64,000 nt of DNA from Halococcus hamelinensis 100A6. GTDB taxonomy: Archaea > Halobacteriota > Halobacteria > Halobacteriales > Halococcaceae. The notes beneath the pieces were generated by a model that saw nothing but the letters and a program-made list of their open reading frames with translations, had not been told where the DNA came from and searched no databases. The position numbers were made by a program, and so were the translations under genes. Positions within the stretch are counted from its first letter, which is position 1. Each line of letters opens with the position of its first letter. Positions 1-64,000 of the stretch are shown here, piece after piece. The stretch covers positions 1-64,000 of the forward strand of contig NZ_AOMB01000023.1 in the NCBI RefSeq assembly GCF_000336675.1, read 5' to 3'.

Positions 1-249
1 GGGAGCCGCGACTGGCGGGGCGAGCACGACCGCGACGGTCGCGAGATGGGTGTGACCGTCGAATCCGTCGTCGACGAACTCGCGGCGGCGGCGAACCTCG
101 TCGCGGGCGAGGGCGCGGGCGGGACGCCGGTCGCGGTGGTTCGCGACCTCTCGCTCGACGAGGTCGGCACGAGCGACAACCTCTTTCGCGACGTCGAGGG
201 CGACTTCATCAGGCAGTCCCTCCGGGAGTGGTCGTATGCGGGGGATTGA
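1..249 (+). CDS. cofE: Coenzyme F420-0:L-glutamate ligase, C-terminal part (partial)
   Basis: The frame is open from base 1, so the gene starts upstream of the window. CofE adds glutamate residues to F420-0 using GTP, the last steps of coenzyme F420 synthesis in the cytoplasm. The visible 82 residues include DWRGEHDRDGREM near the edge, then VDELAAAANLVAGEGAGG and a tail ending LREWSYAGD. This matches the C-terminal half of the CofE fold as I remember haloarchaeal members. The stop codon overlaps the start of the next gene by 14 bp, and that gene encodes an F420-dependent enzyme, which supports the call. Only the C-terminus is visible, so the catalytic N-terminal region cannot be checked. Confidence 0.85.
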   Translation, partial: GSRDWRGEHDRDGREMGVTVESVVDELAAAANLVAGEGAGGTPVAVVRDLSLDEVGTSDNLFRDVEGDFIRQSLREWSYAGD

Positions 250-1213
250 ACTCACGCCCGAACACCCCACGGAACGCCTCGTCGACCTCGGCGAACTCGC
301 CGCCGAGGCGGGCTTCGATACGGTCTTCGCGAGCCACCACTACAACAACCGCGACCCGTTCGCCGCCCTCACCCTGCTCGCCGACCGCACGGACGGAATT
401 CGGCTGGGACCGGGCATCACGAACCCCTACGAGACCCACCCCGTGACGCTCGCCTCGCGGGTCGCGACCCTCGACGAACTCGCCGACGGGCGGGGCGTGT
501 TCGGGGTGGGTCCGGGCGACCCCTCGACCCTCAAAAACCTGGGCCTCGGCGAGCAGCGCGGGCTCCGGTCGGTGCTCGAATCCTTCGAAGTCGCCCGCGA
601 ACTCTGGGACGGCGACCGCGTCGACCACGAGGGGTCGTTCACCGCACACGAGGCGGGGCTGAACTACGAGGCGAATCGGATCCCGGTCTACGTCGGGGCC
701 GAAGGGCCGGAGATGTGCCGGATGGCCGCGAAACACGCCGACGGGCTGCTCTTCAACGGATCGCATCCCGACGACCTCGAGTGGGCGCGCGAGCGCGTCG
801 AGGAAGGGTTGGATGAGCGCGTCGTCGGGAGCGAGTTCGACCTCGCGGCCTACGCCAGCGTGAGCATCGCCGAGGACGAGGCGGCAGCGCGCGAGGCCGC
901 CCGCCCGCCGGTGGCGTTCATCGCCGCCGGCGCACCGGAACCGGTCCTCGACCGCCACGGGATCGACGCCGACCGCGCCGCCGCTATCGGGGAGTCGATC
1001 TCGGCAGGGGACTTCTCGGCCGCGTTCGACCGGGTGAGCGAGGCGATGGTCGAGGCGTTCTGTATCGCCGGGGAGCCGGCGACGGTCGAGTCACGAGTTC
1101 GAGAGGTGATGGACCACGCCGACAGCCTCGTCGTGAGTTCGCCGCTGGGTCCCGACCTCGACGCGGCGGTCCGGCTTACCGGCGCTGTGTGTGATCGGTG
1201 TTCGGTGACGTGA
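236..1213 (+). CDS. mer: F420-dependent luciferase-like reductase (Mer-type methylenetetrahydromethanopterin reductase)
   Basis: A 325-residue protein of the bacterial luciferase-like (TIM-barrel) superfamily. Mer-type enzymes use reduced F420 to reduce 5,10-methylene-tetrahydropterin; haloarchaeal homologues probably act in folate-type C1 metabolism. Supporting features are the N-terminal strand GIELTPEH, ASHHYNNRDP around residue 35, LGPGITNPYETHPV around residue 58, the LDELADGRGVFGVGPGD motif and IPVYVGAEGPEM. The length fits Mer (about 320-330 aa). The ATG overlaps the cofE stop by 14 bp, so the two genes are translationally coupled and are probably made together. Substrate specificity is inferred; other F420-dependent luciferase-family reductases share the fold. 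Confidence 0.8.
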   Translation: MRGIELTPEHPTERLVDLGELAAEAGFDTVFASHHYNNRDPFAALTLLADRTDGIRLGPGITNPYETHPVTLASRVATLDELADGRGVFGVGPGDPSTLKNLGLGEQRGLRSVLESFEVARELWDGDRVDHEGSFTAHEAGLNYEANRIPVYVGAEGPEMCRMAAKHADGLLFNGSHPDDLEWARERVEEGLDERVVGSEFDLAAYASVSIAEDEAAAREAARPPVAFIAAGAPEPVLDRHGIDADRAAAIGESISAGDFSAAFDRVSEAMVEAFCIAGEPATVESRVREVMDHADSLVVSSPLGPDLDAAVRLTGAVCDRCSVT

Positions 1214-1388
1214 GGCCGGCGGTGAGCCCGCCGATCGTGAGGTAGCCGAACAGCCCGAAGGAGACTGCGAACAGCACGACCCCGGTGAGGATCGGGATGA
1301 TCGAGAGCGGGCTGGCGAGCGCGGCCTCGACCATGAGCTGGACGAGGTCGACGACGTTGCCGAGGAGGACGACGACGATGTTTGCCAT
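1176..1388 (-). CDS. Small two-helix membrane protein, unknown function
   Basis: A 70-residue protein starting MANIVVVLLGNVVDLVQ. It has one hydrophobic helix at about residues 3-20 and a second, longer one at about 26-55 (PLSIIPILTGVVLFAVSFGLF), with a short polar tail. I chose the internal ATG at 1388 because the upstream extension is Arg/Gly-rich and reads as noise. The last 38 bp overlap the 3' end of the mer-like gene on the opposite strand. Small two-span proteins of this kind are common in haloarchaea and have no assigned role; I do not recognise a function. Confidence 0.65.
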   Translation of the reverse strand: MANIVVVLLGNVVDLVQLMVEAALASPLSIIPILTGVVLFAVSFGLFGYLTIGGLTAGLTSPNTDHTQRR

Positions 1389-1432
1389 ACCTCGGGTAGG
1401 CAAGCGGGCTACTTGTGTTTGTTCGTCCGGGA

Positions 1433-1822
1433 TCACTCCTTCCAGATCAGGCCCTCGAACGCCGCCCGCATCACGACCTCGCGTCCCCGATGACAGACCA
1501 CCGAACACGCGACGTCGTGGCGGTCGTCGCGCCCCTCCACGGCGTCGACGGTGACCTCGCAGGTGATCGACTCGCCGGTGCGAACGGGTGCGAGGAACTC
1601 GAACTCCATCGACCGCGCGAGCACGCCGAGGTCGCCGCCGATCTTGGTGGGAAGCGTCGCGGTGAGGAGCCCCTGCACCACGAGCCGACCCTCCTCGTCG
1701 GGTTCGGTGTGGATCGTCTGCTGGTCGCCCGAGACCTCGCCGAAGCGCTCGACGTCCTCACGGGTGAAGGTACGCTCGAAGGTGTGGACGTCGCCCACCT
1801 CGGGGTTCGGTGTGCTCGGCAT
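1433..1822 (-). CDS. MaoC-like hot-dog dehydratase / (R)-enoyl-CoA hydratase
   Basis: A 129-residue single hot-dog domain protein. The family hydrates trans-2-enoyl-CoA to (R)-3-hydroxyacyl-CoA, as PhaJ and MaoC do, in fatty-acid or polyhydroxyalkanoate metabolism. The hydratase motif reads FGEVSGDQQTIHTEPDEEGR, where the Asp and His are the usual catalytic pair, followed by VVQGLLTATLPTKIGGDLG in place of the usual GMLTAS...... segment. The length fits one domain. It lies upstream of, and on the same strand as, the 70-aa membrane protein gene and downstream of the ABC exporter pair. A PHA link is possible because carboxylase genes for propionyl-CoA lie 30 kb away, but nothing here proves it. 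Confidence 0.85.
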   Translation of the reverse strand: MPSTPNPEVGDVHTFERTFTREDVERFGEVSGDQQTIHTEPDEEGRLVVQGLLTATLPTKIGGDLGVLARSMEFEFLAPVRTGESITCEVTVDAVEGRDDRHDVACSVVCHRGREVVMRAAFEGLIWKE

Positions 1823-1861
1823 GGGGCTTCTATACGGACGGTCCGGAATATACTGTCGGCG

Positions 1862-2638
1862 CTACTCCCATCGGAAGAGCCGCGCCGACAGCCCGCCGCC
1901 GACGACCAGCACGCCGAGGAGCACCGCCACCGACTCCACCGGCCAGCCCCGACCGAACCAGAGCGCCTGCATCACCCGCACGACGTGGGTCATCGGGAAC
2001 ACCTCGGCGACGGCGTGGAGCCAGTCGGGGAGCGCCGAGAGCGGCATCACCGCACCCGAGAGGAACAGCATCGGCATGTAGAGTACCTGTCCGACCACGC
2101 TGGCGACCCGTGGGGTGGGCGAGAGGCTGGCGACCAGATAGCCGAAGGCGATGAACGAGAGCGCGCTCAAGGAGAAGCCCGCGAACACGGCCACCCAGCT
2201 GCCCGAAAACCGGACGTCGTAGACCACCAGCCCGCCGACCACCAACAGGAGCACCCCGAGCAGCGCGACCACGAAGTAGGTCGTGACCTCGGTGGCGACC
2301 CACCGCCACGCGGGCATCGGACTGGCCTTGAACCGCCGCAGTACGCCCTGTTCTCGGTCGCTGGCGGTCGAGACGGGGATCGTGGTGAGCGCGATCGAGC
2401 CGAGCACGAGTCCCACGAGCGCGGGCACGAGTTGGTCGATCCCGTAAGCGTAAGCGTCGGCTGCACCTCGACCGCCCCCCGCCCCACCTGCCGCACCGCC
2501 CGCTCCGGCGTCGAAGACGGTTCCGATGAGCAGGAGGAACAACAGGGGGAAGGCGAGCGTGAAGAACAACGTCATCGGTTCGCGCGCGAGGCGTTTGGCG
2601 TGGGCCTCGACGAGCTTTCGATAGCTCCGAGCGTTCAT
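1862..2638 (-). CDS. ABC-2 type transporter permease
   Basis: A 258-residue multispanning protein with about six hydrophobic segments. It starts with a cytoplasmic helix (MNARSYRKLVEAHAKRLARE) and a first span LFFTLAFPLLFLLLIG, then a Gly/Ala-rich extracellular loop (GAGGAAGGAGGGRGAA). The ABC-2 signature region is visible as ERRFKAS-like text (REQGVLRRFKASPMPAW). It ends LSARLFRWE. ABC-2 permeases work as homodimers exporting drugs, lipids or polysaccharides. The ATG overlaps the stop of the upstream ATPase gene by 4 bp, so the pair forms one transporter. The substrate is unknown. Confidence 0.9.
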   Translation of the reverse strand: MNARSYRKLVEAHAKRLAREPMTLFFTLAFPLLFLLLIGTVFDAGAGGAAGGAGGGRGAADAYAYGIDQLVPALVGLVLGSIALTTIPVSTASDREQGVLRRFKASPMPAWRWVATEVTTYFVVALLGVLLLVVGGLVVYDVRFSGSWVAVFAGFSLSALSFIAFGYLVASLSPTPRVASVVGQVLYMPMLFLSGAVMPLSALPDWLHAVAEVFPMTHVVRVMQALWFGRGWPVESVAVLLGVLVVGGGLSARLFRWE

Positions 2639-3582
2639 CTCCCGTGCGCCTCCTCCGTCCGGCCCGTGCGCTCCATGAACACGTCGGCGAGGTCCGGTTG
2701 GAGCGTCCGGAGGTTTCGTAACGGTGTCGCCTGCCCTTCGAGTTCGAGCACCACCGACGAGACGAGGTCGTCGGCGGCCCCGAACGCCCGGACCACGCCA
2801 TCGGCGCGCTCGACCCGTTCGACCGCTTCGAGGCCACGAACCCCGTCGAGGTCGAGGTCGGGATGGTCGTCGAACACCACGCCACGACCCGCATCGAGGT
2901 CCGCGAGCAGGTCTCGCGGGGTGTCGAGCGCGACGAGGTCGCCGTCGTCGAGGATCGCCACCCGGTCACAGAGGGTTTCGGCTTCGGCCATGTAGTGGGT
3001 GACCAGTACGACGGTCGTCCCCTCCTCACGGATGCGCTCGACAAGCCTCCACGCCGCCTCGCGGGCTTCGGGGTCGAGTCCGGTGGTGAGTTCGTCGACG
3101 AAGACCACCTCGGGGTCGTTGAGGAGCGCGAGCGCGATGAACAGCCGCTGTTGCTGCCCGCCCGAGAGCGCCTCGAATCGGCTGTGGCGTTCGTCGTCGA
3201 TCCCCCACATTTCGAGCAGCGGTTCGTAGGCCACCGTCTCGTCGTAGAACGTCGAAAACAGGTCGAGGAGTTCGAGCACCGTGAGCCGGGCGGGGAGTTC
3301 GGCGGCCTGAAGCTGCATGCCGATCCGCTGGGCGAGCGCGGTGCGCTCCCGACGGGGGTCGAGTCCCAGCACGCGTACCTCGCCCTCGAACGGACCGAGC
3401 CCCATCACCGATTCGACGGTCGTGGTCTTGCCCGACCCGTTCGGCCCGACGACGCCGAAGATCTCGCCCTCCCGGACCGCGAAGCTCACGTCGTCGACCG
3501 CGAGCACATCGCCGTAGTGCTTGGTGAGGCCCTCGACGGTGATCACCGGGTTCGATTCGTCTTGGGTCGAGGGTTCCGACAT
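2635..3582 (-). CDS. ABC transporter ATP-binding protein (ABC-2 exporter partner)
   Basis: A 315-residue nucleotide-binding subunit of the DrrA/CcmA type. It has the Walker A GPNGSGKTTT (about residue 49), Q-loop MQLQAAEL, signature LSGGQQQRL (about residue 140), Walker B VVFVDELTTGLDPEA and the switch His in VLVTHYMAEAE. The Walker B Asp is followed by Glu, so the ATPase should be active. The roughly 90-residue C-terminal extension after the ATPase core is normal for this group. It is the first gene of a two-gene operon with the permease (4-bp overlap). The divergent region to the enoyl-CoA hydratase (3583-3796) probably holds both promoters. Confidence 0.93.
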   Translation of the reverse strand: MSEPSTQDESNPVITVEGLTKHYGDVLAVDDVSFAVREGEIFGVVGPNGSGKTTTVESVMGLGPFEGEVRVLGLDPRRERTALAQRIGMQLQAAELPARLTVLELLDLFSTFYDETVAYEPLLEMWGIDDERHSRFEALSGGQQQRLFIALALLNDPEVVFVDELTTGLDPEAREAAWRLVERIREEGTTVVLVTHYMAEAETLCDRVAILDDGDLVALDTPRDLLADLDAGRGVVFDDHPDLDLDGVRGLEAVERVERADGVVRAFGAADDLVSSVVLELEGQATPLRNLRTLQPDLADVFMERTGRTEEAHGR

Positions 3583-3796
3583 CGAGCCTTCTGTGCGGCT
3601 CGTCGCAGCCGGCTCACTTCAAAGGTCGACATCCATCGATATCGCCGGGTGCCTCCGCACTGATTTCCGTCCGATAGTACCCCTTCCGTTCGTTTGCCGC
3701 TGGATGGTGTCCCTCTCCTGTTGGGGCGATGACCGGAGATTCGCGCGGGCCGGGTTGGACCGAGCCGTTATGCCGCCGCCCACCGTTTCCGGGGAT

Positions 3797-4564
3797 ATGT
3801 CCTGGGAGACCATCGGCCTCGAATGGGACGGCGACGTGGCGACCATCACCGTCGACCGACCGGACCGGCTGAACGCGATGAACGTCGAGACCCTCGAAGC
3901 CCTGGAGGAAGCGCTCTCGGAGGCCCGCGACGCCCGCGCGCTGGTGCTCACCGGCGCTGGTGAGAAGGCGTTCGTCGCTGGTGCGGACATCGGCTACATG
4001 GCGGACCTCTCGGTGCCAGAAGCCCAAGCCTACGCGGAGCTCGGCCATCGGGTCACCGACGCCATCGAGACGTTCCCCGCACCCGTGATCGCCGCCATCA
4101 ACGGTTACGCCTTCGGCGGGGGTTGCGAACTCGCGCTCGCCGCCGACCTCCGGGTGGCGAGCGAGCGCGCGATGCTCGGCCAGACCGAGATCGATCTCGG
4201 GATCGTCCCTGGATGGGGCGGCACACAACGCCTCTCGCGGCTCGTGGGCGACGAACTCGCCCGTCGGCTGGTCTTCTTCGGCGAGCGCCTCGACGCTCAG
4301 GACGCCCACCGGTTCGGCCTCGTCGGCGAGCTCGTCGCCCACGACGAACTCGATTCTCACGTCGCCGAGATGGCCGCGGAGCTCGCCGCCAAACCCAAGT
4401 ACGCCCTCCAGGCCGCGAAGGAGTCGCTGAACCAGGTCCACGAATCCGACCAGTCGGACGGCCTGACCTACGAGCGCCGCCTCTGGAGCGGCCTCTTCGG
4501 GACCGCCGACCAGCACGAAGGGATGACGGCCTTTGTGGAAGACCGCGAACCCGACTTCGAGTGA
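3797..4564 (+). CDS. Enoyl-CoA hydratase (crotonase)
   Basis: A 255-residue crotonase-fold enzyme that hydrates 2-enoyl-CoA to 3-hydroxyacyl-CoA in beta-oxidation. The oxyanion-hole region reads VAGADIGYM. Both catalytic glutamates are present: one in FGGGCELALAADLR, the other in GQTEIDLGIVPGWGGTQRL. The length is normal for the family. I took the ATG at 3797 because MSWETIGLEWDGDVATITVDR is the usual N-terminus and the longer frame upstream is arginine-rich noise; a TATA-like ccgttatgcc lies about 30 nt upstream. The last 42 bp of the gene are repeated 214 bp downstream (see the repeat entry). Confidence 0.93.
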   Translation: MSWETIGLEWDGDVATITVDRPDRLNAMNVETLEALEEALSEARDARALVLTGAGEKAFVAGADIGYMADLSVPEAQAYAELGHRVTDAIETFPAPVIAAINGYAFGGGCELALAADLRVASERAMLGQTEIDLGIVPGWGGTQRLSRLVGDELARRLVFFGERLDAQDAHRFGLVGELVAHDELDSHVAEMAAELAAKPKYALQAAKESLNQVHESDQSDGLTYERRLWSGLFGTADQHEGMTAFVEDREPDFE

Positions 4565-4778
4565 GTGCTCACAAAGCGCTCCCCCTCACAGTCGGCGGGC
4601 CACGGTTGCGGTCGAGCCACGTACCCACCGCGAACGACTGGAGGGAGTGAGCGGCAGTTTTTAGCGTAGATTTTTGCGAGGCGAGGTGCGCGAGCGAAGC
4701 GAGCGCATCCCGCCGAAGTAAAAAGGTACGAGCGGCATGACGGCCTTTGTGGAAGACCGCGAGCCCGACTTCGAGTGA
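4523..4778 (+). repeat. 42-bp direct repeat of the enoyl-CoA hydratase 3' end flanking a 172-bp insert
   Basis: Bases 4523-4564, the final 14 codons including the TGA, recur at 4737-4778 with one synonymous difference (gaa/gag). Between them, 4565-4736 carries an intergenic insert. It holds a GGTTGCGGTCG motif, a T-rich tract (agtttttagcg, gatttttgcg) and the inverted repeat gcgagcgaagcgagcgc. The second copy is out of any gene context: it begins with ATG and could encode only 13 residues. The arrangement looks like an insertion that reconstituted or duplicated the gene end, or a tandem duplication later invaded by a repeat. Confidence 0.9.
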
Positions 4779-4840
4779 CTAGCGATACTCGCCCATACGG
4801 CTCGGGCAGCGGCGTCGAGTGGTTGATACGGACCGCAGCA

Positions 4841-5263
4841 CTACTCGGGGAGGTCCGCCACTGAAAGGGACTCGACGTCCTCGCCCGCCGCCGCTTCGCG
4901 TACGGCGGTATCCTCCGTCACGAGCGTCAGGTCGTGGAGAGAAGCGACGGCGATGTAACTCGCGTCGTAGAACGTGCAACCTGTTTGCCGAGCGGTTTGT
5001 ATCACCGAGAGCAGCGTCGCCCCGGTTGCCTTCTCGACCGATACGTCGCGCTCGATCCGTCCGAGAATGCTGATAGCGTTTTCGAGTTCGGTCGCCGTCA
5101 GTTCATCCCTGGCGAACGCGATCTTCCAGAGCGCGTTCGAGGATTCGTAGATCGTCAGATCCAGGATGTGCTGGTCGAACACGGCCTCGACACCGACAGT
5201 CACGCCACCAGCCCCGATGAGAATATCCACTAGCGAGCTCGCATCGAAGAGCTTCCTCGCCAC
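4841..5263 (-). CDS. vapC: PIN-domain ribonuclease toxin (VapC family)
   Basis: A 140-residue PIN-domain protein, the RNase toxin of a type II toxin-antitoxin pair. The acidic active-site residues are visible: Asp7 in KLFDASSLVD, Glu40 in TIYESSNALWK, Asp in CTFYDASYIAVA and Asp in LVTEDTAVREA. I chose the GTG at 5263, which lies one base after the antitoxin stop and gives the usual short N-terminus (MARKLFD); an ATG at 5287 would add eight residues overlapping the antitoxin. The order antitoxin-toxin and the near-zero spacing are typical of vapBC. The RNA target cannot be predicted. Confidence 0.88.
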   Translation of the reverse strand: MARKLFDASSLVDILIGAGGVTVGVEAVFDQHILDLTIYESSNALWKIAFARDELTATELENAISILGRIERDVSVEKATGATLLSVIQTARQTGCTFYDASYIAVASLHDLTLVTEDTAVREAAAGEDVESLSVADLPE

Positions 5264-5264
5264 G

Positions 5265-5492
5265 TCAGTTGTCCCGCCGCGTCTCACGGACCGCCTCGGT
5301 CACCGTCTCGGAATCGACCTGCCCGCCGACGCTCTCGCGGAGCGTCGCGGCGTCGCGCTGGAGGGCTTCGCGCCGCTGCTCGGTGAGCGCGTCCTCGATC
5401 GCCTCACGGATCACCTCGCTCACGTTGATGTCCTCACGGTCGATCGCGGCTTTCATCTCGTCCGGGATCTTCGCCGAAACGGTCTTCGTCAT
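5265..5492 (-). CDS. vapB: Ribbon-helix-helix type antitoxin (VapB family)
   Basis: A 75-residue protein starting MTKTVSAKIPDEMKAAI. This is a short beta strand followed by helices, the standard ribbon-helix-helix DNA-binding fold, with INVSEVIREAIEDAL as the second helix. The charged C-terminal half (QRREALQRDAATLRESVGG) should wrap the toxin. It lies directly upstream of the PIN toxin gene with one base between stop and start. A perfect inverted repeat overlaps its own start codon, and an AT-rich TATA candidate (ttacttaac on the + strand, 5517-5525) lies about 25-33 nt upstream. This supports a leaderless, self-repressed operon. Confidence 0.88.
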   Translation of the reverse strand: MTKTVSAKIPDEMKAAIDREDINVSEVIREAIEDALTEQRREALQRDAATLRESVGGQVDSETVTEAVRETRRDN

Positions 5493-5507
5493 ACTACAAA
5501 GTAGTAC
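5491..5507 (-). promoter_or_regulatory. Candidate vapBC operator (perfect 6-3-6 inverted repeat over the start codon)
   Basis: TACTACAAAGTAGTA at 5492-5506 is a perfect inverted repeat with a 3-nt centre. It overlaps the first base of the vapB start codon and the expected transcription start of a leaderless mRNA. Ribbon-helix-helix antitoxins bind such palindromes with their cognate toxins, so it is a strong autoregulatory operator candidate. This is inference from position and symmetry. Confidence 0.6.
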
Positions 5508-5598
5508 GATAGCGTCTTACTTAACTGTTGTATCCTCTAAGGTTCGTTCCCTCTTTCGTGGCCTTCGGGACGCGGCGGCTCGCTACGGAGGGCCATCC

Positions 5599-5650
5599 GC
5601 GAGCACCGGGCGGTTGCGGTCGGGCCGCACGACCCACTGTGAACGACCGA
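5599..5650 (+). repeat. Short GC-rich intergenic repeat related to the insert at 4.6 kb
   Basis: GCGGTTGCGGTCGGGCC, then an ACCCACTGTGAACGAC block, lies in the gap between vapB and tfs. It resembles ACGGTTGCGGTCGAGCC followed by ACCCACCGCGAACGAC at 4600-4640. A related cggttgcggtgcggcc is found on the minus strand near 6330-6352. These look like diverged copies of one haloarchaeal intergenic repeat. No reading frame is conserved between copies. Confidence 0.5.
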
Positions 5651-5748
5651 CGAGTGTGAGCACCCTTCGATCGAAGAAACGAGTACGAACAGCTCCCACC
5701 GCGCTCGGGAACCCGGGGCTTAAATCCGGCCAGCTTCATACCGCGGGC

Positions 5749-6069
5749 ATGGAATTCTGCGACGAGTGCGGCTCGATGATGAAGACCGAGGGCGACGAGT
5801 GGGTCTGTGGGAGCTGTGGGTTCGCCAAACCGCGTAACGCCGAAACCGAGGCCGCGATGACGACGACCCAGGGCCAGGAGGAAACCGAGGTCATCGACGT
5901 CAGCGACGTGGACGACCGGGGACTTCCCACCACCGAGGTCCACTGCGATGAGTGTGGCAACGACGAGGCCTACTGGTACATGCAACAGATCCGCTCGGCC
6001 GACGAGTCCGAAACCCGGTTCTTCGTCTGTACCAACTGCGAGCACCGCTGGCGCGAGGACGATCACTAA
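5749..6069 (+). CDS. tfs: Transcription elongation factor TFS (archaeal TFIIS-like)
   Basis: A 106-residue protein with two zinc ribbons. TFS enters the RNA polymerase secondary channel and triggers cleavage of backtracked RNA. The N-terminal ribbon has FCDECG and VCGSCGF. The C-terminal ribbon has VHCDECGNDEAYWYMQQIRS, then ADE, with VCTNCEHRW at the end. The acidic pair in RSADE is the cleavage-stimulating hairpin tip and is intact. The length is the family norm (about 105 aa). The start at 5749 gives the standard MEFCDECG N-terminus; the longer open frame upstream is not coding. The final 14 bp recur 130 bp downstream. Confidence 0.95.
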   Translation: MEFCDECGSMMKTEGDEWVCGSCGFAKPRNAETEAAMTTTQGQEETEVIDVSDVDDRGLPTTEVHCDECGNDEAYWYMQQIRSADESETRFFVCTNCEHRWREDDH

Positions 6070-6355
6070 CAACCACCTTTTGCTGCGGTCGCTCGCGTTG
6101 CTCGCTCCCTGGCAAAATGTGGATCAAAAGCCTCCTCCTTCCCGCTGGTCAGTCGTCGGCCCGCTCGCTCCCGCTGGTCGCTCGCGGGACGATCACTAAC
6201 GGCTCCGCACAGCACCACCACCGCGACCGCACAGCACCGCCGAAGCCCTCGGCGCTCACTTCGTTCGCGCCTCGCCCTTCATCCACCAGGAATCTCCACC
6301 GCAAACCGCACCCGCACGCGGCCGCCGGCCGCACCGCAACCGCCCGCCGGGCGGC
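6057..6355. repeat. Intergenic repeat-rich stretch with a copy of the tfs 3' end
   Basis: No gene is visible in 6070-6355. GGACGATCACTAAC at 6057-6070 (the last codons and stop of tfs) recurs exactly at 6187-6200. Between the copies are ctcgc/gctcgc-rich segments (gcggtcgctcgcgttgctcgctccc, split by aaaatgtggatcaaaag). Beyond the second copy, 6201-6355 carries repeated cagcaccaccaccgcgaccg/cagcaccgccg and, on the minus strand, cggttgcggtgcggcc and gcgcgaacgaagtgagcgcc. These resemble the insert after the enoyl-CoA hydratase at 4.6 kb in the opposite orientation. Confidence 0.6.
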
Positions 6356-7153
6356 CTACCGGCCCTCGAACTCCGGCTCCTCGCGCGACATGAACGACTC
6401 CGCGCCCTCGCGGTGGTCGTGGGTCTCGAACACCGCGGCCTGCGCGGCGGCCTCGTTCTCCATCGCCTGATCCAGTGAGCTCTCGAACCCCTGCCCGACC
6501 AGCCGCTTCGAGGTCTTGAGCGCCACCGTCGGCCCGGTCGCGACCCCCTCGACGAACTCGTCGGCCTGCTCGTCGAACTCGTTCTCGGGATAGACGTGGT
6601 TGAACAGCCCCAGCGACTCCGCGCGCTCGGCCTCGACGAGTTCCCCAGTGAAGACCAACTCTTTCGCGGTGTTCTCGCCTACGATCCGCGGCAGGAAGTA
6701 CGAAGTCCCCGAATCCACCGCCAGTCCCACCTGCCGGAAGCCGAAACTGATCCTCGACTCCGCGCTCGCGAGCTGGACGTCGCAGGCCACCGCGAGGTTC
6801 GCGCCCGCGCCGAACGCCACGCCGTCGATCTTCGCGATCGTGGGCAGCGGGAAGCGCGCGACCCGCGTGACCGCCCGACTGGTGTCCTGGACGATCCGCT
6901 CGACCGCCTCCGCGAGCGGCACGTCGCCCGCGAGCCGTTCGGCCATCGCGTTGACGTCCCCGCCGGCCGAGAACGCCCCGCCCGCACCCGTGACCACGAG
7001 ACACCGCGCGTTCCCCTCCTGCACCTCGTCGAGCGCGTCGAGGATCCCCCGCGAGACCTCGTGGGTGAGCGCGTTGCGCACGTCCGGTCGGTTCAACGTC
7101 AGCGTCGCCACACCGTCCTCGACGTCGAGCAGGACCGCGTCCTCGTCGCTCAC
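6356..7153 (-). CDS. Crotonase-family protein, PaaG-like enoyl-CoA isomerase type
   Basis: A 265-residue crotonase fold, with the oxyanion-hole segment FSAGGDVNAM around residue 62. Unlike the hydratase at 3.8 kb, both hydratase glutamates are missing: the first site reads FGAGANLAVACDV and the second FGFRQVGLAVDSGTSYFLPR. The GAGANLA and V-DSGT pattern is that of PaaG-type isomerases, whose key acid is an Asp. I therefore favour double-bond or ring-opening isomerisation over hydration. The start overlaps the end of the acyl-CoA ligase gene by 4 bp, making it the last gene of the Liv-CoA ligase operon. The substrate is unknown. Confidence 0.85.
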   Translation of the reverse strand: MSDEDAVLLDVEDGVATLTLNRPDVRNALTHEVSRGILDALDEVQEGNARCLVVTGAGGAFSAGGDVNAMAERLAGDVPLAEAVERIVQDTSRAVTRVARFPLPTIAKIDGVAFGAGANLAVACDVQLASAESRISFGFRQVGLAVDSGTSYFLPRIVGENTAKELVFTGELVEAERAESLGLFNHVYPENEFDEQADEFVEGVATGPTVALKTSKRLVGQGFESSLDQAMENEAAAQAAVFETHDHREGAESFMSREEPEFEGR

Positions 7154-8724
7154 CGTGCCGCCTCCGTTCCCTGCTCGCGCTCACGGAGCTCGAACTTCTG
7201 GACCTTCCCGGTCGTCGTCCGCGGCAGCTCCTCGACGAACTCCACCTCCCTGGGGTGTTTGTACGCCGCGAGGCTGTCGAGGCAGTACTCCTTGATCTCC
7301 TCCTCGCTGGTTTCGGAATCCGGTGTCGGAACAACGAACGCCTTCACCGTCTCGCCTCGGCGTTCGTCCGGGATCCCGACCACCGCGGCGTCGGCCACGT
7401 CGGGGTGTTCGAACAGCAACTCCTCGATCTCCCGGGGATAGACGTTGTAGCCGCCGGTGACGATCATGTGCTTCTCGCGGTCGACGATGTAGAAGAAGTC
7501 CTCGGCGTCCCAGTAGCCCACGTCGCCGGTGTGGAACCACCGGTTCCCACCCTCCTCGGTGAAGACCGACTCGTTCGCCTCGGGCCTGTCGTGATACCCC
7601 TTCATCACGTTCGGGCCGCTGACGACGAGCTCACCGGTTATCCCGTCGAGGTCGGTCTCGCCCTCGTCGACCGGACCGCGGTCGACCTTTCGGACCGGCT
7701 CGAACTCGTGGTCGACGATCTTCGCCTCCACACCGGGCAAGGTCTGCCCGATCGACCCCGGCCGCCGCGCGTCGGGGCTGTTGAAGTGGGTCACCGGTGA
7801 GGTCTCAGTGAGGCCGTAGCCCTCGTAGAGTTCGATGTCGAACTCCTCCTCGAACCGCCGGAGCACCTCCATCGGGAGGCTGCTCCCGCCCGCGTTGACG
7901 AACCGGAGCGACGAGCAGTCGAACTCGTCGAGGTTCGGCTGGTTCACGATATCGTTGTACATCGCCGGCACGCCCTGCATGATGGTGATCTCCTCGGACT
8001 CGATGAGCGAGAGCGCCTGCTGGGCGTCCCACGACGGCAGCGGGTAGTAGGCCGCCCCCGAGAACAGCGAGGTGTTCATCGTCACCGTCATCCCGTAGAT
8101 GTGAAAGAGCGGGAGCACGCCGAGCGAGCGGTCGTCGGGTCTGGTTCCGCCGGGCAGGAGGTCGGTCGCCATCCGGGCGTTCGAGGCGAGGTTGTGGTGG
8201 GTCAACAGTACTCCCTTCGGCTGGCCCGTGGTCCCCGAGGTGTAGGGCTGACACGCCACGTCGTCGTCCGCACGGTCGACGACCGCGGGTGACTCGTCGA
8301 CGAGGAACGCCTCGAACGACGTCGCACCGTCGACCTCGCCGAGGCTCACGACCGTCTCGACGTCGGTCTCGTCCCGGGCCTCCTCGACCACCGGGACGAG
8401 GTCCGCGAGCGTGACGACGAGCGTCGCCCCGCTGTCCCCGAGCAAGTGACCGATCTCCCGGGATTTGTACTGGGGGTTCATCGGGACCACGACCGCCCCC
8501 GCCCGGAGCGCGCCGTGGAAGCTCACCACGAACTGCGGGAGGTTCGGGAGGTAGACCCCGACGCGGTCGCCGGGTTCGATGCCCGCGTCCGCGAGCCCTG
8601 CCGCGAACTGCCCAGTTCGAGCCCAGAACTCCCGATAGCTCAGGTCCGTTCCGTCGTAGTGGATCGCGGTCGCGTCCGGGTGCTCCGCCGCCGTGGAATC
8701 GACGTTGGTCACGAGATTCGTCAT
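7150..8724 (-). CDS. AMP-forming acyl-CoA synthetase (FadD-type)
   Basis: A 524-residue ANL-superfamily ligase that activates a carboxylic acid to acyl-AMP and then acyl-CoA. Motifs are QPYTSGTTGQPKGVLLTHHN (P-loop, around residue 176), ELYEGYGLTETSPVTHFNSP (adenylate binding), WFHTGDVGYWDAEDFFYIVD and the catalytic Lys near the C-terminus in PRTTTGKVQKFELR. All are intact. It follows the Liv transporter genes on the same strand (117-bp gap to livF) and is coupled by 4 bp to the crotonase gene. This context points to activation of an imported acid; chain length or aromaticity cannot be read from sequence. Confidence 0.93.
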   Translation of the reverse strand: MTNLVTNVDSTAAEHPDATAIHYDGTDLSYREFWARTGQFAAGLADAGIEPGDRVGVYLPNLPQFVVSFHGALRAGAVVVPMNPQYKSREIGHLLGDSGATLVVTLADLVPVVEEARDETDVETVVSLGEVDGATSFEAFLVDESPAVVDRADDDVACQPYTSGTTGQPKGVLLTHHNLASNARMATDLLPGGTRPDDRSLGVLPLFHIYGMTVTMNTSLFSGAAYYPLPSWDAQQALSLIESEEITIMQGVPAMYNDIVNQPNLDEFDCSSLRFVNAGGSSLPMEVLRRFEEEFDIELYEGYGLTETSPVTHFNSPDARRPGSIGQTLPGVEAKIVDHEFEPVRKVDRGPVDEGETDLDGITGELVVSGPNVMKGYHDRPEANESVFTEEGGNRWFHTGDVGYWDAEDFFYIVDREKHMIVTGGYNVYPREIEELLFEHPDVADAAVVGIPDERRGETVKAFVVPTPDSETSEEEIKEYCLDSLAAYKHPREVEFVEELPRTTTGKVQKFELREREQGTEAAR

Positions 8725-8841
8725 GGATTCCCATGAAGGAACGCGTGCCGTCGGTTAAAACGTTCCCCTCACGTGAAACAGTGGTTCGTCCTTCTCATCC
8801 ACCAGTTACCGATCGTAATCGGTCGGGGTTTCGCGTCCGGG

Positions 8842-9615
8842 TCAACCGCCGAGGTAGACCTCGCGGATGTAGTCGTCGTCGCGGAGGTCCTCGGGGCTCC
8901 CAACCCTGACGACCGATCCGTTTTCGAGCAACACGATCCGGTCGGCGTGGTCCATCGCGAACGTCACGTTCTGTTCGCAGAGCAAGAGCGTGACCCCGGC
9001 CTCGCGAATGCGTTCGAGGCCCTCGCTGATGTCCTGGAGGACGACCGGCGCGAGCCCGAGCGTTGGTTCGTCGAGCACGAGGAGGTCGGGCGAGCCCATC
9101 AGCGCGCGACCGATGGCGAGCATCTGCTGTTCGCCCCCGCTCATGGTTCGGGCGTGCTGGCTCGCTCGGTCTTCGAGCGTGGGGAAGAGGTCGTAGACGA
9201 ACGCCCGGCGCTCCTCGGCGTTCCCCCGTCGAAAGGCCCCGAGCGCGAGGTTGTCCGCGACGCTCATGTGTCCGAAGAGGTCGCGGCCCTCGGTACAGTG
9301 GACCAGGCCGTCGCCAACGAGGTCGCTGGTCGAGCGACTACGGACCTCGGTCCCGTCGAACCGGACGCTGCCCTCGTAGTCGTGAAAGCCCGAGACGGTC
9401 TCCGCGAGCGTGGTCTTGCCCGCACCGTTCGGGCCGATCACCGAAACGACCTCGCCGCGGCCGACGTGGAGGTCGATCCCCTGGAGCGCGGCCACCTTGC
9501 CGTAGGAGACGTGGAGCTCCTCGACCGCGAGCATCGCCGTTCCGGTCTCGTCGCCGGCTGCTTCGGCACTCTCGGTGCCGGTTTCGTCGGCACTCCACCC
9601 TGAATCGGTGCTCAC
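8842..9615 (-). CDS. livF: Branched-chain amino acid-type ABC transporter ATPase LivF
   Basis: A 257-residue ATPase of the HAAT (Liv) family. Walker A is [16 protein letters not shown], the signature is MSGGEQQMLAIGRAL, Walker B is LLVLDEPTLGLAP and the switch His is replaced by the usual LLCEQNVTFAMDHADR of LivF. An acidic N-terminal extension of about 25 residues (TDSGWSADETGTESAEAAG) precedes the domain. It overlaps livG by 4 bp. It is the fifth gene of the livJ-H-M-G-F order and acts with LivG at the inner face of the membrane. Confidence 0.93.
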   Translation of the reverse strand: MSTDSGWSADETGTESAEAAGDETGTAMLAVEELHVSYGKVAALQGIDLHVGRGEVVSVIGPNGAGKTTLAETVSGFHDYEGSVRFDGTEVRSRSTSDLVGDGLVHCTEGRDLFGHMSVADNLALGAFRRGNAEERRAFVYDLFPTLEDRASQHARTMSGGEQQMLAIGRALMGSPDLLVLDEPTLGLAPVVLQDISEGLERIREAGVTLLLCEQNVTFAMDHADRIVLLENGSVVRVGSPEDLRDDDYIREVYLGG

Positions 9616-10445
9616 GTGCTCCCCCCGAGGTAGGCCTCTTGAACCTCCTCGTTCGACCGGATCTCGTCGGGCGTGCCCTCGGCGAGCTTCGCGCCGAACC
9701 GGATCACGACCGCGCGGTCGATCAGTGAGAGCAGCCCGCGCATGTTGTGGTCGACCACTACGAGGGTCAGGCCCTCGTCACGGAGGTCCGCGAGGAGGTC
9801 GGAGACGCTCTCGACCTCGCCGGTCGAGAGTCCCGCGAACGGCTCGTCGACCAGTAGGAGGTCGGGGTCGGTGGCGAGCGCCCGCGCGAGTTCGAGCCGG
9901 AGCAAGCCGGCGTGTGGGAGTTCCGACGGGGAGACGTCGAGTCGGTCCCCGAGTCCCACCCGTTCACAGACCGCTCGGGCGCGGTCGTGGGTCCGACCCC
10001 GCAATCCCGAGAGCGTGAACACCTTGTCGGGTGTGAGCGCGAGCGCGACGTTGTCGAGTACCGAGCGATCGGAGAGCGGGCGGAACGACTGGAACGTGCG
10101 CGCGAGTCCCCGTTTGACCATCCGGTGGGTCGCGGTGCCGGTGACGTCCTCGCCGTCGTACCGGACGGTGCCCTCGGTCGGCGGGAACACGCCGGTGACG
10201 CAGTCGAACGTCGTCGACTTCCCCGCGCCGTTCGGGCCGATGAAGCCGAGTATCTCGCCGGACTCGACCGCGAACGAGAGGTCGTCGACCGCCGTCAGCC
10301 CGCCGAACCGTTTCGTGACGCCGTCGAGCACCAGCAACCCGTCGTCGGGTCCGTACGACGCGTCAGCGGCGTTCGCACTCGTCCCGTGCTCGTTCGTCCT
10401 CGACGATTCGTCCGCTGTGTCGTGGGTTCGTGAATCCGTGCTCAT
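9612..10445 (-). CDS. livG: Branched-chain amino acid-type ABC transporter ATPase LivG
   Basis: A 277-residue ATPase. Walker A GPNGAGKSTTFDCVTG, signature SELPHAGLLRLELARAL (a LivG-type variant lacking the strict LSGGQ), Walker B LLLVDEPFAGLS and the conserved LVVVDHNMRGL switch. It carries a polar N-terminal extension of about 28 residues, rich in Thr, Asp and Ser. It overlaps both livM (4 bp, upstream) and livF (4 bp, downstream). The signature motif differs from consensus at the LSGGQ position (SELPHAG), so ATPase cooperation with LivF may be asymmetric. Confidence 0.9.
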   Translation of the reverse strand: MSTDSRTHDTADESSRTNEHGTSANAADASYGPDDGLLVLDGVTKRFGGLTAVDDLSFAVESGEILGFIGPNGAGKSTTFDCVTGVFPPTEGTVRYDGEDVTGTATHRMVKRGLARTFQSFRPLSDRSVLDNVALALTPDKVFTLSGLRGRTHDRARAVCERVGLGDRLDVSPSELPHAGLLRLELARALATDPDLLLVDEPFAGLSTGEVESVSDLLADLRDEGLTLVVVDHNMRGLLSLIDRAVVIRFGAKLAEGTPDEIRSNEEVQEAYLGGST

Positions 10446-11635
10446 TCGTCGTCCTCCAGTAGCTCTCGGAATCGGTCGGTCGCACGCTCCAGGGGTGTCG
10501 ATCCATCACCCGACGGCGGATCCCCGTCCACCGTTCCGCCGTCGGTCGCGACCTGCTGCCCGCGAGCGCGGCCAAGCGCCCGCCGACCGGACCGGAGGGC
10601 CCACGGGAACACCCCCTGTGGCAGGGCGTAGACGACGACCATCGTGAGCAGTACGAAGATCAGGAGGCTGGCTTCGTCGACCCCGACCCCGAGGACCGGA
10701 AGGGTCCAACCCTGTTGGTTCAGGACGTCGTTGAAGAAGTAGAAGAACACGCCGCCGAGGCCCGCGCCGACGATGGTCCCCATCCCGCCGAGGATCGCCG
10801 CGATCAGGACCTCGATGCTCACGGTGAGCGCGAGGAGCTGGCTCGGCCGCGGGCTGCCGATCGGCGTGTGGACGAACACCGCGCCCGCGAGGCCGCCGAC
10901 CGCCGCGCTCAGCACGAACGCGAACAGCTTGAACTTCGCCACGTTCAACCCCGCGGCGGCGACCGCGTCCTCGTCCTCACGGACCGCCGTCAGTACCGAC
11001 CCCACGTCAGAGCGGGTGACGACGAACAGGAGTCCCATGATCGCGAGGAAGAGCCCGAAGCCGATGTAGTAGTTCGCGAGCACGACGAGCTCGAAGTCCG
11101 GGGCGGACACCAGTCCTGTCGGCGCGCTCAGACCGAGTTCGCCGCCGAAGATGTCCCCGTAGATCACGAACACCTGGAGGAGTATCAGCGGCGCGACCAG
11201 GGTGATGAGGGAGAGGTACGGTCCCCGAACGCGGAGCGCCGGCACGCCGATCAGGACGCCCGCGACCGCCGCGAGGACGACCCCAGCCGGGATCGAGAGC
11301 CCGGGCGAGACCCCGTACCCCAGGTTGAGGAGCGTCGAGGTGTAGCCGCCGACGGCGAAGAAGAGGGCGTGACCGAAGCTGATCTCGCCGGTGTAGCCCG
11401 AGACCGTATCCCAGCTCATCGCGAACATCCCGAAGTAGAAGGCCCCGATGAGGACGAGGAGCTGTGTGGTCGATATCCCGGCGAACGGGAGGACGGCGAA
11501 CGCCACGACCCCGAGGAACCCGAGCAGGTAACGGGGTTTCAGTATCGACGAGCCGAGCGACGTGTTCCGCCCGTCGGCGGTTTCGGCCGACTCCCTGGAC
11601 CCGTTCGCCTCGCCGGGGAGGGGTTCGTCCGACAC
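10442..11635 (-). CDS. livM: Branched-chain amino acid-type ABC permease LivM
   Basis: A 397-residue multispanning permease. A hydrophilic N-terminus is followed by about nine or ten hydrophobic segments, including WDTVSGYTGEISFGHALFFA, the LivM-typical region near residue 75. The coupling-helix region is AVREDEDAVAAAGLNVAKFK, which contacts the ATPases. A polar C-terminal tail of about 60 residues (from ALGRARGQQ to LLEDDE) extends beyond the last span. It sits between livH and livG, with a 4-bp overlap to livG. Confidence 0.92.
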   Translation of the reverse strand: MSDEPLPGEANGSRESAETADGRNTSLGSSILKPRYLLGFLGVVAFAVLPFAGISTTQLLVLIGAFYFGMFAMSWDTVSGYTGEISFGHALFFAVGGYTSTLLNLGYGVSPGLSIPAGVVLAAVAGVLIGVPALRVRGPYLSLITLVAPLILLQVFVIYGDIFGGELGLSAPTGLVSAPDFELVVLANYYIGFGLFLAIMGLLFVVTRSDVGSVLTAVREDEDAVAAAGLNVAKFKLFAFVLSAAVGGLAGAVFVHTPIGSPRPSQLLALTVSIEVLIAAILGGMGTIVGAGLGGVFFYFFNDVLNQQGWTLPVLGVGVDEASLLIFVLLTMVVVYALPQGVFPWALRSGRRALGRARGQQVATDGGTVDGDPPSGDGSTPLERATDRFRELLEDDE

Positions 11636-11636
11636 G

Positions 11637-12500
11637 CTATGCCTCCGTGAACTCCCGGCCGAAGAGGCCCTCGGGTTTCACGAGCAACACGGCCACGAGC
11701 ACGACGAGCCCCGCGAGACCGCTGAGTCGCGGGTCGACCGCCGAGGTGGTGATGACTTCGAGGAAGCCGATGACGTACGCCGCGACGAGGCTCCCCCGGA
11801 TCGAGCCCAGCCCGCCGAGCACCACGATCGAAAAGGAGAGCACGAGCGGGTCGCGCCCCATCGCCCAGCTCGCGGTCTGATAGGAGCCAAGGAAGAGCCC
11901 CGCGAGCCCGGCGAGCAGCCCCGCGATCGCCCAGGTGTAGAGGTTGACTCGGTCGCTCTCGATCCCGACCAGCGCCGCCCCGCGCGTGCTCATGCTGGTC
12001 GCGAGGATCGCCTTGCCCGTGTTGGTGTAGTTGATGAAGCCGAACAATCCTCCGATGAGCACCCACGACAGCACGAACACGACGACGAGGTTGTTCTGGA
12101 CGGTGGTTCCGAGGAGGTTGGTGGTCCCCGCAACCAGCGGCGGGATCGCGCGCGGCTGGGTGCCCTCGACGATCCGGACGAGTTCCTCGACACCGATTGA
12201 CGCCAGCAGGGTGAGGATCATCACGACCACGACGTTGTCGCGGCGGCGCTCGGCGAACCCCTTGTAGAGCAACACGCTGAACACCGCGGGCACCACCATC
12301 GCGGCGAGCGCACCAGCCCAGACACCGAAGCCCGCCGACGTGATCGAGTAGGCCGCGAACGCGCCCACCGTGATCACCGCGCCGTGGGCGAGGTTTATCG
12401 TGCCGCCGACGCCGAAGATCATCGTGAAACCGACCGCGACCAGCGCGTAGAGCGAACTGATCACCAGGCCGTTGACGAGGATGGGTGCGACGGCGACCAT
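11637..12500 (-). CDS. livH: Branched-chain amino acid-type ABC permease LivH
   Basis: A 287-residue permease with about eight hydrophobic segments. The LivH hallmark GVGGTINLAHGAVITVGAFA is near residue 30, and the coupling-helix region is TNTGKAILATSMSTRGAALV. It ends LLVKPEGLFGREFTEA, the usual LivH C-terminus. Its ATG follows the stop of the binding-protein gene without a gap (TGA directly followed by ATG). It pairs with LivM to form the channel. Confidence 0.93.
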   Translation of the reverse strand: MVAVAPILVNGLVISSLYALVAVGFTMIFGVGGTINLAHGAVITVGAFAAYSITSAGFGVWAGALAAMVVPAVFSVLLYKGFAERRRDNVVVVMILTLLASIGVEELVRIVEGTQPRAIPPLVAGTTNLLGTTVQNNLVVVFVLSWVLIGGLFGFINYTNTGKAILATSMSTRGAALVGIESDRVNLYTWAIAGLLAGLAGLFLGSYQTASWAMGRDPLVLSFSIVVLGGLGSIRGSLVAAYVIGFLEVITTSAVDPRLSGLAGLVVLVAVLLVKPEGLFGREFTEA

Positions 12501-13985
12501 TCAGATCCACGCGGGCTGCTGGTAGTCGGCGGTCTTGTACTGTTCGGGCCAGACGACCTCCTGTACCCCGCTCCCATCGCCCTCCTGCCACTGGAGGAAG
12601 ACGGGATAGATCGCGTCCTCGCTGTAGACCGGGTCGTGGGGGAACTCCTGGTCCCGACCGTAGAACTCGAGGGTGCCGGTGGTCGCGGTGAACGACGCGT
12701 CCTCCATCGCCGAGACGAGTTGGTCCGCGTTCTTGGTGCCGGTCTGCTCGACCATCGCGGCGTAGAGCTTGATCGCGTCGTAGGTGATGTAGCCGGTGTA
12801 CACCGGGTAGCTATCGAACTGCTGGTTGTAGGCCTCGACGAACGGCTGGGTCTTCTTCGTGATCTCGCTCTGGGGCGTCGCGGAGGTCTGGGTCACGCCG
12901 TAGAGACACGCGCCGTTGACGGATTCGTAGTAGGAGGGGAGCTGCATCGGGACGTGGATCCCAGCGAAGCCGAACGGCCGTTGCTGTTTGGCCCACTGGA
13001 CGACGGCCTCCGTACCCGTATGGGCCATCGCTGTGAACATCCCGCTCGCGCCCGAACTCTCGACGTCGTCGAACAGGGGCCCGAAGTTCGAGGTGCCGCT
13101 GGCGTAGCGCTGGTTGCCCGCGACCTCCGCACCCGTACTCCCGAGCTTCCGGTCGAAGAGCTCGGAGATCGGCTCGGTCCACGAGTAATCCTCGACCATC
13201 GCGTAGGTCGAATCCCAGCCCATGTTCTCGAAGTTGGCCTTCCCGAAGTCGACGAGGTTCTGCCCGAGGTCGCGGTCGTTGATCGGTCCCGCCCGGAAGT
13301 GGTACTTATACTGGTCGTAGTTCTCGGCCACCATCCGCGAAGCTTCCGTGCTCGCCGCGCCGGCCGTGATGTGGACGACCTGCTGCTGGGCGATGTCGTC
13401 CATGATCTCGAGCAACACCTCGCTCGTGAACACCCCGGTCGTGACGTCGGCGTTCTGGTTCAACACGAGTTCGCGATACCGTTGTTGACCCGTCGAGGGG
13501 TCGGATTCGGTGTTGCCGGTGGCGAGTTCGACCTGTGCGCCGCCGATCCCGCCGTTATTGTTGAGCTCCTCGACGGCGAGTTCGGCGGCGTTGACTATCG
13601 AGCCACCGATGGGGTCGTTCTCGGGGTCGGGTGCGAGCACCCCGATCGTGACCGGGCCCTCGATGGCGTTTCCGCCGCCGGAGTTTCCCTGGGTGCTGGA
13701 ACCGTTCCCGCCACCCCCACCGCTTCCACCGCCACCACCGCTCCCGCCGCCACCCTCACTACCGTTTCCGCCCTCGCCACCGCCCGCCCCGCCCGATCCG
13801 TTCGACCCACCGGAGCCACCGCCGAGACTCAGACAGCCGGTCACCGTGGTCGCGAGCGCCGCACCGCCGGTGACCCGAAGGAACCGCCGTCGCGCAGTGT
13901 CACGTTTATTTCCATTGTTCGGTCTATCCTCGACATCGCTTCCATCGGTCCGTTTGTCGGGATCCTCGTTATCATCGGTAGCCAT
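12501..13985 (-). CDS. Liv-type substrate-binding lipoprotein (Tat-exported)
   Basis: A 494-residue extracellular binding protein of the ABC HAAT family (Peripla_BP_6 fold), the first gene of the operon. The N-terminus has a twin-arginine signal (TARRRFLRVTGGAA) and a lipobox, TVTGC, so it should be lipid-anchored. A Gly/Ser/Asn-rich linker of about 65 residues (around residues 60-120) separates the anchor from the ligand domain, which begins GPVTIGVLAPDPENDPIGGS. I used the ATG at 13985, which gives a normal Tat signal, rather than the ATG 45 nt upstream. Neighbouring acyl-CoA ligase and crotonase genes suggest an acid ligand rather than an amino acid; this is inference. Confidence 0.9.
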   Translation of the reverse strand: MATDDNEDPDKRTDGSDVEDRPNNGNKRDTARRRFLRVTGGAALATTVTGCLSLGGGSGGSNGSGGAGGGEGGNGSEGGGGSGGGGGSGGGGGNGSSTQGNSGGGNAIEGPVTIGVLAPDPENDPIGGSIVNAAELAVEELNNNGGIGGAQVELATGNTESDPSTGQQRYRELVLNQNADVTTGVFTSEVLLEIMDDIAQQQVVHITAGAASTEASRMVAENYDQYKYHFRAGPINDRDLGQNLVDFGKANFENMGWDSTYAMVEDYSWTEPISELFDRKLGSTGAEVAGNQRYASGTSNFGPLFDDVESSGASGMFTAMAHTGTEAVVQWAKQQRPFGFAGIHVPMQLPSYYESVNGACLYGVTQTSATPQSEITKKTQPFVEAYNQQFDSYPVYTGYITYDAIKLYAAMVEQTGTKNADQLVSAMEDASFTATTGTLEFYGRDQEFPHDPVYSEDAIYPVFLQWQEGDGSGVQEVVWPEQYKTADYQQPAWI

Positions 13986-14009
13986 CGGTCTGTACGATAG
14001 TAGCATACA

Positions 14010-14024
14010 TACTATATAAATATG
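14010..14024 (-). promoter_or_regulatory. TATA box for the liv-CoA ligase operon
   Basis: On the minus strand the sequence reads atatttatatagta, ending about 27 nt before the ATG at 13985. It is the only strongly AT-rich run in this gap. Its spacing fits a haloarchaeal TATA box with a leaderless or very short-leader transcript. The divergent photolyase gene has its own weaker TATA candidate (gacttagga, about 28 nt before 14120). Confidence 0.6.
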
Positions 14025-14119
14025 ATGCACGAACGTGATGGTTGTCGGTAGAGCGGTTCGGTCGAGGCCGGGGGTGCCACGACCCGATGACTTAGGAAAC
14101 CCGACTCCGTAGCCCGTTC

Positions 14120-15520
14120 ATGCGACTTCACTGGCACCGTCGCGACCTCCGGGTGGCGGACAACCGTGCGCTCGCGGCGGCCGCCGAGGGCGAGGTCCTC
14201 CCGGTGTTCGTCTTCGACCCGACCGTCCTCGACCACGCGGGTCCGGCCCGGGTCGCCTTCCTCCTCGACTCGCTCGACGCGCTCCGCGAGGACTACCGTG
14301 ACCGCGGCGGCGGTCTGGTCGTCGCACACGGCGACCCGGCCGAGGAACTCCCGCGACTCGCCGACGAACACGGGGCCGAAGCGGTGTTCTGGAACCACGA
14401 CTACACGGGACTCGCACGCGAGCGCGACCGGCGGGTCGAGAGCGCGCTCGACGACGCCGATATCGACCACGAGACGTTCCACGACGCGGTCCACCACGAG
14501 CCCGGGGCCATCACGACCAACGACGGCGACCCCTACGCGGTCTTCTCCTACTTCGGGAAGAAGTGGCTCGACCGCGAGAAGGAGTCGTCGTATCCCCCGC
14601 CGAACGGGGACGCCCTCCGGGCGGGCGACGACGACCTCCCGACCAGCGACGACCTGGGGTTCGACGAGCCCGACGCGACCCTCCCGGAAGCCGGGACCGA
14701 GGCGGCGCGGGACCGGCTGGATTCGTTCTGCGAGGCGGCGATCGGGGAGTACGAGACCGAACGCGAGTACCCCGCCCGCGCGGGCACCTCGCGGCTCTCC
14801 CAGGACCTCAAGTACGGCACGATCGGGATCCGGGAGGTCTCCGAACGGGTCGCCGAGGCCGCCGACCGGGCCGACGGCGACGACGTCCGTGAGTCCATCG
14901 AGACCTACCGGGAGGAGCTCGCGTGGCGGGAGTTCTACACCCAGGTGCTCCGGTACAACCCCGAGGTCGTCACGGAGAACTACAGCTCCTACGAGAACCC
15001 GATCGAGTGGCGCGAGAGCGACGACGACCTCGACGCGTGGAAGGACGGCGAAACGGGCTATCCAATCGTCGATGCCGGGATGCGCCAACTTCACGAGGAG
15101 GCCTACATCCACAACCGGGTTCGGATGATCGTCGCCGCGTTCCTGACGAAGGACCTCCTGCTCGACTGGCGGGCGGGCTACGACCACTTCCGAGAACTGC
15201 TCGTTGACCACGACACCGCGAACGACAACGGCGGCTGGCAGTGGGCGGCCTCCACAGGGACGGACGCCCAGCCCTACTTTCGCGTGTTCAACCCGATGAC
15301 CCAGGGCGAACGCTACGACCCCGACGCCGAGTACATCAAGACTTACGTCCCGGAGCTCGACGATGTGGATCCGGACGACATCCACTCGTGGCACGAACTG
15401 AGCGAGGACGAGCGCGCGGACGTGGCTCCCGACTATCCCGACCCGATCTGTGACCACGGCGAACGCCGCGAGGAGGCCATCGCGATGTTCGAACGCGCAC
15501 GTGGCGATGAGGACGACTGA
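14120..15520 (+). CDS. phrB: Deoxyribodipyrimidine photolyase (CPD class I)
   Basis: A 466-residue DNA photolyase that repairs UV-induced pyrimidine dimers using light and FADH-. The N-terminal alpha/beta domain begins MRLHWHRRDLRVADNRAL, typical of class I photolyases, and has FWNHDYTGLARERD. The FAD domain has RAGTSRLSQDLKYGTIGIRE, ELAWREFYTQVLRYNPE and DAGMRQLHEEAYIHNRVRM. The conserved NDNGGWQWAASTGTDAQPYF near residue 370 holds a Trp of the electron-transfer chain. The C-terminus is normal. It lies upstream of sod, an arrangement also seen in other haloarchaea. Confidence 0.95.
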   Translation: MRLHWHRRDLRVADNRALAAAAEGEVLPVFVFDPTVLDHAGPARVAFLLDSLDALREDYRDRGGGLVVAHGDPAEELPRLADEHGAEAVFWNHDYTGLARERDRRVESALDDADIDHETFHDAVHHEPGAITTNDGDPYAVFSYFGKKWLDREKESSYPPPNGDALRAGDDDLPTSDDLGFDEPDATLPEAGTEAARDRLDSFCEAAIGEYETEREYPARAGTSRLSQDLKYGTIGIREVSERVAEAADRADGDDVRESIETYREELAWREFYTQVLRYNPEVVTENYSSYENPIEWRESDDDLDAWKDGETGYPIVDAGMRQLHEEAYIHNRVRMIVAAFLTKDLLLDWRAGYDHFRELLVDHDTANDNGGWQWAASTGTDAQPYFRVFNPMTQGERYDPDAEYIKTYVPELDDVDPDDIHSWHELSEDERADVAPDYPDPICDHGERREEAIAMFERARGDEDD

Positions 15521-15880
15521 AACTCCGTCGATGATTCGGGTTTCCGAGCGACTACGTCGGACGCTACGCCCAGTGATTTGACCCGCCACGGACACGCGCG
15601 TTTCCAAATCCCGACGCAAATGAGGGACCGCATAGCACCGCCCCGTGACAGCCACATGCCTCCCCAGCCGACTGCGCTCCTCGTTCGCCTCCGGCTCCCT
15701 TCGGTGCTCATCCCTCGCACGCCGATTTGCGGTCGCGGGTTCACCTCTGTTCACCCACGACCGCGAGCGCGCGCCACGGTGGTTGGTCGAGATCGACGAT
15801 TCGCGCCCATGTGGAACGCTATCATGTCTGTATCAAGCTTTAACAGTCATCGCGGCGTTGTATGAAGTGGAGGAAATACA
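15521..15880. other. Intergenic region between phrB and sod with an IR-type repeat and sod ribosome binding site
   Basis: No gene is visible in these 360 bases. 15640-15720 reads, on the minus strand, as gcgagggatgagcaccgaag, then gaggcgaacgaggagcgcag and cggctggggagg. This is a GC-rich dispersed haloarchaeal repeat similar in style to the inserts at 4.6 and 6.2 kb. Near the end, tggaggaaat (15871-15880) places a strong GGAGG Shine-Dalgarno sequence 5 nt before the sod ATG. This is unusual among the mostly leaderless genes here, and an AT-rich run (caagctttaaca, about 15834-15845) may be the promoter. Confidence 0.5.
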
Positions 15881-16492
15881 ATGCCTGAACACTCTCATCC
15901 GGAGCTCCCACCGCTCCCCTACGACTACGACGCGCTCGAACCCCACATCTCCGAACAGGTGCTCGAATGGCATCACGACACCCACCATCAGGGCTACGTG
16001 AACGGTCTGGAGAGCGCCGAGGAGACCCTCGCGGAGAACCGCGAGTCCGGCGACCACTCCACGACGGGTGGCGCGCTCAACAACGTGACCCACAACGGCT
16101 CGGGTCACTATCTCCACACGATGTTCTGGGAGAACATGAGCCCGAACGGCGGCGGCGAACCCGACGGTGACCTCGCCGACCGCATCGCGGAGGACTTCGG
16201 CTCCTACGAGGGCTGGAAGGACGAGTTCGAGGCCGCCGCGTCCGCGGCTTCGGGCTGGGCACTGCTGGTCTACGACCCGGTCGCCGACCAGCTTCGGAAC
16301 GTGGCCGTCGACAAACACGACGACGGCGCGCTCTGGGGAGCCCATCCGGTACTCGCGCTCGACGTCTGGGAACACTCGTACTACTACGACTACGGTCCCG
16401 ACCGCGGCAGCTTCGTCGACGCCTTCTTCGAGGTCGTCGACTGGGACGCCGCCGCCGACAACTACGAACAGACCGTCTCGAACCACGAGTAA
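15881..16492 (+). CDS. sod: Superoxide dismutase, Mn/Fe family
   Basis: A 203-residue cytoplasmic Mn/Fe superoxide dismutase. Metal-ligand regions are visible: the first His in ISEQVLEWHHDTHHQGYVNG, the second in NGSGHYLHTMFWENM, and the Asp/His pair in ALDVWEHSYYYDYG. The Gly/Gln position of the active site (TGGALNN-VTHNGSGH) and the C-terminal VVDWDAAADNY are normal, and haloarchaeal enzymes of this type use Mn. A GGAGG ribosome-binding site lies 5 nt before the ATG. It follows photolyase on the same strand with a 360-bp gap. Confidence 0.96.
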   Translation: MPEHSHPELPPLPYDYDALEPHISEQVLEWHHDTHHQGYVNGLESAEETLAENRESGDHSTTGGALNNVTHNGSGHYLHTMFWENMSPNGGGEPDGDLADRIAEDFGSYEGWKDEFEAAASAASGWALLVYDPVADQLRNVAVDKHDDGALWGAHPVLALDVWEHSYYYDYGPDRGSFVDAFFEVVDWDAAADNYEQTVSNHE

Positions 16493-16555
16493 TCCCCGAA
16501 CCCACGCATTTTTCGCGCGCTCACCGACCAGCAGCGCGACCGTCCCTCGGAGTCG

Positions 16556-17011
16556 CTACTCCTTGTAGCCCTTGCGGAAGCTCCGGAACTCGGCCCGGTG
16601 GGACTCCTCGTCCGAGAGCAGCGTCACCGCGAGGTCCTCGGTCACGGGGTCGTCGGCCTCGCGCGCGGCCGAGATGAGCGATCGATAGATGTCGATCGCC
16701 GCCTCCTCGTACTCGATCACGCCGTCGATCACCGACAGCACGTCCGCCGTGTCCTCGGGCGGCTGGAGGTTCTCCTGATGGGGTTCGAACTCGAAGGAGG
16801 CCGGCGGCTGGGCGTCGAGCTCCTTCAGGCGCTCGCCGATGCGCTCGGCGTGGAGGAGCTCCTCCTCGGTCGCGTCGGTTCGGAGGCTGTCCTTGACCTC
16901 CTCGGCAGCGACGCCGTCGAGGATCGTGGCGTTCGTGAGGTAGTTCATCACCGTCTCGATCTCGTCGTTGTACGCCGTCCGGAGCAGGTCGACCACTTCG
17001 TCGCTCGTCAT
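16556..17011 (-). CDS. Ferritin-like di-iron protein
   Basis: A 151-residue four-helix ferritin-like protein. Candidate iron ligands are Glu in AYNDEIETVMNYL, Glu and His in EELLHAERIGERL, Glu in IEYEEAAIDIYRSLI and Glu/His in LLSDEESHRAEF, which is the E-ExxH pattern repeated twice. It probably stores or detoxifies iron, or senses oxidants, in the cytoplasm. I used the ATG at 17011; the longer frame upstream is serine/arginine noise. It lies convergent to sod with a 63-bp gap, consistent with an oxidative-stress neighbourhood. Rubrerythrin-like activity is less likely because no rubredoxin cysteines are present. Confidence 0.8.
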   Translation of the reverse strand: MTSDEVVDLLRTAYNDEIETVMNYLTNATILDGVAAEEVKDSLRTDATEEELLHAERIGERLKELDAQPPASFEFEPHQENLQPPEDTADVLSVIDGVIEYEEAAIDIYRSLISAAREADDPVTEDLAVTLLSDEESHRAEFRSFRKGYKE

Positions 17012-17072
17012 ACGTGGGGCGTACTCCATCCATCGTCTTAGCGATGTGGGTCGGTGCAGTTCTCCCGCTCGT

Positions 17073-18050
17073 TCACGCCACCTGGGCGGCACGTGGTACC
17101 GCGAGCCGCCAGCCGACCGCCCCGACCAGCGCGAACCAGTAGGCGTTGAGCGAGCCGTGAAGCGAGACCATCGTCCCGATCGGTATCCGCGGACCGAGCT
17201 CCGTGAACGTCGAGACCCCGTAGCCGAGCGCGAGCACCATCGAGACCGGGAGCGCGAGCGCGGAGACCGAAACGAGGAGCCGTTGGAGCGCCGGCCGAGC
17301 GGGTGCGACCCGGAGCACGATGTAGCCCCCGAGGACTCCCACGGCGACGGTGAACCCACCGACGGCGAGGACTTCGACGAGGGGCGAGAAGGAGATCCCG
17401 ACCGCGATGAACGCGGGACCGAGGAGGACGACCGCCGCCAGTACCCGAAACCCTCGTCCCGCGCGGTCGCCGAGCGCCCGGCCCGCGAGCCCGGTCAGCA
17501 CCGGCAGCACGAACCCCGCGAAGTGGAAGTGGATCGCCGTCAGGAAGACGATCACCGGGTCGAACCGGAAGGTGATCCCGAGGTGGTGGAGCACGAGCGC
17601 GACCGCGCCGACGATGGAATAGGCGAACCCCGCGTCGATCAGGGTCTCCGAGAGCGGCCACAACCCGCGCGCTCGAACCCGTGTGACAGCCGTGAGCCCG
17701 AGTGCTCCCGTCACCGCGACCCACGGCACCGCAGCGAGCGCCGGCCAAAGTCCACTCGACGGCAGGAGGAACGACGCGAGCACTACCAATCCAGCGACCG
17801 GCTGGCCGACCACGGCGACGGTGTACCACCGACGCGCCCACCCCTCGAACGCCGGCGTGGCCGCCATTCCCATCCCGAACGGGACGACCACGAGCACCGC
17901 GAGCGAGACCGCCCGCTGGACCGCATCGAGGTCCGCGACCGCCACCGCCAGCAGCCACGCCGCCCCGCCGACGATCGCACTCGCGTCGGTTCGCCCGAGG
18001 GCGGTCGGGAGCCACCCTCCCGACGACCGCTCGGTCCCGACGTCGGTCAT
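17073..18050 (-). CDS. YndJ-like multispanning membrane protein
   Basis: A 325-residue integral membrane protein with about nine or ten hydrophobic segments. The YndJ-family region is ITFRFDPVIVFLTAIHFHFA, where the His pair is conserved, and GTMVSLHGSLNAYWFALVG near the C-terminus. The function of YndJ proteins is not established. The start at 18050 overlaps the DUF4166 gene by 4 bp (ATGA), so the two are translated together. In Bacillus, YndJ proteins can carry a DUF4166 domain in the same chain. Here the two halves are separate genes in one operon, which supports a joint function. Confidence 0.8.
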   Translation of the reverse strand: MTDVGTERSSGGWLPTALGRTDASAIVGGAAWLLAVAVADLDAVQRAVSLAVLVVVPFGMGMAATPAFEGWARRWYTVAVVGQPVAGLVVLASFLLPSSGLWPALAAVPWVAVTGALGLTAVTRVRARGLWPLSETLIDAGFAYSIVGAVALVLHHLGITFRFDPVIVFLTAIHFHFAGFVLPVLTGLAGRALGDRAGRGFRVLAAVVLLGPAFIAVGISFSPLVEVLAVGGFTVAVGVLGGYIVLRVAPARPALQRLLVSVSALALPVSMVLALGYGVSTFTELGPRIPIGTMVSLHGSLNAYWFALVGAVGWRLAVPRAAQVA

Positions 18051-18718
18051 CCCGACGGCAGCCGTTCTATCCCGCGGGTCGGCCGCAGGTCGTCGGGGAC
18101 CGTCGAGGCGGATTCGCTGCCCTGGGTGAACGTCCCGCGATAGCTCAGGATGTGGCCCGCGAGCGGGTTCTCGATGGTCGCGTCGACGTGATAGCGCTCG
18201 CCGGTCTCGTCGTAGCGGTCGCGGACCTCGACGCTCGCGGCGAGGGGTTCGGGAAACCGGAGATACTGGTCGCCCACCCGGAGCCACTGTGCGCCCGACT
18301 CGACGACGAGCACGCCCGCCTCCACACGCGGGTGGAGTTCGCTCACGAGTCGTCCGCCGGTTCCAAGGAAATCGAACAACCGTTCCCGGTCGGCATCCCA
18401 GACGGTGAGGGAGTCGAAGCGGCGGCGTTTCTCCCGGAACTCGAACTCGCGGATCGTCGCGAGCGCCTCGTGTCCACCCTCCTCGAAGCCCGCAGTGCGA
18501 ACCGTGAACGGGACGTCGTGGCCCGCCTCGGGAAAGAGGAGATTGAGCGCCGTCATCGGGTAGAGCGCGGGGAGGACGTGGGTTCCACGCGTGATGTCCA
18601 TCCGACCGCGTCCGACCCCGATCGTGTCGTCCGTCGGGTCAACCGAATAGCGCTCGCGGACCTTCGGGTGGAGGTCGTCGGCCGCCGCCCCGAGCGCGCG
18701 TTCGTACACCCCTGTCAT
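18047..18718 (-). CDS. DUF4166 domain protein
   Basis: A 223-residue soluble protein, MTGVYERALGAAADDLHPKV at its N-terminus. It has the family pattern RGTHVLPALYPMTALNLLFP, then FRTAG-like text (FTVRTAGFEEGG) and REFEFREKRRRFDSL. I chose the ATG at 18718 because the extra 58 residues upstream look non-coding. It overlaps the YndJ gene by 4 bp. DUF4166 domains are linked to YndJ and to SDR-type proteins elsewhere; no reaction is known. Confidence 0.75.
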   Translation of the reverse strand: MTGVYERALGAAADDLHPKVRERYSVDPTDDTIGVGRGRMDITRGTHVLPALYPMTALNLLFPEAGHDVPFTVRTAGFEEGGHEALATIREFEFREKRRRFDSLTVWDADRERLFDFLGTGGRLVSELHPRVEAGVLVVESGAQWLRVGDQYLRFPEPLAASVEVRDRYDETGERYHVDATIENPLAGHILSYRGTFTQGSESASTVPDDLRPTRGIERLPSG

Positions 18719-18891
18719 CGTCGTCGCCCCGTCGGCCGTTCGATCCGTCGCCGAACCCGTCTCCGGCCGACCCGAGATCCACTCATATTCGAGTTCGGGT
18801 CGTGCTGAACAAAAGCCTTCGCGCGGGGCGGTCGCGGTCGTCGAGGCCGACGGCGCAAGGGTGATACCGCCCACGGTCCACCCTTCGAACA

Positions 18892-19878
18892 ATGAGTAGG
18901 GCGGCGCGCGTCGTGGTCGTAGTCTGTCTCATCGCTTCGACCGGTTGTGTGGGGTTCTCCGGGGACTCGCTGCCGAGGCCGGTCGCGGGCTTCGCCGGCG
19001 ACCCCGACAACCCGTACCCGAGCGAGAACCTCACCGTCGCGGTCGAGGCCAACGCCACCGACCGCGACTTCGTGCCGCTCGTCCGCGAGGCGCTCGATCG
19101 CTGGGAGGCCAACGACGAGCGCTACCTCAACTACACGGTGAACGCCACGGTCGTCCCGAACGCGACCGACCCCGACATCCGGGTCTCGTTCACCCCCGCG
19201 CTCTCGACGTGTGGCGACGTCGACCACGCCGCCGGCTGTGCGCCGATGATAACGAACCCCACCCAGACCGCCGACACGGTCGGGGTCAGCGCGCTCGACA
19301 ACCTCTCCGACGATTCGACCGTCCACGTCGTCGAACACGAACTCGGCCACGCCTTCGGGCTCGGCCACGACGACGAACCGCAGTCCGTGATGGCACCCCG
19401 AACGACCCTCCGGGCACTCCCCCAGCCGAACGCGACCGACCGGGCGTTGGCGTGGGACGACCCCACGCTCGCGGTCTACCTCGTGAACGCGACGCCGGCG
19501 ACCCGCGAGCAGATCCGCCACGCCCTCGCGTACTACGACCGCGGCGCGGACGGGACGGTCCCGGAGAACGTCTCCTTCCAGCGAACGCGGAACCTCACCG
19601 AGGCCGACGTCGTAGTGCGGTTCGCGCCGAGCTCGGCGTGCGGGTCCCGACGGGGCTCGTGCGGCTCGGTCTTCGGGACGGATTCCGACGGCGACGGCGC
19701 GCTCGAACGCTACGAGCGGGTCGACATCACGCTCACCGACCTCGAAACCGACGTCGTCGGCTGGCACGTCGCCCGATGGCTGGGGCTCGGCTTCGGTATC
19801 GAGGACGAATCCGCGTACCCACCGGCGCTCGCGGTCACGACCCCCAACGACCAGCGGGCGGGCGAGTGGTGGCGATAG
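18892..19878 (+). CDS. Secreted metzincin-like zinc metalloprotease lipoprotein with a duplicated, degenerate second domain
   Basis: A 328-residue lipoprotein: a hydrophobic N-terminus and a lipobox (IASTGC, Cys19). Domain 1 (about residues 48-170) has HELGHAFGLGHDDE at 149-162, the HExxHxxGxxH zinc site of metzincins, and a downstream Met-turn candidate (QSVMAP). Domain 2 (about 194-312) follows the same layout: AL-YYDRG helix, ADVVVRFAPSSACGSRRGSC, then WHVARWLGLGFGIEDE where the zinc motif should be. The catalytic Glu is Ala, and the second and third His are lost. Several N-x-S/T sites suggest glycosylation. It is probably an extracellular protease whose second half is a pseudo-domain. Confidence 0.85.
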   Translation: MSRAARVVVVVCLIASTGCVGFSGDSLPRPVAGFAGDPDNPYPSENLTVAVEANATDRDFVPLVREALDRWEANDERYLNYTVNATVVPNATDPDIRVSFTPALSTCGDVDHAAGCAPMITNPTQTADTVGVSALDNLSDDSTVHVVEHELGHAFGLGHDDEPQSVMAPRTTLRALPQPNATDRALAWDDPTLAVYLVNATPATREQIRHALAYYDRGADGTVPENVSFQRTRNLTEADVVVRFAPSSACGSRRGSCGSVFGTDSDGDGALERYERVDITLTDLETDVVGWHVARWLGLGFGIEDESAYPPALAVTTPNDQRAGEWWR

Positions 19879-20043
19879 CTACACCGAGTCCCACTCGCGC
19901 CGCCGCACCGAGTAGCCACCACACTCCGGACACACCTGCCAGCGCTCGTCGAAGCCCGTCCCACAGTCCCGACAGGCGTACTCCGTCTCGTCCGTGTCGT
20001 TCGCCGCCCCGATCCGGCCTCTGAAACGTTCGAGATAGCTCAT
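19879..20043 (-). CDS. Small zinc-ribbon protein
   Basis: A 54-residue protein, MSYLERFRGRIGAANDTDE, followed by YACRDCGTGFDERWQVCPEC and GGYSVRRREWDSV. The two CxxC pairs, 16 residues apart, form a rubredoxin-like or zinc-ribbon knuckle. The start at 20043 removes a non-coding extension. It is convergent to the metalloprotease gene with no spacer. Such small CPxCG proteins are abundant in haloarchaea and mostly without assigned function. Confidence 0.8.
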   Translation of the reverse strand: MSYLERFRGRIGAANDTDETEYACRDCGTGFDERWQVCPECGGYSVRRREWDSV

Positions 20044-20127
20044 TCGACGATCGCTCCGATCCCACGATCGGCCAGAAAGCATAAATACTTTGTCGGGCTC
20101 ACGGCGCGGACCGGTCGTTCCGCCCGC

Positions 20128-21222
20128 TCACTCGAACCCGTCCTCCCACGCGAAAACGCCGTCGCGCTGGACCACGCGTCCATCGATCTCGAGGCGTGAA
20201 CCCTCGCTCATGTCGGTTATCAGGTCGACGTGGACCGCGCTCTCGTTGCCCGTCTCGTCCTCGGGGAGACAGGCGTCGTAGGCCCGGCCGAGCGCGAGAT
20301 GCACCGTGCCCGCCATCTTCTCGTCGAACAGGATGCTGTCGGTCGGCCGGTCGATACCGCGGTTCATCCCGATCCCGAGTTCGCCGAGCCGTCGTGACCC
20401 CGCGTCGGTGTCGAGGACCTCGCCGATCACTTCCGAGCCCCCTGCCGCGTCGAAGTCGACGACCGCGCCGTCCTCGAATCGGAGCCAGACGTCGCGCACC
20501 TGCCGTCCCCGAACCGTCATCGGGACGTCGAAGGTGACCTCGCCCGCGGCGGCGTGTGGTGCGGTGAACACCTCGCCGCTCGGGAGGTTGTGGGAATCGT
20601 CGTCGACCGACGCCGTGGAGTTGACCGCCGTTCGGTTCTCGATCGAGAGCGTGAGGTCGGTCCCCTCGGAGACGACCCGGACTTCGTCCCCCTCGTCGAG
20701 GCGCTCTTTCATCTCGGCCATCTCCTCGGCCAGCGACGCCCAGTCGCGGAGCACGGCGTCGTAGACGAACTCCTGGTAGGCTTCGTAGCTCATACCGGCC
20801 TGCTGGGCGAGCGACCGGGTGGGGTGGACGGTCGAAACCCAGTCGGTGTCCATCCGTGCCTCACGAATCTCGGTGGTGGCCTTCGAGGCGGCTTCGAGCC
20901 GGTCGCCGGGCACGTCGGCCATCGCGCTGGTGTTCCGTCCACCGCCGAGCGAGAGCACGGCGTCGGCGTTCTCGTAGAGCGCGAGCTCGTGGTCGGGGTC
21001 CGCGTCGAACTCCCCGTCGTGGCCGTCGAGGTAGGCCCGACTCACCTCCGCGGAGCCGTAGGTACTCACGAGGTTCGCGCCACGCTCGCCGAGCGCGCGG
21101 GCCACCGCGACCGCGAGGTCGTGTGCGCCCTCCGAGACGCTCACGACGACGTCGTCTCCGGCTTCGATCCGGGCGCTCCAGTCGACCAGTACCTCCGCGT
21201 GCTCCTCGATCCGGTCGTCCAT
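20128..21222 (-). CDS. Aminopeptidase of the M29 (AmpS/AmpT) family
   Basis: A 364-residue cytoplasmic metallopeptidase. Family features are RIEAGDDVVVSVSEGAHDLA near the N-terminus, RTAVNSTASVDDDSHNLPSG (about 215-235) with the conserved NLPSGEVFTAP, and the metal-binding C-terminal half. The latter has GELGIGMNRGIDRPTDSILF, EKMAGTVHLALGRAY and AVHVDLITDM. The Glu, His and Asp residues in these motifs are the expected metal ligands. Members remove N-terminal residues from peptides and recycle amino acids. The length is slightly shorter than bacterial members (about 410 aa). Confidence 0.88.
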   Translation of the reverse strand: MDDRIEEHAEVLVDWSARIEAGDDVVVSVSEGAHDLAVAVARALGERGANLVSTYGSAEVSRAYLDGHDGEFDADPDHELALYENADAVLSLGGGRNTSAMADVPGDRLEAASKATTEIREARMDTDWVSTVHPTRSLAQQAGMSYEAYQEFVYDAVLRDWASLAEEMAEMKERLDEGDEVRVVSEGTDLTLSIENRTAVNSTASVDDDSHNLPSGEVFTAPHAAAGEVTFDVPMTVRGRQVRDVWLRFEDGAVVDFDAAGGSEVIGEVLDTDAGSRRLGELGIGMNRGIDRPTDSILFDEKMAGTVHLALGRAYDACLPEDETGNESAVHVDLITDMSEGSRLEIDGRVVQRDGVFAWEDGFE

Positions 21223-21288
21223 GTACGGCCATCACCCGCCGCGGCCAAAACTCCGCCCATCGAGCCACGACTTCCTTCCGTCGTTTCG

Positions 21289-21567
21289 CTATCCGCGCCA
21301 GTCGCTGACGCGTTTGGTCTCGTCGACCGCGACGTGTCGCTTGTTCGTCTTCCGGATCCACGCCGCGAACTTCCGCATCTCTTCTGACTCCTTGAGCGCC
21401 GTCACGGTGTTGAAGCGGTGTTTGAGTTCGTGGTTGGTGAACACCGCGTGGATCTGGCGGTGGCAGGACCCGCAGACGGGAACGATGGGGCTCTCCTTCC
21501 GGTTCTTCGGGATCAGGTGGTGCCTCGTGGTCTCGACCTCGCGCTCACAGATCACACACTCGTCCAT
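21289..21567 (-). CDS. HNH endonuclease-like protein
   Basis: A 92-residue protein with MDECVICEREVETTRHHLIP at the N-terminus, VPVCGSCHRQIHAVFTNHEL in the middle and a basic C-terminal helix (WIRKTNKRHVAVDE). The two zinc CxxC pairs and the HH/HAVF residues fit the HNH beta-beta-alpha metal finger. The start at 21567 was chosen for the CxxC; the longer overlapping frame is a shadow of thrS. It is too small for a restriction enzyme without a DNA-specificity domain, so it may be a housekeeping nuclease or nicking protein. It lies 77 bp downstream of thrS on the same strand. Confidence 0.8.
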   Translation of the reverse strand: MDECVICEREVETTRHHLIPKNRKESPIVPVCGSCHRQIHAVFTNHELKHRFNTVTALKESEEMRKFAAWIRKTNKRHVAVDETKRVSDWRG

Positions 21568-21644
21568 ACCCACCCTCGTCGCCGCTCCCTCATCGCTCCT
21601 CGGGCGGGAGCAGCCGATTCCGGGATCGAACCGTTCGACCGGCC

Positions 21645-23567
21645 TCAATCGAGGAAGTCGGGCGTCGTCCGCTTCTCGTCGCGCTCGGCTTCGAGGTGTG
21701 CGCGGAAGTCCTCGACCGAGACGCCGTCCTGCTCGCGCTCCTCGCGGTCGCGGACCGAGACCGTGCCGGCCTCCTCTTCGGTGCCGCCGACGATGAGCAT
21801 GTAGGGGAGGCGGTCGTCGTGGCCGGCCCGGATCTTCCGGCCGACCGTCCACGAACGGGTCTCGACCGAGGTACGGAAGCCCTCGAGTTCGTCGGCGACC
21901 GACTCGGCGTACTCGATGTTGTCGTCGCTGACGGGCAGGATCCGGACCTGTTCGGGCGCGAGCCAGGTCGGGAAGTTGCCGTTGAAGTGCTCGATCAGTA
22001 CCATGAAGAAGCGCCCGTAGCTGCCGTAGAGCGCGCGGTGGATCATCACCGGTCGGTGGGTCTCGTTGTCCTCGCCGGTGTACTGCAGGTCGAGCCGTTC
22101 GGGCATATTGAAGTCGAGCTGGACGGTCGGACCGTCCCAGACCCGCCCGAGCGCGTCGCCGAAGGAGAAGTCGATCTTCGGGCCGTAGAACGCGCCGTCG
22201 CCCTCCTCGACCTCGTAGTCGTAGCCGCCCTCGTCGAGGACGTCCCTGAGCTGGGTTTCGGCCTGGTCCCAGAGCTCGTCGCTCCCGACCGACTTCTCCG
22301 GGCGCGTCGCCAGCGCGATCTCGGCGTCGAGGTCCACGACCTCCATCACCTCGAAGATGGTCTCCATGATCGTCTCGATCTCGGCGGCGATCTGGTCCGG
22401 GCGGACGAACAGGTGGCCGTCGTCGATGGTGAACGACCAGGTTCGCGAGAGCCCCGACAGCTCGCCGCGCTGTTCCTTCCGGTAGACCGTGCCGTCCTCG
22501 AAGTACCGAACCGGGAGGTCGCGGTAGCTCCACGATTGGTTCTCGAAGATCATCGCGTGCCCCGGACAGTTCATCGGCTTCAGGCCGTACTCCTCGTCGT
22601 CGACGTCGAGGAGGAACATGTCGTCGACGTAGTTGTCGTAGTGGCCCGACTGTTTCCAGAGTTCGGTCCGGAAGAGGTGCGGGGTCTCGACCGGCTCGTA
22701 GCCCGCGTCGAGGTTGAGCGAACGCGCGTACTCGGAGAGCGAATCCAGGACCCGTTTCCCGTTCGGGTGGTAGAGCGGCAGTCCGGGGCCCGCGGTTTCG
22801 GAGATCGAGAACAGGTCCATCTCCCGGCCGATCTTCCGGTGGTCGCGTTCGGCGGCCTCCGCACGCCGTTCGAGGTAGTCGTCGAGTTCGCCCTCGGATT
22901 CGAACGCCGTGCCGTAGACCCTGGTCAGGGTTTCGTTTTCCTCGTCGCCGCGCCAGTAGGCCGCCGAGATCTCGAGCAGCGCGAACCCGCCGATCTCGCC
23001 CGTCGAGTCGACGTGCGGGCCACGACAGAGGTCGTAGAAGTCGCCCTGCTCGTAGAAGCTCACGGGGTCCTCGCCCGCGACCTCGGTGTCGAGGATCTCG
23101 CGTTTGTACGGGTTGTCGTCGTAGGTCTCGAAGGCTTCCTCGCGCGAGTATTCTGTCCGTTCGATCGCGAGGTCCGCTTCGATTATCGATTCGGCCTCGT
23201 CCTCGATCGCCTCCAGGTCGCTCTCGTCGAGGTCGACGTTCGCGATGTCGTAGTAGAAGCCCTCGTCGGTCCAGGGACCGATGGTGAGTTTCGCCTCGGG
23301 GCGCAATCGTGTGAGGGCCTGGGCGAAGACGTGGGCCGCCGAGTGCCGGAGCACGTCGAGGTACTCCTCGGATTGGTCGGTGACGATCTCGAGTTCGATG
23401 TCCGATCGGATCGGCTGGGCCTTATCGACCAGGTTTCCGTCCACGACGCCCGCCACGGTGTCCCGACCGAGCCCGGAGCCGATCTCGTAGGCCACGTCCT
23501 CGACCGTCGAGCCCCGCTCGACGTCCAGTTCGGAACCGTCCGGCAGCGTCACGACGACATCGCTCAT
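21645..23567 (-). CDS. thrS: Threonyl-tRNA synthetase
   Basis: A 640-residue class II synthetase. Domains in order: TGS (residues 1-60), an editing domain with [11 protein letters not shown] and [17 protein letters not shown], and the catalytic core with [19 protein letters not shown] (catalytic Cys), [19 protein letters not shown] and FYGPKIDF. The anticodon-binding domain follows, containing [10 protein letters not shown]. The TGS and N2 editing domains are those of the bacterial/eukaryotic type, not the archaeal DTD-like type. I used the ATG at 23567; a TATA candidate (ggcttatgcc) lies about 28 nt upstream. Confidence 0.97.
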
Positions 23568-23617
23568 GGGCCGAATAGGTCCCACGCGCGGCATAAGCCT
23601 GTTGAGACGGTCGCCGG

Positions 23618-23965
23618 TCAGACCGCCCGTCCCGCGAACCGGAGGAGCTGTGCCGCGCGGTCGGCCTTCGCGAGGAACACCTCCCGAAGCGTCGGTGGGG
23701 CCTCGACCCGCGACTCCGCGAGCACCGACTCGGGGAGCCAGAGGGTATCGCGCGGCACCCCGTCGTCGCCGTGAACCGCGAAGTGGCTGGTCTCGAGTTT
23801 CATCACCAGCGGGAGGTCGGTCCGCTCGATCCCCTCGTCCGTGGTGTAGAGCTCGCGATTGAGCCGTTCGTGGGTGGTGCGCTGGATCAGCGCCCGGTCG
23901 GCGTCCGGGGCGGGTTCGATGGAGAGCCGACCGACGTAGTAGCCGCGCGAGAACCGTTCGAACAT
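23618..23965 (-). CDS. DUF5802 family haloarchaeal protein
   Basis: A 115-residue protein, [20 protein letters not shown] at the start, with [40 protein letters not shown] and a C-terminal helix rich in Ala and Arg. It matches a haloarchaeal family I know only as DUF5802; no function is known. I chose the ATG at 23965 rather than the one 15 nt upstream because MFERF is the usual start. It is upstream of thrS on the same strand. Confidence 0.7.
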
Positions 23966-24084
23966 GCTATGGTGATACATACCACATACCGGTACTAAAC
24001 GCTTCGGGCCCGCCGACCGAGCGGGTGGAGGGCCGACGCGAACGGCCAGCGAGCTTTTATCCCGGCCTCGTCAACCGGGTGGCA

Positions 24085-24708
24085 GTGAACACGAACGCCG
24101 CGGTCGTCGTCGCCCTCCTCGTACTGGCGGGTGGGGTCGTGGGGATGACCTCACAGGCGCAGCCGACCGGGACCACAACCCAGCGCGACGTCGACGGCGG
24201 GACGTTCGACGACGTCTCGACGTTCATGCAGCGCGGCGTCGTCGCGACCAACGGCTCCGTCGACGCCGGGATGTGGCTCGCGGCGTTCGAGACGGCCAAC
24301 AACCTCACCCGGAAGCAGGCGCTCGTCCAGCACCGTGCCGCGACCCTCGACGAACGGCTCGACCGGCTCGAAGCCCGGATCGACCGGTTTCCCCCCGAGA
24401 ACGCGACGTCGCTCGCCCTCCGGAGCCAACGGGTTCGTCTGGTCGCCGAACGCGAGGCGCTCCGGAACGCGGTGAGCGAGGCGGAGACCACCGCGGCGAG
24501 CGAGGGCGTGAACGCGACGACGTTCGACGACCTCGACAGCCGGATCGAGAACCTGACGGTACCGGCCCTTGACTCGAACGCCAGTGCAGCCAGCACCAAC
24601 ACTACCAACGCGAACGCCACCGCCCCGAACGGCTCGGCCGCGACCACCGACGAGGGCCGGTTCGCGGGGACCGCCCGCCGGTCGGGAACGACCTACAGCG
24701 GTCCGTAG
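24085..24708 (+). CDS. Secreted, N-glycosylation-rich coiled-coil protein of unknown function
   Basis: A 207-residue protein starting at GTG 24085 with a signal peptide (MNTNAAVVVALLVLAGGVVG, cleavage near TSQA). The mature part has a long Arg/Glu helix region (TLDERLDRLEARIDRF and VRLVAEREALRNAVSEAET), likely a coiled coil. The C-terminal third is low-complexity and rich in Asn, Ala, Ser and Thr, with many N-x-T/S sequons. It precedes a winged-helix regulator gene on the same strand by 76 bp. I believe related secreted proteins are often paired with ArsR-type regulators in haloarchaea, but no function is established. Confidence 0.7.
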   Translation: MNTNAAVVVALLVLAGGVVGMTSQAQPTGTTTQRDVDGGTFDDVSTFMQRGVVATNGSVDAGMWLAAFETANNLTRKQALVQHRAATLDERLDRLEARIDRFPPENATSLALRSQRVRLVAEREALRNAVSEAETTAASEGVNATTFDDLDSRIENLTVPALDSNASAASTNTTNANATAPNGSAATTDEGRFAGTARRSGTTYSGP

Positions 24709-24784
24709 GGACCGACGACCGCTCCGGGGCACGTCCCTCGTCGCACCGGCGACGTTTTACGCTCTGAGCACTAACGAGAGGTGA

Positions 24785-25471
24785 ATGGATTCCGCGGCGC
24801 TGCTCGATCTCCTGGGGAACGAAAACCGTCGGCGCATTCTCAGGCTCCTCGCCCAACGGCCCTGCTACGTCACCGAGATCAGCGACGCGCTCGGGGTGAG
24901 CCCGAAGGCGGTGATCGGTCACCTCCGGAAGCTCGACGAGGCCGGACTGGTCGAGAGCCGGGTCGACGACGGTCGCCGGAAGTACTTCCGGATCTCGCGG
25001 AACCTGCGGCTCGAAGTCACGGTCTCGCCCTACGGGTTCGGGGCGAAGAGCGCCTATCCGGCGAGCTCGAGCCTCGATATCGCGTCGTGTCGGTACGTCT
25101 CGATCGACGTTTCGACGGACGACACGAGCGACCTCGCCGACCTCGCCGCCGACCTCCGGCGCTTCGAGGAACTGGAGGACGAGCTCTCGCTCGCCCAGCG
25201 CTGGGTTCAGGGGCGGCTCGCCACGCTCCACGACGCGCTCACCGACGAGGTCGAGGCCGGGCTCGCCGTCGACGACCGTCCCGGCACCGCGGACCACGGC
25301 GACGCGCGCTTCTGTGCCGAGGTGCTCGCCGGGATCGAGGCGGGCGCACGCACCGCCGACAAGCTCGCCGAACGCCTCGGGGTTCCCCTCCCGGTGGTCG
25401 AGGACGCGCTCGACCTGCTGATGACTCACGGGCTCGTGAGCCGCGAGAACGGCCGCTGGACGGTCGAGTGA
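24785..25471 (+). CDS. ArsR-family winged-helix transcriptional regulator
   Basis: A 228-residue protein with an N-terminal wHTH: LLGNENRRRILRLLAQRPCY then EISDALGVSPKAVIGHLRKL and the wing VESRVDDGRRKYFRISRNL. A central domain (about 85-140) and a C-terminal helical part with a second possible wHTH (KLAERLGVPLPVVEDALDLL) follow. It probably senses a signal affecting the adjacent secreted protein gene, but no ligand site is recognisable. ATG at 24785. Confidence 0.85.
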   Translation: MDSAALLDLLGNENRRRILRLLAQRPCYVTEISDALGVSPKAVIGHLRKLDEAGLVESRVDDGRRKYFRISRNLRLEVTVSPYGFGAKSAYPASSSLDIASCRYVSIDVSTDDTSDLADLAADLRRFEELEDELSLAQRWVQGRLATLHDALTDEVEAGLAVDDRPGTADHGDARFCAEVLAGIEAGARTADKLAERLGVPLPVVEDALDLLMTHGLVSRENGRWTVE

Positions 25472-25503
25472 TGGTCCGTTCGGACGGCGACGGTCGAACG
25501 CGA

Positions 25504-26085
25504 CTACAGGTCGCGGGTGAGTCCGTCGCGGAGGTCCCGACCGAAGTAGTGGCCGAGAACGCCACAGACCAGCCCGATGACCGCGAACCCGGCGATGAAG
25601 ACCGGCCCGCTACCGTCGACGAACGCGAGGTAGATGTGGTTCTGGAGCGCGCTCCCGCCCGCGACCAGCCCCGCCGCGAGACCGGCTTCGACGTAGTACT
25701 GGCGGCTGCCGATCGCCCCGAGAACGAACGTCGCGAGGAACAGCCCGAGGAACGCCAGCGGGCCCCCGATGAGCGGGATGAATCCGCCGAGGCCGCTCCC
25801 GACCGCCGTGAGCACGAGCGCGACGACGAAGGCCTTGAGCGAGAACACGCCGCCCATCCGCTGGCGGAGCGTCGATCCGGTTCCCGATCGGGTCGCGTCG
25901 GCGGTCGTCGCCGTCGGGTCGGCGGTCGTCGTCGCCGTCGGGTCGGCGGTCGTCGTCCCGGCGCGGTCGCTCGATTCACGACCCCGGGACTCGTCGCCCT
26001 CGCCGGCGATGTCGTCGACCTCGGCGAGGAGGTCGTCGACGTCGCGGGTCTTGGTCTCCGTGCCCTCGCCGCCACCGTCGGCCAT
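25504..26085 (-). CDS. Haloarchaeal membrane protein with acidic N-terminus and Thr/Ala repeats
   Basis: A 193-residue protein. The N-terminal third is polar and acidic, including TKTRDVDDLLAEVDDIAGEG and a repetitive stretch (TTTADPTATTTADPTATTAD). The C-terminal two-thirds has about four hydrophobic segments with small-residue motifs (VGSGLGGFIPLIGGPLAFLG and GLFLATFVLGAIGSRQYYVE). The latter resembles DUF456-type membrane proteins, which I offer as a weak match. The repeats are perfect at the DNA level over much of their length. It is convergent to the ArsR-type regulator gene. Confidence 0.7.
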   Translation of the reverse strand: MADGGGEGTETKTRDVDDLLAEVDDIAGEGDESRGRESSDRAGTTTADPTATTTADPTATTADATRSGTGSTLRQRMGGVFSLKAFVVALVLTAVGSGLGGFIPLIGGPLAFLGLFLATFVLGAIGSRQYYVEAGLAAGLVAGGSALQNHIYLAFVDGSGPVFIAGFAVIGLVCGVLGHYFGRDLRDGLTRDL

Positions 26086-26167
26086 GCCTCGACTCGGAGC
26101 CCGAACGGCATGGGTTTTTCCCCGTGCGTCGGGGATGGGTTTCGCCCGTCGAGCGCGGACGGGTCGG

Positions 26168-27235
26168 TTAGCTGCTGAAGTCGGTACAGACCGGGATCCC
26201 CAGCGTGTTGAAGTCGGTCATCGCCGCGAGTTCGTCGGGCACGCCGTGGATGTCGACGGTCTTCTCGACCAGCGCCGAGGGGTCGAGCTTGCTGGATTCG
26301 ATCATGTCGAGCATCTCGCTGTAGCGCGACGGCTGGAGCCCGAGCGAGCCGTGGAAGTCTATCTCCTTCGCGACGAAGTCGTCGGTCGGCAACGGGATCA
26401 TTCCCGCCTCGTCGGACGTGGTCAGCCCGATCTGGACGTGTGTCCCGCCCTTTCGAAGGCTGTTGACCGCGTTCCGGCACGTCGTCTCGATCCCGAGCGC
26501 GTCGGCGGAGACGTCCGCGCCGCCGTCGGTGATGGCCCGGACCTCGCCCGCGGCGTCGTCGACGTCACTGGCGTTGACGGTGGCGACCGCGCCGAGCTCC
26601 TCGGCCTTCTCGAGCTTCTCGTCCATGAGGTCCACCGCGATCACGTTACCGCCGAGCGCGTTCGCGATGTGGACCGCCGAGAGGCCGATGCCGCCACAGC
26701 CGTGGATCACCACGTCGTCGCCGGCGTGGACGGGCCCGCGGTGGGCCATCGCGTGGAACGAGGTCATGAACCGGCAGCCACACCCCGCAGCGGTCTCGGC
26801 GTCGATGGTGTCCGGGAGCGCCACGGCGTTGATGTCGGCGTGCGGGATGTGGACCTCCTCGGCGAACGCACCGGGGGCCTCGTTCATGAACCCGAGACCG
26901 ACGTGGTTATCACAGATGTTCTCGCGCCCGTTCCGACATCGGTCGCAGATGCCACACGCGAAGTTGAACGGGATGGCGACCTCCTGGCCCTCCTCGACGG
27001 TCTCGACGTCCTCCCCGACGGCGACGATGCGGCCGGTCGGTTCGTGACCGAGAACGTGTGGCGGGTCGGGACGGTAGCCGAACCAGTCCCAGTCGCCCTG
27101 CCAGCAGTGCCAGTCCGAACGGCACACGCCGCAGCCGACGACCTCGGCCACGGCTCCGTCGGGTTCCGGTTCGGGACGATCCACGTCCTGGACGGTCAAC
27201 GGCTCCTGAAACTCCTCCAGTACGACTGCCTGCAT
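26168..27235 (-). CDS. Zinc-dependent alcohol dehydrogenase (MDR family)
   Basis: A 355-residue medium-chain dehydrogenase. Catalytic zinc ligands are Cys in VVGCGVCRSDWHCW and His-Glu in VLGHEPTGRIV. The structural zinc loop is CGICDRCRNGRENIC. The NAD(P)-binding motif is GCGGIGLSAV. The length is normal. I used the ATG at 27235 (MQAVVLEEFQEPLTV). The Asp in NVIAVDLMDEK suggests NAD(H) preference. It probably oxidises or reduces small alcohols or aldehydes in the cytoplasm; substrate unknown. A gttaaattg TATA-like run (minus strand) lies 31-40 nt upstream. Confidence 0.9.
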   Translation of the reverse strand: MQAVVLEEFQEPLTVQDVDRPEPEPDGAVAEVVGCGVCRSDWHCWQGDWDWFGYRPDPPHVLGHEPTGRIVAVGEDVETVEEGQEVAIPFNFACGICDRCRNGRENICDNHVGLGFMNEAPGAFAEEVHIPHADINAVALPDTIDAETAAGCGCRFMTSFHAMAHRGPVHAGDDVVIHGCGGIGLSAVHIANALGGNVIAVDLMDEKLEKAEELGAVATVNASDVDDAAGEVRAITDGGADVSADALGIETTCRNAVNSLRKGGTHVQIGLTTSDEAGMIPLPTDDFVAKEIDFHGSLGLQPSRYSEMLDMIESSKLDPSALVEKTVDIHGVPDELAAMTDFNTLGIPVCTDFSS

Positions 27236-27343
27236 GGCATTCCCAAACAATACCGGCCGATACAATCAATTTAACGTATTATTCATTATGTGCTATCGAT
27301 GAGATTATCGGGTGGTCCGGGTTCGTGGAGGGCGCGTGGAACG

Positions 27344-27481
27344 CTACGACCGCGCCGAGACCCGGTAGCGGACCCCGACCTCGTTGGTGCTGAGTTCGTC
27401 CTTGCGCCGTTTCGCCTCCTTTCGGGTCTCGAACGGCCCCTCGACCACGTCGTCGCCGACGGTGACGTAGTATTCGGTCAT
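27344..27481 (-). CDS. Small 45-residue haloarchaeal protein
   Basis: A short gene (45 residues) with MTEYYVTVGDDVVEGPFETR at its start, then a Lys/Arg-rich helix and VGVRYRVSARS at the end. The regular beta-strand then helix pattern and strong third-codon GC bias support coding, and similar short proteins are common in haloarchaea. It resembles a SPOR-like or DUF-type mini-domain, but I do not recognise a function. It lies 98 bp from the gatD start on the opposite strand. Confidence 0.65.
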   Translation of the reverse strand: MTEYYVTVGDDVVEGPFETRKEAKRRKDELSTNEVGVRYRVSARS

Positions 27482-27579
27482 CCCTCACCTCTCGCGCGCG
27501 ACCCCACAAATCACCTTTGAACGCCGACGAACGCGTCCCGAACGGATGGGTTGAAGTCCGACGGCTCGATAGGTGGGAT

Positions 27580-28842
27580 ATGAATCCGGGCGACCGCGTC
27601 CGACTCGCGCGCGAGGGCCGAACCCACGAGGGCGTACTCCTCCCCTCCTCGACCGACGAGCACGTCGTCCTCAAGCTCGACGGCGGCTACAACGTCGGCA
27701 TCGAGCGGGAGGGAAGCGAGGTCGAGGTCGTCGAAGCCGACGTCTACGACATCGAGCGCGACGACGAGGACGACGCCTCGGAAGTCGAGTTCGACGACGA
27801 CCTTCCGACCGTGGCGCTGATCTCGACGGGGGGAACCATCGCCTCCACCGTCGACTACCGAACCGGCGCGGTGACCGCCCAGTTCGACGCCGAGGACGTG
27901 CTTCGGGCGGTGCCGGAGCTCGCGGGCCGGGCGAACTATCGGGGGAGGGTGGTGGCGAACATCCTCTCGGAGAACATGACCCCGGGGATCTGGCAGGACC
28001 TCGCGCACGCGGTCCACGAGGAGGTCGAGGCGGGCGCGGACGGCGTCGTGGTGATGCACGGCACCGACACGATGCAGTTCTCGGCCTCGGCGCTGGCGTT
28101 CATGCTCGATACCCCCGTTCCCATCGTGTTCACCGGCAGCCAGCGTTCGGCCGACCGGCCCTCCTCCGACAACGTGATGAACGCGGTCTGTGCCGTCGAG
28201 GCCGCCAAGTCCGACTGCGCGGAGGTACTGGTCTGTATGCACGCGACCGACTCGGACGACCGCTGTGCGCTCCACCGCGGGACGAGGGTCAGAAAGAACC
28301 ACACCTCGCGCCGCGACGCCTTCGAGACGGTGGGTGCGCGTCCGCTCGGCTGGGTCGACTACGAGGCCGATGAGGTGGGTTTCCGACGCGAGTACTCCGA
28401 ACGCGATGGGACGTCGCTCGCCATCTCCCCCGACCTCGAAACCGACGTCGAGCTCGTGAAGTTCACGCCCGGTACGAGCGAGGCGGTGCTCGATGCGGTC
28501 TCGGGGAGCGCCGGTCTCGTCATCGAGGGAACGGGATTGGGCCACGTCCACACCGACTGGATACCGCGGCTTCGTGAACTGATCGAGAACGGGACGACCG
28601 TCGCGATGACGAGCCAGTGTCTCGGCGGGCGGGTCTGCGACCGGGTCTACGACACCGGGCGTGACCTCCTCGACGCCGGCGTCGTCGAGGCAGAGGACAC
28701 CCTCCCGGGAACCGCGAAGGTCAAACTGATGTGGGCGCTCGCGAACGCCGACGACCCTGCGAAGACGATGCGAACCCCGGTGGCGGGCGAGTGTTCCGAG
28801 CGCTCGGTCCCGCTCGAAAACGCCCCCGAGGGACGGCCGTGA
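27580..28842 (+). CDS. gatD: Glutamyl-tRNA(Gln) amidotransferase subunit D
   Basis: A 420-residue protein, the asparaginase-like ammonia-producing subunit of the archaeal GatDE enzyme, which converts Glu-tRNA(Gln) to Gln-tRNA(Gln). The N-terminal SH3-like region (about 1-85, MNPGDRVRLAREGRTHEG) precedes the asparaginase domain. Catalytic motifs are STGGTIAST, MHGTDTMQFSASALAF, FTGSQRSADRPSSD and the Lys in VRKNHTSRRDAFE. I used the ATG at 27580, preceded by gggata with a GGTGGG ribosome-binding sequence. GatE is not in this window. The stop overlaps the following acetyltransferase gene (GTGA). Confidence 0.95.
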   Translation: MNPGDRVRLAREGRTHEGVLLPSSTDEHVVLKLDGGYNVGIEREGSEVEVVEADVYDIERDDEDDASEVEFDDDLPTVALISTGGTIASTVDYRTGAVTAQFDAEDVLRAVPELAGRANYRGRVVANILSENMTPGIWQDLAHAVHEEVEAGADGVVVMHGTDTMQFSASALAFMLDTPVPIVFTGSQRSADRPSSDNVMNAVCAVEAAKSDCAEVLVCMHATDSDDRCALHRGTRVRKNHTSRRDAFETVGARPLGWVDYEADEVGFRREYSERDGTSLAISPDLETDVELVKFTPGTSEAVLDAVSGSAGLVIEGTGLGHVHTDWIPRLRELIENGTTVAMTSQCLGGRVCDRVYDTGRDLLDAGVVEAEDTLPGTAKVKLMWALANADDPAKTMRTPVAGECSERSVPLENAPEGRP

Positions 28843-29747
28843 GCGCCGAGATCCACCTCCGGGCGGCGGAGCCGGACGACTACGAGGACATCGTGGCGTT
28901 CACCCGCGAGACGTGGGCCGACCGCGAGACGAGCGACTACCTCCCCGACGTCTACCACGACTGGATCGAAGGCAACCCCGACCGAAAGCGAACCCTGGTC
29001 GCCGACGCGGGCGACGACATCGCCGGCCTCTGCCAAGTGGTGTTCCTCTCCGACCACGAGGCGTGGGCGCAGGGGATGCGTGTCAACCCCGCCTATCGCG
29101 GGGAGGGGGTCGGGGTCCGGCTCAACGACGCGCTGTTCGCGTGGGCGCGCGAGCAGGGCGCGACGGTCTGTCGGAACATGGTGTTCTCGTGGAACGTCGC
29201 GGGTCTCGGCGTCTCGCGCGCCGCGGGCTACGACCCCCGGACCGAGTTCCGGTGGGCGCACCCGACACCCGAGACGGCGGACGCCGACGACGACCACGAG
29301 GTCGTCTCTGACCCCGACGCGGCCTGGAGCTTCTGGCAGCGCTCGACGGCGCGACGCAACCTCTCGGACCTCACCCTCGACATGGACGAGTCGTGGGCGG
29401 TCTCGGAGCTCACTCGCGGGACGCTCCACCGCGCCGCCGACGAGACACGACTGTTCGCGGCCGAACGAGCCGGCGAGGGAACGCGGGCGATGGGCTATCG
29501 AGCCCGGGATTTCGAGCGCGAGGGCGACGAGGCCGAGCACGTTGCGGAGTACGGCATCGGTGCGTGGGCCGACCTCGACGCCGCGCGGGCGCTCTTCGGT
29601 GCCATCGGTGCCGACGCCGACGACCTCGGCGCGGACCGGACCCGGGTGCTGATCCCCGAGACCGTCACGGCGGTCTCGGACGTCGCCGCGCTCCGTATCG
29701 GCGTGAGTGAGGAGCCCGACTTCGTGCTCGAAGCCGACCTCACTTGA
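28839..29747 (+). CDS. GNAT-family acetyltransferase with C-terminal extension
   Basis: A 302-residue protein beginning at GTG 28839, which overlaps the gatD stop by 4 bp. The N-terminal GNAT domain (about 5-145) has the acetyl-CoA loop as VNPAYRGEGVGVRLNDALF and the typical WAREQGATVCRNMVFSWN. The C-terminal half (from about residue 150) has no recognisable motif and may be a second, degenerate GNAT domain. It could be an amino-acid or protein N-acetyltransferase. Coupling to gatD is probably a matter of expression rather than function. Confidence 0.8.
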   Translation: MSAEIHLRAAEPDDYEDIVAFTRETWADRETSDYLPDVYHDWIEGNPDRKRTLVADAGDDIAGLCQVVFLSDHEAWAQGMRVNPAYRGEGVGVRLNDALFAWAREQGATVCRNMVFSWNVAGLGVSRAAGYDPRTEFRWAHPTPETADADDDHEVVSDPDAAWSFWQRSTARRNLSDLTLDMDESWAVSELTRGTLHRAADETRLFAAERAGEGTRAMGYRARDFEREGDEAEHVAEYGIGAWADLDAARALFGAIGADADDLGADRTRVLIPETVTAVSDVAALRIGVSEEPDFVLEADLT

Positions 29748-29823
29748 GATGCTTCCGGGCTGCTCCCCATCTTGAATAGTTTCGTCTGACGGGTTAATGT
29801 AGAACAGTATCACGATATGTTCT

Positions 29824-30057
29824 ATGATCGACCGAACGGACGGATATCGTCGATACACGTCGGTCGTTGCGGCCGTTATCGGACTTCTGATACTACTGTA
29901 CAGCATCCTCATCGCCAACCAACCCCTCGTCGGGGTTGGACTTCTCGTCTCCCTGTACGTGCTCTCCCTCGCGTATCGATTCGTCCGGGCGCACGAGCGG
30001 ATCGCGGACGCGCTCGAAGCACGGGCGGAACGAAGCGGATCGACGAGCGAACGCTGA
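29824..30057 (+). CDS. Small membrane protein, unknown function
   Basis: A 77-residue protein with two hydrophobic helices, TSVVAAVIGLLILLYSILIA and LVGVGLLVSLYVLSLAYRFV, and a charged C-terminal tail (AHERIADALEARAERSG). The first ATG at 29824 gives MIDRTDGYRRYTSV. It lies convergent to the acyl-CoA carboxylase alpha-subunit gene, in the 300-bp gap after the acetyltransferase. No function is recognised; small two-span proteins are common in haloarchaea. Confidence 0.65.
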   Translation: MIDRTDGYRRYTSVVAAVIGLLILLYSILIANQPLVGVGLLVSLYVLSLAYRFVRAHERIADALEARAERSGSTSER

Positions 30058-30081
30058 CCGGCCGTCCAATTTGCGGTGAAC

Positions 30082-31911
30082 TCAGTCGAGCACCACGAGC
30101 ACGTCGCCCATGTCGACCGACTCGCCCTCGGTCGCGGCGACCTCGACGACGGTGCCGCCGCGCGAGGCCACCACGTCGTTCTCCATCTTCATGGCTTCGA
30201 GCACGCAGAGCACGTCGCCGGAGGAGACCTCGTCGCCCTCCTCGACGTTGACGTCGAGGATGGTGCCCTGCATCTCGGCGGTGACCTGTTCGCCCTCCGC
30301 CGTGCTCGCGCCGCCGTCGTCGCTCCCGCCGCCGCTCGGCCCGGCCGAACTGAGCTGCTGGGTATCCCCGGAGCCGTTCGCGGCCTGGATCGGCGGCGCG
30401 CCGCGCTCCTCGAGGTTGACCTCGAAGCGCTTGCCGTTGACCTCGACGACGAAGTCCCGTTCGGTGACCTCCTCGTCCTCGCCGCCCTCGGCTCCGCCCG
30501 TCGGTCCCCACTTCTCCTGGGCTTCCTCGATCTCCTCGGGATCGAGCTCCTCGTCGAGGTAGTTCGTGGTGTGTTTCCCCGTGGAGAAGGCGTCGTCGTC
30601 GAGCATCAGCCGGTGGAACGGGATCACCGTGGTGACGCCCTCGATCTCGAACTCCGCGAGCGCCCGGCGGCTCCGCGCGAGACACTCTTCCCGGTCCGCG
30701 CCCCAGACGATGAGCTTCGCGAACATCGAGTCGTAGTCCCCGACGACCTCGTCGCCCTGTCGGTGGGCGTCGTCGAGGCGCACCCCGACCCCGCCCGGTG
30801 GGTCGTAGGTTTCGAGTGTCCCCGTCCCGGGTGCGAAGTCGTTCGCGGCGTTCTCGGCGTTGATCCGGAACTCCATCGCGTGGCCGTCGAGTTCCACCTC
30901 GTCCTGGGAGAACGGGAGTTCCTCGCCGTCGGCCACCCGGATCTGCTGCTTCACGATGTCGATCCCCGTCAACTCCTCCGAGACGGTGTGCTCGACCTGA
31001 ATACGGGTATTGACTTCGAGGAAGTAGAAGTCGCTGTCCGCACCGAGGAGTCCGTCCTCGCCGCGGTCGGTGTCCTCGACGAGGAACTCGAAGGTGCCGG
31101 CGTTGTAGTAGTCGGCGGCGTCGGCACCGTCCCGTGCGGACTCCTGGATCTCCGTTCGGAGTTCGTCCGTGAGCGCGGGACTCGGTCCCTCCTCGATGAC
31201 TTTCTGGTGACGGCGCTGGAGCGAGCAGTCACGCTCGCCGATGTGGCGGACGTTGCCGTGGTGGTCGGCGATGATCTGGACCTCGATGTGGCGCGGGGCT
31301 TCGAGGAATCGCTCGACGAAGACCGAGTCGTTGTCGAAGTAGGCCTCGCCCTCGCGCTGGGCGCTCTCGAACTTGTCCTCGATCTCCGATTCCTCTTCGA
31401 CGACCTTCATCCCGCGGCCGCCACCGCCGCCCTCGGCCTTGATCGCCACGGGATAGCCCGCTTCCTCGGCGAACTCACGGATCTCGTCGGCGGATTCGAC
31501 GGGGTCGTCGGTGCCGGGCACCGTGGGCACGCCGGCGGCGCTCATCTCCTTTCGCGCGCTGGTCTTCTCGCCGAGGAGTTCCATCGAATCGCTCGACGGG
31601 CCGATCCACGTCATCTCGCTGTCCTCGACCAGCGCGGCGAAGCGCGCGTTCTCCGCGAGGAAGCCGTATCCCGGATGGACGGCGTCCGCGCCGGCTTTTT
31701 CACCCGCCTCGACGATGGCGTCGCCGTTCAAATAGGAGTCGGCGGCGCGCGCCGGGCCGACGTTGTAGGCCTCGTCGGCGTACCGGACGTGACCCGAATT
31801 CTTGTCCGCCTCGGAGTAGACCGCCACCGTGTCGACCCCGAGTTCCTCGCACGCGCGCATCACGCGCACCGCGATCTCCCCTCGATTGGCCACGAGAACC
31901 TTCTCGAACAT
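30082..31911 (-). CDS. pccA: Biotin-dependent acyl-CoA carboxylase alpha subunit (biotin carboxylase plus BCCP)
   Basis: A 609-residue protein that carboxylates a covalently attached biotin for acetyl- or propionyl-CoA carboxylase. It starts [20 protein letters not shown]. The ATP-grasp core has [48 protein letters not shown] and [20 protein letters not shown]. The biotinyl domain at the C-terminus has [20 protein letters not shown] with the biotin Lys in EAMKM. A Gly/Ser/Ala linker ([20 protein letters not shown]) separates the two. The pccX and pccB genes lie nearby on the same strand, separated by a sugar dehydrogenase gene. Confidence 0.95.
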
Positions 31912-32073
31912 TCGTTCCCATGGTAGACCGACTCCGCGCTTAAAACTATACACTCCGGGCCGGGAGTTGTGTCGGCGGACGAAACTGTTCGCCCTCGGCG
32001 GCGTCGCGGGATCGGTCGCCGACGGTGCGGAACCATCCTCACGGTCCGCCGAGTGTGGTGGAACCCGGACCGC

Positions 32074-34197
32074 TCAGTCGTCACCGAGGAGGCGGCGCGC
32101 GGCGACCGCCGCGAGACCGGCCACCCCGGCGACCACGCCGAACCCGGGGCCGTTCGTACTGGTGGTCTCACCGTCCGTTCCGGCCCCGGAGGCGTTCGCG
32201 TCGGCGGCCGACCCGGACCCGCTTGCCGTGCCGGTTTCGGCCGCCGCGCTCGTCGCGCCGGTCGACGTGCCGGCCCCGGTCGTTTCGGCGCTCGTCGTCG
32301 CTGCTCCGGTGTTCGTCCCGGTCGTTTCGACGGTCGTCGAATCGCTCACGTTCGTGCCCCCGACGGTCGTGTTGGCTGCGGAGGCGTTCGCGTTCGCCCG
32401 GTTCGCCGACTCCGGAGGGACGATCCGGTGTACGGCACCCGTCTCGCCCTCGGCGGGTTCGGCGGTGGTGAGGACGTAGAGCCGGTTCGCGTTGTCCCGG
32501 CCGAGCGTGAGGATGCTGCCGGGGAGGCGGTGCGAATCGGTGTTCTCGATCCGGAGTTCCGCGAGCGGCCACTGCCCCTCCTCGGTCGGCGTCGCGGCCA
32601 TCAGCCGGCCGGTCGGGCTGCTGTCGGCCCCGGGAAGCCGGTAGTCGCCGAGGACGAATGTTCCCTGAACCGCGGGGATCGCGTCGTTCGTGTAGAGGTA
32701 GCCGCCGACCGCCGCGACCCCGATGCTGTCGTCGTTCACCGAGTGGGGGTACTCGATCACGGGGTCGACGAGGGGTTCGCCGCCGCGAACGTCGTCCGGG
32801 GTGTGGGTGGGACAGGAATCCGGCGGGTTCCGGCTCTCCTCCGGTCCGGGTTCGAAGCAGCTGGTCCCCTCGCGGACGTTCCAGCCGTAGTTGTTGCCCT
32901 TCTGGACGTGGTTGACCTCCTCGTAGAGCGACTGGCCGACGTCGGCGGCGTAGAGGTCGCCGTTCGAGAAGCCCATCCGCCAGGGGTTACGAAAGCCCCA
33001 CGCGAAGTGTTCGTTGAGGCCTTCCTGCCCTACCAGCGGATTGTCGTCGGGGATGCCGTAGGCCTTCTCACCCTCCTGCGTGTCGACGTCGATCCGGAGG
33101 ATGCTCCCCAGGAGGTTCTCGGTGACGTCCTGGCCGTTGCCGGAGACGTCCGGTCCCTCGCCGCCGTCGAAGCGCTCGTACCAGTCCGCGACGTGACCGA
33201 GGCCGACGTCGAACCCGCCGCCGCCGTCGCCCATCCCCACGTAGAGGTAGCCGTCGTCCGGGCCGAACGCGATCGCCCCCGAGTTGTGGGTGTCGTACGG
33301 CGAGGGGATCTCGAGTATCGTTCGCTCGGAATCGGGGTCCGCGGTGAGGCCGTCGTCGTTGGCGGTGAACTCGGAGAGGACCTCCGTGTGGTCGAACTCC
33401 TCGGGTGTTCCCTCCCGGCGCGGCGCGCTGTAGCGCAGGTAGAACTTCCGGTTCTCCCCGTAGTTCGGGTGGAGCGCCATCCCGAGCAGGCCCATCTCGC
33501 CGCTGATCTCCGTGAGCTGGTCGCTGACGTCGACGAACGGCTCGTCGCGCAGACCGCCGCCGTCGTAGACGTAGACCTGGCCGAGCCGGTCGGTGATGTA
33601 GTAGCGGCCGTCGCGGTTCGTGGGCACCTCGAAGTCAAGCGGGGCCGTCGGCCCACCGTCGACGATGGTGTCGATCCGAACCGTCGGCCCCTCGGAGACC
33701 ACCGAGGCGGCGGTCGCCTCCTCGCCATCCCCCGAGTCGGTGGTGGGGGCCTGCGTGCTCGACCCGCCCCCGACCTCGATCGTCCCGCGCATCGAGGTGA
33801 TGTGTGGCTCACAGACGTATTCGGCCATCCCCTCGCTCGCGGTGAACTCGAGCGTCTGCGTTGCGCCCTCCTCGCTCATGATATCGGTCCGTTGCAGCAC
33901 GTTCCCGTCGGCGTCGAGCAGCGCGACGTTGTGTCCCTGGCCATCGAGGTTCTCCCAGACCAGTCGGTAGTCGGTCCCGGGGTCGAGCGAGAGGGTCGGA
34001 TTGGTCTCGCCCGCGATCGAGTCGGGCGCGCGTCCCTGCCATCCGCCGATCTCGCCGCCCAACCGGATCGTCTCCCGCGACTGGGCGCTCACCCTGCCGA
34101 GGCTCGCCGCTCCCGCGACCCCGGCGGCCGCGACGGTGGTCCGCAGGAACTGTCGCCGCGACGATCCCCCATCCGACGTTCGTAGTTTGGATAGCAT
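32074..34197 (-). CDS. Cupredoxin-PQQ sugar dehydrogenase fusion, PGF-CTERM anchored
   Basis: A 707-residue exported protein. Tat signal: SRRQFLRTTVAAAGVAGAAS. Residues about 40-140 form a cupredoxin domain: His in QGHNVALLDAD and Cys-His-Met in YVCEPHITSMRG. A linker leads to a glucose/sorbosone dehydrogenase propeller (from about 200) with GLLGMALHPNYGENRKFYL, THNSGAIAFGPDDGYLYVGM, EHFAWGFRNPWRMGFSNGDL and VNHVQKGNNYGWNVREGT. The His in THNSGAIAFG should be the general base. A Ser/Thr/Ala-rich stalk precedes the tail ([20 protein letters not shown], then RRLLGDD), a PGF-CTERM signal for archaeosortase. The copper domain could accept electrons from PQQ. Confidence 0.9.
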   Translation of the reverse strand: MLSKLRTSDGGSSRRQFLRTTVAAAGVAGAASLGRVSAQSRETIRLGGEIGGWQGRAPDSIAGETNPTLSLDPGTDYRLVWENLDGQGHNVALLDADGNVLQRTDIMSEEGATQTLEFTASEGMAEYVCEPHITSMRGTIEVGGGSSTQAPTTDSGDGEEATAASVVSEGPTVRIDTIVDGGPTAPLDFEVPTNRDGRYYITDRLGQVYVYDGGGLRDEPFVDVSDQLTEISGEMGLLGMALHPNYGENRKFYLRYSAPRREGTPEEFDHTEVLSEFTANDDGLTADPDSERTILEIPSPYDTHNSGAIAFGPDDGYLYVGMGDGGGGFDVGLGHVADWYERFDGGEGPDVSGNGQDVTENLLGSILRIDVDTQEGEKAYGIPDDNPLVGQEGLNEHFAWGFRNPWRMGFSNGDLYAADVGQSLYEEVNHVQKGNNYGWNVREGTSCFEPGPEESRNPPDSCPTHTPDDVRGGEPLVDPVIEYPHSVNDDSIGVAAVGGYLYTNDAIPAVQGTFVLGDYRLPGADSSPTGRLMAATPTEEGQWPLAELRIENTDSHRLPGSILTLGRDNANRLYVLTTAEPAEGETGAVHRIVPPESANRANANASAANTTVGGTNVSDSTTVETTGTNTGAATTSAETTGAGTSTGATSAAAETGTASGSGSAADANASGAGTDGETTSTNGPGFGVVAGVAGLAAVAARRLLGDD

Positions 34198-34327
34198 GGC
34201 TGAACGGAGTTCGATACGGTTGCGGGCCACCGGCCGCCCTCCCACACCGGATCGCTTGTCTCGGATCGGCTGCCGAAACGGGTTAATTCCGACGATGTTC
34301 GGACGACGACCTCTCCCGGCGACCGTC

Positions 34328-34597
34328 TCAGAACCGGTCCGTCCGCCCGGCGGCGGCCCAGCCGTCGAGGGGCGCGGCGGTCGGGACGCGCACCCGTCGG
34401 CCCTGGAGCGCCGCGACCCGGCCCGCGAACGCCCACCGCTTGCCGTCCCAGGTTTCGTCCCCTCCTCCGGCGGCCGCCGCGCGCTCCTGGTCGCCGAGGT
34501 GGGTCCCGAGTGCGACGGCGATGGCGGCGGCCTCCTCGTCGCTGGCGTCGTCGGGGATCGCCCGTGCGATCTCGGCCGTCACGTCCGGCGCGGTCAT
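34328..34597 (-). CDS. pccX: Small acyl-CoA carboxylase subunit (PccX/epsilon-like)
   Basis: An 89-residue protein with an N-terminal helix ([20 protein letters not shown]) and a second part [20 protein letters not shown], ending [15 protein letters not shown]. This matches the small third subunit of haloarchaeal propionyl-CoA carboxylase and the epsilon-type subunits of actinobacterial carboxylases, which stabilise the alpha-beta complex. Its ATG overlaps the pccB stop by 4 bp (minus strand), so the two are co-translated. The length is within the usual 80-90 aa. Confidence 0.8.
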
Positions 34598-36156
34598 AGC
34601 GGGATGTTGCCGTGCTTCCGGTCGGGCCCGGATTTCCGCTTGCTCGACAGCATTTCGAGGTCCTCGACCAGCACCGAGCGGGTCGCCTCGGGCTCGATCA
34701 CGTCGTCGACGAAGCCACGTTCGGCGGCGATGTAGGGATTGGCGAAGGTGTCACGATACTCGTCGATGAGTTCCTCGCGGCGGGCCTCGACGTCGTCGGC
34801 GTCCTCCAGTTCGTCGTCGTAGAGGATGTTGACCGCGCCCTGGGGCCCCATCACCGCGATCTCGGCCCCCGGCCAGGCGTAGTTGACGTCGGCCTCGATG
34901 TGTTTCGAGGCCATCACGTCGTAGGCACCCCCATACGCCTTCCTCGTGATCGTGGTGAGGAGGGGGACCGTGGCCTCGGAGTAGGCGTAGAGGAGTTTCG
35001 CGCCGTGTTTGATGATCCCACCCTTCTCCTGCTCCGTTCCGGGCATGAAGCCAGGCACGTCGACGAAGGTCAGGATCGGGATGTTGAACGCATCACAGAA
35101 TCTGACGAACCGCGAGCCCTTGAGCGAGGCGTCGATGTCGAGGGTGCCCGCGTTTACCCTAGGTTGGTTCGCCACCACGCCGACCGCGCGGCCGTCGAGC
35201 CGTGCGAACGCCGTCACGAGATTCCGGGCGTAGGAGTCCGCGACCTCGAACAGCGAGCCCTCGTCGACGATCCGCTCGAGCACCGCGGTCATGTCGTAGG
35301 GTTTGCGCGGCGCGTCGGGCACCAGATCCCTGAGGTCGTCGTCGGCGCGTTCCGGGTCGTCCCAGGGGTCGACTCTCGGGGGGTCCTCGACGTTGTTCTG
35401 GGGGAGGTACGAGAGCAGTCGGCGGATATCGTCGAGCGCCTGCTCCTCGTCGGCCTCGGAGAAGTGTGCGACGCCGCTCTCGGAGGTGTGGGCCGACGCG
35501 CCACCCAACTCCTCGAAGGAGACCTCCTCACCGGTGACGGTCTCGATGACCTCCGGGCCGGTGATGAACATGTGCGAGGTGTCCTCGACCATGAAGATGA
35601 AGTCGGTGATCGCCGGCGAGTAGACCGCCCCGCCCGCACACGGGCCCATGATCGCCGAGATCTGGGGGACGACGCCGGAGGCCTGCTGGTTGCGGTGGAA
35701 GACCTCGGCGTAGCCCGCGAGGGAGTCGATACCCTCCTGGATCCGCGCGCCGGCGGAGTCGTTGAGCCCGATGATGGGCGCGCCGACCTCCATCGCCTCG
35801 TCCATCACCTTACAGACCTTCTCGGCGAACACTTCCCCGAGGGAGCCACCGAAGACGGTGAAGTCGTGGGCGAAGACGAAGACCGTGCGCCCGTCGACGT
35901 CGCCGTAGCCCGTGACCACGCCGTCGCCCGAAACTTTCCGCTCGTCCATGTCGAAGTTGGTCGAGCGGTGCGTGCGGAGCTGGTCGAACTCGTGGAAGGT
36001 GTCGTCGTCGAGGAAGTAGTCGATCCGCTCGCGCGCGGTCTTCTTTCCCCGCTCGTGCTGGGCCTCGATGCGCTCCTCGCCGCCCCCGAGCGCCGCCGCC
36101 CGCTTTCGCTCCCGGAGCTCCTCGATGGGGCTCCCGTCGTCGGCATCGTCGCTCAT
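34594..36156 (-). CDS. pccB: Acyl-CoA (propionyl-CoA) carboxylase beta subunit
   Basis: A 520-residue carboxyltransferase. It begins [20 protein letters not shown]. Family motifs are [76 protein letters not shown] and [21 protein letters not shown] used the ATG at 36156; earlier ATGs give a tail that is not conserved. It transfers CO2 from carboxybiotin to propionyl- or acetyl-CoA. It is coupled to pccX by 4 bp, with pccA further downstream. Confidence 0.95.
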
Positions 36157-36280
36157 CGCCACACCCCGTCGAACCTGGCCATACCCCATCATCGATTCGG
36201 GGTGGAAAAGGGATTGCGATACCCCGGACGGGAGTGCCGTCGGCCACGGGTAGTAGTAGGTCGGGGTCGAACGGGGTCGC

Positions 36281-36892
36281 ATGAGCGACGACCTCCCCCC
36301 GATACTCGACATCCGGGACGCGCTCGACGACATCGAAACCAGCGCCGACGCCGACGTCGCCGACGACCTCGACGCGATCCGGACACGGCTCGACGAACTC
36401 GAAGGCCGCGACCGGGCGGACGAACAGTCGGTGGTCGACGACCTCGACGGGCTCGTGCTCGGACTCCGGGAATCGCTCGACGGCGAAGCCGACCGCCGGG
36501 CGGAGGGCGTCCAGAATCGTCTCCGAACCTACCGGGACGCGCTGCACGACACCTCGACCACCCTCTCGCTGTCGGGGGCCGAACTCCGTGACGGATCGGG
36601 GGATCGTGCCGGCATCGTGGACCACGCGGGCGAGACCGTGAACCTCGTCGGCACGCTCGTCAACGGGGGCGACGCACGCGCGGCGGTGGTCTCGCTCGCC
36701 TTTCACGACGACGATGGAGCACCGGTCCGGAAGGTCGAGAGCCACGAGGTGGGTCTCGACCCGGACGAGCGCCGCGACGTCGATTTCACCGTCTACGTCC
36801 CCGAGAACGCGACGTACTACGCCACCACGGCGCTCGACGCCGACGACCCGCGGGCGACGAGCGACGCGGACGTCCCCGACGGGAACGAGTAG
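36281..36892 (+). CDS. Haloarchaeal soluble coiled-coil protein (DUF7553-like)
   Basis: A 203-residue acidic protein. The N-terminal half is helical with Asp/Glu/Arg heptads (IRDALDDIETSADADVADDL and LGLRESLDGEADRRAEGVQN). The C-terminal half is beta-rich (VNLVGTLVNGGDARAAVVSL, FTVYVPENATYYATTALD), resembling an Ig-like module. The ATG at 36281 opens MSDDLPPILDIRDALD. I associate it with a haloarchaeal family called DUF7553 from memory, without a known function. It is divergent from pccB with 124 bp between the starts. Confidence 0.7.
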   Translation: MSDDLPPILDIRDALDDIETSADADVADDLDAIRTRLDELEGRDRADEQSVVDDLDGLVLGLRESLDGEADRRAEGVQNRLRTYRDALHDTSTTLSLSGAELRDGSGDRAGIVDHAGETVNLVGTLVNGGDARAAVVSLAFHDDDGAPVRKVESHEVGLDPDERRDVDFTVYVPENATYYATTALDADDPRATSDADVPDGNE

Positions 36893-36904
36893 CCCGGGAA
36901 CCGC

Positions 36905-38266
36905 CTACCGAAGCGGGCCGGGAATGATGAAGTAGTCGCCCGCCTCCGGCGTGAGGAACAGGTCCCGGAAGTTGAGGACGACCACGACGACCACCACGGC
37001 GAGGATCACCGTCCGGAGGCCCCAGAGCCACACCGTCGCGAGCGAATCGGCGCTCGAACCGGTCCGGAACTCCGCGACGGCGTCCTCGCCGAGCACCCAG
37101 CCGACGAAGACCACGACGCCGAGCACCGTGAGGGGGAGCAACAGCGAGACACCGACGCCGTCGAACCAGCTCAGCCACGCGGTGTCCCACGCCGACGGGA
37201 TCCCGAGAACGAAGGCCACACCACCGAGCGTCGCCGCCGTTCGCCCGCGCAAGAAGCCGTAGTTGTCGACGAGGAACGCCACGGCGGCTTCGAGCAGGCT
37301 GATCGAGGACGAGAGCGCCGCGATCAACACCACGCCGAAGAAGACGATGCCGACGATCTGACCGACGATGTCCCCACCGGGGAGGTTCGCCATCGCGGTC
37401 GGGATCGAGACGAACACCGCGCCGGGCCCGCTCGTGCTCGCCGAGACGCCCTGGGCGAACAGGAGCGGCAACACCACGAGCCCCGCGATCACGCCGATGG
37501 CGGTGTTCGCGATACCGATGGTGACCCCGTCGGCGAGGAGGCTATCGTCCTCGCCGAGGTAGGAGGCGTAGGTTATCATCACGCTGAACCCGACCGAGAG
37601 CGAGAAGAACGCCTGCCCGAACGCCGCCGGCAGCACAGTCCCGGCGTTCGAGACGATGGCGTTCAGGTCGGGCTCTAGGAAGAACGCGTAGCCCTCGCCC
37701 GCACCGGGGAGGGTCGCCGCGAAGATAGCGAGGCCCACAAGCAGGATCACGATCGCCGGCACCATCACCTTGGTCGCGAGTTCGATGCCGTCCTCGATGC
37801 CGAGCGCGACGACCCCGACCGTGATCGCCATGAAGACCACGTGGGTGATGACCGACGACGACCCCACGGAGATCGCCCCGAAGTAGCCCTCGGGCGCGGC
37901 GAGCGCTGCCCCGGTGATCGAGCCGCCGATGTACCGGATCACCCAGCCGCCGATCACGCTGTAGTACGAGAGCGTCCAGAAGGAGGCGACGATACCCAGC
38001 GCGCCGACCACCCACCACGCGGGATGGTTGAGTTTCTTGAACGCGCCGATCGCGCTGGTGTTCGCGCGCCGGCCGATCACGAACTCGCCGAGCAGTACCG
38101 GGATCCCGATCAACAGCACCGCGAAGAGGTAGACGACGAGGAACGCCGCCCCGCCGTTCGCCGACGTCTGGAACGGAAATCGCCAGATGTTGCCCAGTCC
38201 GACCGCGCTTCCGACCGCCGCGAGGATGAACCCCGCCCGGGTCGTCCAGGTCTCACGTGTTGCCAT
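36905..38266 (-). CDS. Sodium-dependent transporter of the NSS (SLC6-like) family
   Basis: A 453-residue integral membrane protein with about 11-12 spans. The NSS start is MATRETWTTRAGFILAAVGS, then AVGLGNIWRFPFQTSANGGA, the unwound first helix that binds Na+ and substrate. Later features are QAFFSLSVGFSVMITYASYL near residue 215 and the SSISLLEAAVAF segment. NSS proteins take up amino acids or related solutes with sodium. Substrate specificity is not readable. Convergent to the DUF7553-like gene. Confidence 0.93.
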   Translation of the reverse strand: MATRETWTTRAGFILAAVGSAVGLGNIWRFPFQTSANGGAAFLVVYLFAVLLIGIPVLLGEFVIGRRANTSAIGAFKKLNHPAWWVVGALGIVASFWTLSYYSVIGGWVIRYIGGSITGAALAAPEGYFGAISVGSSSVITHVVFMAITVGVVALGIEDGIELATKVMVPAIVILLVGLAIFAATLPGAGEGYAFFLEPDLNAIVSNAGTVLPAAFGQAFFSLSVGFSVMITYASYLGEDDSLLADGVTIGIANTAIGVIAGLVVLPLLFAQGVSASTSGPGAVFVSIPTAMANLPGGDIVGQIVGIVFFGVVLIAALSSSISLLEAAVAFLVDNYGFLRGRTAATLGGVAFVLGIPSAWDTAWLSWFDGVGVSLLLPLTVLGVVVFVGWVLGEDAVAEFRTGSSADSLATVWLWGLRTVILAVVVVVVVLNFRDLFLTPEAGDYFIIPGPLR

Positions 38267-38357
38267 GGATGCCGGGTTCCAAACCCGTGGACAAAAGCGT
38301 TTGTGAAACGATCGCGTGGTTCGGCCCCGCCGGAGGGCGTATTTCGACCCCGTCAGG

Positions 38358-39338
38358 TTAGGGAGACAACACGAGTTTGCCGAAGAAGCTGTCCTCGAGC
38401 ACCGCGCGCTGGGCCTCGCCCGCCTCGTCGAGGTCGTACTCCCGCGCCACGTCGACCGTCAGTTCGCCCTCGTCCATGAGGTAGGCCAGCCGTCGAAGCG
38501 CGACCCCGAGGTCCGGCGTGTTGAACATCGACATGAACTGGTAGGAGACGTCCTTGCTCCGGGCGACGCCGTCGTGCTCGAATCCCACCTGCGGGTCGTT
38601 CTCCCCGATCCCCACCACCCGCGCACCGGTCGCCGCGACCTCCGCGTCGAACTGGAGGTAGTCGTCGAGGCGGTGGTCGAGGATCACGTCGACGCCCCCC
38701 GTCGCGCCGGGGCGGTCGCTCGCGGCCTCGCACACCGCGTCCGCGAGGTTCTCTTCCGAGTAGTCCAGCACGACGTCCGCCCCGAGGTCGGTCAGTCGGT
38801 CGCGGTAGCCGGGGCTGGCGGTCGTGACGACGTGTGCGCCCGCCGCGGCCGCGATCTGGACCGCGACGTGGCCGACCCCGCCGCTGCCGCCGTGGACCAG
38901 ACAGGTCTCGCCGGGTTCGAGGCCCGCGTGGTCGACCAGCGCGCGCCACGCGGTGGCCGCGACGACCCCCGCCGCGCCCGCCTCGGTCGCGTCCACCCCG
39001 TCGGGGAGCGCCACGAGATACTCCGTCGGAACGGTGGCGTACTCCGCGTAGCTACCCTGGTGGCTCCGGCCGATCCCGGTGCCGTAGACCCGGTCGCCGT
39101 CCTCGAACCCCTCGACACCCTCTCCGACGACAACCACCTCGCCCGCGAAGTCGATACCGGGCGTCATCGGGAGGGTGAACGGCTCGTACGACCCCTCCCG
39201 GAAGTAGGTGTCGACGGGGTTCACGCCCGCCGCGTGGACCTCCACCAGTACTTCGTCGTCGGCGGGTTCGGGCCGTTCGACCTCGTCGACCTGGAGCACG
39301 TCGGGGCCACCGTGGTCGTGAAAGCGGACTGCGCGCAT
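38358..39338 (-). CDS. NADPH:quinone reductase-like MDR oxidoreductase
   Basis: A 326-residue zinc-free MDR protein. It starts MRAVRFHDHGGPDVLQVDEV, the QOR-type N-terminus, has PGIDFAGEVVVVGEGVEGFE, the nucleotide site VHGGSGGVGHVAVQIAAAAG and ends SFFGKLVLSP. The catalytic-zinc Cys of the ADH family is absent, consistent with quinone or enone reduction using NADPH. I chose the internal ATG at 39338 because MGS upstream is not typical. Divergent from the GDPD gene with 88 bp between the two starts. Confidence 0.88.
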   Translation of the reverse strand: MRAVRFHDHGGPDVLQVDEVERPEPADDEVLVEVHAAGVNPVDTYFREGSYEPFTLPMTPGIDFAGEVVVVGEGVEGFEDGDRVYGTGIGRSHQGSYAEYATVPTEYLVALPDGVDATEAGAAGVVAATAWRALVDHAGLEPGETCLVHGGSGGVGHVAVQIAAAAGAHVVTTASPGYRDRLTDLGADVVLDYSEENLADAVCEAASDRPGATGGVDVILDHRLDDYLQFDAEVAATGARVVGIGENDPQVGFEHDGVARSKDVSYQFMSMFNTPDLGVALRRLAYLMDEGELTVDVAREYDLDEAGEAQRAVLEDSFFGKLVLSP

Positions 39339-39426
39339 GGACCCCAATGGACGGCGGGCGAGGAAAAGCCATCGGCGTCGGGTCCGGTCCGTCAGCGCTT
39401 TCCGGGGCGGGGGGCTACCGACGTCG

Positions 39427-40086
39427 ATGCGGCTGATCGCCCACCGCGCGTTCGCCAGCTGCTACCCCGAGAACACCCTCGTCGCGATCGAGCGGGCGGT
39501 TCCCGACGCCGACATGATAGAGCTCGACGTCCGGCGGTGTGGTTCGGGCGAGCTCGTGGTGGTCCACGACGAAGTCGTCGACCGGATCTCCGCGGGAGTG
39601 GGCCGGGTCGACGAGCTCTCCAGCGCCGACCTCTCGAACCTCGACGTGTTCGAGACGGGTACGGGCGTGCCGACGCTCGACGAGGCCGCCGCGGCGATCC
39701 CCGCCGACACCGGGATCGTGCTCGAACTCAAGGAGCGCGGGATCGCCGACGACGCGGTGGCCGCCGCCTCCACGGTCGAGAACGAGGTCATCGTCTCGTC
39801 GTTCGACGCGGCGGCGCTCGACCAGCTCACCGTCGACGACCCGACCGTCGAACTCGGCTACCTCCTCGGGTTGAACCCCGACCGCGACTTCGAGCACGCG
39901 CTCGACCTCGACTGCGCCTACCTCCACCCCCACTGGGGCCACCTGCTCCTGACGGACGCCGTCGACCGCGCCCACGACACCGACATGAAGGTGAACGTCT
40001 GGACGATCGACACCGCGTTCGTCGCCGGCCTCCTCGAACGAAAGGGGATCGACGGCGTGATCGCCGACTCGCCCGACGTGCGGTGA
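39427..40086 (+). CDS. Glycerophosphodiester phosphodiesterase
   Basis: A 219-residue TIM-barrel enzyme. The GDPD start is MRLIAHRAFASCYPENTLVA with the catalytic His in AHRAF and Glu in PENT. Next are IELDVRRCGSGELVVVHDEV (second metal Glu and the acid His), LELKERGIADDA, and a C-terminal VNVWTIDTAFVAGLL and GIDGVIADSPD. All catalytic residues are present. It hydrolyses glycerophosphodiesters from lipids. Start chosen at 39427, the only ATG giving the canonical N-terminus. Confidence 0.92.
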   Translation: MRLIAHRAFASCYPENTLVAIERAVPDADMIELDVRRCGSGELVVVHDEVVDRISAGVGRVDELSSADLSNLDVFETGTGVPTLDEAAAAIPADTGIVLELKERGIADDAVAAASTVENEVIVSSFDAAALDQLTVDDPTVELGYLLGLNPDRDFEHALDLDCAYLHPHWGHLLLTDAVDRAHDTDMKVNVWTIDTAFVAGLLERKGIDGVIADSPDVR

Positions 40087-40164
40087 GCTCCCGTCGGTGA
40101 CGTCGGGCTACCGACGACGGCGAAAGTGGCGGTTTTATGCGGGCCGCGCCCGGCCGTCCTAGCG

Positions 40165-41325
40165 ATGCGACTGCACGAGTATCAGGCAAAGGAGGTGTTC
40201 GCCGAGGCCGGGATGCCGATCCCGGACTCAGAACTCGCCGAAACCACAGAGGAGGTCGTCGAGGCGGCCGGATCGGTCGGCTATCCGGTCGCGGTGAAAG
40301 CACAGGTCCACGTCGGCGGCCGCGGGAAGGCCGGCGGGATCGAGCTCGTCGAGAACGACGAGGAGGCCCGCGAGGCCGCCGAGTCGATCCTCGGGATGGA
40401 CCTCAAAGGCTACACCGTCGAGCGCGTGCTGGTCGAGGCCGCGGTCGACTTCGTCAACGAGCTCTACGTCGGCGTGACGATGGACCGCGGCGAGGGCAAG
40501 CCCGTCGCGATGGTCTCCTCCGAGGGTGGCGTGGAGATCGAGACCGTCGCCGAGGAGACCCCCGAAGCGATCGCACGCGAACACGTCGACCCCGCCTTCG
40601 GGATGCATCCCTACCAGGCGCGCCGTGCGGTCTTCGACGCGGGCGTCGATCAGGACGTCGCGACCGACGTCGCGAGCGTGCTCACCACGCTCTATCAGCT
40701 CTGGGACGACCGCGACGGGTCGGACGTCGAGGTCAACCCGCTGATGATCACGAGCGACGACGAGGTCGTGGCGGCCGACGCCGTCATGAACATCGACGAC
40801 GACGCGCTGTTCCGCCAGCCCGACCTCGCCGACATCGAACAGTCCTCCTACGAGAACGACCTCGAAGCCAAGGCCGGCGAGTACGGCTTCGACTACGTCC
40901 GCCTGGAGGGCAACGTGGGCATCATCGGCAACGGCGCGGGCCTCGTGATGACCACCCTCGACCTCGTGGACTATTACGGCGGTGAACCCGCCAACTTCCT
41001 CGACGTGGGCGGCGGCGCGAAGGCCGAGCGGATCGCGAACGCGCTCGACATGGTCTTCTCCGACGACAACGTCGAGAGCGTGGTCTTCAACATCTTCGGT
41101 GGGATCACCCGCGGCGACGAGGTCGCGAAGGGGATCAACAACGCGCTCGAACAGTTCGACGAGATACCGAAACCCGTCGTGGTGCGACTCGCCGGAACGA
41201 ACTCCGAGGAAGGAATGGAAATCCTGAACGCAGACCTCGTCCAGGTCGAAGAGACCCTCGAAGGAGCCGTGCAACGCGCCGTCGAGAACGCTGACAGTGC
41301 CTCCGTCACGGAGGGGTCGCGATGA
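40165..41325 (+). CDS. sucC: Succinate-CoA ligase beta subunit
   Basis: A 386-residue ATP-grasp protein that forms succinyl-CoA synthetase with SucD in the TCA cycle. [20 protein letters not shown] is the standard start. Further motifs are [20 protein letters not shown] (ATP-grasp), [20 protein letters not shown] and [25 protein letters not shown]-like ggttttatgc lies about 30 nt upstream of the ATG at 40165, and the leader carries a GC-rich inverted repeat. The sucD start overlaps its stop by 4 bp (ATGA). Confidence 0.97.
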
Positions 41326-42191
41326 GCGTGCTCGTCGACGACGACACCCGCGTCGTCGTCCAGGGCATCACGGGCGGCGAGGGCAAGTTCCACACCGGCC
41401 AGATGCAGGACTACGGAACCAACGTCGTCGCGGGCGCGGTGCCCGGACGCGGTGGTGAAGAAGTCGAAGGCGTCCCCGTCTACGACACCGTCGACGAGGC
41501 CGTCGAGGCCGAGGACGCCAACGCCTCCGTCATCTTCGTGCCGCCGGCGTTCGCCGCCGACGCGGTCTTCGAGTCCCTCGATTCGGACCTCGACCTCGCG
41601 GTGGCGATCACCGAGGGCATCCCCACGCAGGACATGGCGAAAGTCAACAAGCGCCTCTCGGAGGTCGACACCCACCTCATCGGGCCGAACTGCCCCGGGA
41701 TCATCACCCCCGGCGAGGCCAAACTCGGTATCCTGCCGGGCGACATCTTCTCGTCGGGTAACGTCGGCTTCATCTCCCGCTCGGGTACTCTGACCTACCA
41801 GGTGGTCGACAGCCTCACCGACCGCGGACTCGGTCAGTCGACCGCCATCGGCATCGGCGGCGACCCGATCATCGGGACGGGCTTCACGGACGCGCTTTCA
41901 CTGTTCGAAGACGACCCGGACACCGACGCGATCGTGATGTGCGGCGAGATCGGCGGCGAGGACGAGGAGCAGGCCGCCGCGTACATCGACAGCGAGATGG
42001 AGACACCTGTTGCGGGCTTCATCGCTGGCCGGACCGCCCCGCCGGGCAAGCGGATGGGCCACGCGGGAGCCATCGTCTCGGGTTCGGGAACCGGCACCGC
42101 CGAGAGCAAGATCGACGCGCTCAACGACGCCGGCGTTCCCGTCGGCGACACCCCCGAGGAAGTCGCCGAGAACGTCGAAGACCTGCTGTAG
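41322..42191 (+). CDS. sucD: Succinate-CoA ligase alpha subunit
   Basis: A 289-residue CoA-binding subunit. [20 protein letters not shown] is the typical start. Motifs are the CoA-fold [40 protein letters not shown] and the phospho-His loop [20 protein letters not shown] with the active-site His in MGHAGA. Overlaps sucC by 4 bp. ADP- or GDP-forming preference cannot be assigned. Confidence 0.97.
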
Positions 42192-42302
42192 GCCGTCGAG
42201 GACGAGTTCGAATTTTCGCGGATCGGGGCGTGTTTTTCGAGAAAGCAGTCGCAGTATCTCCGTCTGCGTTCGTCGTTAGTTATCGCTGAGGAGCGGTCGG
42301 CG

Positions 42303-43601
42303 CTACGGCCGTCGTCGGGCGAACAGCGCCGCGCCGAGCAGCGCGATGGCCGCCCCGACGACACCGAATCCGGGGCCGTTGCTCGACGTCGTTTCGCCGC
42401 CAGCGGTCGCGTTTTCGGAGTCACCGCTTCCAGCCGCGGTCGCTCCGCCTGCGGCCGTGGTCTCGTCGGCTTCCGCACCGCCGGCCGTCGCTTCAACCGA
42501 TGTCGCCTCCGCCTCGCTCGACGTGGCCGCGTCGACGGACGTGCCCCCGTCCGTTGCGACCGCGCCGGTGCTCGTGGCCGCCGTGCTCGCCGTCCCACTG
42601 GAGGTCGTCGACGTGCTGGCCGTCGTGTTCTCGACGGTCGTGAGGTTCGCCTGCTGCATTGCCTCGGGATGGAGCGCGCTCGCGACCGTCACCAGCGGAG
42701 CCACCAGTCGTGGGCCGGGCTGGCTGATGTAGTTCGCGTTCACGGTCACCGTCTGATTTCGCTGGACCGCTGCGGTGCTGGCGTAAGGCTCCCCCGTTGG
42801 GATCGTTGCAGGGCTCGACGTGACGATCCACTGCGGGTTGCGCTCGGCGATCGTCTCGTTGCTGATCTGCTGGTAGCCCTCGATGCCGGCGTTCACCGCG
42901 ATGTTGTCGCCGCCCGCGGTCTCGACCACGTCGTTGATGAAGGTGTTGTTGCCCACCGCGAACCCGCCGGACTGCGGGTAGAGCACGCGTGGATTCTCCT
43001 CGTCCTCGACGGCTTCCTCGACCGCGCTCACCGTCTCCTGGGTCTCGTTGACGGTCTCGGCCGCCGCCGAGCACGAGCCGACGAGGCGACCCGTCGTGTT
43101 CACGTCGTCGTAGACGTCGTCGATCGACCCCGCCTCAGTGGATTTGTAGACCGTGAGGCCCGCACCGCGGAGGGTCTCGACCGTCTCGTTCGGGATGATG
43201 TTCGCCGCGACCACGAGGTCCGGGTCGGTGCCCACGACCCGCTCGGTGGCGACGGTGTAGCCGTCGGCCTGATAGACATCAGTTCGGTTCTGCGACCCAT
43301 CGAGGTACGACGTCGTCGGGCCCTGGGGCATCCCGACGACCTTGTCCTGCGCCCCGATCGACCACATGATCTGGGCGGTGCTCGCGCCGATCGCCACCAC
43401 GCTCTCGGGTTCGCCGTCTATCGTGACGTTGGCTCCCGTCGCGTCGGTCGCCGAGACCGGGAACGAACAGGTCTCGGTCGCCGTCTGTGCCGGTGCGGGG
43501 CCGAGCGCGGCGTTCGGTCCCGTCGATACCGCCGCGACCGGCGCGATGCCGGCCATCGTCACTGCGAGGACGAGCAGCGCCCCCACCATCGTGCGTCTCA
43601 T
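42303..43601 (-). CDS. btuF: Corrinoid/heme-type ABC transporter substrate-binding protein, PGF-CTERM anchored
   Basis: A 432-residue exported protein of the BtuF/FepB helical-backbone type. Signal peptide: [20 protein letters not shown]. It has the metal-chelate-type pattern [20 protein letters not shown], then [20 protein letters not shown] and [20 protein letters not shown]. The C-terminal quarter is a Ser/Thr/Ala-rich stalk. It ends with [20 protein letters not shown] and ARRRP, a PGF-CTERM signal processed by archaeosortase, so it is tethered to the surface rather than lipidated. Divergent from btuC. Ligand could be cobalamin or another chelate. ATG at 43601. Confidence 0.88.
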
Positions 43602-43625
43602 GTCCTCGGAACGTGCGGCGGTACT

Positions 43626-43641
43626 CAATAAATATTTATCT
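43626..43641. promoter_or_regulatory. Symmetric TATA element shared by btuF and btuC
   Basis: ATAAATATTTAT at 43628-43639 is a perfect 12-bp palindrome. Its centre lies about 30 nt before the btuC GTG (43663) and about 33 nt before the btuF ATG (43601 on the minus strand). It is the only AT-rich block in the 61-bp divergent gap. The two genes are therefore probably both leaderless and driven from one symmetric TATA, in opposite directions. Confidence 0.7.
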
Positions 43642-43662
43642 AACCCAATCCGAGTTGGCTTC

Positions 43663-44727
43663 GTGGGAGAGACGTCTACGACGCGTGACGAGCCGACCGC
43701 CATCCGTCCGGCACGCGTCGGGAGCCGTGCGATCGCGTGGTCGGTCGGGCTCGTGGTCGCGCTCGTCGCCGTCGTCATCGCGAGCGCGGCGCTCGGTCCG
43801 GTGGGGATCGAGTACCCCGTCGTCGCGATGGTGCTTCTCGACGCCCTCCCTCGGCTCTCGTTTTCGGTGCCGGACACCGCCGCGACGATCGTGATGAAGA
43901 TTCGCCTCCCGCGGATCGCGCTCGCCGCGATCGTGGGATTCGCGCTCGGAGCCGCCGGCACGGTGATGCAGGGGTTCTTCCGCAACCCGATGGCCGACCC
44001 CTCGATCATCGGGGTCTCGACCGGGGCGGCGACGGGCGCGGTCGCGTGGATCGTGGTCCCCGTCGTGATCCCCTTCGGCCTCGGTCTCCAGGGGGCGGCG
44101 TTCGCGGGCGCGCTGATCGCGGCCTTCGGGGTCTACCTCATCGCCACCGAGCGCGGGCGAACACCGGTCGCCACCCTCCTGCTCGCGGGCGTCGCGGTCC
44201 AGACCTTTCTGGGGGCGGTGATATCCTACCTCCTGATCAACTCGGGCGAGAGCCTCGAACGCGTGACCTACTGGCTGATGGGCCACCTCCACAACGCCTC
44301 CTGGGGCGACGTGACCACCACGTTCCCGCTCGCCCTCGTCGTCTTTCTCGTCCTCCTCGCCTACACCCGCGACCTCAACGTTCTCCTCCTCGGGGAGAAC
44401 GAGGCCCACTCGCTCGGGATCGAGGTCGAGCGCAGCAAACGCGTCCTCCTCGCGCTGTCGAGCGTGCTCACCGCCGCCGCGGTCGCCGTCTCGGGCGTGA
44501 TCGGCTTCGTCGGTCTCATCGTCCCGCACGTGATGCGCCTCCTCGTCGGACCCGACCACCGGATCCTGCTCCCGACGAGCGCGCTCGCAGGGAGCGTCTT
44601 CCTGGTGGCCGCCGACACCCTCGCGCGCTCGGGGCCCGCCGAGCTCCCGGTGGGGATCGTGACGGCGGCGGTCGGCGCGCCCTTCTTCCTCTACTTGCTC
44701 CGTCGTCGGGAGGTGCGTGCGCTGTGA
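43663..44727 (+). CDS. btuC: Corrinoid/siderophore-type ABC transporter permease (FecCD family)
   Basis: A 354-residue FecCD permease with about ten spans. FecCD signatures are [60 protein letters not shown] and the coupling region [20 protein letters not shown]. The last spans include [20 protein letters not shown], the BtuC hallmark. I chose GTG 43663 ([11 protein letters not shown]) since the longer open frame upstream overlaps btuF and crosses the promoter. Its stop overlaps the ATPase GTG start (GTGA). Confidence 0.93.
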
Positions 44728-45536
44728 TCGAGGTCCGCGACCTCGGGGTGTCCTACGGCGACGTGGACGCGCTGTCCGGGGTCGACCTCGCCGTCGAGCC
44801 GGGCGAGGTCGTCGGCCTCGTCGGCCCGAACGGTGCGGGCAAGACCACGCTGCTGGGCGCGGTCAACGGGCTGGTCACCCCCACGACCGGCACCGTCGCG
44901 GTCGGCGGCGACGACGTGTCCCGGCTATCGGCGCGTGCGCTCGCCCGTCGGGTGGCGACGGTCCCCCAGCAGACCGACCTCTCGTTCGCGTTCCCGGTTC
45001 GTGAGGTCGTGGCGATGGGCCGAACGCCCTATCGCTCGCGGTTCGAGCGCGTCACGGACGAGGACCGGGAACACACCCGGCGCGCGATGGAGCGCACGGA
45101 CGTGGCGCGCTTCGCCGACCGCCGGATCGACGAGGTCAGCGGCGGCGAGCGCCAGCGGGTGGTGTTCGCGCGGGCGCTGTGTCAGGACCCGGACGGACTG
45201 CTGCTCGACGAACCCACCGCGAGCCTCGACATCAACCACCAAGTGCGCCTGCTCTCGCTCCTCCGGGCGTTCGTCGCCGAGGGCCGGGCGGCGCTGTGTG
45301 CGATCCACGACCTCTCGCTCGCCGCCCGGTTCTGTGACCGGCTGGTGTTGCTCGCGGGCGGCACGGTGCTCGCCAGCGGGAGCCCCGGGGAAGTGCTGAC
45401 GGAGTCGAACGTCGAGCGCGCGTTCGACACCCGCGTCGCGGTGACGCGTCACCCCGTCACGGGAACCCCTGACGTCACGGCACTCGCGGGTGCGGAGGGT
45501 CGACGCCTCGACGCGCTCGCGGCGGACGACCGTTGA
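44724..45536 (+). CDS. btuD: Corrinoid-type ABC transporter ATPase
   Basis: A 270-residue ATPase. It starts with GTG at 44724, overlapping the btuC stop, and reads [20 protein letters not shown]. Walker A is [16 protein letters not shown], the Q-loop is [20 protein letters not shown], the signature [15 protein letters not shown], Walker [16 protein letters not shown] and the switch His is in [12 protein letters not shown]. All elements are intact. A short C-terminal extension (about 20 residues) follows. It energises the BtuC importer. Confidence 0.93.
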
Positions 45537-45550
45537 ACTCGGGGAGAAAG

Positions 45551-46087
45551 CTACAGCGTCGGTCGCTCGTCGGCGGCCGGTGGGTCGGTCGTGGACCCGG
45601 CGACGTTGCTGAGACAGGTGGTCACGAGGGCGTTGACGCGCTTCGGGTCGGGCACGTCTCGAAGCGCGAGGTTGACCCCGCCGGTGCCCGCGGTGTAGAC
45701 CGCGATGTCGCCGTAGGACAGCAGCCGTTCGACCGTCGACTGGTCGAACGAGGTGTTCTGCACCCGGTCGAATCGGACCTGCGTGACCGTTCGCGAGAAC
45801 AGGCCCGTCTTCTCGTAGACCGCTTTGGTGGTGAAGACGTACCGCGTACTCCAACGGGTGAGGTAGGCCCAGGAGCCGATACAGAGCCCGATCGGAACCG
45901 AGACGAGCGGGAGCCACGACGGGCCGGGGAGTGACCCGAGCCGCGAGAGCCAGACCCCGGCGATACAGAGCCCGAAGCCGACCGCGACCGCGGGGAGGGC
46001 GGGATAGGTACTCGGGGTGCCGGCCCAGAGCACGCGCTCGTCGCCCGTGAGGTGAACCCACTCGACCGACCCCGCCGCCGAACTCAT
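45551..46087 (-). CDS. Membrane PH-domain protein (bPH2/YdbS-like)
   Basis: A 178-residue protein with a short N-terminus (VEWVHLTGDERVLWAGTPST), two spans (ALPAVAVGFGLCIAGVWLSR and WLPLVSVPIGLCIGSWAYLT), then the bacterial PH-like domain (RYVFTTKAVYEKTGLFSRTV, QVRFDRVQNTSFDQSTVERL, LALRDVPDPKRVNALVTTCL). The Y-x-T-x-KAV and R-x-QN motifs are typical. No function is assigned; such proteins may sense lipids. It sits convergent to btuD. Confidence 0.85.
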   Translation of the reverse strand: MSSAAGSVEWVHLTGDERVLWAGTPSTYPALPAVAVGFGLCIAGVWLSRLGSLPGPSWLPLVSVPIGLCIGSWAYLTRWSTRYVFTTKAVYEKTGLFSRTVTQVRFDRVQNTSFDQSTVERLLSYGDIAVYTAGTGGVNLALRDVPDPKRVNALVTTCLSNVAGSTTDPPAADERPTL

Positions 46088-46238
46088 GTCGTTCCGTTAG
46101 GCGCGGCATCGTCTTACGGGTTTTGAACCCGAGCGAGACCGACCGACCATCGATGGTCGATGGAGAAGGGTTACGTTCGTGATGGTTGCCGCCGCGAGTA
46201 CGATGATTTTTATTCTCCACCGTCGAGGCTCAGGTATC

Positions 46239-47123
46239 GTGAGTGATCAGCCCGGTTCTCGGGGGAGCAGTAGTGGGAGATGCCAACCGCCGCGCTCCGG
46301 TGACGGGACCGGATCCGAGAACGGGACCGACCGGAGCGGTGTGCCCGCGGACGCGACGGTGGCGGGACTCGACGCCCACGAGCGCTCGGTCTCGATCATC
46401 ATCCCGACGTACAACGAACGCGAGAACATCGAACAGGTCGTCGAACGGTGTCGGGACGCGCTCGCCGAGTACCGCTTCGAGATCGTCGTGATCGACGACG
46501 ACTCGCCCGACGAGACCTGGCGGTTCGTCGAGGACGAGTACGAGGGGCTGGAGGTGGTGCGGGTGGTCCGCCGAACGGAGGAGTCGGGGCTCGCGACCGC
46601 GGTCTCGCGAGGGTTCGACGAGGCGACCTACGAGCTGTGTGCGGTGATCGACGCCGACCTCCAGCACCCCCCCGAGAAGCTCCCAGAGCTCATCGCGGCG
46701 TTCGACTCCGGGGCCGACATCGTGATCGGAAGCCGTCACGTTCCCGGCGGCGGCGTCGAGAACTGGTCGCGGTTCCGACGGCTCGTCAGCCGCGGTGCGA
46801 TGACGATCGCGAAGGCCGCGCTGCCACCGACGCGCGGCATCTCGGACCCGATGAGCGGTTTCTTCGCGGTTCGTCGCGAGATCCTCGCCGGGGTCTCGCT
46901 CGCGCCGACCGGCTACAAAATATTGCTCGAGATCCTCCTGAAGTGCGAGTACGACCGCGTCGTCGAGGTGCCGTACGTCTTCACCGAGCGCGAGCGCGGC
47001 GAGTCGAAGCTCTCGGCTGGCGAGTACCTCGGTTTCCTCGAACACGTCTACGACCTCCGGCGGGACGGCTACGCGGTCCGGGACCCCCACGCCGCCGTCT
47101 CGGTCGACCGAAACCAGCAGTGA
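46239..47123 (+). CDS. Family 2 glycosyltransferase, dolichyl-phosphate mannose synthase-like
   Basis: A 294-residue GT-A enzyme starting at GTG 46239. Polar extension (about 1-48), then SVSIIIPTYNERENIEQVVE and FEIVVIDDDSPDETW, and the D-x-D region AVIDADLQHPPEKLPELI. Next GSRHVPGGGVENWSRFRR and GISDPMSGFFAVRREIL, the DPM1 pattern. No C-terminal membrane span is visible, so it probably works at the membrane face. A TATA-like ttttattct lies about 30 nt upstream, consistent with a leaderless mRNA. Likely makes polyprenyl-phosphate sugars used by membrane glycosyltransferases in the glycan region downstream. Confidence 0.88.
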   Translation: MSDQPGSRGSSSGRCQPPRSGDGTGSENGTDRSGVPADATVAGLDAHERSVSIIIPTYNERENIEQVVERCRDALAEYRFEIVVIDDDSPDETWRFVEDEYEGLEVVRVVRRTEESGLATAVSRGFDEATYELCAVIDADLQHPPEKLPELIAAFDSGADIVIGSRHVPGGGVENWSRFRRLVSRGAMTIAKAALPPTRGISDPMSGFFAVRREILAGVSLAPTGYKILLEILLKCEYDRVVEVPYVFTERERGESKLSAGEYLGFLEHVYDLRRDGYAVRDPHAAVSVDRNQQ

Positions 47124-47191
47124 CCGCGGGCGGGATTCCCGAAACGAACCAATAACCCTAAGCCGGGCTACCCGTATTTCCCGGTACCGAA

Positions 47192-48538
47192 ATGCCCTCC
47201 CTCTCGCGCCAACGTCTCGGGGTGGCCCTGGTCCTCGTCGCCGTCGTCGCCGTCGCGGGTTCGCTCGCGGTGAGCGCCGCCACCGGGCCGTCGGCCATCT
47301 CCAACGCCAATGCCAACGACAGCGCCGACCGCGGCAAAACCGTCGTCGGGATGCAGGCCGCCGGCCGTGTCTCGATGTTCGACTCGAACGGCAGTCGGCT
47401 CTGGACCTTCGGCACCCCCGACACCGACTACTTCGACGTCACGGTGCTCGACAACGGCTCGGTGCTCACGGGCTACATCACCGAGGGCGAACAGGAGTGT
47501 GGCCAGTACGAAGCCCCGTGTGCGCGGACGGGGTTCCAGATAATCGACCCCGGCCCCGACGCCAACCCCGACCCGCAGGTCACGAGCGAGTGGTCGTTCC
47601 CGGTTCCCGAGATGCTCAACAACGAGGTCCACGACGTCGAGCCGCTCCCCTCCGGCGAGTTCATCATGACCGACATGGCGAACGAGCGGGTCTTCACCGT
47701 CGCGCCGAACGGCACGACGACGTGGCAGTGGAACGCGAGCGAGCGCTACGACGCACCCGACGACCCCGTCAGCACCGACTGGCTCCACATCAACGACGTC
47801 GACCGGATCGGTGAGGGTCGGTACATGGTGTCGGTCCGGAACGCCAACCAGCTCCTGATAATCCAGCGCGGCGAGGGCGTCGTCGACGTCATCAACGAGG
47901 ACACCGGCGACGCGGACGACGCGATCTGCAAGGAGAACAACGGCCTCCGTGACTTCAGCAACGACTCGGGCGGCGACGTGCTCTGTGGCGACCCCGAGGT
48001 CATGAACCACCAGCACAACCCGCAGTACCTCGGACCGGACGCGATCATGGTCGCCGACTCCGACAACAACCGGATCGTCGAACTCCACAACGAGAGCGGG
48101 GGCTGGGACGTCGCCTGGGGCGTCGACTCCTCGAACGACCGGGGCTACAGCTGGCCGCGCGACGCCGACCGCCTTCCCAACGGGAACACCCTGATCACCG
48201 ACTCGCGCAACGACCGCGTCGTGGAGGTCACACCCAACGGCACGACAATCTGGACCGCCGATACCGGGAGATGGCCCTACGAGGCCGAGCGGTTGCCCGC
48301 TCAGGAGACCCTCAACGACAGTAGCCTCCCGCGGATGAACGCCAGCGCCGACTCCGGCACGATCGGCGGTGCGGAGACCAGCATCCCGTTCGTGGGCCAG
48401 GCCTACGCGGGGCTCTCGTACGTGGTCTCGCTCCCGCTCTGGTTCGCGCCGTGGCACATCGCGGTCGTCGTCGTGGGCCTGCTGCTCACCATCGTCGGTG
48501 GCGGCCTGGTCTGGAGCGGACGGCGGCGAGCCCCCTGA
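47192..48538 (+). CDS. Arylsulfotransferase-like membrane-anchored beta-propeller
   Basis: A 448-residue protein with an N-terminal span (GVALVLVAVVAVAGSLAVSA), a long extracytoplasmic propeller and a C-terminal span (IAVVVVGLLLTIVGGGLVWS). The ASST-family pattern is VHDVEPLPSGEFIMTDMANE, DDPVSTDWLHINDVDRIGEG, VMNHQHNPQYLGPDAIMVAD and GYSWPRDADRLPNGNTLITD. Conserved His residues (VHDVE, DWLHIN, NHQHN) are candidates for the catalytic His of PAPS-independent arylsulfotransferases. Many N-x-S/T sites indicate surface location. It could transfer sulfate on an external polymer, but it may also be a non-enzymatic propeller. Confidence 0.75.
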   Translation: MPSLSRQRLGVALVLVAVVAVAGSLAVSAATGPSAISNANANDSADRGKTVVGMQAAGRVSMFDSNGSRLWTFGTPDTDYFDVTVLDNGSVLTGYITEGEQECGQYEAPCARTGFQIIDPGPDANPDPQVTSEWSFPVPEMLNNEVHDVEPLPSGEFIMTDMANERVFTVAPNGTTTWQWNASERYDAPDDPVSTDWLHINDVDRIGEGRYMVSVRNANQLLIIQRGEGVVDVINEDTGDADDAICKENNGLRDFSNDSGGDVLCGDPEVMNHQHNPQYLGPDAIMVADSDNNRIVELHNESGGWDVAWGVDSSNDRGYSWPRDADRLPNGNTLITDSRNDRVVEVTPNGTTIWTADTGRWPYEAERLPAQETLNDSSLPRMNASADSGTIGGAETSIPFVGQAYAGLSYVVSLPLWFAPWHIAVVVVGLLLTIVGGGLVWSGRRRAP

Positions 48539-48629
48539 AACGTCGGCAGAAACGCGGACACGGGTGGTATCTTCTACGCCGGGCACATGCAGGCCGGATC
48601 ATCATGGCTGCGTCACCCCACCGTCCGGT

Positions 48630-48815
48630 ATGGCAAGTGGAACGTATCCGACGAACGAGGACGGATCGCCGGTGTGTGCCAGACCGACCCCCAACGGGGT
48701 CTGTCTCCACGAGGTTTCGGTCCCCGGTGCGCCGTGTGCGGACCACCGCGGTCACAGTCCGGTCGAAGCAGCGGAGGTCGTTTGGCGGCCGCGTGACCCC
48801 GAGTGGACCCTGTAG
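48630..48815 (+). CDS. Small Cys/His-rich putative zinc-finger protein
   Basis: A 61-residue protein, MASGTYPTNEDGSPVCARPT then PNGVCLHEVSVPGAPCADHR, ending WRPRDPEWTL. The spacing C-x7-C-x-H-x7-C-x2-H resembles the small haloarchaeal zinc-finger micro-proteins. Strong third-position GC use fits coding. No ribosome-binding site is obvious. It lies convergent to the alkaline-phosphatase-superfamily gene with 12 bp between stops. Function unknown. Confidence 0.55.
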   Translation: MASGTYPTNEDGSPVCARPTPNGVCLHEVSVPGAPCADHRGHSPVEAAEVVWRPRDPEWTL

Positions 48816-48827
48816 CGCGCTCGACGC

Positions 48828-50174
48828 CTACTCCATGTAGCCGAGGTTCCGAAGCCGCTCTTGAACGTCGTCGTCGCGTTCGACGCCGCCGGTGTCGGCG
48901 ACGTCGATGCTGTCGAGTCGCTCGTCGAGCGCCGCGTGGAGGTCGGCCCACTCCTCACCGTCGAGGTCCGTGACCGGTGCTTCCTCGCCGGGGTCGGCGT
49001 CGAGGTCGAAGCCCTCGATACCGTCGGCGGTGTAGATCAGCTTCCGCGCCGGGGTCCTGACCCCGACCTGGAGCTCGTCGGGGTCGAGCCGACCCGGCTG
49101 GGTGGGTGACGAGGCGACCTCCGAGATCGCGTCCGCCGTCTCGATCCCCTCGCCCTCGACCGCCGGTCGAAGCGACCGACCCTGGTAGGAGTCGGGGGCC
49201 TCGACGCCGGCGTAATCGAGGATCGTGGGTGCGATGTCGACGTGGCGGACCTGCTCCTCGACGACGTCGGCGTTCGCGCCGTCGGGCGGGCGAACCAGGA
49301 ACGGGACGTGAACGAGCTCGTCGTAGAGGGCGGGTTCGTGGCCGACCTGGCCGTGTTCGAACAGCGCCTCGCCGTGGTCGGCGGTCACAACCACGAGGGT
49401 ATCGTCGTCGACGGCCCGGAGGAGCTTACCGACCTTCTCGTCGGCGTGGCGGACCGACGCGGCGTAGAGCCCGCGGATGACCTCGCGCTCGCGCTCGGAG
49501 AACGACTCGGGGTCGTGTTGGGCGCGGGTGACGAGCTGGGAGGGCGTGGTGTCGGTCTCGGGGACGCCGACGGCCTCGCGGTGGTGTTTCGGCGGGGTGT
49601 AGGGCGCGTGGGGTTCGAGGAGGTGCGTCCAGACGAAGGTGTCCCCGCGAGCGTCGTCGAGCGCCTCGCGTGCGACCTCGATCTCGGCGGCGTCGCCCGT
49701 CACCATTCGCAGCGGACCCTGAACGTAGCGGTAGGCCGACTGGACCGCGCGATAGACCGGGCTGTCGAGCGAGAAGTTCTCGAGGAGGAACTGCCGGCCC
49801 CGTTCGAGTCCTGGCAATCCGAACTCGCCGACGTCGCGGTAGTCGTCATAGCCCCGACCGTAGCCGTACTTCTCGCCGAGCCACGGGTTTGCGTGCGCAC
49901 CGACGCAGTGCCAGCCGTTCGGGGAGAGGGCCTCGCTGACCAGGGTCCGGTCGGCACTCAGTTCCTCGTAGCCACCGTAATCGAGCGGGAGCGCCGAGGT
50001 GAACACCGCCGGGAAGGCGTAGGGCGTGGCCGGGCCGTGGCTCACGGCCTGTGAGAACACGGTGCCCTCCGCCGCGAGGCGGTCGAGGTTCGGGGTGTGT
50101 TCGCCGACCGATCCCGGCATGAACGAGGCGTGGTCGGCACGCCACGCGTCGATGGTGAGCAGGAGCGTCTTCAT
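48828..50174 (-). CDS. Alkaline-phosphatase-superfamily hydrolase/transferase (sulfatase-like)
   Basis: A 448-residue protein without a signal peptide: MKTLLLTIDAWRADHASFMP, metal Asp in LLTIDAWRADH, then SHGPATPYAFPAVFTSALPL where the nucleophile should be. The position normally Cys/Ser in sulfatases is a Thr followed by Pro (T-P-Y-A). VVVTADHGEALFEHGQVGHE supplies the Asp-His metal ligands plus the distal His. C-terminal RKLIYTADGIEGFDLDADPG is the usual end. It probably acts on a phospho- or sulfo-ester; the Thr nucleophile points to phosphodiesterase or phosphotransferase chemistry. Divergent from the glycan operon. Confidence 0.88.
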   Translation of the reverse strand: MKTLLLTIDAWRADHASFMPGSVGEHTPNLDRLAAEGTVFSQAVSHGPATPYAFPAVFTSALPLDYGGYEELSADRTLVSEALSPNGWHCVGAHANPWLGEKYGYGRGYDDYRDVGEFGLPGLERGRQFLLENFSLDSPVYRAVQSAYRYVQGPLRMVTGDAAEIEVAREALDDARGDTFVWTHLLEPHAPYTPPKHHREAVGVPETDTTPSQLVTRAQHDPESFSEREREVIRGLYAASVRHADEKVGKLLRAVDDDTLVVVTADHGEALFEHGQVGHEPALYDELVHVPFLVRPPDGANADVVEEQVRHVDIAPTILDYAGVEAPDSYQGRSLRPAVEGEGIETADAISEVASSPTQPGRLDPDELQVGVRTPARKLIYTADGIEGFDLDADPGEEAPVTDLDGEEWADLHAALDERLDSIDVADTGGVERDDDVQERLRNLGYME

Positions 50175-50483
50175 TGTCCGATCCGCTCGCTCGTGGGTGA
50201 ACTGTTTTACTATTCGGTGGCGTGTCCCCACGGTCAAAACGTGGTCACGTATACCACGATGGACGTGTGATCACACACCGGACGGACGATGGGCATCCAA
50301 CGGCAGGATCGTCCGAAACCCCCGTTTTCGTTGGTCTGACCGCCCGAGGGTCCGATAGGCAATACTTAATTGGCTCCGGTCTGTTCTTTCGCGCAATGAT
50401 TTCGTCCTCCGCCGAGCGCCCTCCTCGTTCCACCGGACCGCAACGACGCACGGACGCCCTCGAAACTCACCCGTCGTTCTGAG
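50175..50483. other. Divergent promoter region of the glycan operon
   Basis: No gene is visible in these 309 bases between the divergent phosphatase-like and GT4 genes. An AT-rich run atacttaattgg (50362-50373) is the best promoter candidate for the downstream operon, lying about 110-120 nt before the ATG, which would imply a leader. On the other side, acagttcacccacg next to the minus-strand start at 50174 lacks an obvious TATA. Confidence 0.4.
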
Positions 50484-51527
50484 ATGTCCGGTACACGCGT
50501 CGTTCTCTGTCCCCACCTCTCGGTCGAACACTACCGTGGCGGCGAGAAGTGGGTCTGCTCGCTCGCCAACCGTCTCGCCAGCGACGGCGTCGACGTCTCG
50601 GTCCGTGCCCTCCCCTACGCGCCCGGTGGCGAGCGCCGCGTCGCGGTGCGGGACGTGCTCGACCCCGACATCCCCTATCGCGAGGCCTGGCACCACGACC
50701 TCTCCGAGTTCGACACCGCGTACATCTTCTACAACCCCTTCTCCGAACTCTTCTTCTCCGGCGGTGGCACCCGGATCGCGGGCGTCCACTCCTGGGTGTT
50801 CGTCTCGCGGAAGCTCTACGAGGCCCACTACGGTGCGGTGCCCACGGCGGTCAAACTCCTCTATCGAACCGTCGGCAAACGCGACCTCTCGCGGTTCGAC
50901 GTCGTCCACTCCGTGACCCCGGCCTACGACTCCCCGCACCCGAACACGGTCCACATCCCGAACTTCGTCGACACCGACCGGTTCTCGCCCGACAACGCAC
51001 CGCTCGACGACGAGTTCACCGTCCTCACCACCGCCGCCCACATCCGCGAGAAGGGCTGGGACACGATACAGGACGTGGCCGAGCGGCTTCCATCGAACGT
51101 TCGAGTGGTGACGACCGGCGAGGGCGCGGGGGAGGTCGAGGGACTCGGCTTCCTCGACGAGGACGAACTCGCCGCGGCCTACGCCCGTGCGCACGTCGTG
51201 CTCCACCCCGCCCGGGTCGACACCGACAGCATGGTGATAAACGAGGCGTGTGCCTCCGGAACCCCCGTGGTGACGACCCCGCTCTCGACGCACGTCCGGG
51301 AGAACGAGGCGGTGTTGCAGGCCGAAACCCCGCGCGGGATGGCCCACGCGATCGCGCTCCTGCACAGCGAGTGGGCTCACGACGACGGCTACGCCGAGCG
51401 GTGTGACCGCGCCCGTTCGGAGGGCGAGTCCCACGCCATCGAAGCGGTCTATCCCAAACTCAAGGACCTGCTGCTCTCGCCGCCGACCCGCGAGCGCGGC
51501 GGTGACCGAACGGAGGTCCACACGTGA
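50484..51527 (+). CDS. GT4-family glycosyltransferase
   Basis: A 347-residue GT-B enzyme. N-terminal domain: VEHYRGGEKWVCSLANRLAS, the Gly-rich acceptor loop. C-terminal domain: VHIPNFVDTDRFSPDNAPLD, LTTAAHIREKGWDTIQDVAE, GLGFLDEDELAAAYARAHVV, then LHPARVDTDSMVINEACASG and TPVVTTPLSTHVRENEAVLQ. The Glu in VINEACASG is the E-x7-E nucleotide-sugar motif. No spans, so it is cytoplasmic or peripheral. First gene of the GT4-GtrA-DUF2079-DUF2079 operon, with a 4-bp overlap to gtrA. Confidence 0.9.
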   Translation: MSGTRVVLCPHLSVEHYRGGEKWVCSLANRLASDGVDVSVRALPYAPGGERRVAVRDVLDPDIPYREAWHHDLSEFDTAYIFYNPFSELFFSGGGTRIAGVHSWVFVSRKLYEAHYGAVPTAVKLLYRTVGKRDLSRFDVVHSVTPAYDSPHPNTVHIPNFVDTDRFSPDNAPLDDEFTVLTTAAHIREKGWDTIQDVAERLPSNVRVVTTGEGAGEVEGLGFLDEDELAAAYARAHVVLHPARVDTDSMVINEACASGTPVVTTPLSTHVRENEAVLQAETPRGMAHAIALLHSEWAHDDGYAERCDRARSEGESHAIEAVYPKLKDLLLSPPTRERGGDRTEVHT

Positions 51528-52012
51528 GCGTGCTCGACGAGGTCCGCGAGCGCTCGCTGTTCGACCCCCAGAACAAGCGACTCGTGTTGTACATCGCGGT
51601 CGGTCTGGTCGGGGCTGCGATCAATCAGGCCGTCACCGTCGGCAGCTTCAAACTCGGGGTTCCCTATCTGATCGCCGGGGTACTCGGACGCGTTCTCAGT
51701 ACGCTCTCGAACTACGTGATGAACGACAGCGTGACGTGGCGCGGCCGCGGTGCGGCGGGCTTCGGTCAGTGGTGCTGGCGCGGCGTGAAGTACGTCGCCA
51801 CCCGTCTCGTGGGTATCGGTATCGGGACCGTTGCACTCGTCGTCTTCTATGACTTCCTGGGGATCCCGTTCTTCTGGGCGAACCTCCTGTCGATGGGTGT
51901 CGGCCTGCTCTGGGGCTTCGGCGCGAGCGAGAAGTGGGTCTGGAGTACGGAGGACTCCTCCTGGTCGCTCGACTCCGTGAAGCAGTACTTCGGCGAGGAC
52001 AAGCGTGAGTAG
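51524..52012 (+). CDS. GtrA-like flippase-type membrane protein
   Basis: A 162-residue protein with four hydrophobic segments, the GtrA-family layout: LVLYIAVGLVGAAINQAVTV, GVPYLIAGVLGRVLSTLSNY, VGIGIGTVALVVFYDFLGIP and FFWANLLSMGVGLLWGFGAS. The WRGRGAAGFGQWCWRGVKYV loop is typical (Trp, Phe and basic). GtrA proteins flip polyprenyl-linked sugars across membranes. Starts GTG/ATG-type with overlap to both neighbours (4 bp upstream, 8 bp downstream), indicating strict coupling. Confidence 0.88.
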   Translation: MSVLDEVRERSLFDPQNKRLVLYIAVGLVGAAINQAVTVGSFKLGVPYLIAGVLGRVLSTLSNYVMNDSVTWRGRGAAGFGQWCWRGVKYVATRLVGIGIGTVALVVFYDFLGIPFFWANLLSMGVGLLWGFGASEKWVWSTEDSSWSLDSVKQYFGEDKRE

Positions 52013-54029
52013 GCTCTCGGAATCGATCGGCCGCGAGAAAAGCGACACGTCGTTCACCGACCGGGTGACCGGCGCGCTGCCGGCCCGCAACGACCCGACG
52101 TGGCTGGTCGTCCTGCTCGCGCTGGCGCTGTTCGTCGGTTTCTCGGTATACACCTCGCTTCTGCACGTCCGCTTCGCGACCACGGGGGCCGACCTCGGGG
52201 CGTACACCCACATGTTCTCCTCGACGCTCAACGGGGAGGGCTGGCTCGACAACGGCAAGTACCGCGTCGAACTCCTCTCGTCGTCGTACTGGGGCGCGCA
52301 CTTCTCGCTGACGTTGCTCGCCTTCATCCCGCTGTTCGCGCTGGTGCCCTCGGTCTACACCCTCCTGGTGGTGAAGTGCTTCGTGCTCGCGGCGAGCGTC
52401 GTGGTGCTCTGGGTGCTCGCCCGCGACCGGCTCGGTGCCCGTCTCGGCGGGGTCGTGACGCTCTCGTACGCGTTCAACCCGTTCCTCTGGTCGGCGTGGT
52501 CGTTCGATTTCCAAGAACAGATCCTGATCCCGCCCCTCCTGTTCGCGGCCTACTACTGCTATCGGAAGGACCGAACCCTCGCCTTCCTCGTCCTCTTCTC
52601 GCTGGTGTTGTTCACCAACGAGTTCGTGATCTTCCCCGCGATCGGCTTCACCGCTGGGCTCGCGGTCGCGGCGGTCCTCGCGGGTCGGGCGCGCGAGAAG
52701 GCCCCGGCCATCGTCGGCGCGGTGGTCACCCTCGGGCTGGCGCGGTTCGTCTCCAGCACCGTGATCGAACACTTCAGTCGGGCGAGCGGGCTCCCGGTCT
52801 ACGTGATCGCCGAACCCCTCCAGGCGTACGTCCAGAGCGGGACGCGGGTGTCGATCCTCGACCTCCTCGGCGTCGTGCTCGCGAACCCCACCGTTCTGAT
52901 CGATTCGGCGACGTTCGCGGTCGAGGACAAACTCCTCTTCTTCGCGGCGTTCATGCTCCCCGTCCTCTTCCTCGCGCTGTTCGACGAACTCTCGTTGTTC
53001 GCGCTCGGCCCGTACCTCGGCTTCGCTTGGATCTTCACCGGCGCGTCGAAGGCGGTCTACTTCGAGTTCGGTGCCCACTACCCGCTTTACCTCCTGCCGT
53101 TCGTCTACATCGGGGTCATCCACCTCCTCGCGCGGCTCTCGACCCGATTCGACGGGATCTCGATACCGTCACGGGCGGCGTTTTCGGGGGTCGCCACCGG
53201 CGTGCTGGTGCTCTGTCTCGTCGCAGGCATCGCCTCCGGCGGCGGCCACCTCGCAGCCCCGCCGCCGGCGGACGAGGACCACGACGCCGTCCTCCAGACG
53301 GCCATCGACTCGATCCCGGCGGACGCGACCCTGCTCGCCCAGAACGACATCTATCCCCACGTCGCCACCCGTCCCAACGCGAGCTTCATCGTGAGCCAGA
53401 CGACGTTCGAGACCTACGAACAGCGATACGGACCGGTGTCGCCGGAGTACGTCCTGATCGATACGGACCTCAACCCGGACGCGTCCTGGGGACGAACCGT
53501 CCAGCGGAGCTTCGGTGAGCGCCTCGGCGACGAGTACGGGCTGCTTCGCTATCAGGACGGCGTCCAGGTCTACCAGCGGGGCTACGAGGGTCGGACCTAC
53601 GGGGTGACACAGCGCGACCCGAGCCCGCGGACCTACGACGCGAGCGAGTTCGCGACCGAGAACGGGACCCAGGCGAACGGCACCCTCGTGAGCGAGGCGG
53701 GCTCCTCGGGCGAGTACGTCTGGTTCGGCCCCTACGACACCCTCGCGCCGGGCAACTACACCGCGACCTTCCGGGTCAACGTCTCCGGCGACGGCGACGA
53801 CCCCGTGTTGCTGACGCAGGTCGCCGGCGGCGAGGACCACGTGGAGCTCGCGAACGCCACGGTCACGCCCGGCGACGGCTGGCAGAACGTCTCGGTGCCG
53901 TTCCGCCTGACCGAGAGCACCTCGGAGCTCGAGTACCGCGGGGTCAGACGGGGCGAGGGTCGGATCGTGCTGGACCGGGTGCGGATATCCTATCCGGAAA
54001 CCGCAAACACCACGGAGGGCGGGGCGTGA
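52005..54029 (+). CDS. DUF2079 multispanning protein (putative GT-C glycosyltransferase) with C-terminal beta-sandwich
   Basis: A 674-residue protein with GTG start, overlapping gtrA by 8 bp. The first half has about ten spans with DUF2079 marks: FATTGADLGAYTHMFSSTLN (Asp motif), SSYWGAHFSLTLLAFIPLFA, SYAFNPFLWSAWSFDFQEQI and FEFGAHYPLYLLPFVYIG. The extracytoplasmic half includes DATLLAQNDIYPHVATRPNA and a jelly-roll-like end, SGEYVWFGPYDTLAPGNYTA and LDRVRISYPETANT. The fold and topology suggest a membrane-embedded transferase using lipid-linked sugars. Closely paralogous to the next gene. Confidence 0.82.
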   Translation: MSRLSESIGREKSDTSFTDRVTGALPARNDPTWLVVLLALALFVGFSVYTSLLHVRFATTGADLGAYTHMFSSTLNGEGWLDNGKYRVELLSSSYWGAHFSLTLLAFIPLFALVPSVYTLLVVKCFVLAASVVVLWVLARDRLGARLGGVVTLSYAFNPFLWSAWSFDFQEQILIPPLLFAAYYCYRKDRTLAFLVLFSLVLFTNEFVIFPAIGFTAGLAVAAVLAGRAREKAPAIVGAVVTLGLARFVSSTVIEHFSRASGLPVYVIAEPLQAYVQSGTRVSILDLLGVVLANPTVLIDSATFAVEDKLLFFAAFMLPVLFLALFDELSLFALGPYLGFAWIFTGASKAVYFEFGAHYPLYLLPFVYIGVIHLLARLSTRFDGISIPSRAAFSGVATGVLVLCLVAGIASGGGHLAAPPPADEDHDAVLQTAIDSIPADATLLAQNDIYPHVATRPNASFIVSQTTFETYEQRYGPVSPEYVLIDTDLNPDASWGRTVQRSFGERLGDEYGLLRYQDGVQVYQRGYEGRTYGVTQRDPSPRTYDASEFATENGTQANGTLVSEAGSSGEYVWFGPYDTLAPGNYTATFRVNVSGDGDDPVLLTQVAGGEDHVELANATVTPGDGWQNVSVPFRLTESTSELEYRGVRRGEGRIVLDRVRISYPETANTTEGGA

Positions 54030-54042
54030 TGGAGGAGTACGC

Positions 54043-56055
54043 ATGAGCACCGCCGACCACGTCAGGACCGCCGTCGACCGCCGGGTTCCCGACCGGGGGG
54101 ACCCGGCGTGGTACGTCCTCGGGTTCGCCCTCCTGCTGTTCGTCGGCTTCTCGGTCTACATGTCGCTGCTCTACCGAAGCTACTGGCTCACTGGCGCGGA
54201 CTTCGGTACCTACGTCCACATGTTCGCACAGACGGTCGAGGGGAACGGGTTCCTCGAACAGGGCAAGTACACCGCCCGTGGGCCCGAGAGCTCCTACTGG
54301 GGCGGACACTTCACCGCCACCCTGCTCGCCTTCCTCCCCGTGTACGCCCTCGTGGAGTCGCCGTACACCCTCATCGTCTCGAAGGCGTTCGTGCTCGCGG
54401 CGAGCGTTCCGATGTGCTGGAAGCTCGCGCGCGACCAGCTCAGTAGCACGCGGATCGCCGGGCTGGTGACCGCCTCCTACGCCCTCAACCCCTTCCTCTG
54501 GAACGCGTGGCTCTTCGACTTCCAAGAACAGATCCTCCTGCCGATCCTCCTGTTCGCCGGCTACTACGCCTACACCAAGCGCCGGTACGTCACGTTCGTG
54601 GTCTTCCTCACGCTGGTGTTGTTCACCAACGAGTTCACCGCGATCCTGGTCGGGGGCTTTCTGGTGGCGCTCGCGGTCATCGCCTACCGCGGGAACCGGC
54701 TCCGAGAGGAGGCCCCGATGCTCGCCGTCAGCGCCGTGATACTCGTGGTCTCGCGGGTCGTCGCGGGCTGGGCGATAGGGGTCTACACCGACTCCTCGGG
54801 CCTGCCGACCGACGTCGTCTCGCCGGCGTTCCAGGCCTACATCACGGGCTCGCGGGTCACGATCGGGAACCTCGTCGGCATCCTGTTCGCCCACCCCTCG
54901 CTCTTCGTCGACGCCATCGCGATCGACCTCTTCGACAAGGTGGTCTTCTTGATCCTCCTGCTCCTGCCGGTGTTGTTCCTCGCCGTGGCCGACGAGGTCA
55001 CGGTGCTCTCGCTGGTCCCCTTCCTCGGGTTCGCGTGGGTCTTCGCCGGGCGCGACGTCTACTACACCTTCGGCGCACACTACCCCTTCTACCTCCTGCC
55101 ATTCGTCTACATCGGGGCCATCAGAGTGCTCTCGCGGGTCGACCTCTCGCGACGGCCCGAGTTCGACACCGACGCGTGGTGGAACACGACCCGTGGGGTG
55201 CTCTCCGGACTGTTCGCGGTGATCCTCGTCGTGAACCTCGCCGTCGGGGTGGCGATGGGGGCCCAGAAGGACGCCGTCCCGCGCGGTGGCGACGACGTCG
55301 AGACGATCAACGAGGCGATCGAGGTGGTCCCGGAGAACGCCTCGTTGATCACCCAGAACGACATCTTCCCGCACGTCGCCACCCGTGACGACGTCACCTT
55401 CACCGCGAACCGCACACTCTACTACCGGTACCAACGCGAGAACCCCCCGCCGAGGCCCGAGTACATCCTGATGGACACCGACCTCGAAACCCAGGGCATC
55501 GAGTGGTCGCAGCCGTTGCGCACGATCTTCGAGGGCCAGCTCGGTGACGAGTACGGCCTCTACGCCTACGACGGCGACGTCTGGGTGTTCAGACAGGGCT
55601 ACAACGGGACGACCCGTGGTATCGGTGGCGACTACGGGTTCGACCCCAAAACCTACGAGCTCTCGGATATCGTCCGCAACGAGGCGATCATCATCGACGG
55701 CCAGCTCGTCGGCACCGGCGGCCAGGACGGGACCTACTACTGGTACGGTCCGGGTGCGATGCTCCCGCCCGGCGACTACACCGCGACCTTCCAGGTCAAC
55801 GCCACGAGCACCGGCGACCAGCCCGTCGCCACCCTCGAAGCCGCGACCGGGGCGACCCCGCGGCCGATCGCGAGCGAGAACGTGACGACCACCGACGGCC
55901 TCACGAACGTCACCGTCGACTTCTCGCTCGATAGCGTCGAGCCGAACGTGGAACTCCGGGCGAAGCGGGCCGGCGGAACGGGCCGGCTCGCCTTCGAGAA
56001 CGTCACCGTCTCCGCCCGGAACGACACCCCGAACGCGTCGGCGACGGCCGGGTAG
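54043..56055 (+). CDS. DUF2079 multispanning protein, tandem paralogue
   Basis: A 670-residue paralogue of the previous gene, 13 bp downstream. Shared features are WLTGADFGTYVHMFAQTVEG, SSYWGGHFTATLLAFLPVYA, SYALNPFLWNAWLFDFQEQI, FGAHYPFYLLPFVYIGA and SLITQNDIFPHVATRDD. The C-terminal beta domain also matches: TYYWYGPGAMLPPGDYTATF and GRLAFENVTVSARN. The sequences differ clearly outside these motifs, so the duplication is not recent. Probably acts at a related step on a different sugar or acceptor. Same operon. Confidence 0.82.
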   Translation: MSTADHVRTAVDRRVPDRGDPAWYVLGFALLLFVGFSVYMSLLYRSYWLTGADFGTYVHMFAQTVEGNGFLEQGKYTARGPESSYWGGHFTATLLAFLPVYALVESPYTLIVSKAFVLAASVPMCWKLARDQLSSTRIAGLVTASYALNPFLWNAWLFDFQEQILLPILLFAGYYAYTKRRYVTFVVFLTLVLFTNEFTAILVGGFLVALAVIAYRGNRLREEAPMLAVSAVILVVSRVVAGWAIGVYTDSSGLPTDVVSPAFQAYITGSRVTIGNLVGILFAHPSLFVDAIAIDLFDKVVFLILLLLPVLFLAVADEVTVLSLVPFLGFAWVFAGRDVYYTFGAHYPFYLLPFVYIGAIRVLSRVDLSRRPEFDTDAWWNTTRGVLSGLFAVILVVNLAVGVAMGAQKDAVPRGGDDVETINEAIEVVPENASLITQNDIFPHVATRDDVTFTANRTLYYRYQRENPPPRPEYILMDTDLETQGIEWSQPLRTIFEGQLGDEYGLYAYDGDVWVFRQGYNGTTRGIGGDYGFDPKTYELSDIVRNEAIIIDGQLVGTGGQDGTYYWYGPGAMLPPGDYTATFQVNATSTGDQPVATLEAATGATPRPIASENVTTTDGLTNVTVDFSLDSVEPNVELRAKRAGGTGRLAFENVTVSARNDTPNASATAG

Positions 56056-56120
56056 TTCGACCCGAACGGGGGACTGGGCGATGAAGAAACACATTTTCCG
56101 CTTCGCGCCCTGTTGTGGGT

Positions 56121-57587
56121 ATGTTCGATAACGCGCGGGCGTACCTCCGCGCCGCGCTCTCGCGGTCCCGGCGGTTCGAACGCCGGGAGGTCCACGACTT
56201 CCGCCGGTGGATCGAGAGTTCCAGGAACCTGATCCACCTCTCCGTCCTGCTGTTCGTGCCGCTCCTAGTCGGCCTCGTGACGCTGATCTCGAACGTCGCC
56301 GACCTCTCCTTCCTCCTCTTTCCGCCGCTGGCCGCCGGCGCGTATCTCCTGTTCGCCCACCCCGAGGAGCGCTACGCCGCCCCTTGGCGGTTCGTCTCGG
56401 GGCTGACCGCCGGTGCGGCGTGTGGCTGGATCGCGGTCGCGACCCTCTCACAGTTCTACTACGCCCCCTCGGCGGCCCAGGAGATCCACGCCGGCGGCGC
56501 GGCGCTCGCGATGTTCCTGACCGGGGCGGCGACGTGGGCGTTCGACATCGAGGAGCCGGCGGCGTTCTCGACCGCGCTCCTCGCCGTCGTCGAGCGGGCC
56601 TCGGGGTTCGCCTACGTCGTCTCCATCGCGGTGTCGAGCATGATCGTCGCGGGCGTGTTCCTCGTCTGGCACCGCCAGGTCTACTCCCATCGGGCCCGCT
56701 ACCTCTACCAGTCGACGAAGGGCGACGACCACGTCCTCGTGCCGATGCGCGGCGACCACGCCGACGCCACCGCGATGTTCGGCGGTCGCCTCGCCGCCGC
56801 CCACGACGCCGGCAAGGTGGTGCTGTTCGACCTCGTCGACCCCGACGAGGCCGGGGCGAGTGCCACGGAACCGGACTCGGACGGACAGACCGTCGCCACC
56901 GACGGTGGGGTGGACGCCGACGCGCCGGAGCCGGGGTCGACGAAACCCCACGCCGGCCGGCTCGAACGGTGTGCGGACGCCGTCGAGGCCACCGTCGGGG
57001 TTCCGTGTGAGGTCGTCGTCGCCCGGCGCGGCTCCGAACCACCCGCCAAGACCACGCTCAGGACCGCGCGCGAGTCCAACTGCGATCTGGTGGTCACACC
57101 CTACGAGGAGGGCGAAGGCGGGCTGTCGTCGTTCGTGACCTCGCTGTTTCGGACCGACATGGACGTGGTGGTACACCGGTCGATCGACGGACGGACCGAG
57201 TGGGGGCGGGTGCTGGTGTCGGTCCGGCAGGCCAGCGACGTCGCCCGGAGCATGCTCGATTTCGCGTGCCGGCTCGCGGGTTCCTCGGGACGGATCGGCG
57301 TCTGTCACTGTATCTCGACGGCCGCCGAGCGCCGCGACGCCGAGAGCATGCTCGCCGACCTCGTCGAGACCTTCTCGACCCGCATCGAGACGCGGGTGGC
57401 ACACGGCCCCGCCGAGGACTTCCTCGCGGCCGCGTCGTCCCACACCGACCTCGTGGTGCTCGGGGCCAGCACCGACCGGAGTGCCGTCTCGCGGTTGCTC
57501 GCGCCGGCGACGTTCGAACGGCTCCACGACATCGAGTGCGACGTGGCGATCGTCGACCGTCGGTACCGACCGCTCGACCACAACTGA
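56121..57587 (+). CDS. HPP-family membrane protein fused to two UspA-like domains
   Basis: A 488-residue protein. Residues about 25-190 hold four or more spans with HPP-type text (FLLFPPLAAGAYLLFAHPEE, RYAAPWRFVSGLTAGAACGW, GAALAMFLTGAATWAFDIEE). The soluble half has two Usp-like modules: GDDHVLVPMRGDHADATAMF and AGKVVLFDLVDPDEAG, then TEWGRVLVSVRQASDVARSM and HTDLVVLGASTDRSAVSRLL. The second module has the GAS...SAVS ATP-binding pattern. It could sense nucleotides or stress and gate a membrane activity. ATG at 56121 preferred over GTG at 56115. Follows the DUF2079 pair by 65 bp. Confidence 0.85.
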   Translation: MFDNARAYLRAALSRSRRFERREVHDFRRWIESSRNLIHLSVLLFVPLLVGLVTLISNVADLSFLLFPPLAAGAYLLFAHPEERYAAPWRFVSGLTAGAACGWIAVATLSQFYYAPSAAQEIHAGGAALAMFLTGAATWAFDIEEPAAFSTALLAVVERASGFAYVVSIAVSSMIVAGVFLVWHRQVYSHRARYLYQSTKGDDHVLVPMRGDHADATAMFGGRLAAAHDAGKVVLFDLVDPDEAGASATEPDSDGQTVATDGGVDADAPEPGSTKPHAGRLERCADAVEATVGVPCEVVVARRGSEPPAKTTLRTARESNCDLVVTPYEEGEGGLSSFVTSLFRTDMDVVVHRSIDGRTEWGRVLVSVRQASDVARSMLDFACRLAGSSGRIGVCHCISTAAERRDAESMLADLVETFSTRIETRVAHGPAEDFLAAASSHTDLVVLGASTDRSAVSRLLAPATFERLHDIECDVAIVDRRYRPLDHN

Positions 57588-57856
57588 GTCCTCCCCGGTC
57601 CGAAGGCGAGGGTTCTGACCGGTTCTCAGAAAAGGGGGACCAAGGGACGTGGCCCGCTGCGTGGCATCTCGGAGAGTCCTTCGAACCCTCCATCCCGTTG
57701 TTCAGCACCCTGGTATAAACACCTTCGTGTCATGGCAGAACGCTATACGGTTTCGCCGAACGTCGCATCTCGGCCCGGGTTCGCCGTCGCTCGGGCTCCT
57801 CTGCCGATTAGGACTGTACAATACCGACGGGAGAACCGGACGGTTCCGAACCCGAT

Positions 57857-58108
57857 TCAGACCTGTATCATGTTCTCGCAGTGCGTACAGGGGACCCGGT
57901 CCGTGGCGTCGGAGTCGTCGTATTCGCTTTCGTTACCACATTCGCTGCAGGTCACGGTTGCCATGTCCGGCGGTTTCGTGTCGTGGTCACATAGCCCTTC
58001 TACCGGCTTGTGCAAACAGACCAGTGTCGGGTTTTCCGACGAGAAACGGGAGGAAGTCGGTGGGGGACCGTCGGGGTCGCCTGTAAAGCCGGACGCGATT
58101 TTGCTCAT
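57857..58108 (-). CDS. Small two-module Cys-rich (zinc-ribbon) protein
   Basis: An 83-residue frame. N-terminal part contains NPTLVCLHKPVEGLCDHDTK (C-x-H-x7-C-x-H), similar to the Cys/His finger in the small protein gene at 48.6 kb. The C-terminal part, MATVTCSECGNESEYDD and then VPCTHCENMIQV, is a four-cysteine zinc ribbon that could also be a separate 35-residue protein starting at 57964. The ATG at 58108 gives MSKIASGFTGDPDG. Upstream it merges in frame with the degenerate segment described separately, so the true start is uncertain. Function unknown. Confidence 0.5.
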   Translation of the reverse strand: MSKIASGFTGDPDGPPPTSSRFSSENPTLVCLHKPVEGLCDHDTKPPDMATVTCSECGNESEYDDSDATDRVPCTHCENMIQV

Positions 58109-58592
58109 AGAGGGCGTGTCGCGTAGATGGCGGTCGGCCAGCGTTCGGCGATGTTCTACGTCGCGTTCCACGTCGGCATCGCCGATCGCTGGGGATGTGG
58201 CGATCGCGACGTCCACGAACAAAGTGCCGCAGGATCCCGATGCAGTCGACCCCTTGAACTGCAAGACGACCGCCACGCTCGAAGGCGAAGACCTCAAGCC
58301 GCAGTCGATCGGCGATAGCCAGCACATGCCTTGTGTGCTCGCCGAGTTCGTCGACGCTGTGACCATAGACGTACCACCGTCGACGCCGGCACTGTCCAGA
58401 GCGAGTCGTTCGTCGGCGGGGAGGCGGAGTCCGACGCTCTCTGCGCAGGTGGGCTTCGGGAGCGTTACCGCAGATACAGTGAACGCTAGACAGATCAATG
58501 GCACCCACTATCTCGATCCCGATCGTGACAACTTCGGAACGGTGCTCAACGAAATGCTCGGCGTCGATTCCGACGCATCCGAGTGCGAGGCC
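58109..58592 (-). pseudogene. Frameshifted remnant of an unidentified gene (possibly transposase)
   Basis: Four minus-strand segments in two alternating frames line up end to end: 58592-58461 (GCVGIDAEHFVEHRSEVVTI), 58474-58373 (ESVGLRLPADERLALDSAGV), 58379-58242 (RWYVYGHSVDELGEHTRHVL, DRLRLEVFAFERGGRLAV) and 58228-58109 (GDADVERDVEHRRTLADRHL). Each segment is protein-like while the neighbours in the same frame are not, which is the pattern of a coding region broken by at least three frameshifts. The LALDSAGVD stretch resembles the first Asp region of DDE transposases, but that is a guess. No intact copy is visible. Confidence 0.45.
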
Positions 58593-58695
58593 TGGCGTGT
58601 TTCGCGAGCTCGCGACAGTCTGATGGGATTCTCGTTCAATAAGAGCGTATGTTTTGTATCCAAATCGATTTGGTTCTCCCTCTACAGCGTAGAAT

Positions 58696-59613
58696 ATGGA
58701 TGTATACAGCCGGATCACTCCCGAACGTCTCCGACGTGGCATCGAGACGCCAGCCCTGATTGGCCGTGAACTCAACCGCTTTTATCATACACGCTTCGAA
58801 ACACGCCCTCACAACACAGCCGGCATCGACGTCTTCGCCGAAGACTGGGATACGCTTGCTATTGCCGATGCCTGTCCATTGAGTACGTTTGCTACTCATC
58901 ATACTCTTCCAGGTCAGCTCGAAACGCGGGTATCGCGTGGTTCGAGTACGCCTGAATGGCTCGAAGCTAATTTTACTGGTGACCAGCGCGATACGGTGTA
59001 CATAACGGCGAACCCTCAATACGAACGCAACCGCGACGACCTCGACATCCGACTCTGCGAAGTTGAGAACGTCTGGGATTCCGAGGGCTGGGATGCGGAA
59101 TATAGAACTGTACGTCCTGAGACCGTCACTGACGCGGTGCTCGACGCCGCGGACCGTTACCCCAATAAACGACTACTCGTTCATTATATCCAGCCACACT
59201 ATCCATTTATCGGGCCTACGGGACAGCGCTACTTCGACGGTGATTCACTCTCATTTTGGTCCCGTGTGATGGACGGTAGTGTGAACGCTCCCGACCATGT
59301 CCTCTCTCAGGCTCACGACGAGAACTTCAAGCTCATGCTCCCTGCGTTGGAGCGTCTCCTTGACGAACGGGATGGAAAGACGGTCGTAACGGCCGACCAC
59401 GGTCAGATGCTTGGCCAACGTTCGTTTCCAATTCCGATACGAGAGTGGGGGCACCCACGTGAAACGTACGTCGACGAACTCGTACATGTCCCTTGGCTCG
59501 TCCACGAAACCGGTACTCGGCCCGACATCACAAAAGGGGATGCAACCGAAGCAGTAGGCCATTCGGACGATGATCTCTCCGAGCGGCTTGCAGCACTTGG
59601 CTACGCGGACTGA
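58696..59613 (+). CDS. Alkaline-phosphatase-superfamily protein (sulfatase-like), short haloarchaeal type
   Basis: A 305-residue protein. Metal Asp in DWDTLAIADACPLSTF, nucleophile region RVSRGSSTPEWLEANFTG (Thr before Pro, in place of the sulfatase Cys/Ser), VYITANPQYERN, LVHYIQPHYPFIGPTGQRYF, then TVVTADHGQMLGQRSFPIPI and EWGHPRETYVDELVHVPWLV with the Asp-His pair and distal His. Ends SERLAALGYAD. Haloarchaeal homologues occur in surface-polysaccharide loci. It probably hydrolyses or transfers a phosphate or sulfate ester on glycans. Lies at the boundary of the AT-richer region; no SD seen. Confidence 0.83.
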   Translation: MDVYSRITPERLRRGIETPALIGRELNRFYHTRFETRPHNTAGIDVFAEDWDTLAIADACPLSTFATHHTLPGQLETRVSRGSSTPEWLEANFTGDQRDTVYITANPQYERNRDDLDIRLCEVENVWDSEGWDAEYRTVRPETVTDAVLDAADRYPNKRLLVHYIQPHYPFIGPTGQRYFDGDSLSFWSRVMDGSVNAPDHVLSQAHDENFKLMLPALERLLDERDGKTVVTADHGQMLGQRSFPIPIREWGHPRETYVDELVHVPWLVHETGTRPDITKGDATEAVGHSDDDLSERLAALGYAD

Positions 59614-59747
59614 CGTTCCACGCATACCCAATAGTCACTGTGGCCCGCTGCATTCGGCCGTTTGTATCGGTTGCAACTTGAAAGAGATGCAGTCTACACC
59701 TCTATGAAATCGTACGTTCTTTGTACGCTCGTGATTTCCTCGATACT

Positions 59748-61004
59748 GTGACCACCTCCAAGGAAAACTTATTGCTATTACTAGTACTTTTGTTAGCGAG
59801 TCTTCTTGTTGGAATAGAGATTCCAGAGGGAATCGCCTATGTTGCTGTCGCAGCGGTTTATGGCATAGTCCTCATAATTTGTTTTGTTCGGGGTCGTCTC
59901 GGAATTGCGTACAGCAGGACATTCTTGTACCTTATCGGCGTCCTGTGGGCAATATTCGTACTGAATGTTGCGTTGAATCCTACCCCAAGATCCTTACTCC
60001 GAGGTATTTCATTCATCGTATTTTCTGCGCTCACACTCTTTGTTGTTCCTGGCACGTTTTCACGCGAAGAATTTATAGATGCACTTTCGATTGTCGCAGT
60101 TGCGGTAGGGCTAGTAGCCATCCCAATAGGTGCTTCGACATTACTGTCCACTGGTAGTGGCTTCGGTGTCTATGCTACCTCAGGCACATTACTGGGAACC
60201 GGAATCGAGCTGCCTGTTTTAATGTCTATATTCGAGAATCCAAACTATCTCGCTACACTCTCTGCATTGGGGCTTGTTGCGTCATTTGGTCTCGCAGATG
60301 GTTCACGAAGACGCGAGATCGCTATTTTGTTTGGAGGAGTCTGTCTACTTTCACTCGTTCTTTCGCAGGGTCGAGCCGGGTTCTTAGCGCTGGTAGGGGG
60401 AGGAATTGTCTATATCGTATACCGTATTGGAGGGGCTCGTTTTGCGACACCTGTAGTTGTGCTCGGTATTTTGTGCGCGGCCCTGTTTTTCGTATTTGCT
60501 GTTGTGAGCATTGGAGGACTTAGGGTTCCCGAATCAGTGCTCAACAATCGGCAAGGCCTGTGGAGTGCAGCGATTGCTGCAATTAGCGAACGCCCATTTC
60601 TTGGCTGGGGATTAATCGACACTCCTCAAATCCTTGCGGACCACGGTGCTCCGACACCAGCAGGACACGTTTTCGGAACACATAACAGCTACCTTCGGAT
60701 GTTTCTGATATCAGGGATTAGCGGAGGGGTGCTCTACCTCGGTGCTATTGGTTACACCCTATACCGTTCCCTCAGAGTAGAAGAGAACTCTCAGGGGAGC
60801 GCGGGGTTACCCCTTGCTCTCCTAGTGGTGGTTCTCATCATACACATGTTCAATGGCTCCACGATATTTGGGCTGAGTTTCGTGTCGCTGTTCAGTGCAT
60901 TGGTCATTGGCTACGGCCAGCAGCCATCAAACCGAATTAACATCACTCGGAAATATAGCGAGATCTCGAAGAAAATTTGCCGGCAGCTGGAAGTAAAAAT
61001 CTGA
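59748..61004 (+). CDS. O-antigen ligase/polymerase-like membrane protein (Wzy/WaaL family)
   Basis: A 418-residue protein with about ten to twelve spans. The ligase-type signature is the periplasmic loop AAISERPFLGWGLIDTPQIL followed by AGHVFGTHNSYLRMFLISGI, where the His and the GTHNSYL motif are typical of WaaL/Wzy catalytic loops. Start uncertain: GTG at 59748 gives MTTSKENLLLLLVLL; TTG at 59721 is an alternative. Codon use is more AT-rich (TTA, ATA, AAT) than that of genes before 57 kb, a sign of horizontal exchange. It should polymerise or transfer lipid-linked glycan on the outer face. Confidence 0.85.
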   Translation: MTTSKENLLLLLVLLLASLLVGIEIPEGIAYVAVAAVYGIVLIICFVRGRLGIAYSRTFLYLIGVLWAIFVLNVALNPTPRSLLRGISFIVFSALTLFVVPGTFSREEFIDALSIVAVAVGLVAIPIGASTLLSTGSGFGVYATSGTLLGTGIELPVLMSIFENPNYLATLSALGLVASFGLADGSRRREIAILFGGVCLLSLVLSQGRAGFLALVGGGIVYIVYRIGGARFATPVVVLGILCAALFFVFAVVSIGGLRVPESVLNNRQGLWSAAIAAISERPFLGWGLIDTPQILADHGAPTPAGHVFGTHNSYLRMFLISGISGGVLYLGAIGYTLYRSLRVEENSQGSAGLPLALLVVVLIIHMFNGSTIFGLSFVSLFSALVIGYGQQPSNRINITRKYSEISKKICRQLEVKI

Positions 61005-61142
61005 GTGGATCAAAGAGATTCTATGGTAGCCCACTGTAGTACACAGCCGCGGTAAGTACCCTAACCCAATGTCCAACGAGCGACTGTATTCCTGTGTTTG
61101 CAAGAATAGAGAAAGGGCGAGCGGCAGGTGGCTGATGATGGA

Positions 61143-62357
61143 TCAGGAGCGGAATTGCTGTACGACTCCAATCGCGCCAAATAGATACACGATCCAAAGG
61201 AACATCTGACGGTGGCGGACCGACGTGCCGACGTTTGCACTGACGACCCCGTACAGCCCCACTGCTGCGAGAAACCCGACGGACAGCGTAATCGTGGTCG
61301 CCGGCGCACGCCGGAACGCGTATCGAATCCCCCACAGCACCGCGATCGTGAATGCGATGTTCCCGATCGCTTGGAGCGCGATAACGACATCTGGACCTGT
61401 TCCTATCATCCACGGCATCGGCGAGTACAGAAAGTAAACTACCCCGACTGGGCCGAACTGGATGGCCTCTGCGATGGTGTTAAACTCGACGCCAGTGAGA
61501 TATGCCGTCCGACCAGTCGCACGCAGCTCGTGGATCCGCCCAAGTCGGTCGATAGCGCTCTGGAGCAGGTCAGCCCCCACGATACCGATTACGGCGACCG
61601 CGCCGACGGCGATAGCGCCGCTGGTCCGCCAGTCGGCGTCAAGGTGTTGGAGAGTCATAGTGACCGCACTGATGGCAAGCGTGAGGAGGTACAGGGGGAC
61701 ATTCTCCGGCCGGAGCGGGGCGATAACCATAAGAACGAGAATTGCACCGACGGTGGACACGGGTCGCGACAGCTGGCGCGGTGGACAAATCAGGAGATGG
61801 GCAGCGGTCGTGATACCGGCGATCATCGCTACCTCACGAAGTAAGGTCGACTGGATGAGTATATAACTTGGGTATACCGCAACTGGGAGTGCGGCAAGTA
61901 CCCCTGCTGCCGAGGAGTGATAGTAGCGGCCGATCGCATAGATATTGTAGACTGCGAGCGCACCAAGCAGCGCAACCCCAATATGTGCATAGATAATACT
62001 CGGACCTGGCAGCAGCCAGAACGGTGAAATCCAGAGTGCCCAATACTCCGAGACACTGAAGGTTGCCCCGCCACCGCCGAGGAAGAATGAGATAAGCGTG
62101 GTCTCCCCGCCGCGGTAAAGCGCTCCAATAAGTATCTCGCCGTTCTGGAACCCTGTACCTATTCGAGCTGCCCGTCGGGTGAATCCGATAACGTCGGCGG
62201 TCGAATAGGGATTGATTTGAAGCAGTGAGAGCGGGATCGCGAACAACCGGAGCAAAAGTGCAACTCCGACGACGGCGTCCGGGCCAGACGAAAATCGCCT
62301 GATCACCCACGAGAGGTGCGATCGCCACCGTGCCTGCGGATTATCGGTGGGAAACAC
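61143..62357 (-). CDS. Multispanning membrane protein, GT-C/PMT-like
   Basis: A 404-residue hydrophobic protein with about ten to twelve spans. After a basic N-terminus it has ADVIGFTRRAARIGTGFQNG, EYWALWISPFWLLPGPSIIY, LPVAVYPSYILIQSTLLREV and the terminal VRHRQMFLWIVYLFGAIGVV. The Arg-Glu pair in STLLREVAMI after PSYI is typical of GT39/GT-C-like proteins in glycan loci. No strict D-x-D loop is visible, so the enzymatic call is tentative. Opposite strand to its neighbours. Probably transfers a sugar from a polyprenyl-phosphate donor, or is another membrane step of the same pathway. Confidence 0.65.
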   Translation of the reverse strand: MFPTDNPQARWRSHLSWVIRRFSSGPDAVVGVALLLRLFAIPLSLLQINPYSTADVIGFTRRAARIGTGFQNGEILIGALYRGGETTLISFFLGGGGATFSVSEYWALWISPFWLLPGPSIIYAHIGVALLGALAVYNIYAIGRYYHSSAAGVLAALPVAVYPSYILIQSTLLREVAMIAGITTAAHLLICPPRQLSRPVSTVGAILVLMVIAPLRPENVPLYLLTLAISAVTMTLQHLDADWRTSGAIAVGAVAVIGIVGADLLQSAIDRLGRIHELRATGRTAYLTGVEFNTIAEAIQFGPVGVVYFLYSPMPWMIGTGPDVVIALQAIGNIAFTIAVLWGIRYAFRRAPATTITLSVGFLAAVGLYGVVSANVGTSVRHRQMFLWIVYLFGAIGVVQQFRS

Positions 62358-62743
62358 ATCTTCCGGTTCTAACCCCTGTAAGAAAGCGTTGGTGAAGTAG
62401 ATTTGATCCTCGGAGCCGTTAGAAAGGAAATCTCACGCGTCCACACTACTCTGCAGGGAATCTTTATCAAATGATGCTTGAGGTGCTGAAAAGTATCGCG
62501 ATGGCGACGAACGGGGGAGTACCGATGCGGTGGCGGGCGCTGCCGTTGCACTTTTGCGCAACAATAGGGGAGCTGTTTTGGGGCGGTCCATACGCTTGTT
62601 CTAGTCTGGAATACACAGCCAAAAGCGATTGGTGGAGATGTGGTTTAGTGATCAAACTATAGGGAGGATTCCATCTAAGCAGTACCCGCTGATCGAAACT
62701 AGTCAAGAAGTAGGCTTATTTACAACCCCTCGATATGGGTGTT
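62358..62743. other. AT-richer intergenic gap before the last gene
   Basis: No convincing gene lies in these 386 bases. Short frames on both strands are not protein-like. A TATA candidate, gcttatttaca (62714-62724), lies about 26 nt before the ATG of the downstream gene and suggests a leaderless start. Confidence 0.5.
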
Positions 62744-64000
62744 ATGGCTAAACCAAACGTACTTTGGCTTTCAATTGAGAGCGCGCGTGCAGACTATACA
62801 TCGATGGGTTCTGGTCGAAATACAACCCCATTTTTCGATAAGCTTTCGATGAATTCGGATGGCCAGTGGTTTAGCAATTGTTTTTCCCATGCACGGTGGA
62901 CGCCGGCTGCCACTACCTCGATCCTCACAGGAACACGTCTCTCAACGCATAAAGTTGGATTCGGCGAAAGCGATGGTAGTGTGACAAAATTGCCCACAGA
63001 ACTTTCAACTATCCCAGAACTTCTGAAAAAGAAAGGCTATACAACGGCACTTTTCAGTGGAAACCCGTATGTCGGGAATAACACCGGGCTCGATCGGGGA
63101 TTTGATGTTGTTCATGAACGACCTGAAAAAGACGATTTCCTCTCGAAAAGTGGCGCATTGGCTGGCCTCAGACATCTCCGCGATACTCGGACTACTGGGG
63201 CAGGGCTTAGTTTGAACCCATCCCGCCACAAAGATTGTCTCCGTGAGCGTATCCAGTACGAGTCCTTTCGACACTGGTTCGATACCAAGGATGACGATCA
63301 ACCCTACTTCGCATATCTGCATATAAACAACCCCCATCACCCCTATCGGCCTCCACTCAATATACTGAAAGAGCGGCTTACTGGAGAGGATCTCTCACCC
63401 ACCGAGGCCATTAGGATCTCGAACGGTATAACGAACGACCTGTGGCAAGCGGTCGCCGATGGTTGTGAGTTTTCACCGAAAGAGCAGCGAGCTTTGGAGG
63501 CTACCTATGAGGCAGAGTTGACGTATGCAGACTACATTGCTAAGCAGGTATTCAAATATGCTGTAAGTAGAGATGAAGACACAGTTGTAATTATTACTGG
63601 AGACCACGGTGAAATGTTTGGCGAAAATGGTATGCTAGGTCATAACCTTGTTCTTCATGATGGGATACTCAATGTTCCTCTGATCACATACGGTTTAGAT
63701 ACTGGATCTGCCCAGTCGGATGATCTTATCCAGCACGCAGATGTGAGTAAGGCAATACTAGACGCTTGTGGTATTCAGAATGAACAGTTCAAGCAGGCAT
63801 ATAATTTCACTCATGAAAACCGAGATTACGTTGTTGCGGAGCGTGGTCCTCGGCCCTCCAGAGCTGACACCCTTGCCGAACGGAATCCAGAATTTGATTC
63901 AGATTCGTTTCATTGGAACCAACTCTCGATGATTCGGTCACGGGGTTGGAAATACCAGCGAAGTTCTGAAGGGGAGGACCTCTTCAAACTGCCCGACGAA
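62744..64000 (+). CDS. Alkaline-phosphatase-superfamily protein (sulfatase-like), 3' end beyond window
   Basis: The frame is open for 419 codons to the window end, so the protein is incomplete at its C-terminus. Metal Asp region: VLWLSIESARADYTSMGSGR (Asp/Glu positions shifted, with Glu in SIES). Nucleophile region: SHARWTPAATTSILTGTRLS, with Thr-Pro where sulfatases have Cys/Ser. Later TVVIITGDHGEMFGENGMLG and HNLVLHDGILNVPLITYG give Asp-His and distal His. Position three of three such enzymes in 15 kb. ATG 62744 is favoured by TATA spacing; an in-frame ATG lies 9 nt upstream. AT-rich codon use. Confidence 0.85.
   Translation, partial: MAKPNVLWLSIESARADYTSMGSGRNTTPFFDKLSMNSDGQWFSNCFSHARWTPAATTSILTGTRLSTHKVGFGESDGSVTKLPTELSTIPELLKKKGYTTALFSGNPYVGNNTGLDRGFDVVHERPEKDDFLSKSGALAGLRHLRDTRTTGAGLSLNPSRHKDCLRERIQYESFRHWFDTKDDDQPYFAYLHINNPHHPYRPPLNILKERLTGEDLSPTEAIRISNGITNDLWQAVADGCEFSPKEQRALEATYEAELTYADYIAKQVFKYAVSRDEDTVVIITGDHGEMFGENGMLGHNLVLHDGILNVPLITYGLDTGSAQSDDLIQHADVSKAILDACGIQNEQFKQAYNFTHENRDYVVAERGPRPSRADTLAERNPEFDSDSFHWNQLSMIRSRGWKYQRSSEGEDLFKLPDE

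Follow-up and report, generated by a model that had tools for sequence, protein, structure and literature searches.

The window (the whole stretch of 64,000 nucleotides that was analysed) contains an echA-like gene whose 3′ end is present twice, on either side of a short insert. All positions without a genome label are those of the window; G000 denotes its own genome and G006 the sister species, which is the closest species compared. The features of the locus are the following.

3797–4564, + strand: echA-like enoyl-CoA hydratase/isomerase gene (open reading frame list; Pfam ECH_1, E=3.7e-65), with its stop at 4564
4520–4564, + strand: copy 1, the in-frame 3′ end of echA, 45 bp with TGA
4565–4733, + strand: insert between the copies, 169 bp, missing in G006 (alignment of the window to G006)
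4627–4727, + strand: part of the insert recognisable as a dispersed haloarchaeal hairpin repeat (HMM match, E=3.8e-19)
4658–4676, + strand: repeat core TTTTT-AGCGTAGA-TTTTTG, in which GTA at 4666–4668 pairs with TAC at 4727–4729
4690–4706, no strand: GCGAGCGAAGCGAGCGC, inverted motif in the inner hairpin (RNA fold z = -3.9)
4720–4733, + strand: right end of the repeat, AAAAAGGTACGAGC, which abuts copy 2; the AAAAAGGTAC end recurs in other copies of the subfamily
4734–4778, + strand: copy 2, a non-coding duplicate of the echA 3′ end, 45 bp with TGA
4841–5287, − strand: PIN-domain gene (VapC-like), convergent to echA, present in G006 too
5265–5492, − strand: RHH/CopG gene (VapB-like), present in G006 too

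The direct repeat 4520–4564/4734–4778 is identical at 43 of 45 positions, with a start-to-start distance of 214 bp, and its two differences (GAA/GAG and GGG/GGC) are both synonymous. A preliminary description of this DNA had reported that the last 42 bp of the gene, including the stop, recur 214 bp downstream with one synonymous change. This is confirmed: GAA/GAG is the sole difference within 4523–4564, and extension by three bases gives the full 45-bp block and adds GGG/GGC. A 19-mer taken from the repeat finds two matches in the window at up to three mismatches, where 0.04 are expected. The repeat-like insert with an inverted motif, placed between the copies by the same description, was recovered as GCGAGCGAAGCGAGCGC in the hairpin, and its view that the gene stays intact since the insert brings a copy of the gene's end is supported. 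The echA product has 99% amino-acid identity to its counterpart in G006.

Both 3–4564 and 4734–5532 align to G006, where they overlap on one 45-bp stretch; an empty echA allele therefore exists. G006 carries a single echA end and no insert, and the flank directly 3′ of its stop is the one that follows copy 2 in the window. The comparison of related genomes proposed earlier has thus yielded its empty site. Considered alone, the window is explained equally well by a single recent insertion. Elsewhere in the window, 5.2 kb with ABC-transporter-like genes (about 8869–14052) are not found at the corresponding place in G006.

The window's copy of the repeat is a degenerate member of the AGCGTAGA/AAAAAGGTAC subfamily. 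No recent donor of the insert was found in its own genome (best match, 82% over 98 bp). Its 5′ 60 bp have no other good match except a 51-bp stretch at 5611–5661 (76%), which lies in the same orientation within the intergenic segment 5533–5702; 49 unrelated bases occupy this place in G006. The idea that segment 5533–5702 marks the other end of a single event was rejected, there being no duplication at that stretch, and an Rfam match to the insert was sub-threshold and put down to chance.

The repeat belongs to a dispersed family of the form T5-N8-T5-G, variable hairpin, A5, so that the expectation of a sequence common to other loci holds. The family has 22 other matches in G000, and across the haloarchaeal order it is found in 60 of 79 genomes and 27 of 35 genera. 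Its members are about 100 bp long and contain no genes; their outer arms are complementary and enclose an inner hairpin. In 82 of 85 elements, the triplet before the second T-tract pairs with the triplet after the A-tract, and five different triplet pairs are used for this, so that covariation keeps the outer stem conserved. The T-tract lies close after stop codons, as in terminators, and in six of eight convergent cases a distance of 7 nt separates the right end from the convergent gene's stop. On the strength of the covarying outer stem and of this spacing, the repeat has the look of a terminator that acts in both directions. In archaeal U-tract terminators (aCPSF1-assisted; PMC8716108), a T-tract likewise lies close behind the stop codon, whereas here we are dealing with a dispersed, covarying hairpin family and not a plain T-tract. 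Nearly all other mappable elements occupy the same place in G000 and G006 (365 kb aligned), indicating that the family, taken overall, stays in place. Another family copy lies at 6068–6292 behind a TFS-like gene, and is also in G006.

Further 3′-end duplications beside the same repeat family, for which the preliminary description had recommended a search, were found at other genes. A scan of 2.43 Mb gave three duplications bounded exactly at the stop, namely echA in the window, a nuoI-like gene for a ferredoxin and a gene for an Lhr-type helicase in G006, and no analogous duplication of a gene start. Two of the three lie beside a core element: the duplication is seen at 2 of 25 elements, versus 1 of some 2,220 gene ends elsewhere (p=4e-4). 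The scan was extended to 92 distinct elements from many genomes and to 26 more records, three of which repeat the earlier set; it added an MBL-fold gene (G074), gatB (G071, G315) and, in the genus to which G071 belongs, four more loci. The layout of gene end with stop, repeat, and gene end with stop thus occurs at eight independent loci with a T5/A5 repeat (echA, nuoI, the MBL-fold gene, gatB and the four loci in G071's genus) and at a ninth, Lhr, where the hairpin insert is different and has no T5/A5 core, the junction being present in G006 and G001. Including Lhr, it covers 11 species in three families; except for echA, nuoI-like and Lhr, the genes were named by reading their translations. 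The repeat has the same orientation at nuoI, the MBL-fold gene, gatB and four further genes. The best flanking direct-repeat scores are 17–80 for duplicated elements versus about 7–11 for non-duplicated ones; one non-duplicated orthologous pair reaches 16, owing to repeats that belong to the family. When the pattern for the CCACG subfamily was tightened, three additional elements came up, none with a gene-end duplication. Two records had matches at three plasmid places, and the best-matching place in either record was without such a duplication.

The geometry of these loci is constrained on the right. Copy 2 usually starts 0–9 nt past the outer stem of the repeat, and all duplicated inserts are gene-free and measure 61 to about 290 bp. 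Further empty alleles matching the copy-2 flank were seen for nuoI (G008 versus G002) and for gatB (G109 and G171 versus G071). The homology often ends at the stop codon; in the most recent-looking case, a thiolase-like gene of G171, the copies are identical at 51 of 51 positions and the homology extends 19 bp beyond the stop. In G190, the 3′ end and its hairpin form a tandem array, the last element of which is degenerate. This array, together with the overrun at the thiolase-like gene, fits recombination between alleles that differ downstream and does not fit a mechanism that reads the stop codon. Repeat matches at a regular spacing of 105–219 bp occur in several genomes. Matches about 151–154 bp apart at G109:C2:819106-819960 and G071:C1:919893-920286 are likely to be longer arrays of gene end and hairpin.

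The divergence between copies was then compared within and between genomes, with one genome per species. Junctions are shared at nuoI (G006, G002, G000), Lhr (G006, G001) and gatB (G071, G315). For nuoI, the distance between copies is 0.012 within G002 and 0.025 within G006, versus 0.185 between G006 and G002; G000 is a less clear case (0.111 within, versus 0.099–0.136 to G006). The Lhr copies differ by 0.072 within G006 and 0.174 within G001, versus 0.188–0.217 between the two, and the gatB copies by 0.111 within G315 and 0.250 within G071, versus 0.19–0.25 between them. In most of these cases, not in all, the similarity of copies within a genome appears to match what gene conversion would produce, a process that, unselected, is very efficient in Haloferax volcanii (PMC8223754). 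In the gatB locus of G071, comparison with the sister species singles out copy 1 as the odd one; this suggests that foreign DNA, and not reshuffling within the lineage, is involved.

Codon differences between copies, stops left out, comprise 25 synonymous and 8 non-synonymous changes. This excess is significant against an expectation of 25% synonymous (p=1.4e-9) and against 40% (p=3e-5), the latter being a figure that we estimated for a pair in which one copy is constrained and the other free. As the differences are more synonymous than under free drift, copy 2 behaves as if it were sometimes the coding end.

The fixed right junction, the shared junctions with homogenised copies and the synonymous differences argue against simple one-off insertions, and tandem multiplication together with homogenisation of the copies speaks for homologous recombination and not for site-specific integration. 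We propose that a unit made of the gene 3′ end and the hairpin may be gained, multiplied, converted and lost through homologous recombination between gene-end copies, and we put the chances of this proposal being right level with those of its being wrong. Its basis is the recurrence of the layout, the empty alleles, the shared junctions, the homogenised copies in most of the shared cases and one tandem array. A terminator-like hairpin repeat and a copied 3′ end of the preceding gene would travel and multiply as one. Homologous recombination within the gene end would bring the unit into an allele that lacks the hairpin, either from an excised circle by a single crossover or by transfer from an occupied allele, and recombination between the two gene-end copies would remove the unit again. 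The gene would never be broken, and both copies would take turns as its coding end. How the first junction arises at each gene is the least certain step: the polymerase or a nuclease might act where the hairpin has its right foot, the end then being joined 40–100 bp back inside the gene, but slippage at the hairpin or single-strand transposition with a misplaced left end may have formed it instead. We infer both the direction of change at echA and the terminator function of the hairpin.

A broader formulation, which we advance tentatively and hold to be possible but doubtful, is that of a haloarchaeal exchangeable terminator unit: the hairpin would take up the 3′ end of the gene ahead of it and, through homologous recombination within this end, pass from one allele, strain or species to another, both gene-end copies staying under coding selection. 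The papers retrieved contain no description of a recurring layout combined with a fixed right end and a coding-type constraint on the non-coding copy. If the proposal is true, it would account for the way in which convergent or tightly spaced genes acquire and shed terminators undamaged, and would provide a natural, small-scale test of gene conversion in polyploid archaea; it would also caution that a duplicated gene end is not necessarily the mark of an integrase.

A purely local origin would be given by replication slippage at the hairpin, which doubles the gene end together with the hairpin, the redundant downstream hairpin subsequently decaying or being deleted. Such a tandem duplication agrees with the G190 array and its degenerate last element, with the regular spacing of repeat matches in several genomes and with a right end fixed at the hairpin foot. 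However, straight from the stop onwards the copy-2 flank of the window agrees with the G006 flank, which has no hairpin; there is no trace of a second hairpin, and the same holds for nuoI in G008 versus G002. We regard slippage as unlikely, although it keeps an appreciable share of the probability.

Single-strand transposition, of an IS200/IS605-like, PATE-like or SMR-like type, would account for the gene end differently, a left cleavage inside the gene carrying it along. It agrees with a hairpin that defines the right end and with the covariation between the triplet 5′ of the hairpin and the right-end triplet, reminiscent of guide and cleavage sites. The sections of PMC3119063 drawn on here describe transposase-free palindromic mobile elements in haloarchaea, the small mobile repeats (SMR) and palindrome-associated elements (PATE) of Haloquadratum, which by description resemble the present family in a length of about 100 bp, the absence of genes, palindromic ends and many copies. 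However, these elements are reported there to leave no target duplication, and strain-specific insertions would be expected of them, whereas here the gene end is duplicated, the one specific copy having a 45-bp duplication, and nearly all mappable copies are common to G000 and G006. A single Y1 transposase gene is present in each of these two genomes, but the Y1 search gave no match in the repeat-carrying congeners G003, G007 and G008. The probability of such a transposition seems to us low.

Duplicated gene ends are, to our knowledge, not a known feature of REP/BIME sequences either. As far as the portions of PMC3733652 considered here describe them, bacterial REP/BIME with RAYT transposases share with our family short extragenic hairpins, a high copy number, a position near stop codons and a proposed terminator role, whereas no dedicated transposase seems to be linked to the family here. 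The SMR/PATE and REP traits described in these parts of the literature (PMC3119063, PMC3733652) do not include a duplicated gene end.

The preliminary description likened the locus to site-specific elements that integrate at gene ends, and suggested that the insert may be a non-autonomous element or the scar of a larger one. The idea of an insertion was right; an integrase-type element or a larger precursor found no support. Integrative elements do lie in gene 3′ ends, for instance e14 in E. coli icd. The echA locus is like them in that the end of the element supplies a synonymous copy in place of the gene 3′ end: a 45-bp identity block over the gene end lies at both ends of the insert, the gene is intact and an empty allele exists. 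In contrast to e14, there is here no integrase, no cargo and a different gene end at each locus. The 169-bp insert is too small for an integrase gene and no larger form was seen, the inserts at all loci being small and gene-free. Moreover, the same repeat flanks the ends of unrelated genes, so that no fixed attachment core is common to the loci, and an apparently conventional tRNA-end island in the same contig looks different. An integrase element is, in our estimate, very improbable. The island is an 8.9-kb insertion relative to G006, from 58067 of the window to C23:66963, beyond the window end; it is bounded by a direct repeat of 14–18 bp, the right-hand copy of which lies at the 3′ end of a tRNA-like sequence, and its genes have a glycan-related look as judged by sequence.

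An assembly artefact is conceivable in a draft with several exact tandem duplications of about 75–93 bp that resemble unmerged joins, but its probability is negligible, given that the two echA copies differ, that the insert carries a recognisable repeat subfamily and that some ten other assemblies show the same layout. Contigs C5, C20, C33 and C43 of G000 contain numerous exact tandem duplications of about 63–93 bp (e.g. C33:51099-51187), which are probably unmerged assembly joins.

Follow-up and report, generated by a model that had tools for sequence, protein, structure and literature searches.

Organization of the Region

The stretch of DNA analysed here (the window) spans 64,000 nucleotides of the Halococcus hamelinensis 100A6 genome. 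The genes that the original prediction had listed between 46.2 and 64 kb are all present, yet these 18 kb consist of two distinct units. The first is a GC-rich core (46.2-56.1 kb), embedding the genes for a DPM-type GT2, an alkaline-phosphatase-superfamily protein (sulf1), a GT4, a GtrA and two DUF2079 proteins (DUF2079a and DUF2079b); the second is a low-GC genomic island, with a GC step from 69% to 50% at about 58 kb. Profile matches gave firm family assignments to GT2, GT4, GtrA, the two DUF2079 proteins and a Wzy_C/O-antigen ligase-like protein. An Rfam search of 46-64 kb returned no match.

The HPP-Usp membrane protein gene (56115..57587, forward strand; PF04982 and PF00582), which was not assigned to the core module, adjoins the core here and lies about 3.2-3.4 kb off in G001, G004 and G005. 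This gene, the GC step and the boundaries of the island had been omitted from the original prediction. The ORF at 57732-58769 has no family match and appears spurious; its first third is located inside sequence common to an intergenic stretch of G006.

Structure of the Core Genes

The first gene of the core (46239..47123, forward strand; PF00535, E 2.7e-37) encodes a soluble GT2 of the DPM1/GtrB type. Its best solved relative is the dolichol-phosphate mannose synthase of Pyrococcus furiosus (PfDPMS, 5mlz; E 6.6e-77), and it also matches the structures of ArnC and GtrB (E 1e-16 for the latter); moreover, the motif D158-A-D160-x-Q162-H-P-P-E is invariant in 13 aligned rows. These similarities place the protein, at the family level only, among the putative polyprenyl(dolichyl)-phosphate sugar synthases. 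Its start is uncertain: the longest frame begins at 46179, conservation sets in only at about residue 20-70 of that frame, and the GTG at 46239 is plausible.

The GT4 gene (50484..51527, forward strand; PF13692/PF00534) overlaps by 4 bp the gene for the GtrA-type membrane protein (51524..52012, forward strand; PF04138, E 2e-19, over the cut-off), which in turn overlaps DUF2079a by 8 bp. GtrA is a candidate dolichyl-phosphate-sugar flippase or, alternatively, a candidate anchor of GT2. The charging and flipping of a carrier lipid that had been proposed for the region are plausible by family membership.

DUF2079a (52005..54029, forward strand; PF09852, E 5.6e-49) is followed, 13 bp downstream, by the second copy, DUF2079b (54043..56055, forward strand; PF09852, E 1.1e-46), and the two proteins fall into separate Halococcus clades. 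The family, of which about 30 sequences were located, shows many transmembrane (TM) helices, with an invariant G-x-D-x-G-x-Y (Asp D53) just after TM1. The C-terminal part of DUF2079b contains a beta-sandwich (residues ~532-660; 55636..56022, forward strand): in the AlphaFold2 model of residues 413-660 the mean pLDDT is 63.6 and about 80 within the sandwich, and the model aligns with many carbohydrate-binding modules (CBMs), with VIA-align Z values of 11-13 over about 120 residues and a Foldseek E value of 1.6e-5. According to this model, the domain folds like a CBM. The full-length AlphaFold2 model, based on a four-sequence alignment, has a pLDDT of 48 and is usable in the C-terminus only.

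It is known that GT-C enzymes possess 7-13 TM helices, TM1 being followed by a loop on the outer side, and that CBMs are present on EmbA/B/C, AftD and GT136, all of them GT-C enzymes (PMC11127046). We infer a GT-C fold for DUF2079, and DUF2079a and DUF2079b are considered candidate GT-C-type extracytoplasmic glycosyltransferases, even though searching the PDB with a 19-sequence DUF2079 profile retrieved no GT-C structure. A literature search covering 5.4 million papers disclosed no mention of the family.

Conservation, Linkage and Fusion of the Core

The co-occurrence of the core genes was analysed in 243 genomes of the order Halobacteriales (77 genera), including 10 Halococcus. GT4 and, taken as a complete Pfam family, DUF2079 are harbored by exactly the same 16 genomes, belonging to 6 of the 77 genera and including all 10 Halococcus, and sulf1 is present in 14 of these 16 genomes and in none of the other 227; since the module carriers belong to four families only, these counts partly reflect shared ancestry. 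In 14 control genomes, PF09852 was absent except in Sulfolobus acidocaldarius; Haloferax volcanii lacks DUF2079.

The core genes are linked in all 10 Halococcus genomes examined and, outside this genus, in G015, G154, G196 and G205. GT2, sulf1, GT4, GtrA and DUF2079 are thus not scattered, being joined across Halococcus and other families, and a joint conserved glycan function, as originally proposed for the whole region, is supported for the core. In the four non-Halococcus lineages GtrA and DUF2079 are fused into one protein of 805-928 aa; both Pfam domains were found on the fused protein in G154, G196 and G205, and the G015 fusion is a single 810-aa frame covering the GtrA and the DUF2079 matches. 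The scanned flanking genes in these lineages are all housekeeping ones (PhoU, a phosphate-binding protein, DinB, a thioesterase and a glyoxalase), so that the module stands as an independent unit. Other arrangements, which count against the system proposed below, also exist: in the g2 genomes G010 and G013, DUF2079 is located on a contig other than that of GT4-GtrA, and five Halococcus genomes contain a second GT4-DUF2079 pair without an adjacent GtrA.

The tRNA-Thr Genomic Island

The low-GC segment C23:58067..66963, whose part in the window is 58067..64000, is inserted at a tRNA-Thr(CGT) gene (C23:66966-67040). Its left direct repeat (GGAGGAAGTCGGTGGGGG, 58049..58066) matches the end of the tRNA-Thr (C23:66960-66977) at 17 of 18 positions, and the sister genome G006 (98% similar) harbors the empty site, the aligned blocks stopping at 58066 and restarting at 66964. 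The tRNA site, the direct repeat and the empty site identify 58,067-66,963 as a tRNA-targeted integrative genomic island. It is absent at the same site from every other Halococcus genome examined and its GC content is 44-60%, versus 66-73% on the core side. No intact integrase was found in the island, only a remnant of about 42 aa, which matches a decayed tyrosine integrase at the same tRNA in G007 (PF00589, E 4.5e-16) and is common to the same tRNA-Thr site in G007 and G009; database look-ups with a 32-aa piece of it returned nothing useful. A search of the island for repeats indicative of an insertion sequence found none. The island, which is strain-specific and partly decayed, includes GT2 genes, one of which has decayed.

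Within the window, the island contains a short gene, sulf2 (58696..59613, forward strand), the Wzy_C/O-antigen ligase-like gene (59721..61004, forward strand; PF04932, E 4.8e-14), whose copies in other Halococcus are at most 48% identical and located at other loci, a gene for a multi-TM protein (61143..62357, reverse strand) and sulf3 (62735..64159, forward strand, extending past the window end). The multi-TM protein, previously regarded as GT-C-like, is only weakly so, its matches to PMT_2 (E 0.018) and to the LA3751 family (E 4e-4) both being below the cut-off. Beyond the window lie a pyruvyl transferase (C23:65561-66595), still in the island, and a Wzx-type flippase (C23:69914-71587), in a second low-GC insertion.

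The idea that the entire 18 kb, the Wzy-like and phosphatase-fold genes included, form one polymer pathway, as first proposed, is in agreement with the adjacency, in this strain, of genes that are all glycan-related, and with the nearby flippase and pyruvyl transferase. However, the Wzy-like and GT-C-like genes, together with sulf2 and sulf3, are part of the separate island, which differs from the core in GC content, contains a decayed GT2 and is absent from that place in other Halococcus; because of the empty site in G006 and of the GC step, a single 18-kb pathway was rejected and appears highly improbable. No initiating sugar-phosphate transferase for a Wzx/Wzy-type pathway was found among the genes searched.

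Phosphatase-Fold Proteins and Sulfate Chemistry

Of the three proteins assigned to the alkaline-phosphatase superfamily, sulf1 (48828..50237, reverse strand; PF00884, E 2.3e-34), linked to the core, and sulf3 (PF00884, E 5.1e-33) are firm members, whereas the match of sulf2 (PF00884, E 0.0063) is weak and below the cut-off. In all three, the nucleophile position is occupied by a Thr (Thr71 in sulf1) in place of the Cys/Ser of sulfatases. In sulf1 this residue is embedded in a conserved GP[AS]TPYAF motif, with T-P-Y-A-F maintained across 18 orthologue rows, and the ungapped reading of the same site is T-P-E-W-L in sulf2 and T-P-A-A-T in sulf3. The C/S-x-P-x-R formylglycine motif was found nowhere in the three sequences, so that their identification as type I (formylglycine) sulfatases was abandoned, and no TM segment was predicted in any of them.

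The arylsulfotransferase (ASST)-like beta-propeller (47192..48538, forward strand), with hydrophobic segments at both the N- and the C-terminus, is a weak assignment: it matches PF14269 above the cut-off (E 1.3e-10), but a PDB profile search retrieved only NHL/TRIM propellers and no ASST structure. Its orthologue is located at a different locus in four Halococcus genomes (G002, G003, G007 and G009) and, among the g2 genomes, occurs both with and without the core module. The gene is a neighbour and not a member of the module, and its lack of linkage to the core elsewhere in Halococcus led us to discard a sulfotransferase reading of the region. The only further sulfotransferase family searched, Sulfotransfer_3 (PF13469), was over the cut-off in none of the Halococcus genomes. 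On the whole, the sulfate chemistry that had been envisaged for this region finds no support in its genes.

Proposed Function of the Core

The core probably represents a self-contained archaeal GtrA/GtrB/GT-C three-component extracytoplasmic glycosylation system, with the DNA from 58.07 kb onward being a separate island of strain-specific surface-glycan genes. The components are encoded together, as linkage and the GtrA-DUF2079 fusion reveal, and the PF04138 match points to a GtrA-type flippase. According to this model, GT2 would charge dolichyl phosphate with one sugar on the cytosolic side; GtrA would anchor GT2 or flip the charged lipid; and DUF2079, by means of its many helices and outside CBM-like domain, would pass the sugar to a surface glycan. 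GT4 and the Thr-type sulf1 would perform linked cytosolic steps, which, as a guess, might make or trim the acceptor. The model builds on what the comparisons document, i.e., families, gene linkage, co-occurrence, fusion and CBM-like fold, from which we infer all of the chemistry and the acceptor.

Similar assemblies are known in Bacteria. The GtrA/GtrB/Gtr* O-antigen glycosylation systems of Shigella and Salmonella and the GT136 pentofuranose systems (PMC11127046) share with the core a DPM/GtrB-type synthase, a GtrA-family protein and a large membrane-embedded protein bearing a domain of carbohydrate-binding type, all encoded by linked genes; the fusion of GtrA to the putative transferase in four lineages is a further likeness. 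The core differs from these systems in that its putative transferase is the uncharacterised DUF2079, in the additional GT4 and Thr-type phosphatase-fold enzyme and in the archaeal host. The mycobacterial Emb arabinosyltransferases and AftD, membrane transferases that use a polyprenyl-phosphate-sugar donor, carry an extracellular CBM and build cell-wall glycan, resemble DUF2079 in architecture only, since the PDB profile search found no sequence match.

GT4 enzymes frequently act on lipids, and the core might glycosylate a membrane glycolipid or an N-glycan rather than a polysaccharide. A precedent is the last N-glycan mannose of Hfx. volcanii, for which AglD charges DolP, AglR helps the crossing of the membrane and AglS performs the transfer (PMC3871713); the logic of DolP charging, membrane crossing and outside transfer is shared with the core. 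Nevertheless, that pathway has a Wzx-like protein in place of GtrA, and Hfx. volcanii has no DUF2079, which means that DUF2079 is not AglS. In addition, the single aglB lies on another contig (C32:68393-71104), not linked to the core, and an acceptor glycan of greater length is suggested by the presence of the CBM-like domain. A glycolipid or N-glycan target thus seems unlikely. By description, a further counterpart of the core GT2 may be AepG of Haloarcula hispanica, a DPM/GtrB-like GT2 that makes a DolP-sugar for an acidic exopolysaccharide; it differs in being located within the aglB cluster, and neither its partner flippase nor its partner transferase is known (PMC9943897).

Finally, the core might go beyond surface-glycan decoration and be a component dedicated to making the cell wall of the genus. 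This rigid wall is a highly sulfated heteropolysaccharide replacing the S-layer (PMC13321033), its composition being known, as cited there, from chemical work of 1982. The host genus and the linkage of the core in 10/10 Halococcus genomes are consistent with such a role, as is the finding that the S-layer glycoprotein family TIGR04216 was matched in 0/18 genomes of the family; however, TIGR04216 is over the cut-off in just 37/243 genomes, so that its absence is little informative and its use as a proxy for the wall was dropped. Moreover, carriers of the module are found in three further families, and some genomes of the Halococcus family lack it; the core contains no sulfotransferase, and a wall made of at least eight sugars would take more than two or three sugar transferases, so that other loci would be required. 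The core may have a role in the sulfated wall, but dedicated wall machinery is an improbable reading of it. Rather doubtful, too, is the combined proposal that DUF2079 is a new GT-C glycosyltransferase family and the module the first component to be recognised of the apparatus building or decorating this wall.

Significance

The literature found by search names no genes for the sulfated wall of Halococcus, and the five-gene unit kept in all the Halococcus genomes examined offers a concrete starting place for wall genetics. The uncharacterised DUF2079 family gains a testable function from its fusion with GtrA, the company of a putative dolichyl-phosphate sugar synthase and its CBM-like end, and the tRNA-Thr island provides an example of surface-glycan genes being swapped beside a fixed core.

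Gene Content of the Region

The contig analysed (C23, 109.5 kb, one of the 46 contigs of a 3.42 Mb assembly) extends beyond the window end, so the region was traced past position 64,000. The run of glycan-related genes that the original prediction placed at 46,239-64,000 was confirmed, with corrections, by Pfam, NCBIfam and PDB searches. These searches bore out the GT2 of the DPM/GtrB class (46239-47123), the ASST-like propeller (47192-48538), the alkaline-phosphatase-superfamily genes sulf1 (48828-50237, minus strand) and sulf3 (62735-64159), GT4 (50484-51527), GtrA (51524-52012), the two DUF2079 proteins (DUF2079a, 52005-54029; DUF2079b, 54043-56055) and the Wzy_C domain of the Wzy-like protein (59721-61004). 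The third gene of that superfamily, sulf2 (58696-59613), and the "GT-C-like" protein (61143-62357, minus strand) gave matches below the cut-off only. An HPP-Usp protein (56115-57587) was absent from the original list, and the ORF at 57732-58769 appears to be spurious.

Organization and Distribution of the Core Module

Sequence identity ties the genus to Halococcus: contig C127 of same-genus genome G002 agrees letter for letter with NZ_AOMC01000127 (Halococcus morrhuae DSM 1307), as does the initial 14 kb of contig C132 in G009 with NZ_AOMF01000133 (Halococcus thailandensis). In Halococcus, the genes follow the order GT2-[ASST-like]-sulf1 (minus)-GT4-GtrA-DUF2079a-DUF2079b, with overlaps of 4 bp (GT4/GtrA) and 8 bp (GtrA/DUF2079a) and a gap of 13 bp between the DUF2079 genes; the set remains together across the genus, though MATE and MFS insertions split parts of it in some species. 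Outside Halococcus the order varies: GT2-GT4-GtrA-DUF2079-sulf1 on a single strand in genome G196, GT4-GtrA-DUF2079-sulf1 with GT2 on the opposite strand in G205, GT2-GT4-GtrA-DUF2079 in G154, and GT2 facing GT4-GtrA-DUF2079-sulf1 from the opposite strand in G015. This variation argues that the linkage is functional. In these four genomes, GtrA and DUF2079 share a single frame 805-928 aa long; three of the genomes gave matches to both Pfam domains within it, and in G015 a single 810-aa frame covers both tblastn matches. The scanned neighbours of the fused modules are housekeeping genes (phosphate regulation/uptake, DinB polymerase, thioesterase, glyoxalase), so that the module is independent of any fixed glycan neighbourhood. 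A second GT4-DUF2079 pair, with no GtrA beside it, is harbored by five Halococcus genomes on contigs of lower GC (59-63%; loci L046-L050 and L087-L091).

Among 243 genomes of the order (77 genera), 16 gave a GT4 match (E <= 1e-40), the identical 16 had DUF2079b-like proteins, and Pfam family DUF2079 as a whole was confined to these 16, which belong to 6/77 genera. The probability of full overlap is 4e-9 if the six genera are taken as independent, a value that shared ancestry makes too small, and 1.6e-5 when the count is restricted to the three genera from other families. Sulf1 occurs in 14 of the 16 module genomes (one of the two lacking it, G008, is 72% complete) and in none of the remaining genomes (E <= 1e-80). 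Sulfolobus acidocaldarius was the sole control genome with a DUF2079 protein.

The Halococcus envelope is described as a highly sulfated heteropolysaccharide replacing a proteinaceous S-layer (PMC13321033). That each of the ten Halococcus genomes keeps the module is consistent with a role in this wall; however, the module is also present in three other families, some members of Halococcus' own family are devoid of it, and the S-layer proxy lacks the power to settle the matter. We consider such a role rather unlikely.

The ASST-like gene was set aside as a module part, since its closest orthologue lies at another locus in four comparison genomes (G002, G003, G007 and G009). It is multi-copy, most Halococcus genomes giving 5-10 matches; such propellers (47192-48538 and its paralogues) are multi-copy throughout the Halococcus family. 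No protein reached the Sulfotransfer_3 cut-off in any Halococcus genome searched, which is odd given the sulfated wall. Two further identities were rejected: the module is not the aglB locus, aglB being located on contig C32, and DUF2079 is not AglS, since Hfx. volcanii has no DUF2079.

A tRNA-Thr Island beside the Module

Near 58 kb, the GC content falls from ~70% to ~50%. The sister genome G006, whose GT4 is 98% identical to that of H. hamelinensis, shares common sequence up to 58,066 and again from 66,964. The right end is marked by a tRNA-Thr(CGT) adjoining Trm5 (C23:66966-67040, i.e., L004:9966-10040, minus strand), also present in G006. An 18-bp repeat with 17 matches is located at 58,049-58,066 and 66,960-66,977, the right copy being the tRNA 3' end. 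Moreover, a 42-aa remnant adjoining the tRNA matches, with 74% over 31 aa, the beginning of a decayed integrase gene that sits at this tRNA in G007; the second portion of that G007 gene belongs to the tyrosine integrases (PF00589, E 4.5e-16). On the basis of the G006 comparison, the tRNA end, the direct repeat and the integrase remnant, 58,067-66,963 is a tRNA-targeted island. A further integrase remnant is found at this site in G009; hence the tRNA-Thr(CGT) next to Trm5 has been used repeatedly for integration (the island in H. hamelinensis, remnants in G007 and G009). None of the other Halococcus genomes carries this island at the site.

The island carries sulf2, the Wzy-like, GT-C-like and sulf3 genes, decayed GT2 fragments (C23:64838-65047, i.e., L004:7838-8047, with flanking fragments at 64.3-65.4 kb; minus strand, frame broken in several places; PF00535 E 5.3e-9 on one fragment) and a CsaB-like polysaccharide pyruvyl transferase (C23:65561-66595, i.e., L004:8561-9595); pyruvylation is another route to a charged surface glycan. 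The closest Wzy-like relatives within the genus share at most 48% identity and are located at other loci. A second strain-specific low-GC insertion (C23:68128-71587, i.e., L004:11128-14587), between Trm5 and a tetrapyrrole methylase, carries a Wzx-type flippase (PF01943) and small unassigned ORFs. The island is a mobile surface-glycan unit unrelated to the core module. The single undescribed polymer pathway originally predicted is thus supported in part: the region comprises two units rather than one, a conserved putative glycosylation module and the island.

Proposed Mechanism

The nucleophile position of sulf1 is occupied by Thr in 18 orthologue rows, and the protein has neither a formylglycine motif nor a predicted TM segment; these features point to cytosolic phospho-chemistry rather than to desulfation of the wall. 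The roles of GT4 and sulf1 in the module are guesses.

The GtrA family is the membrane part of dolichol-phosphate mannose synthase and the proposed flippase in Gtr systems. DUF2079 proteins possess many hydrophobic segments and an invariant G-x-D-x-G-x-Y shortly past the first of them; in the predicted structure, the C-terminus forms a beta-sandwich that aligns with carbohydrate-binding modules across ~120 residues (Z 11-13). In known GT-C enzymes there are 7-13 TM helices, the loop that follows TM1 lies outside, and some members also bear carbohydrate-binding modules (PMC11127046). The full-length DUF2079 model (pLDDT 48) is too poor to show a GT-C fold, and searching the PDB with a DUF2079 profile gave no GT-C structure. 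Dolichyl phosphate would be charged with a sugar and brought across the membrane, and the sugar would then be transferred outside. Considering the GtrA family, the DUF2079 features and the GT-C comparison, the core reads, by analogy, as a conserved archaeal glycosylation module that resembles a three-component system and is built around the uncharacterised membrane family DUF2079.
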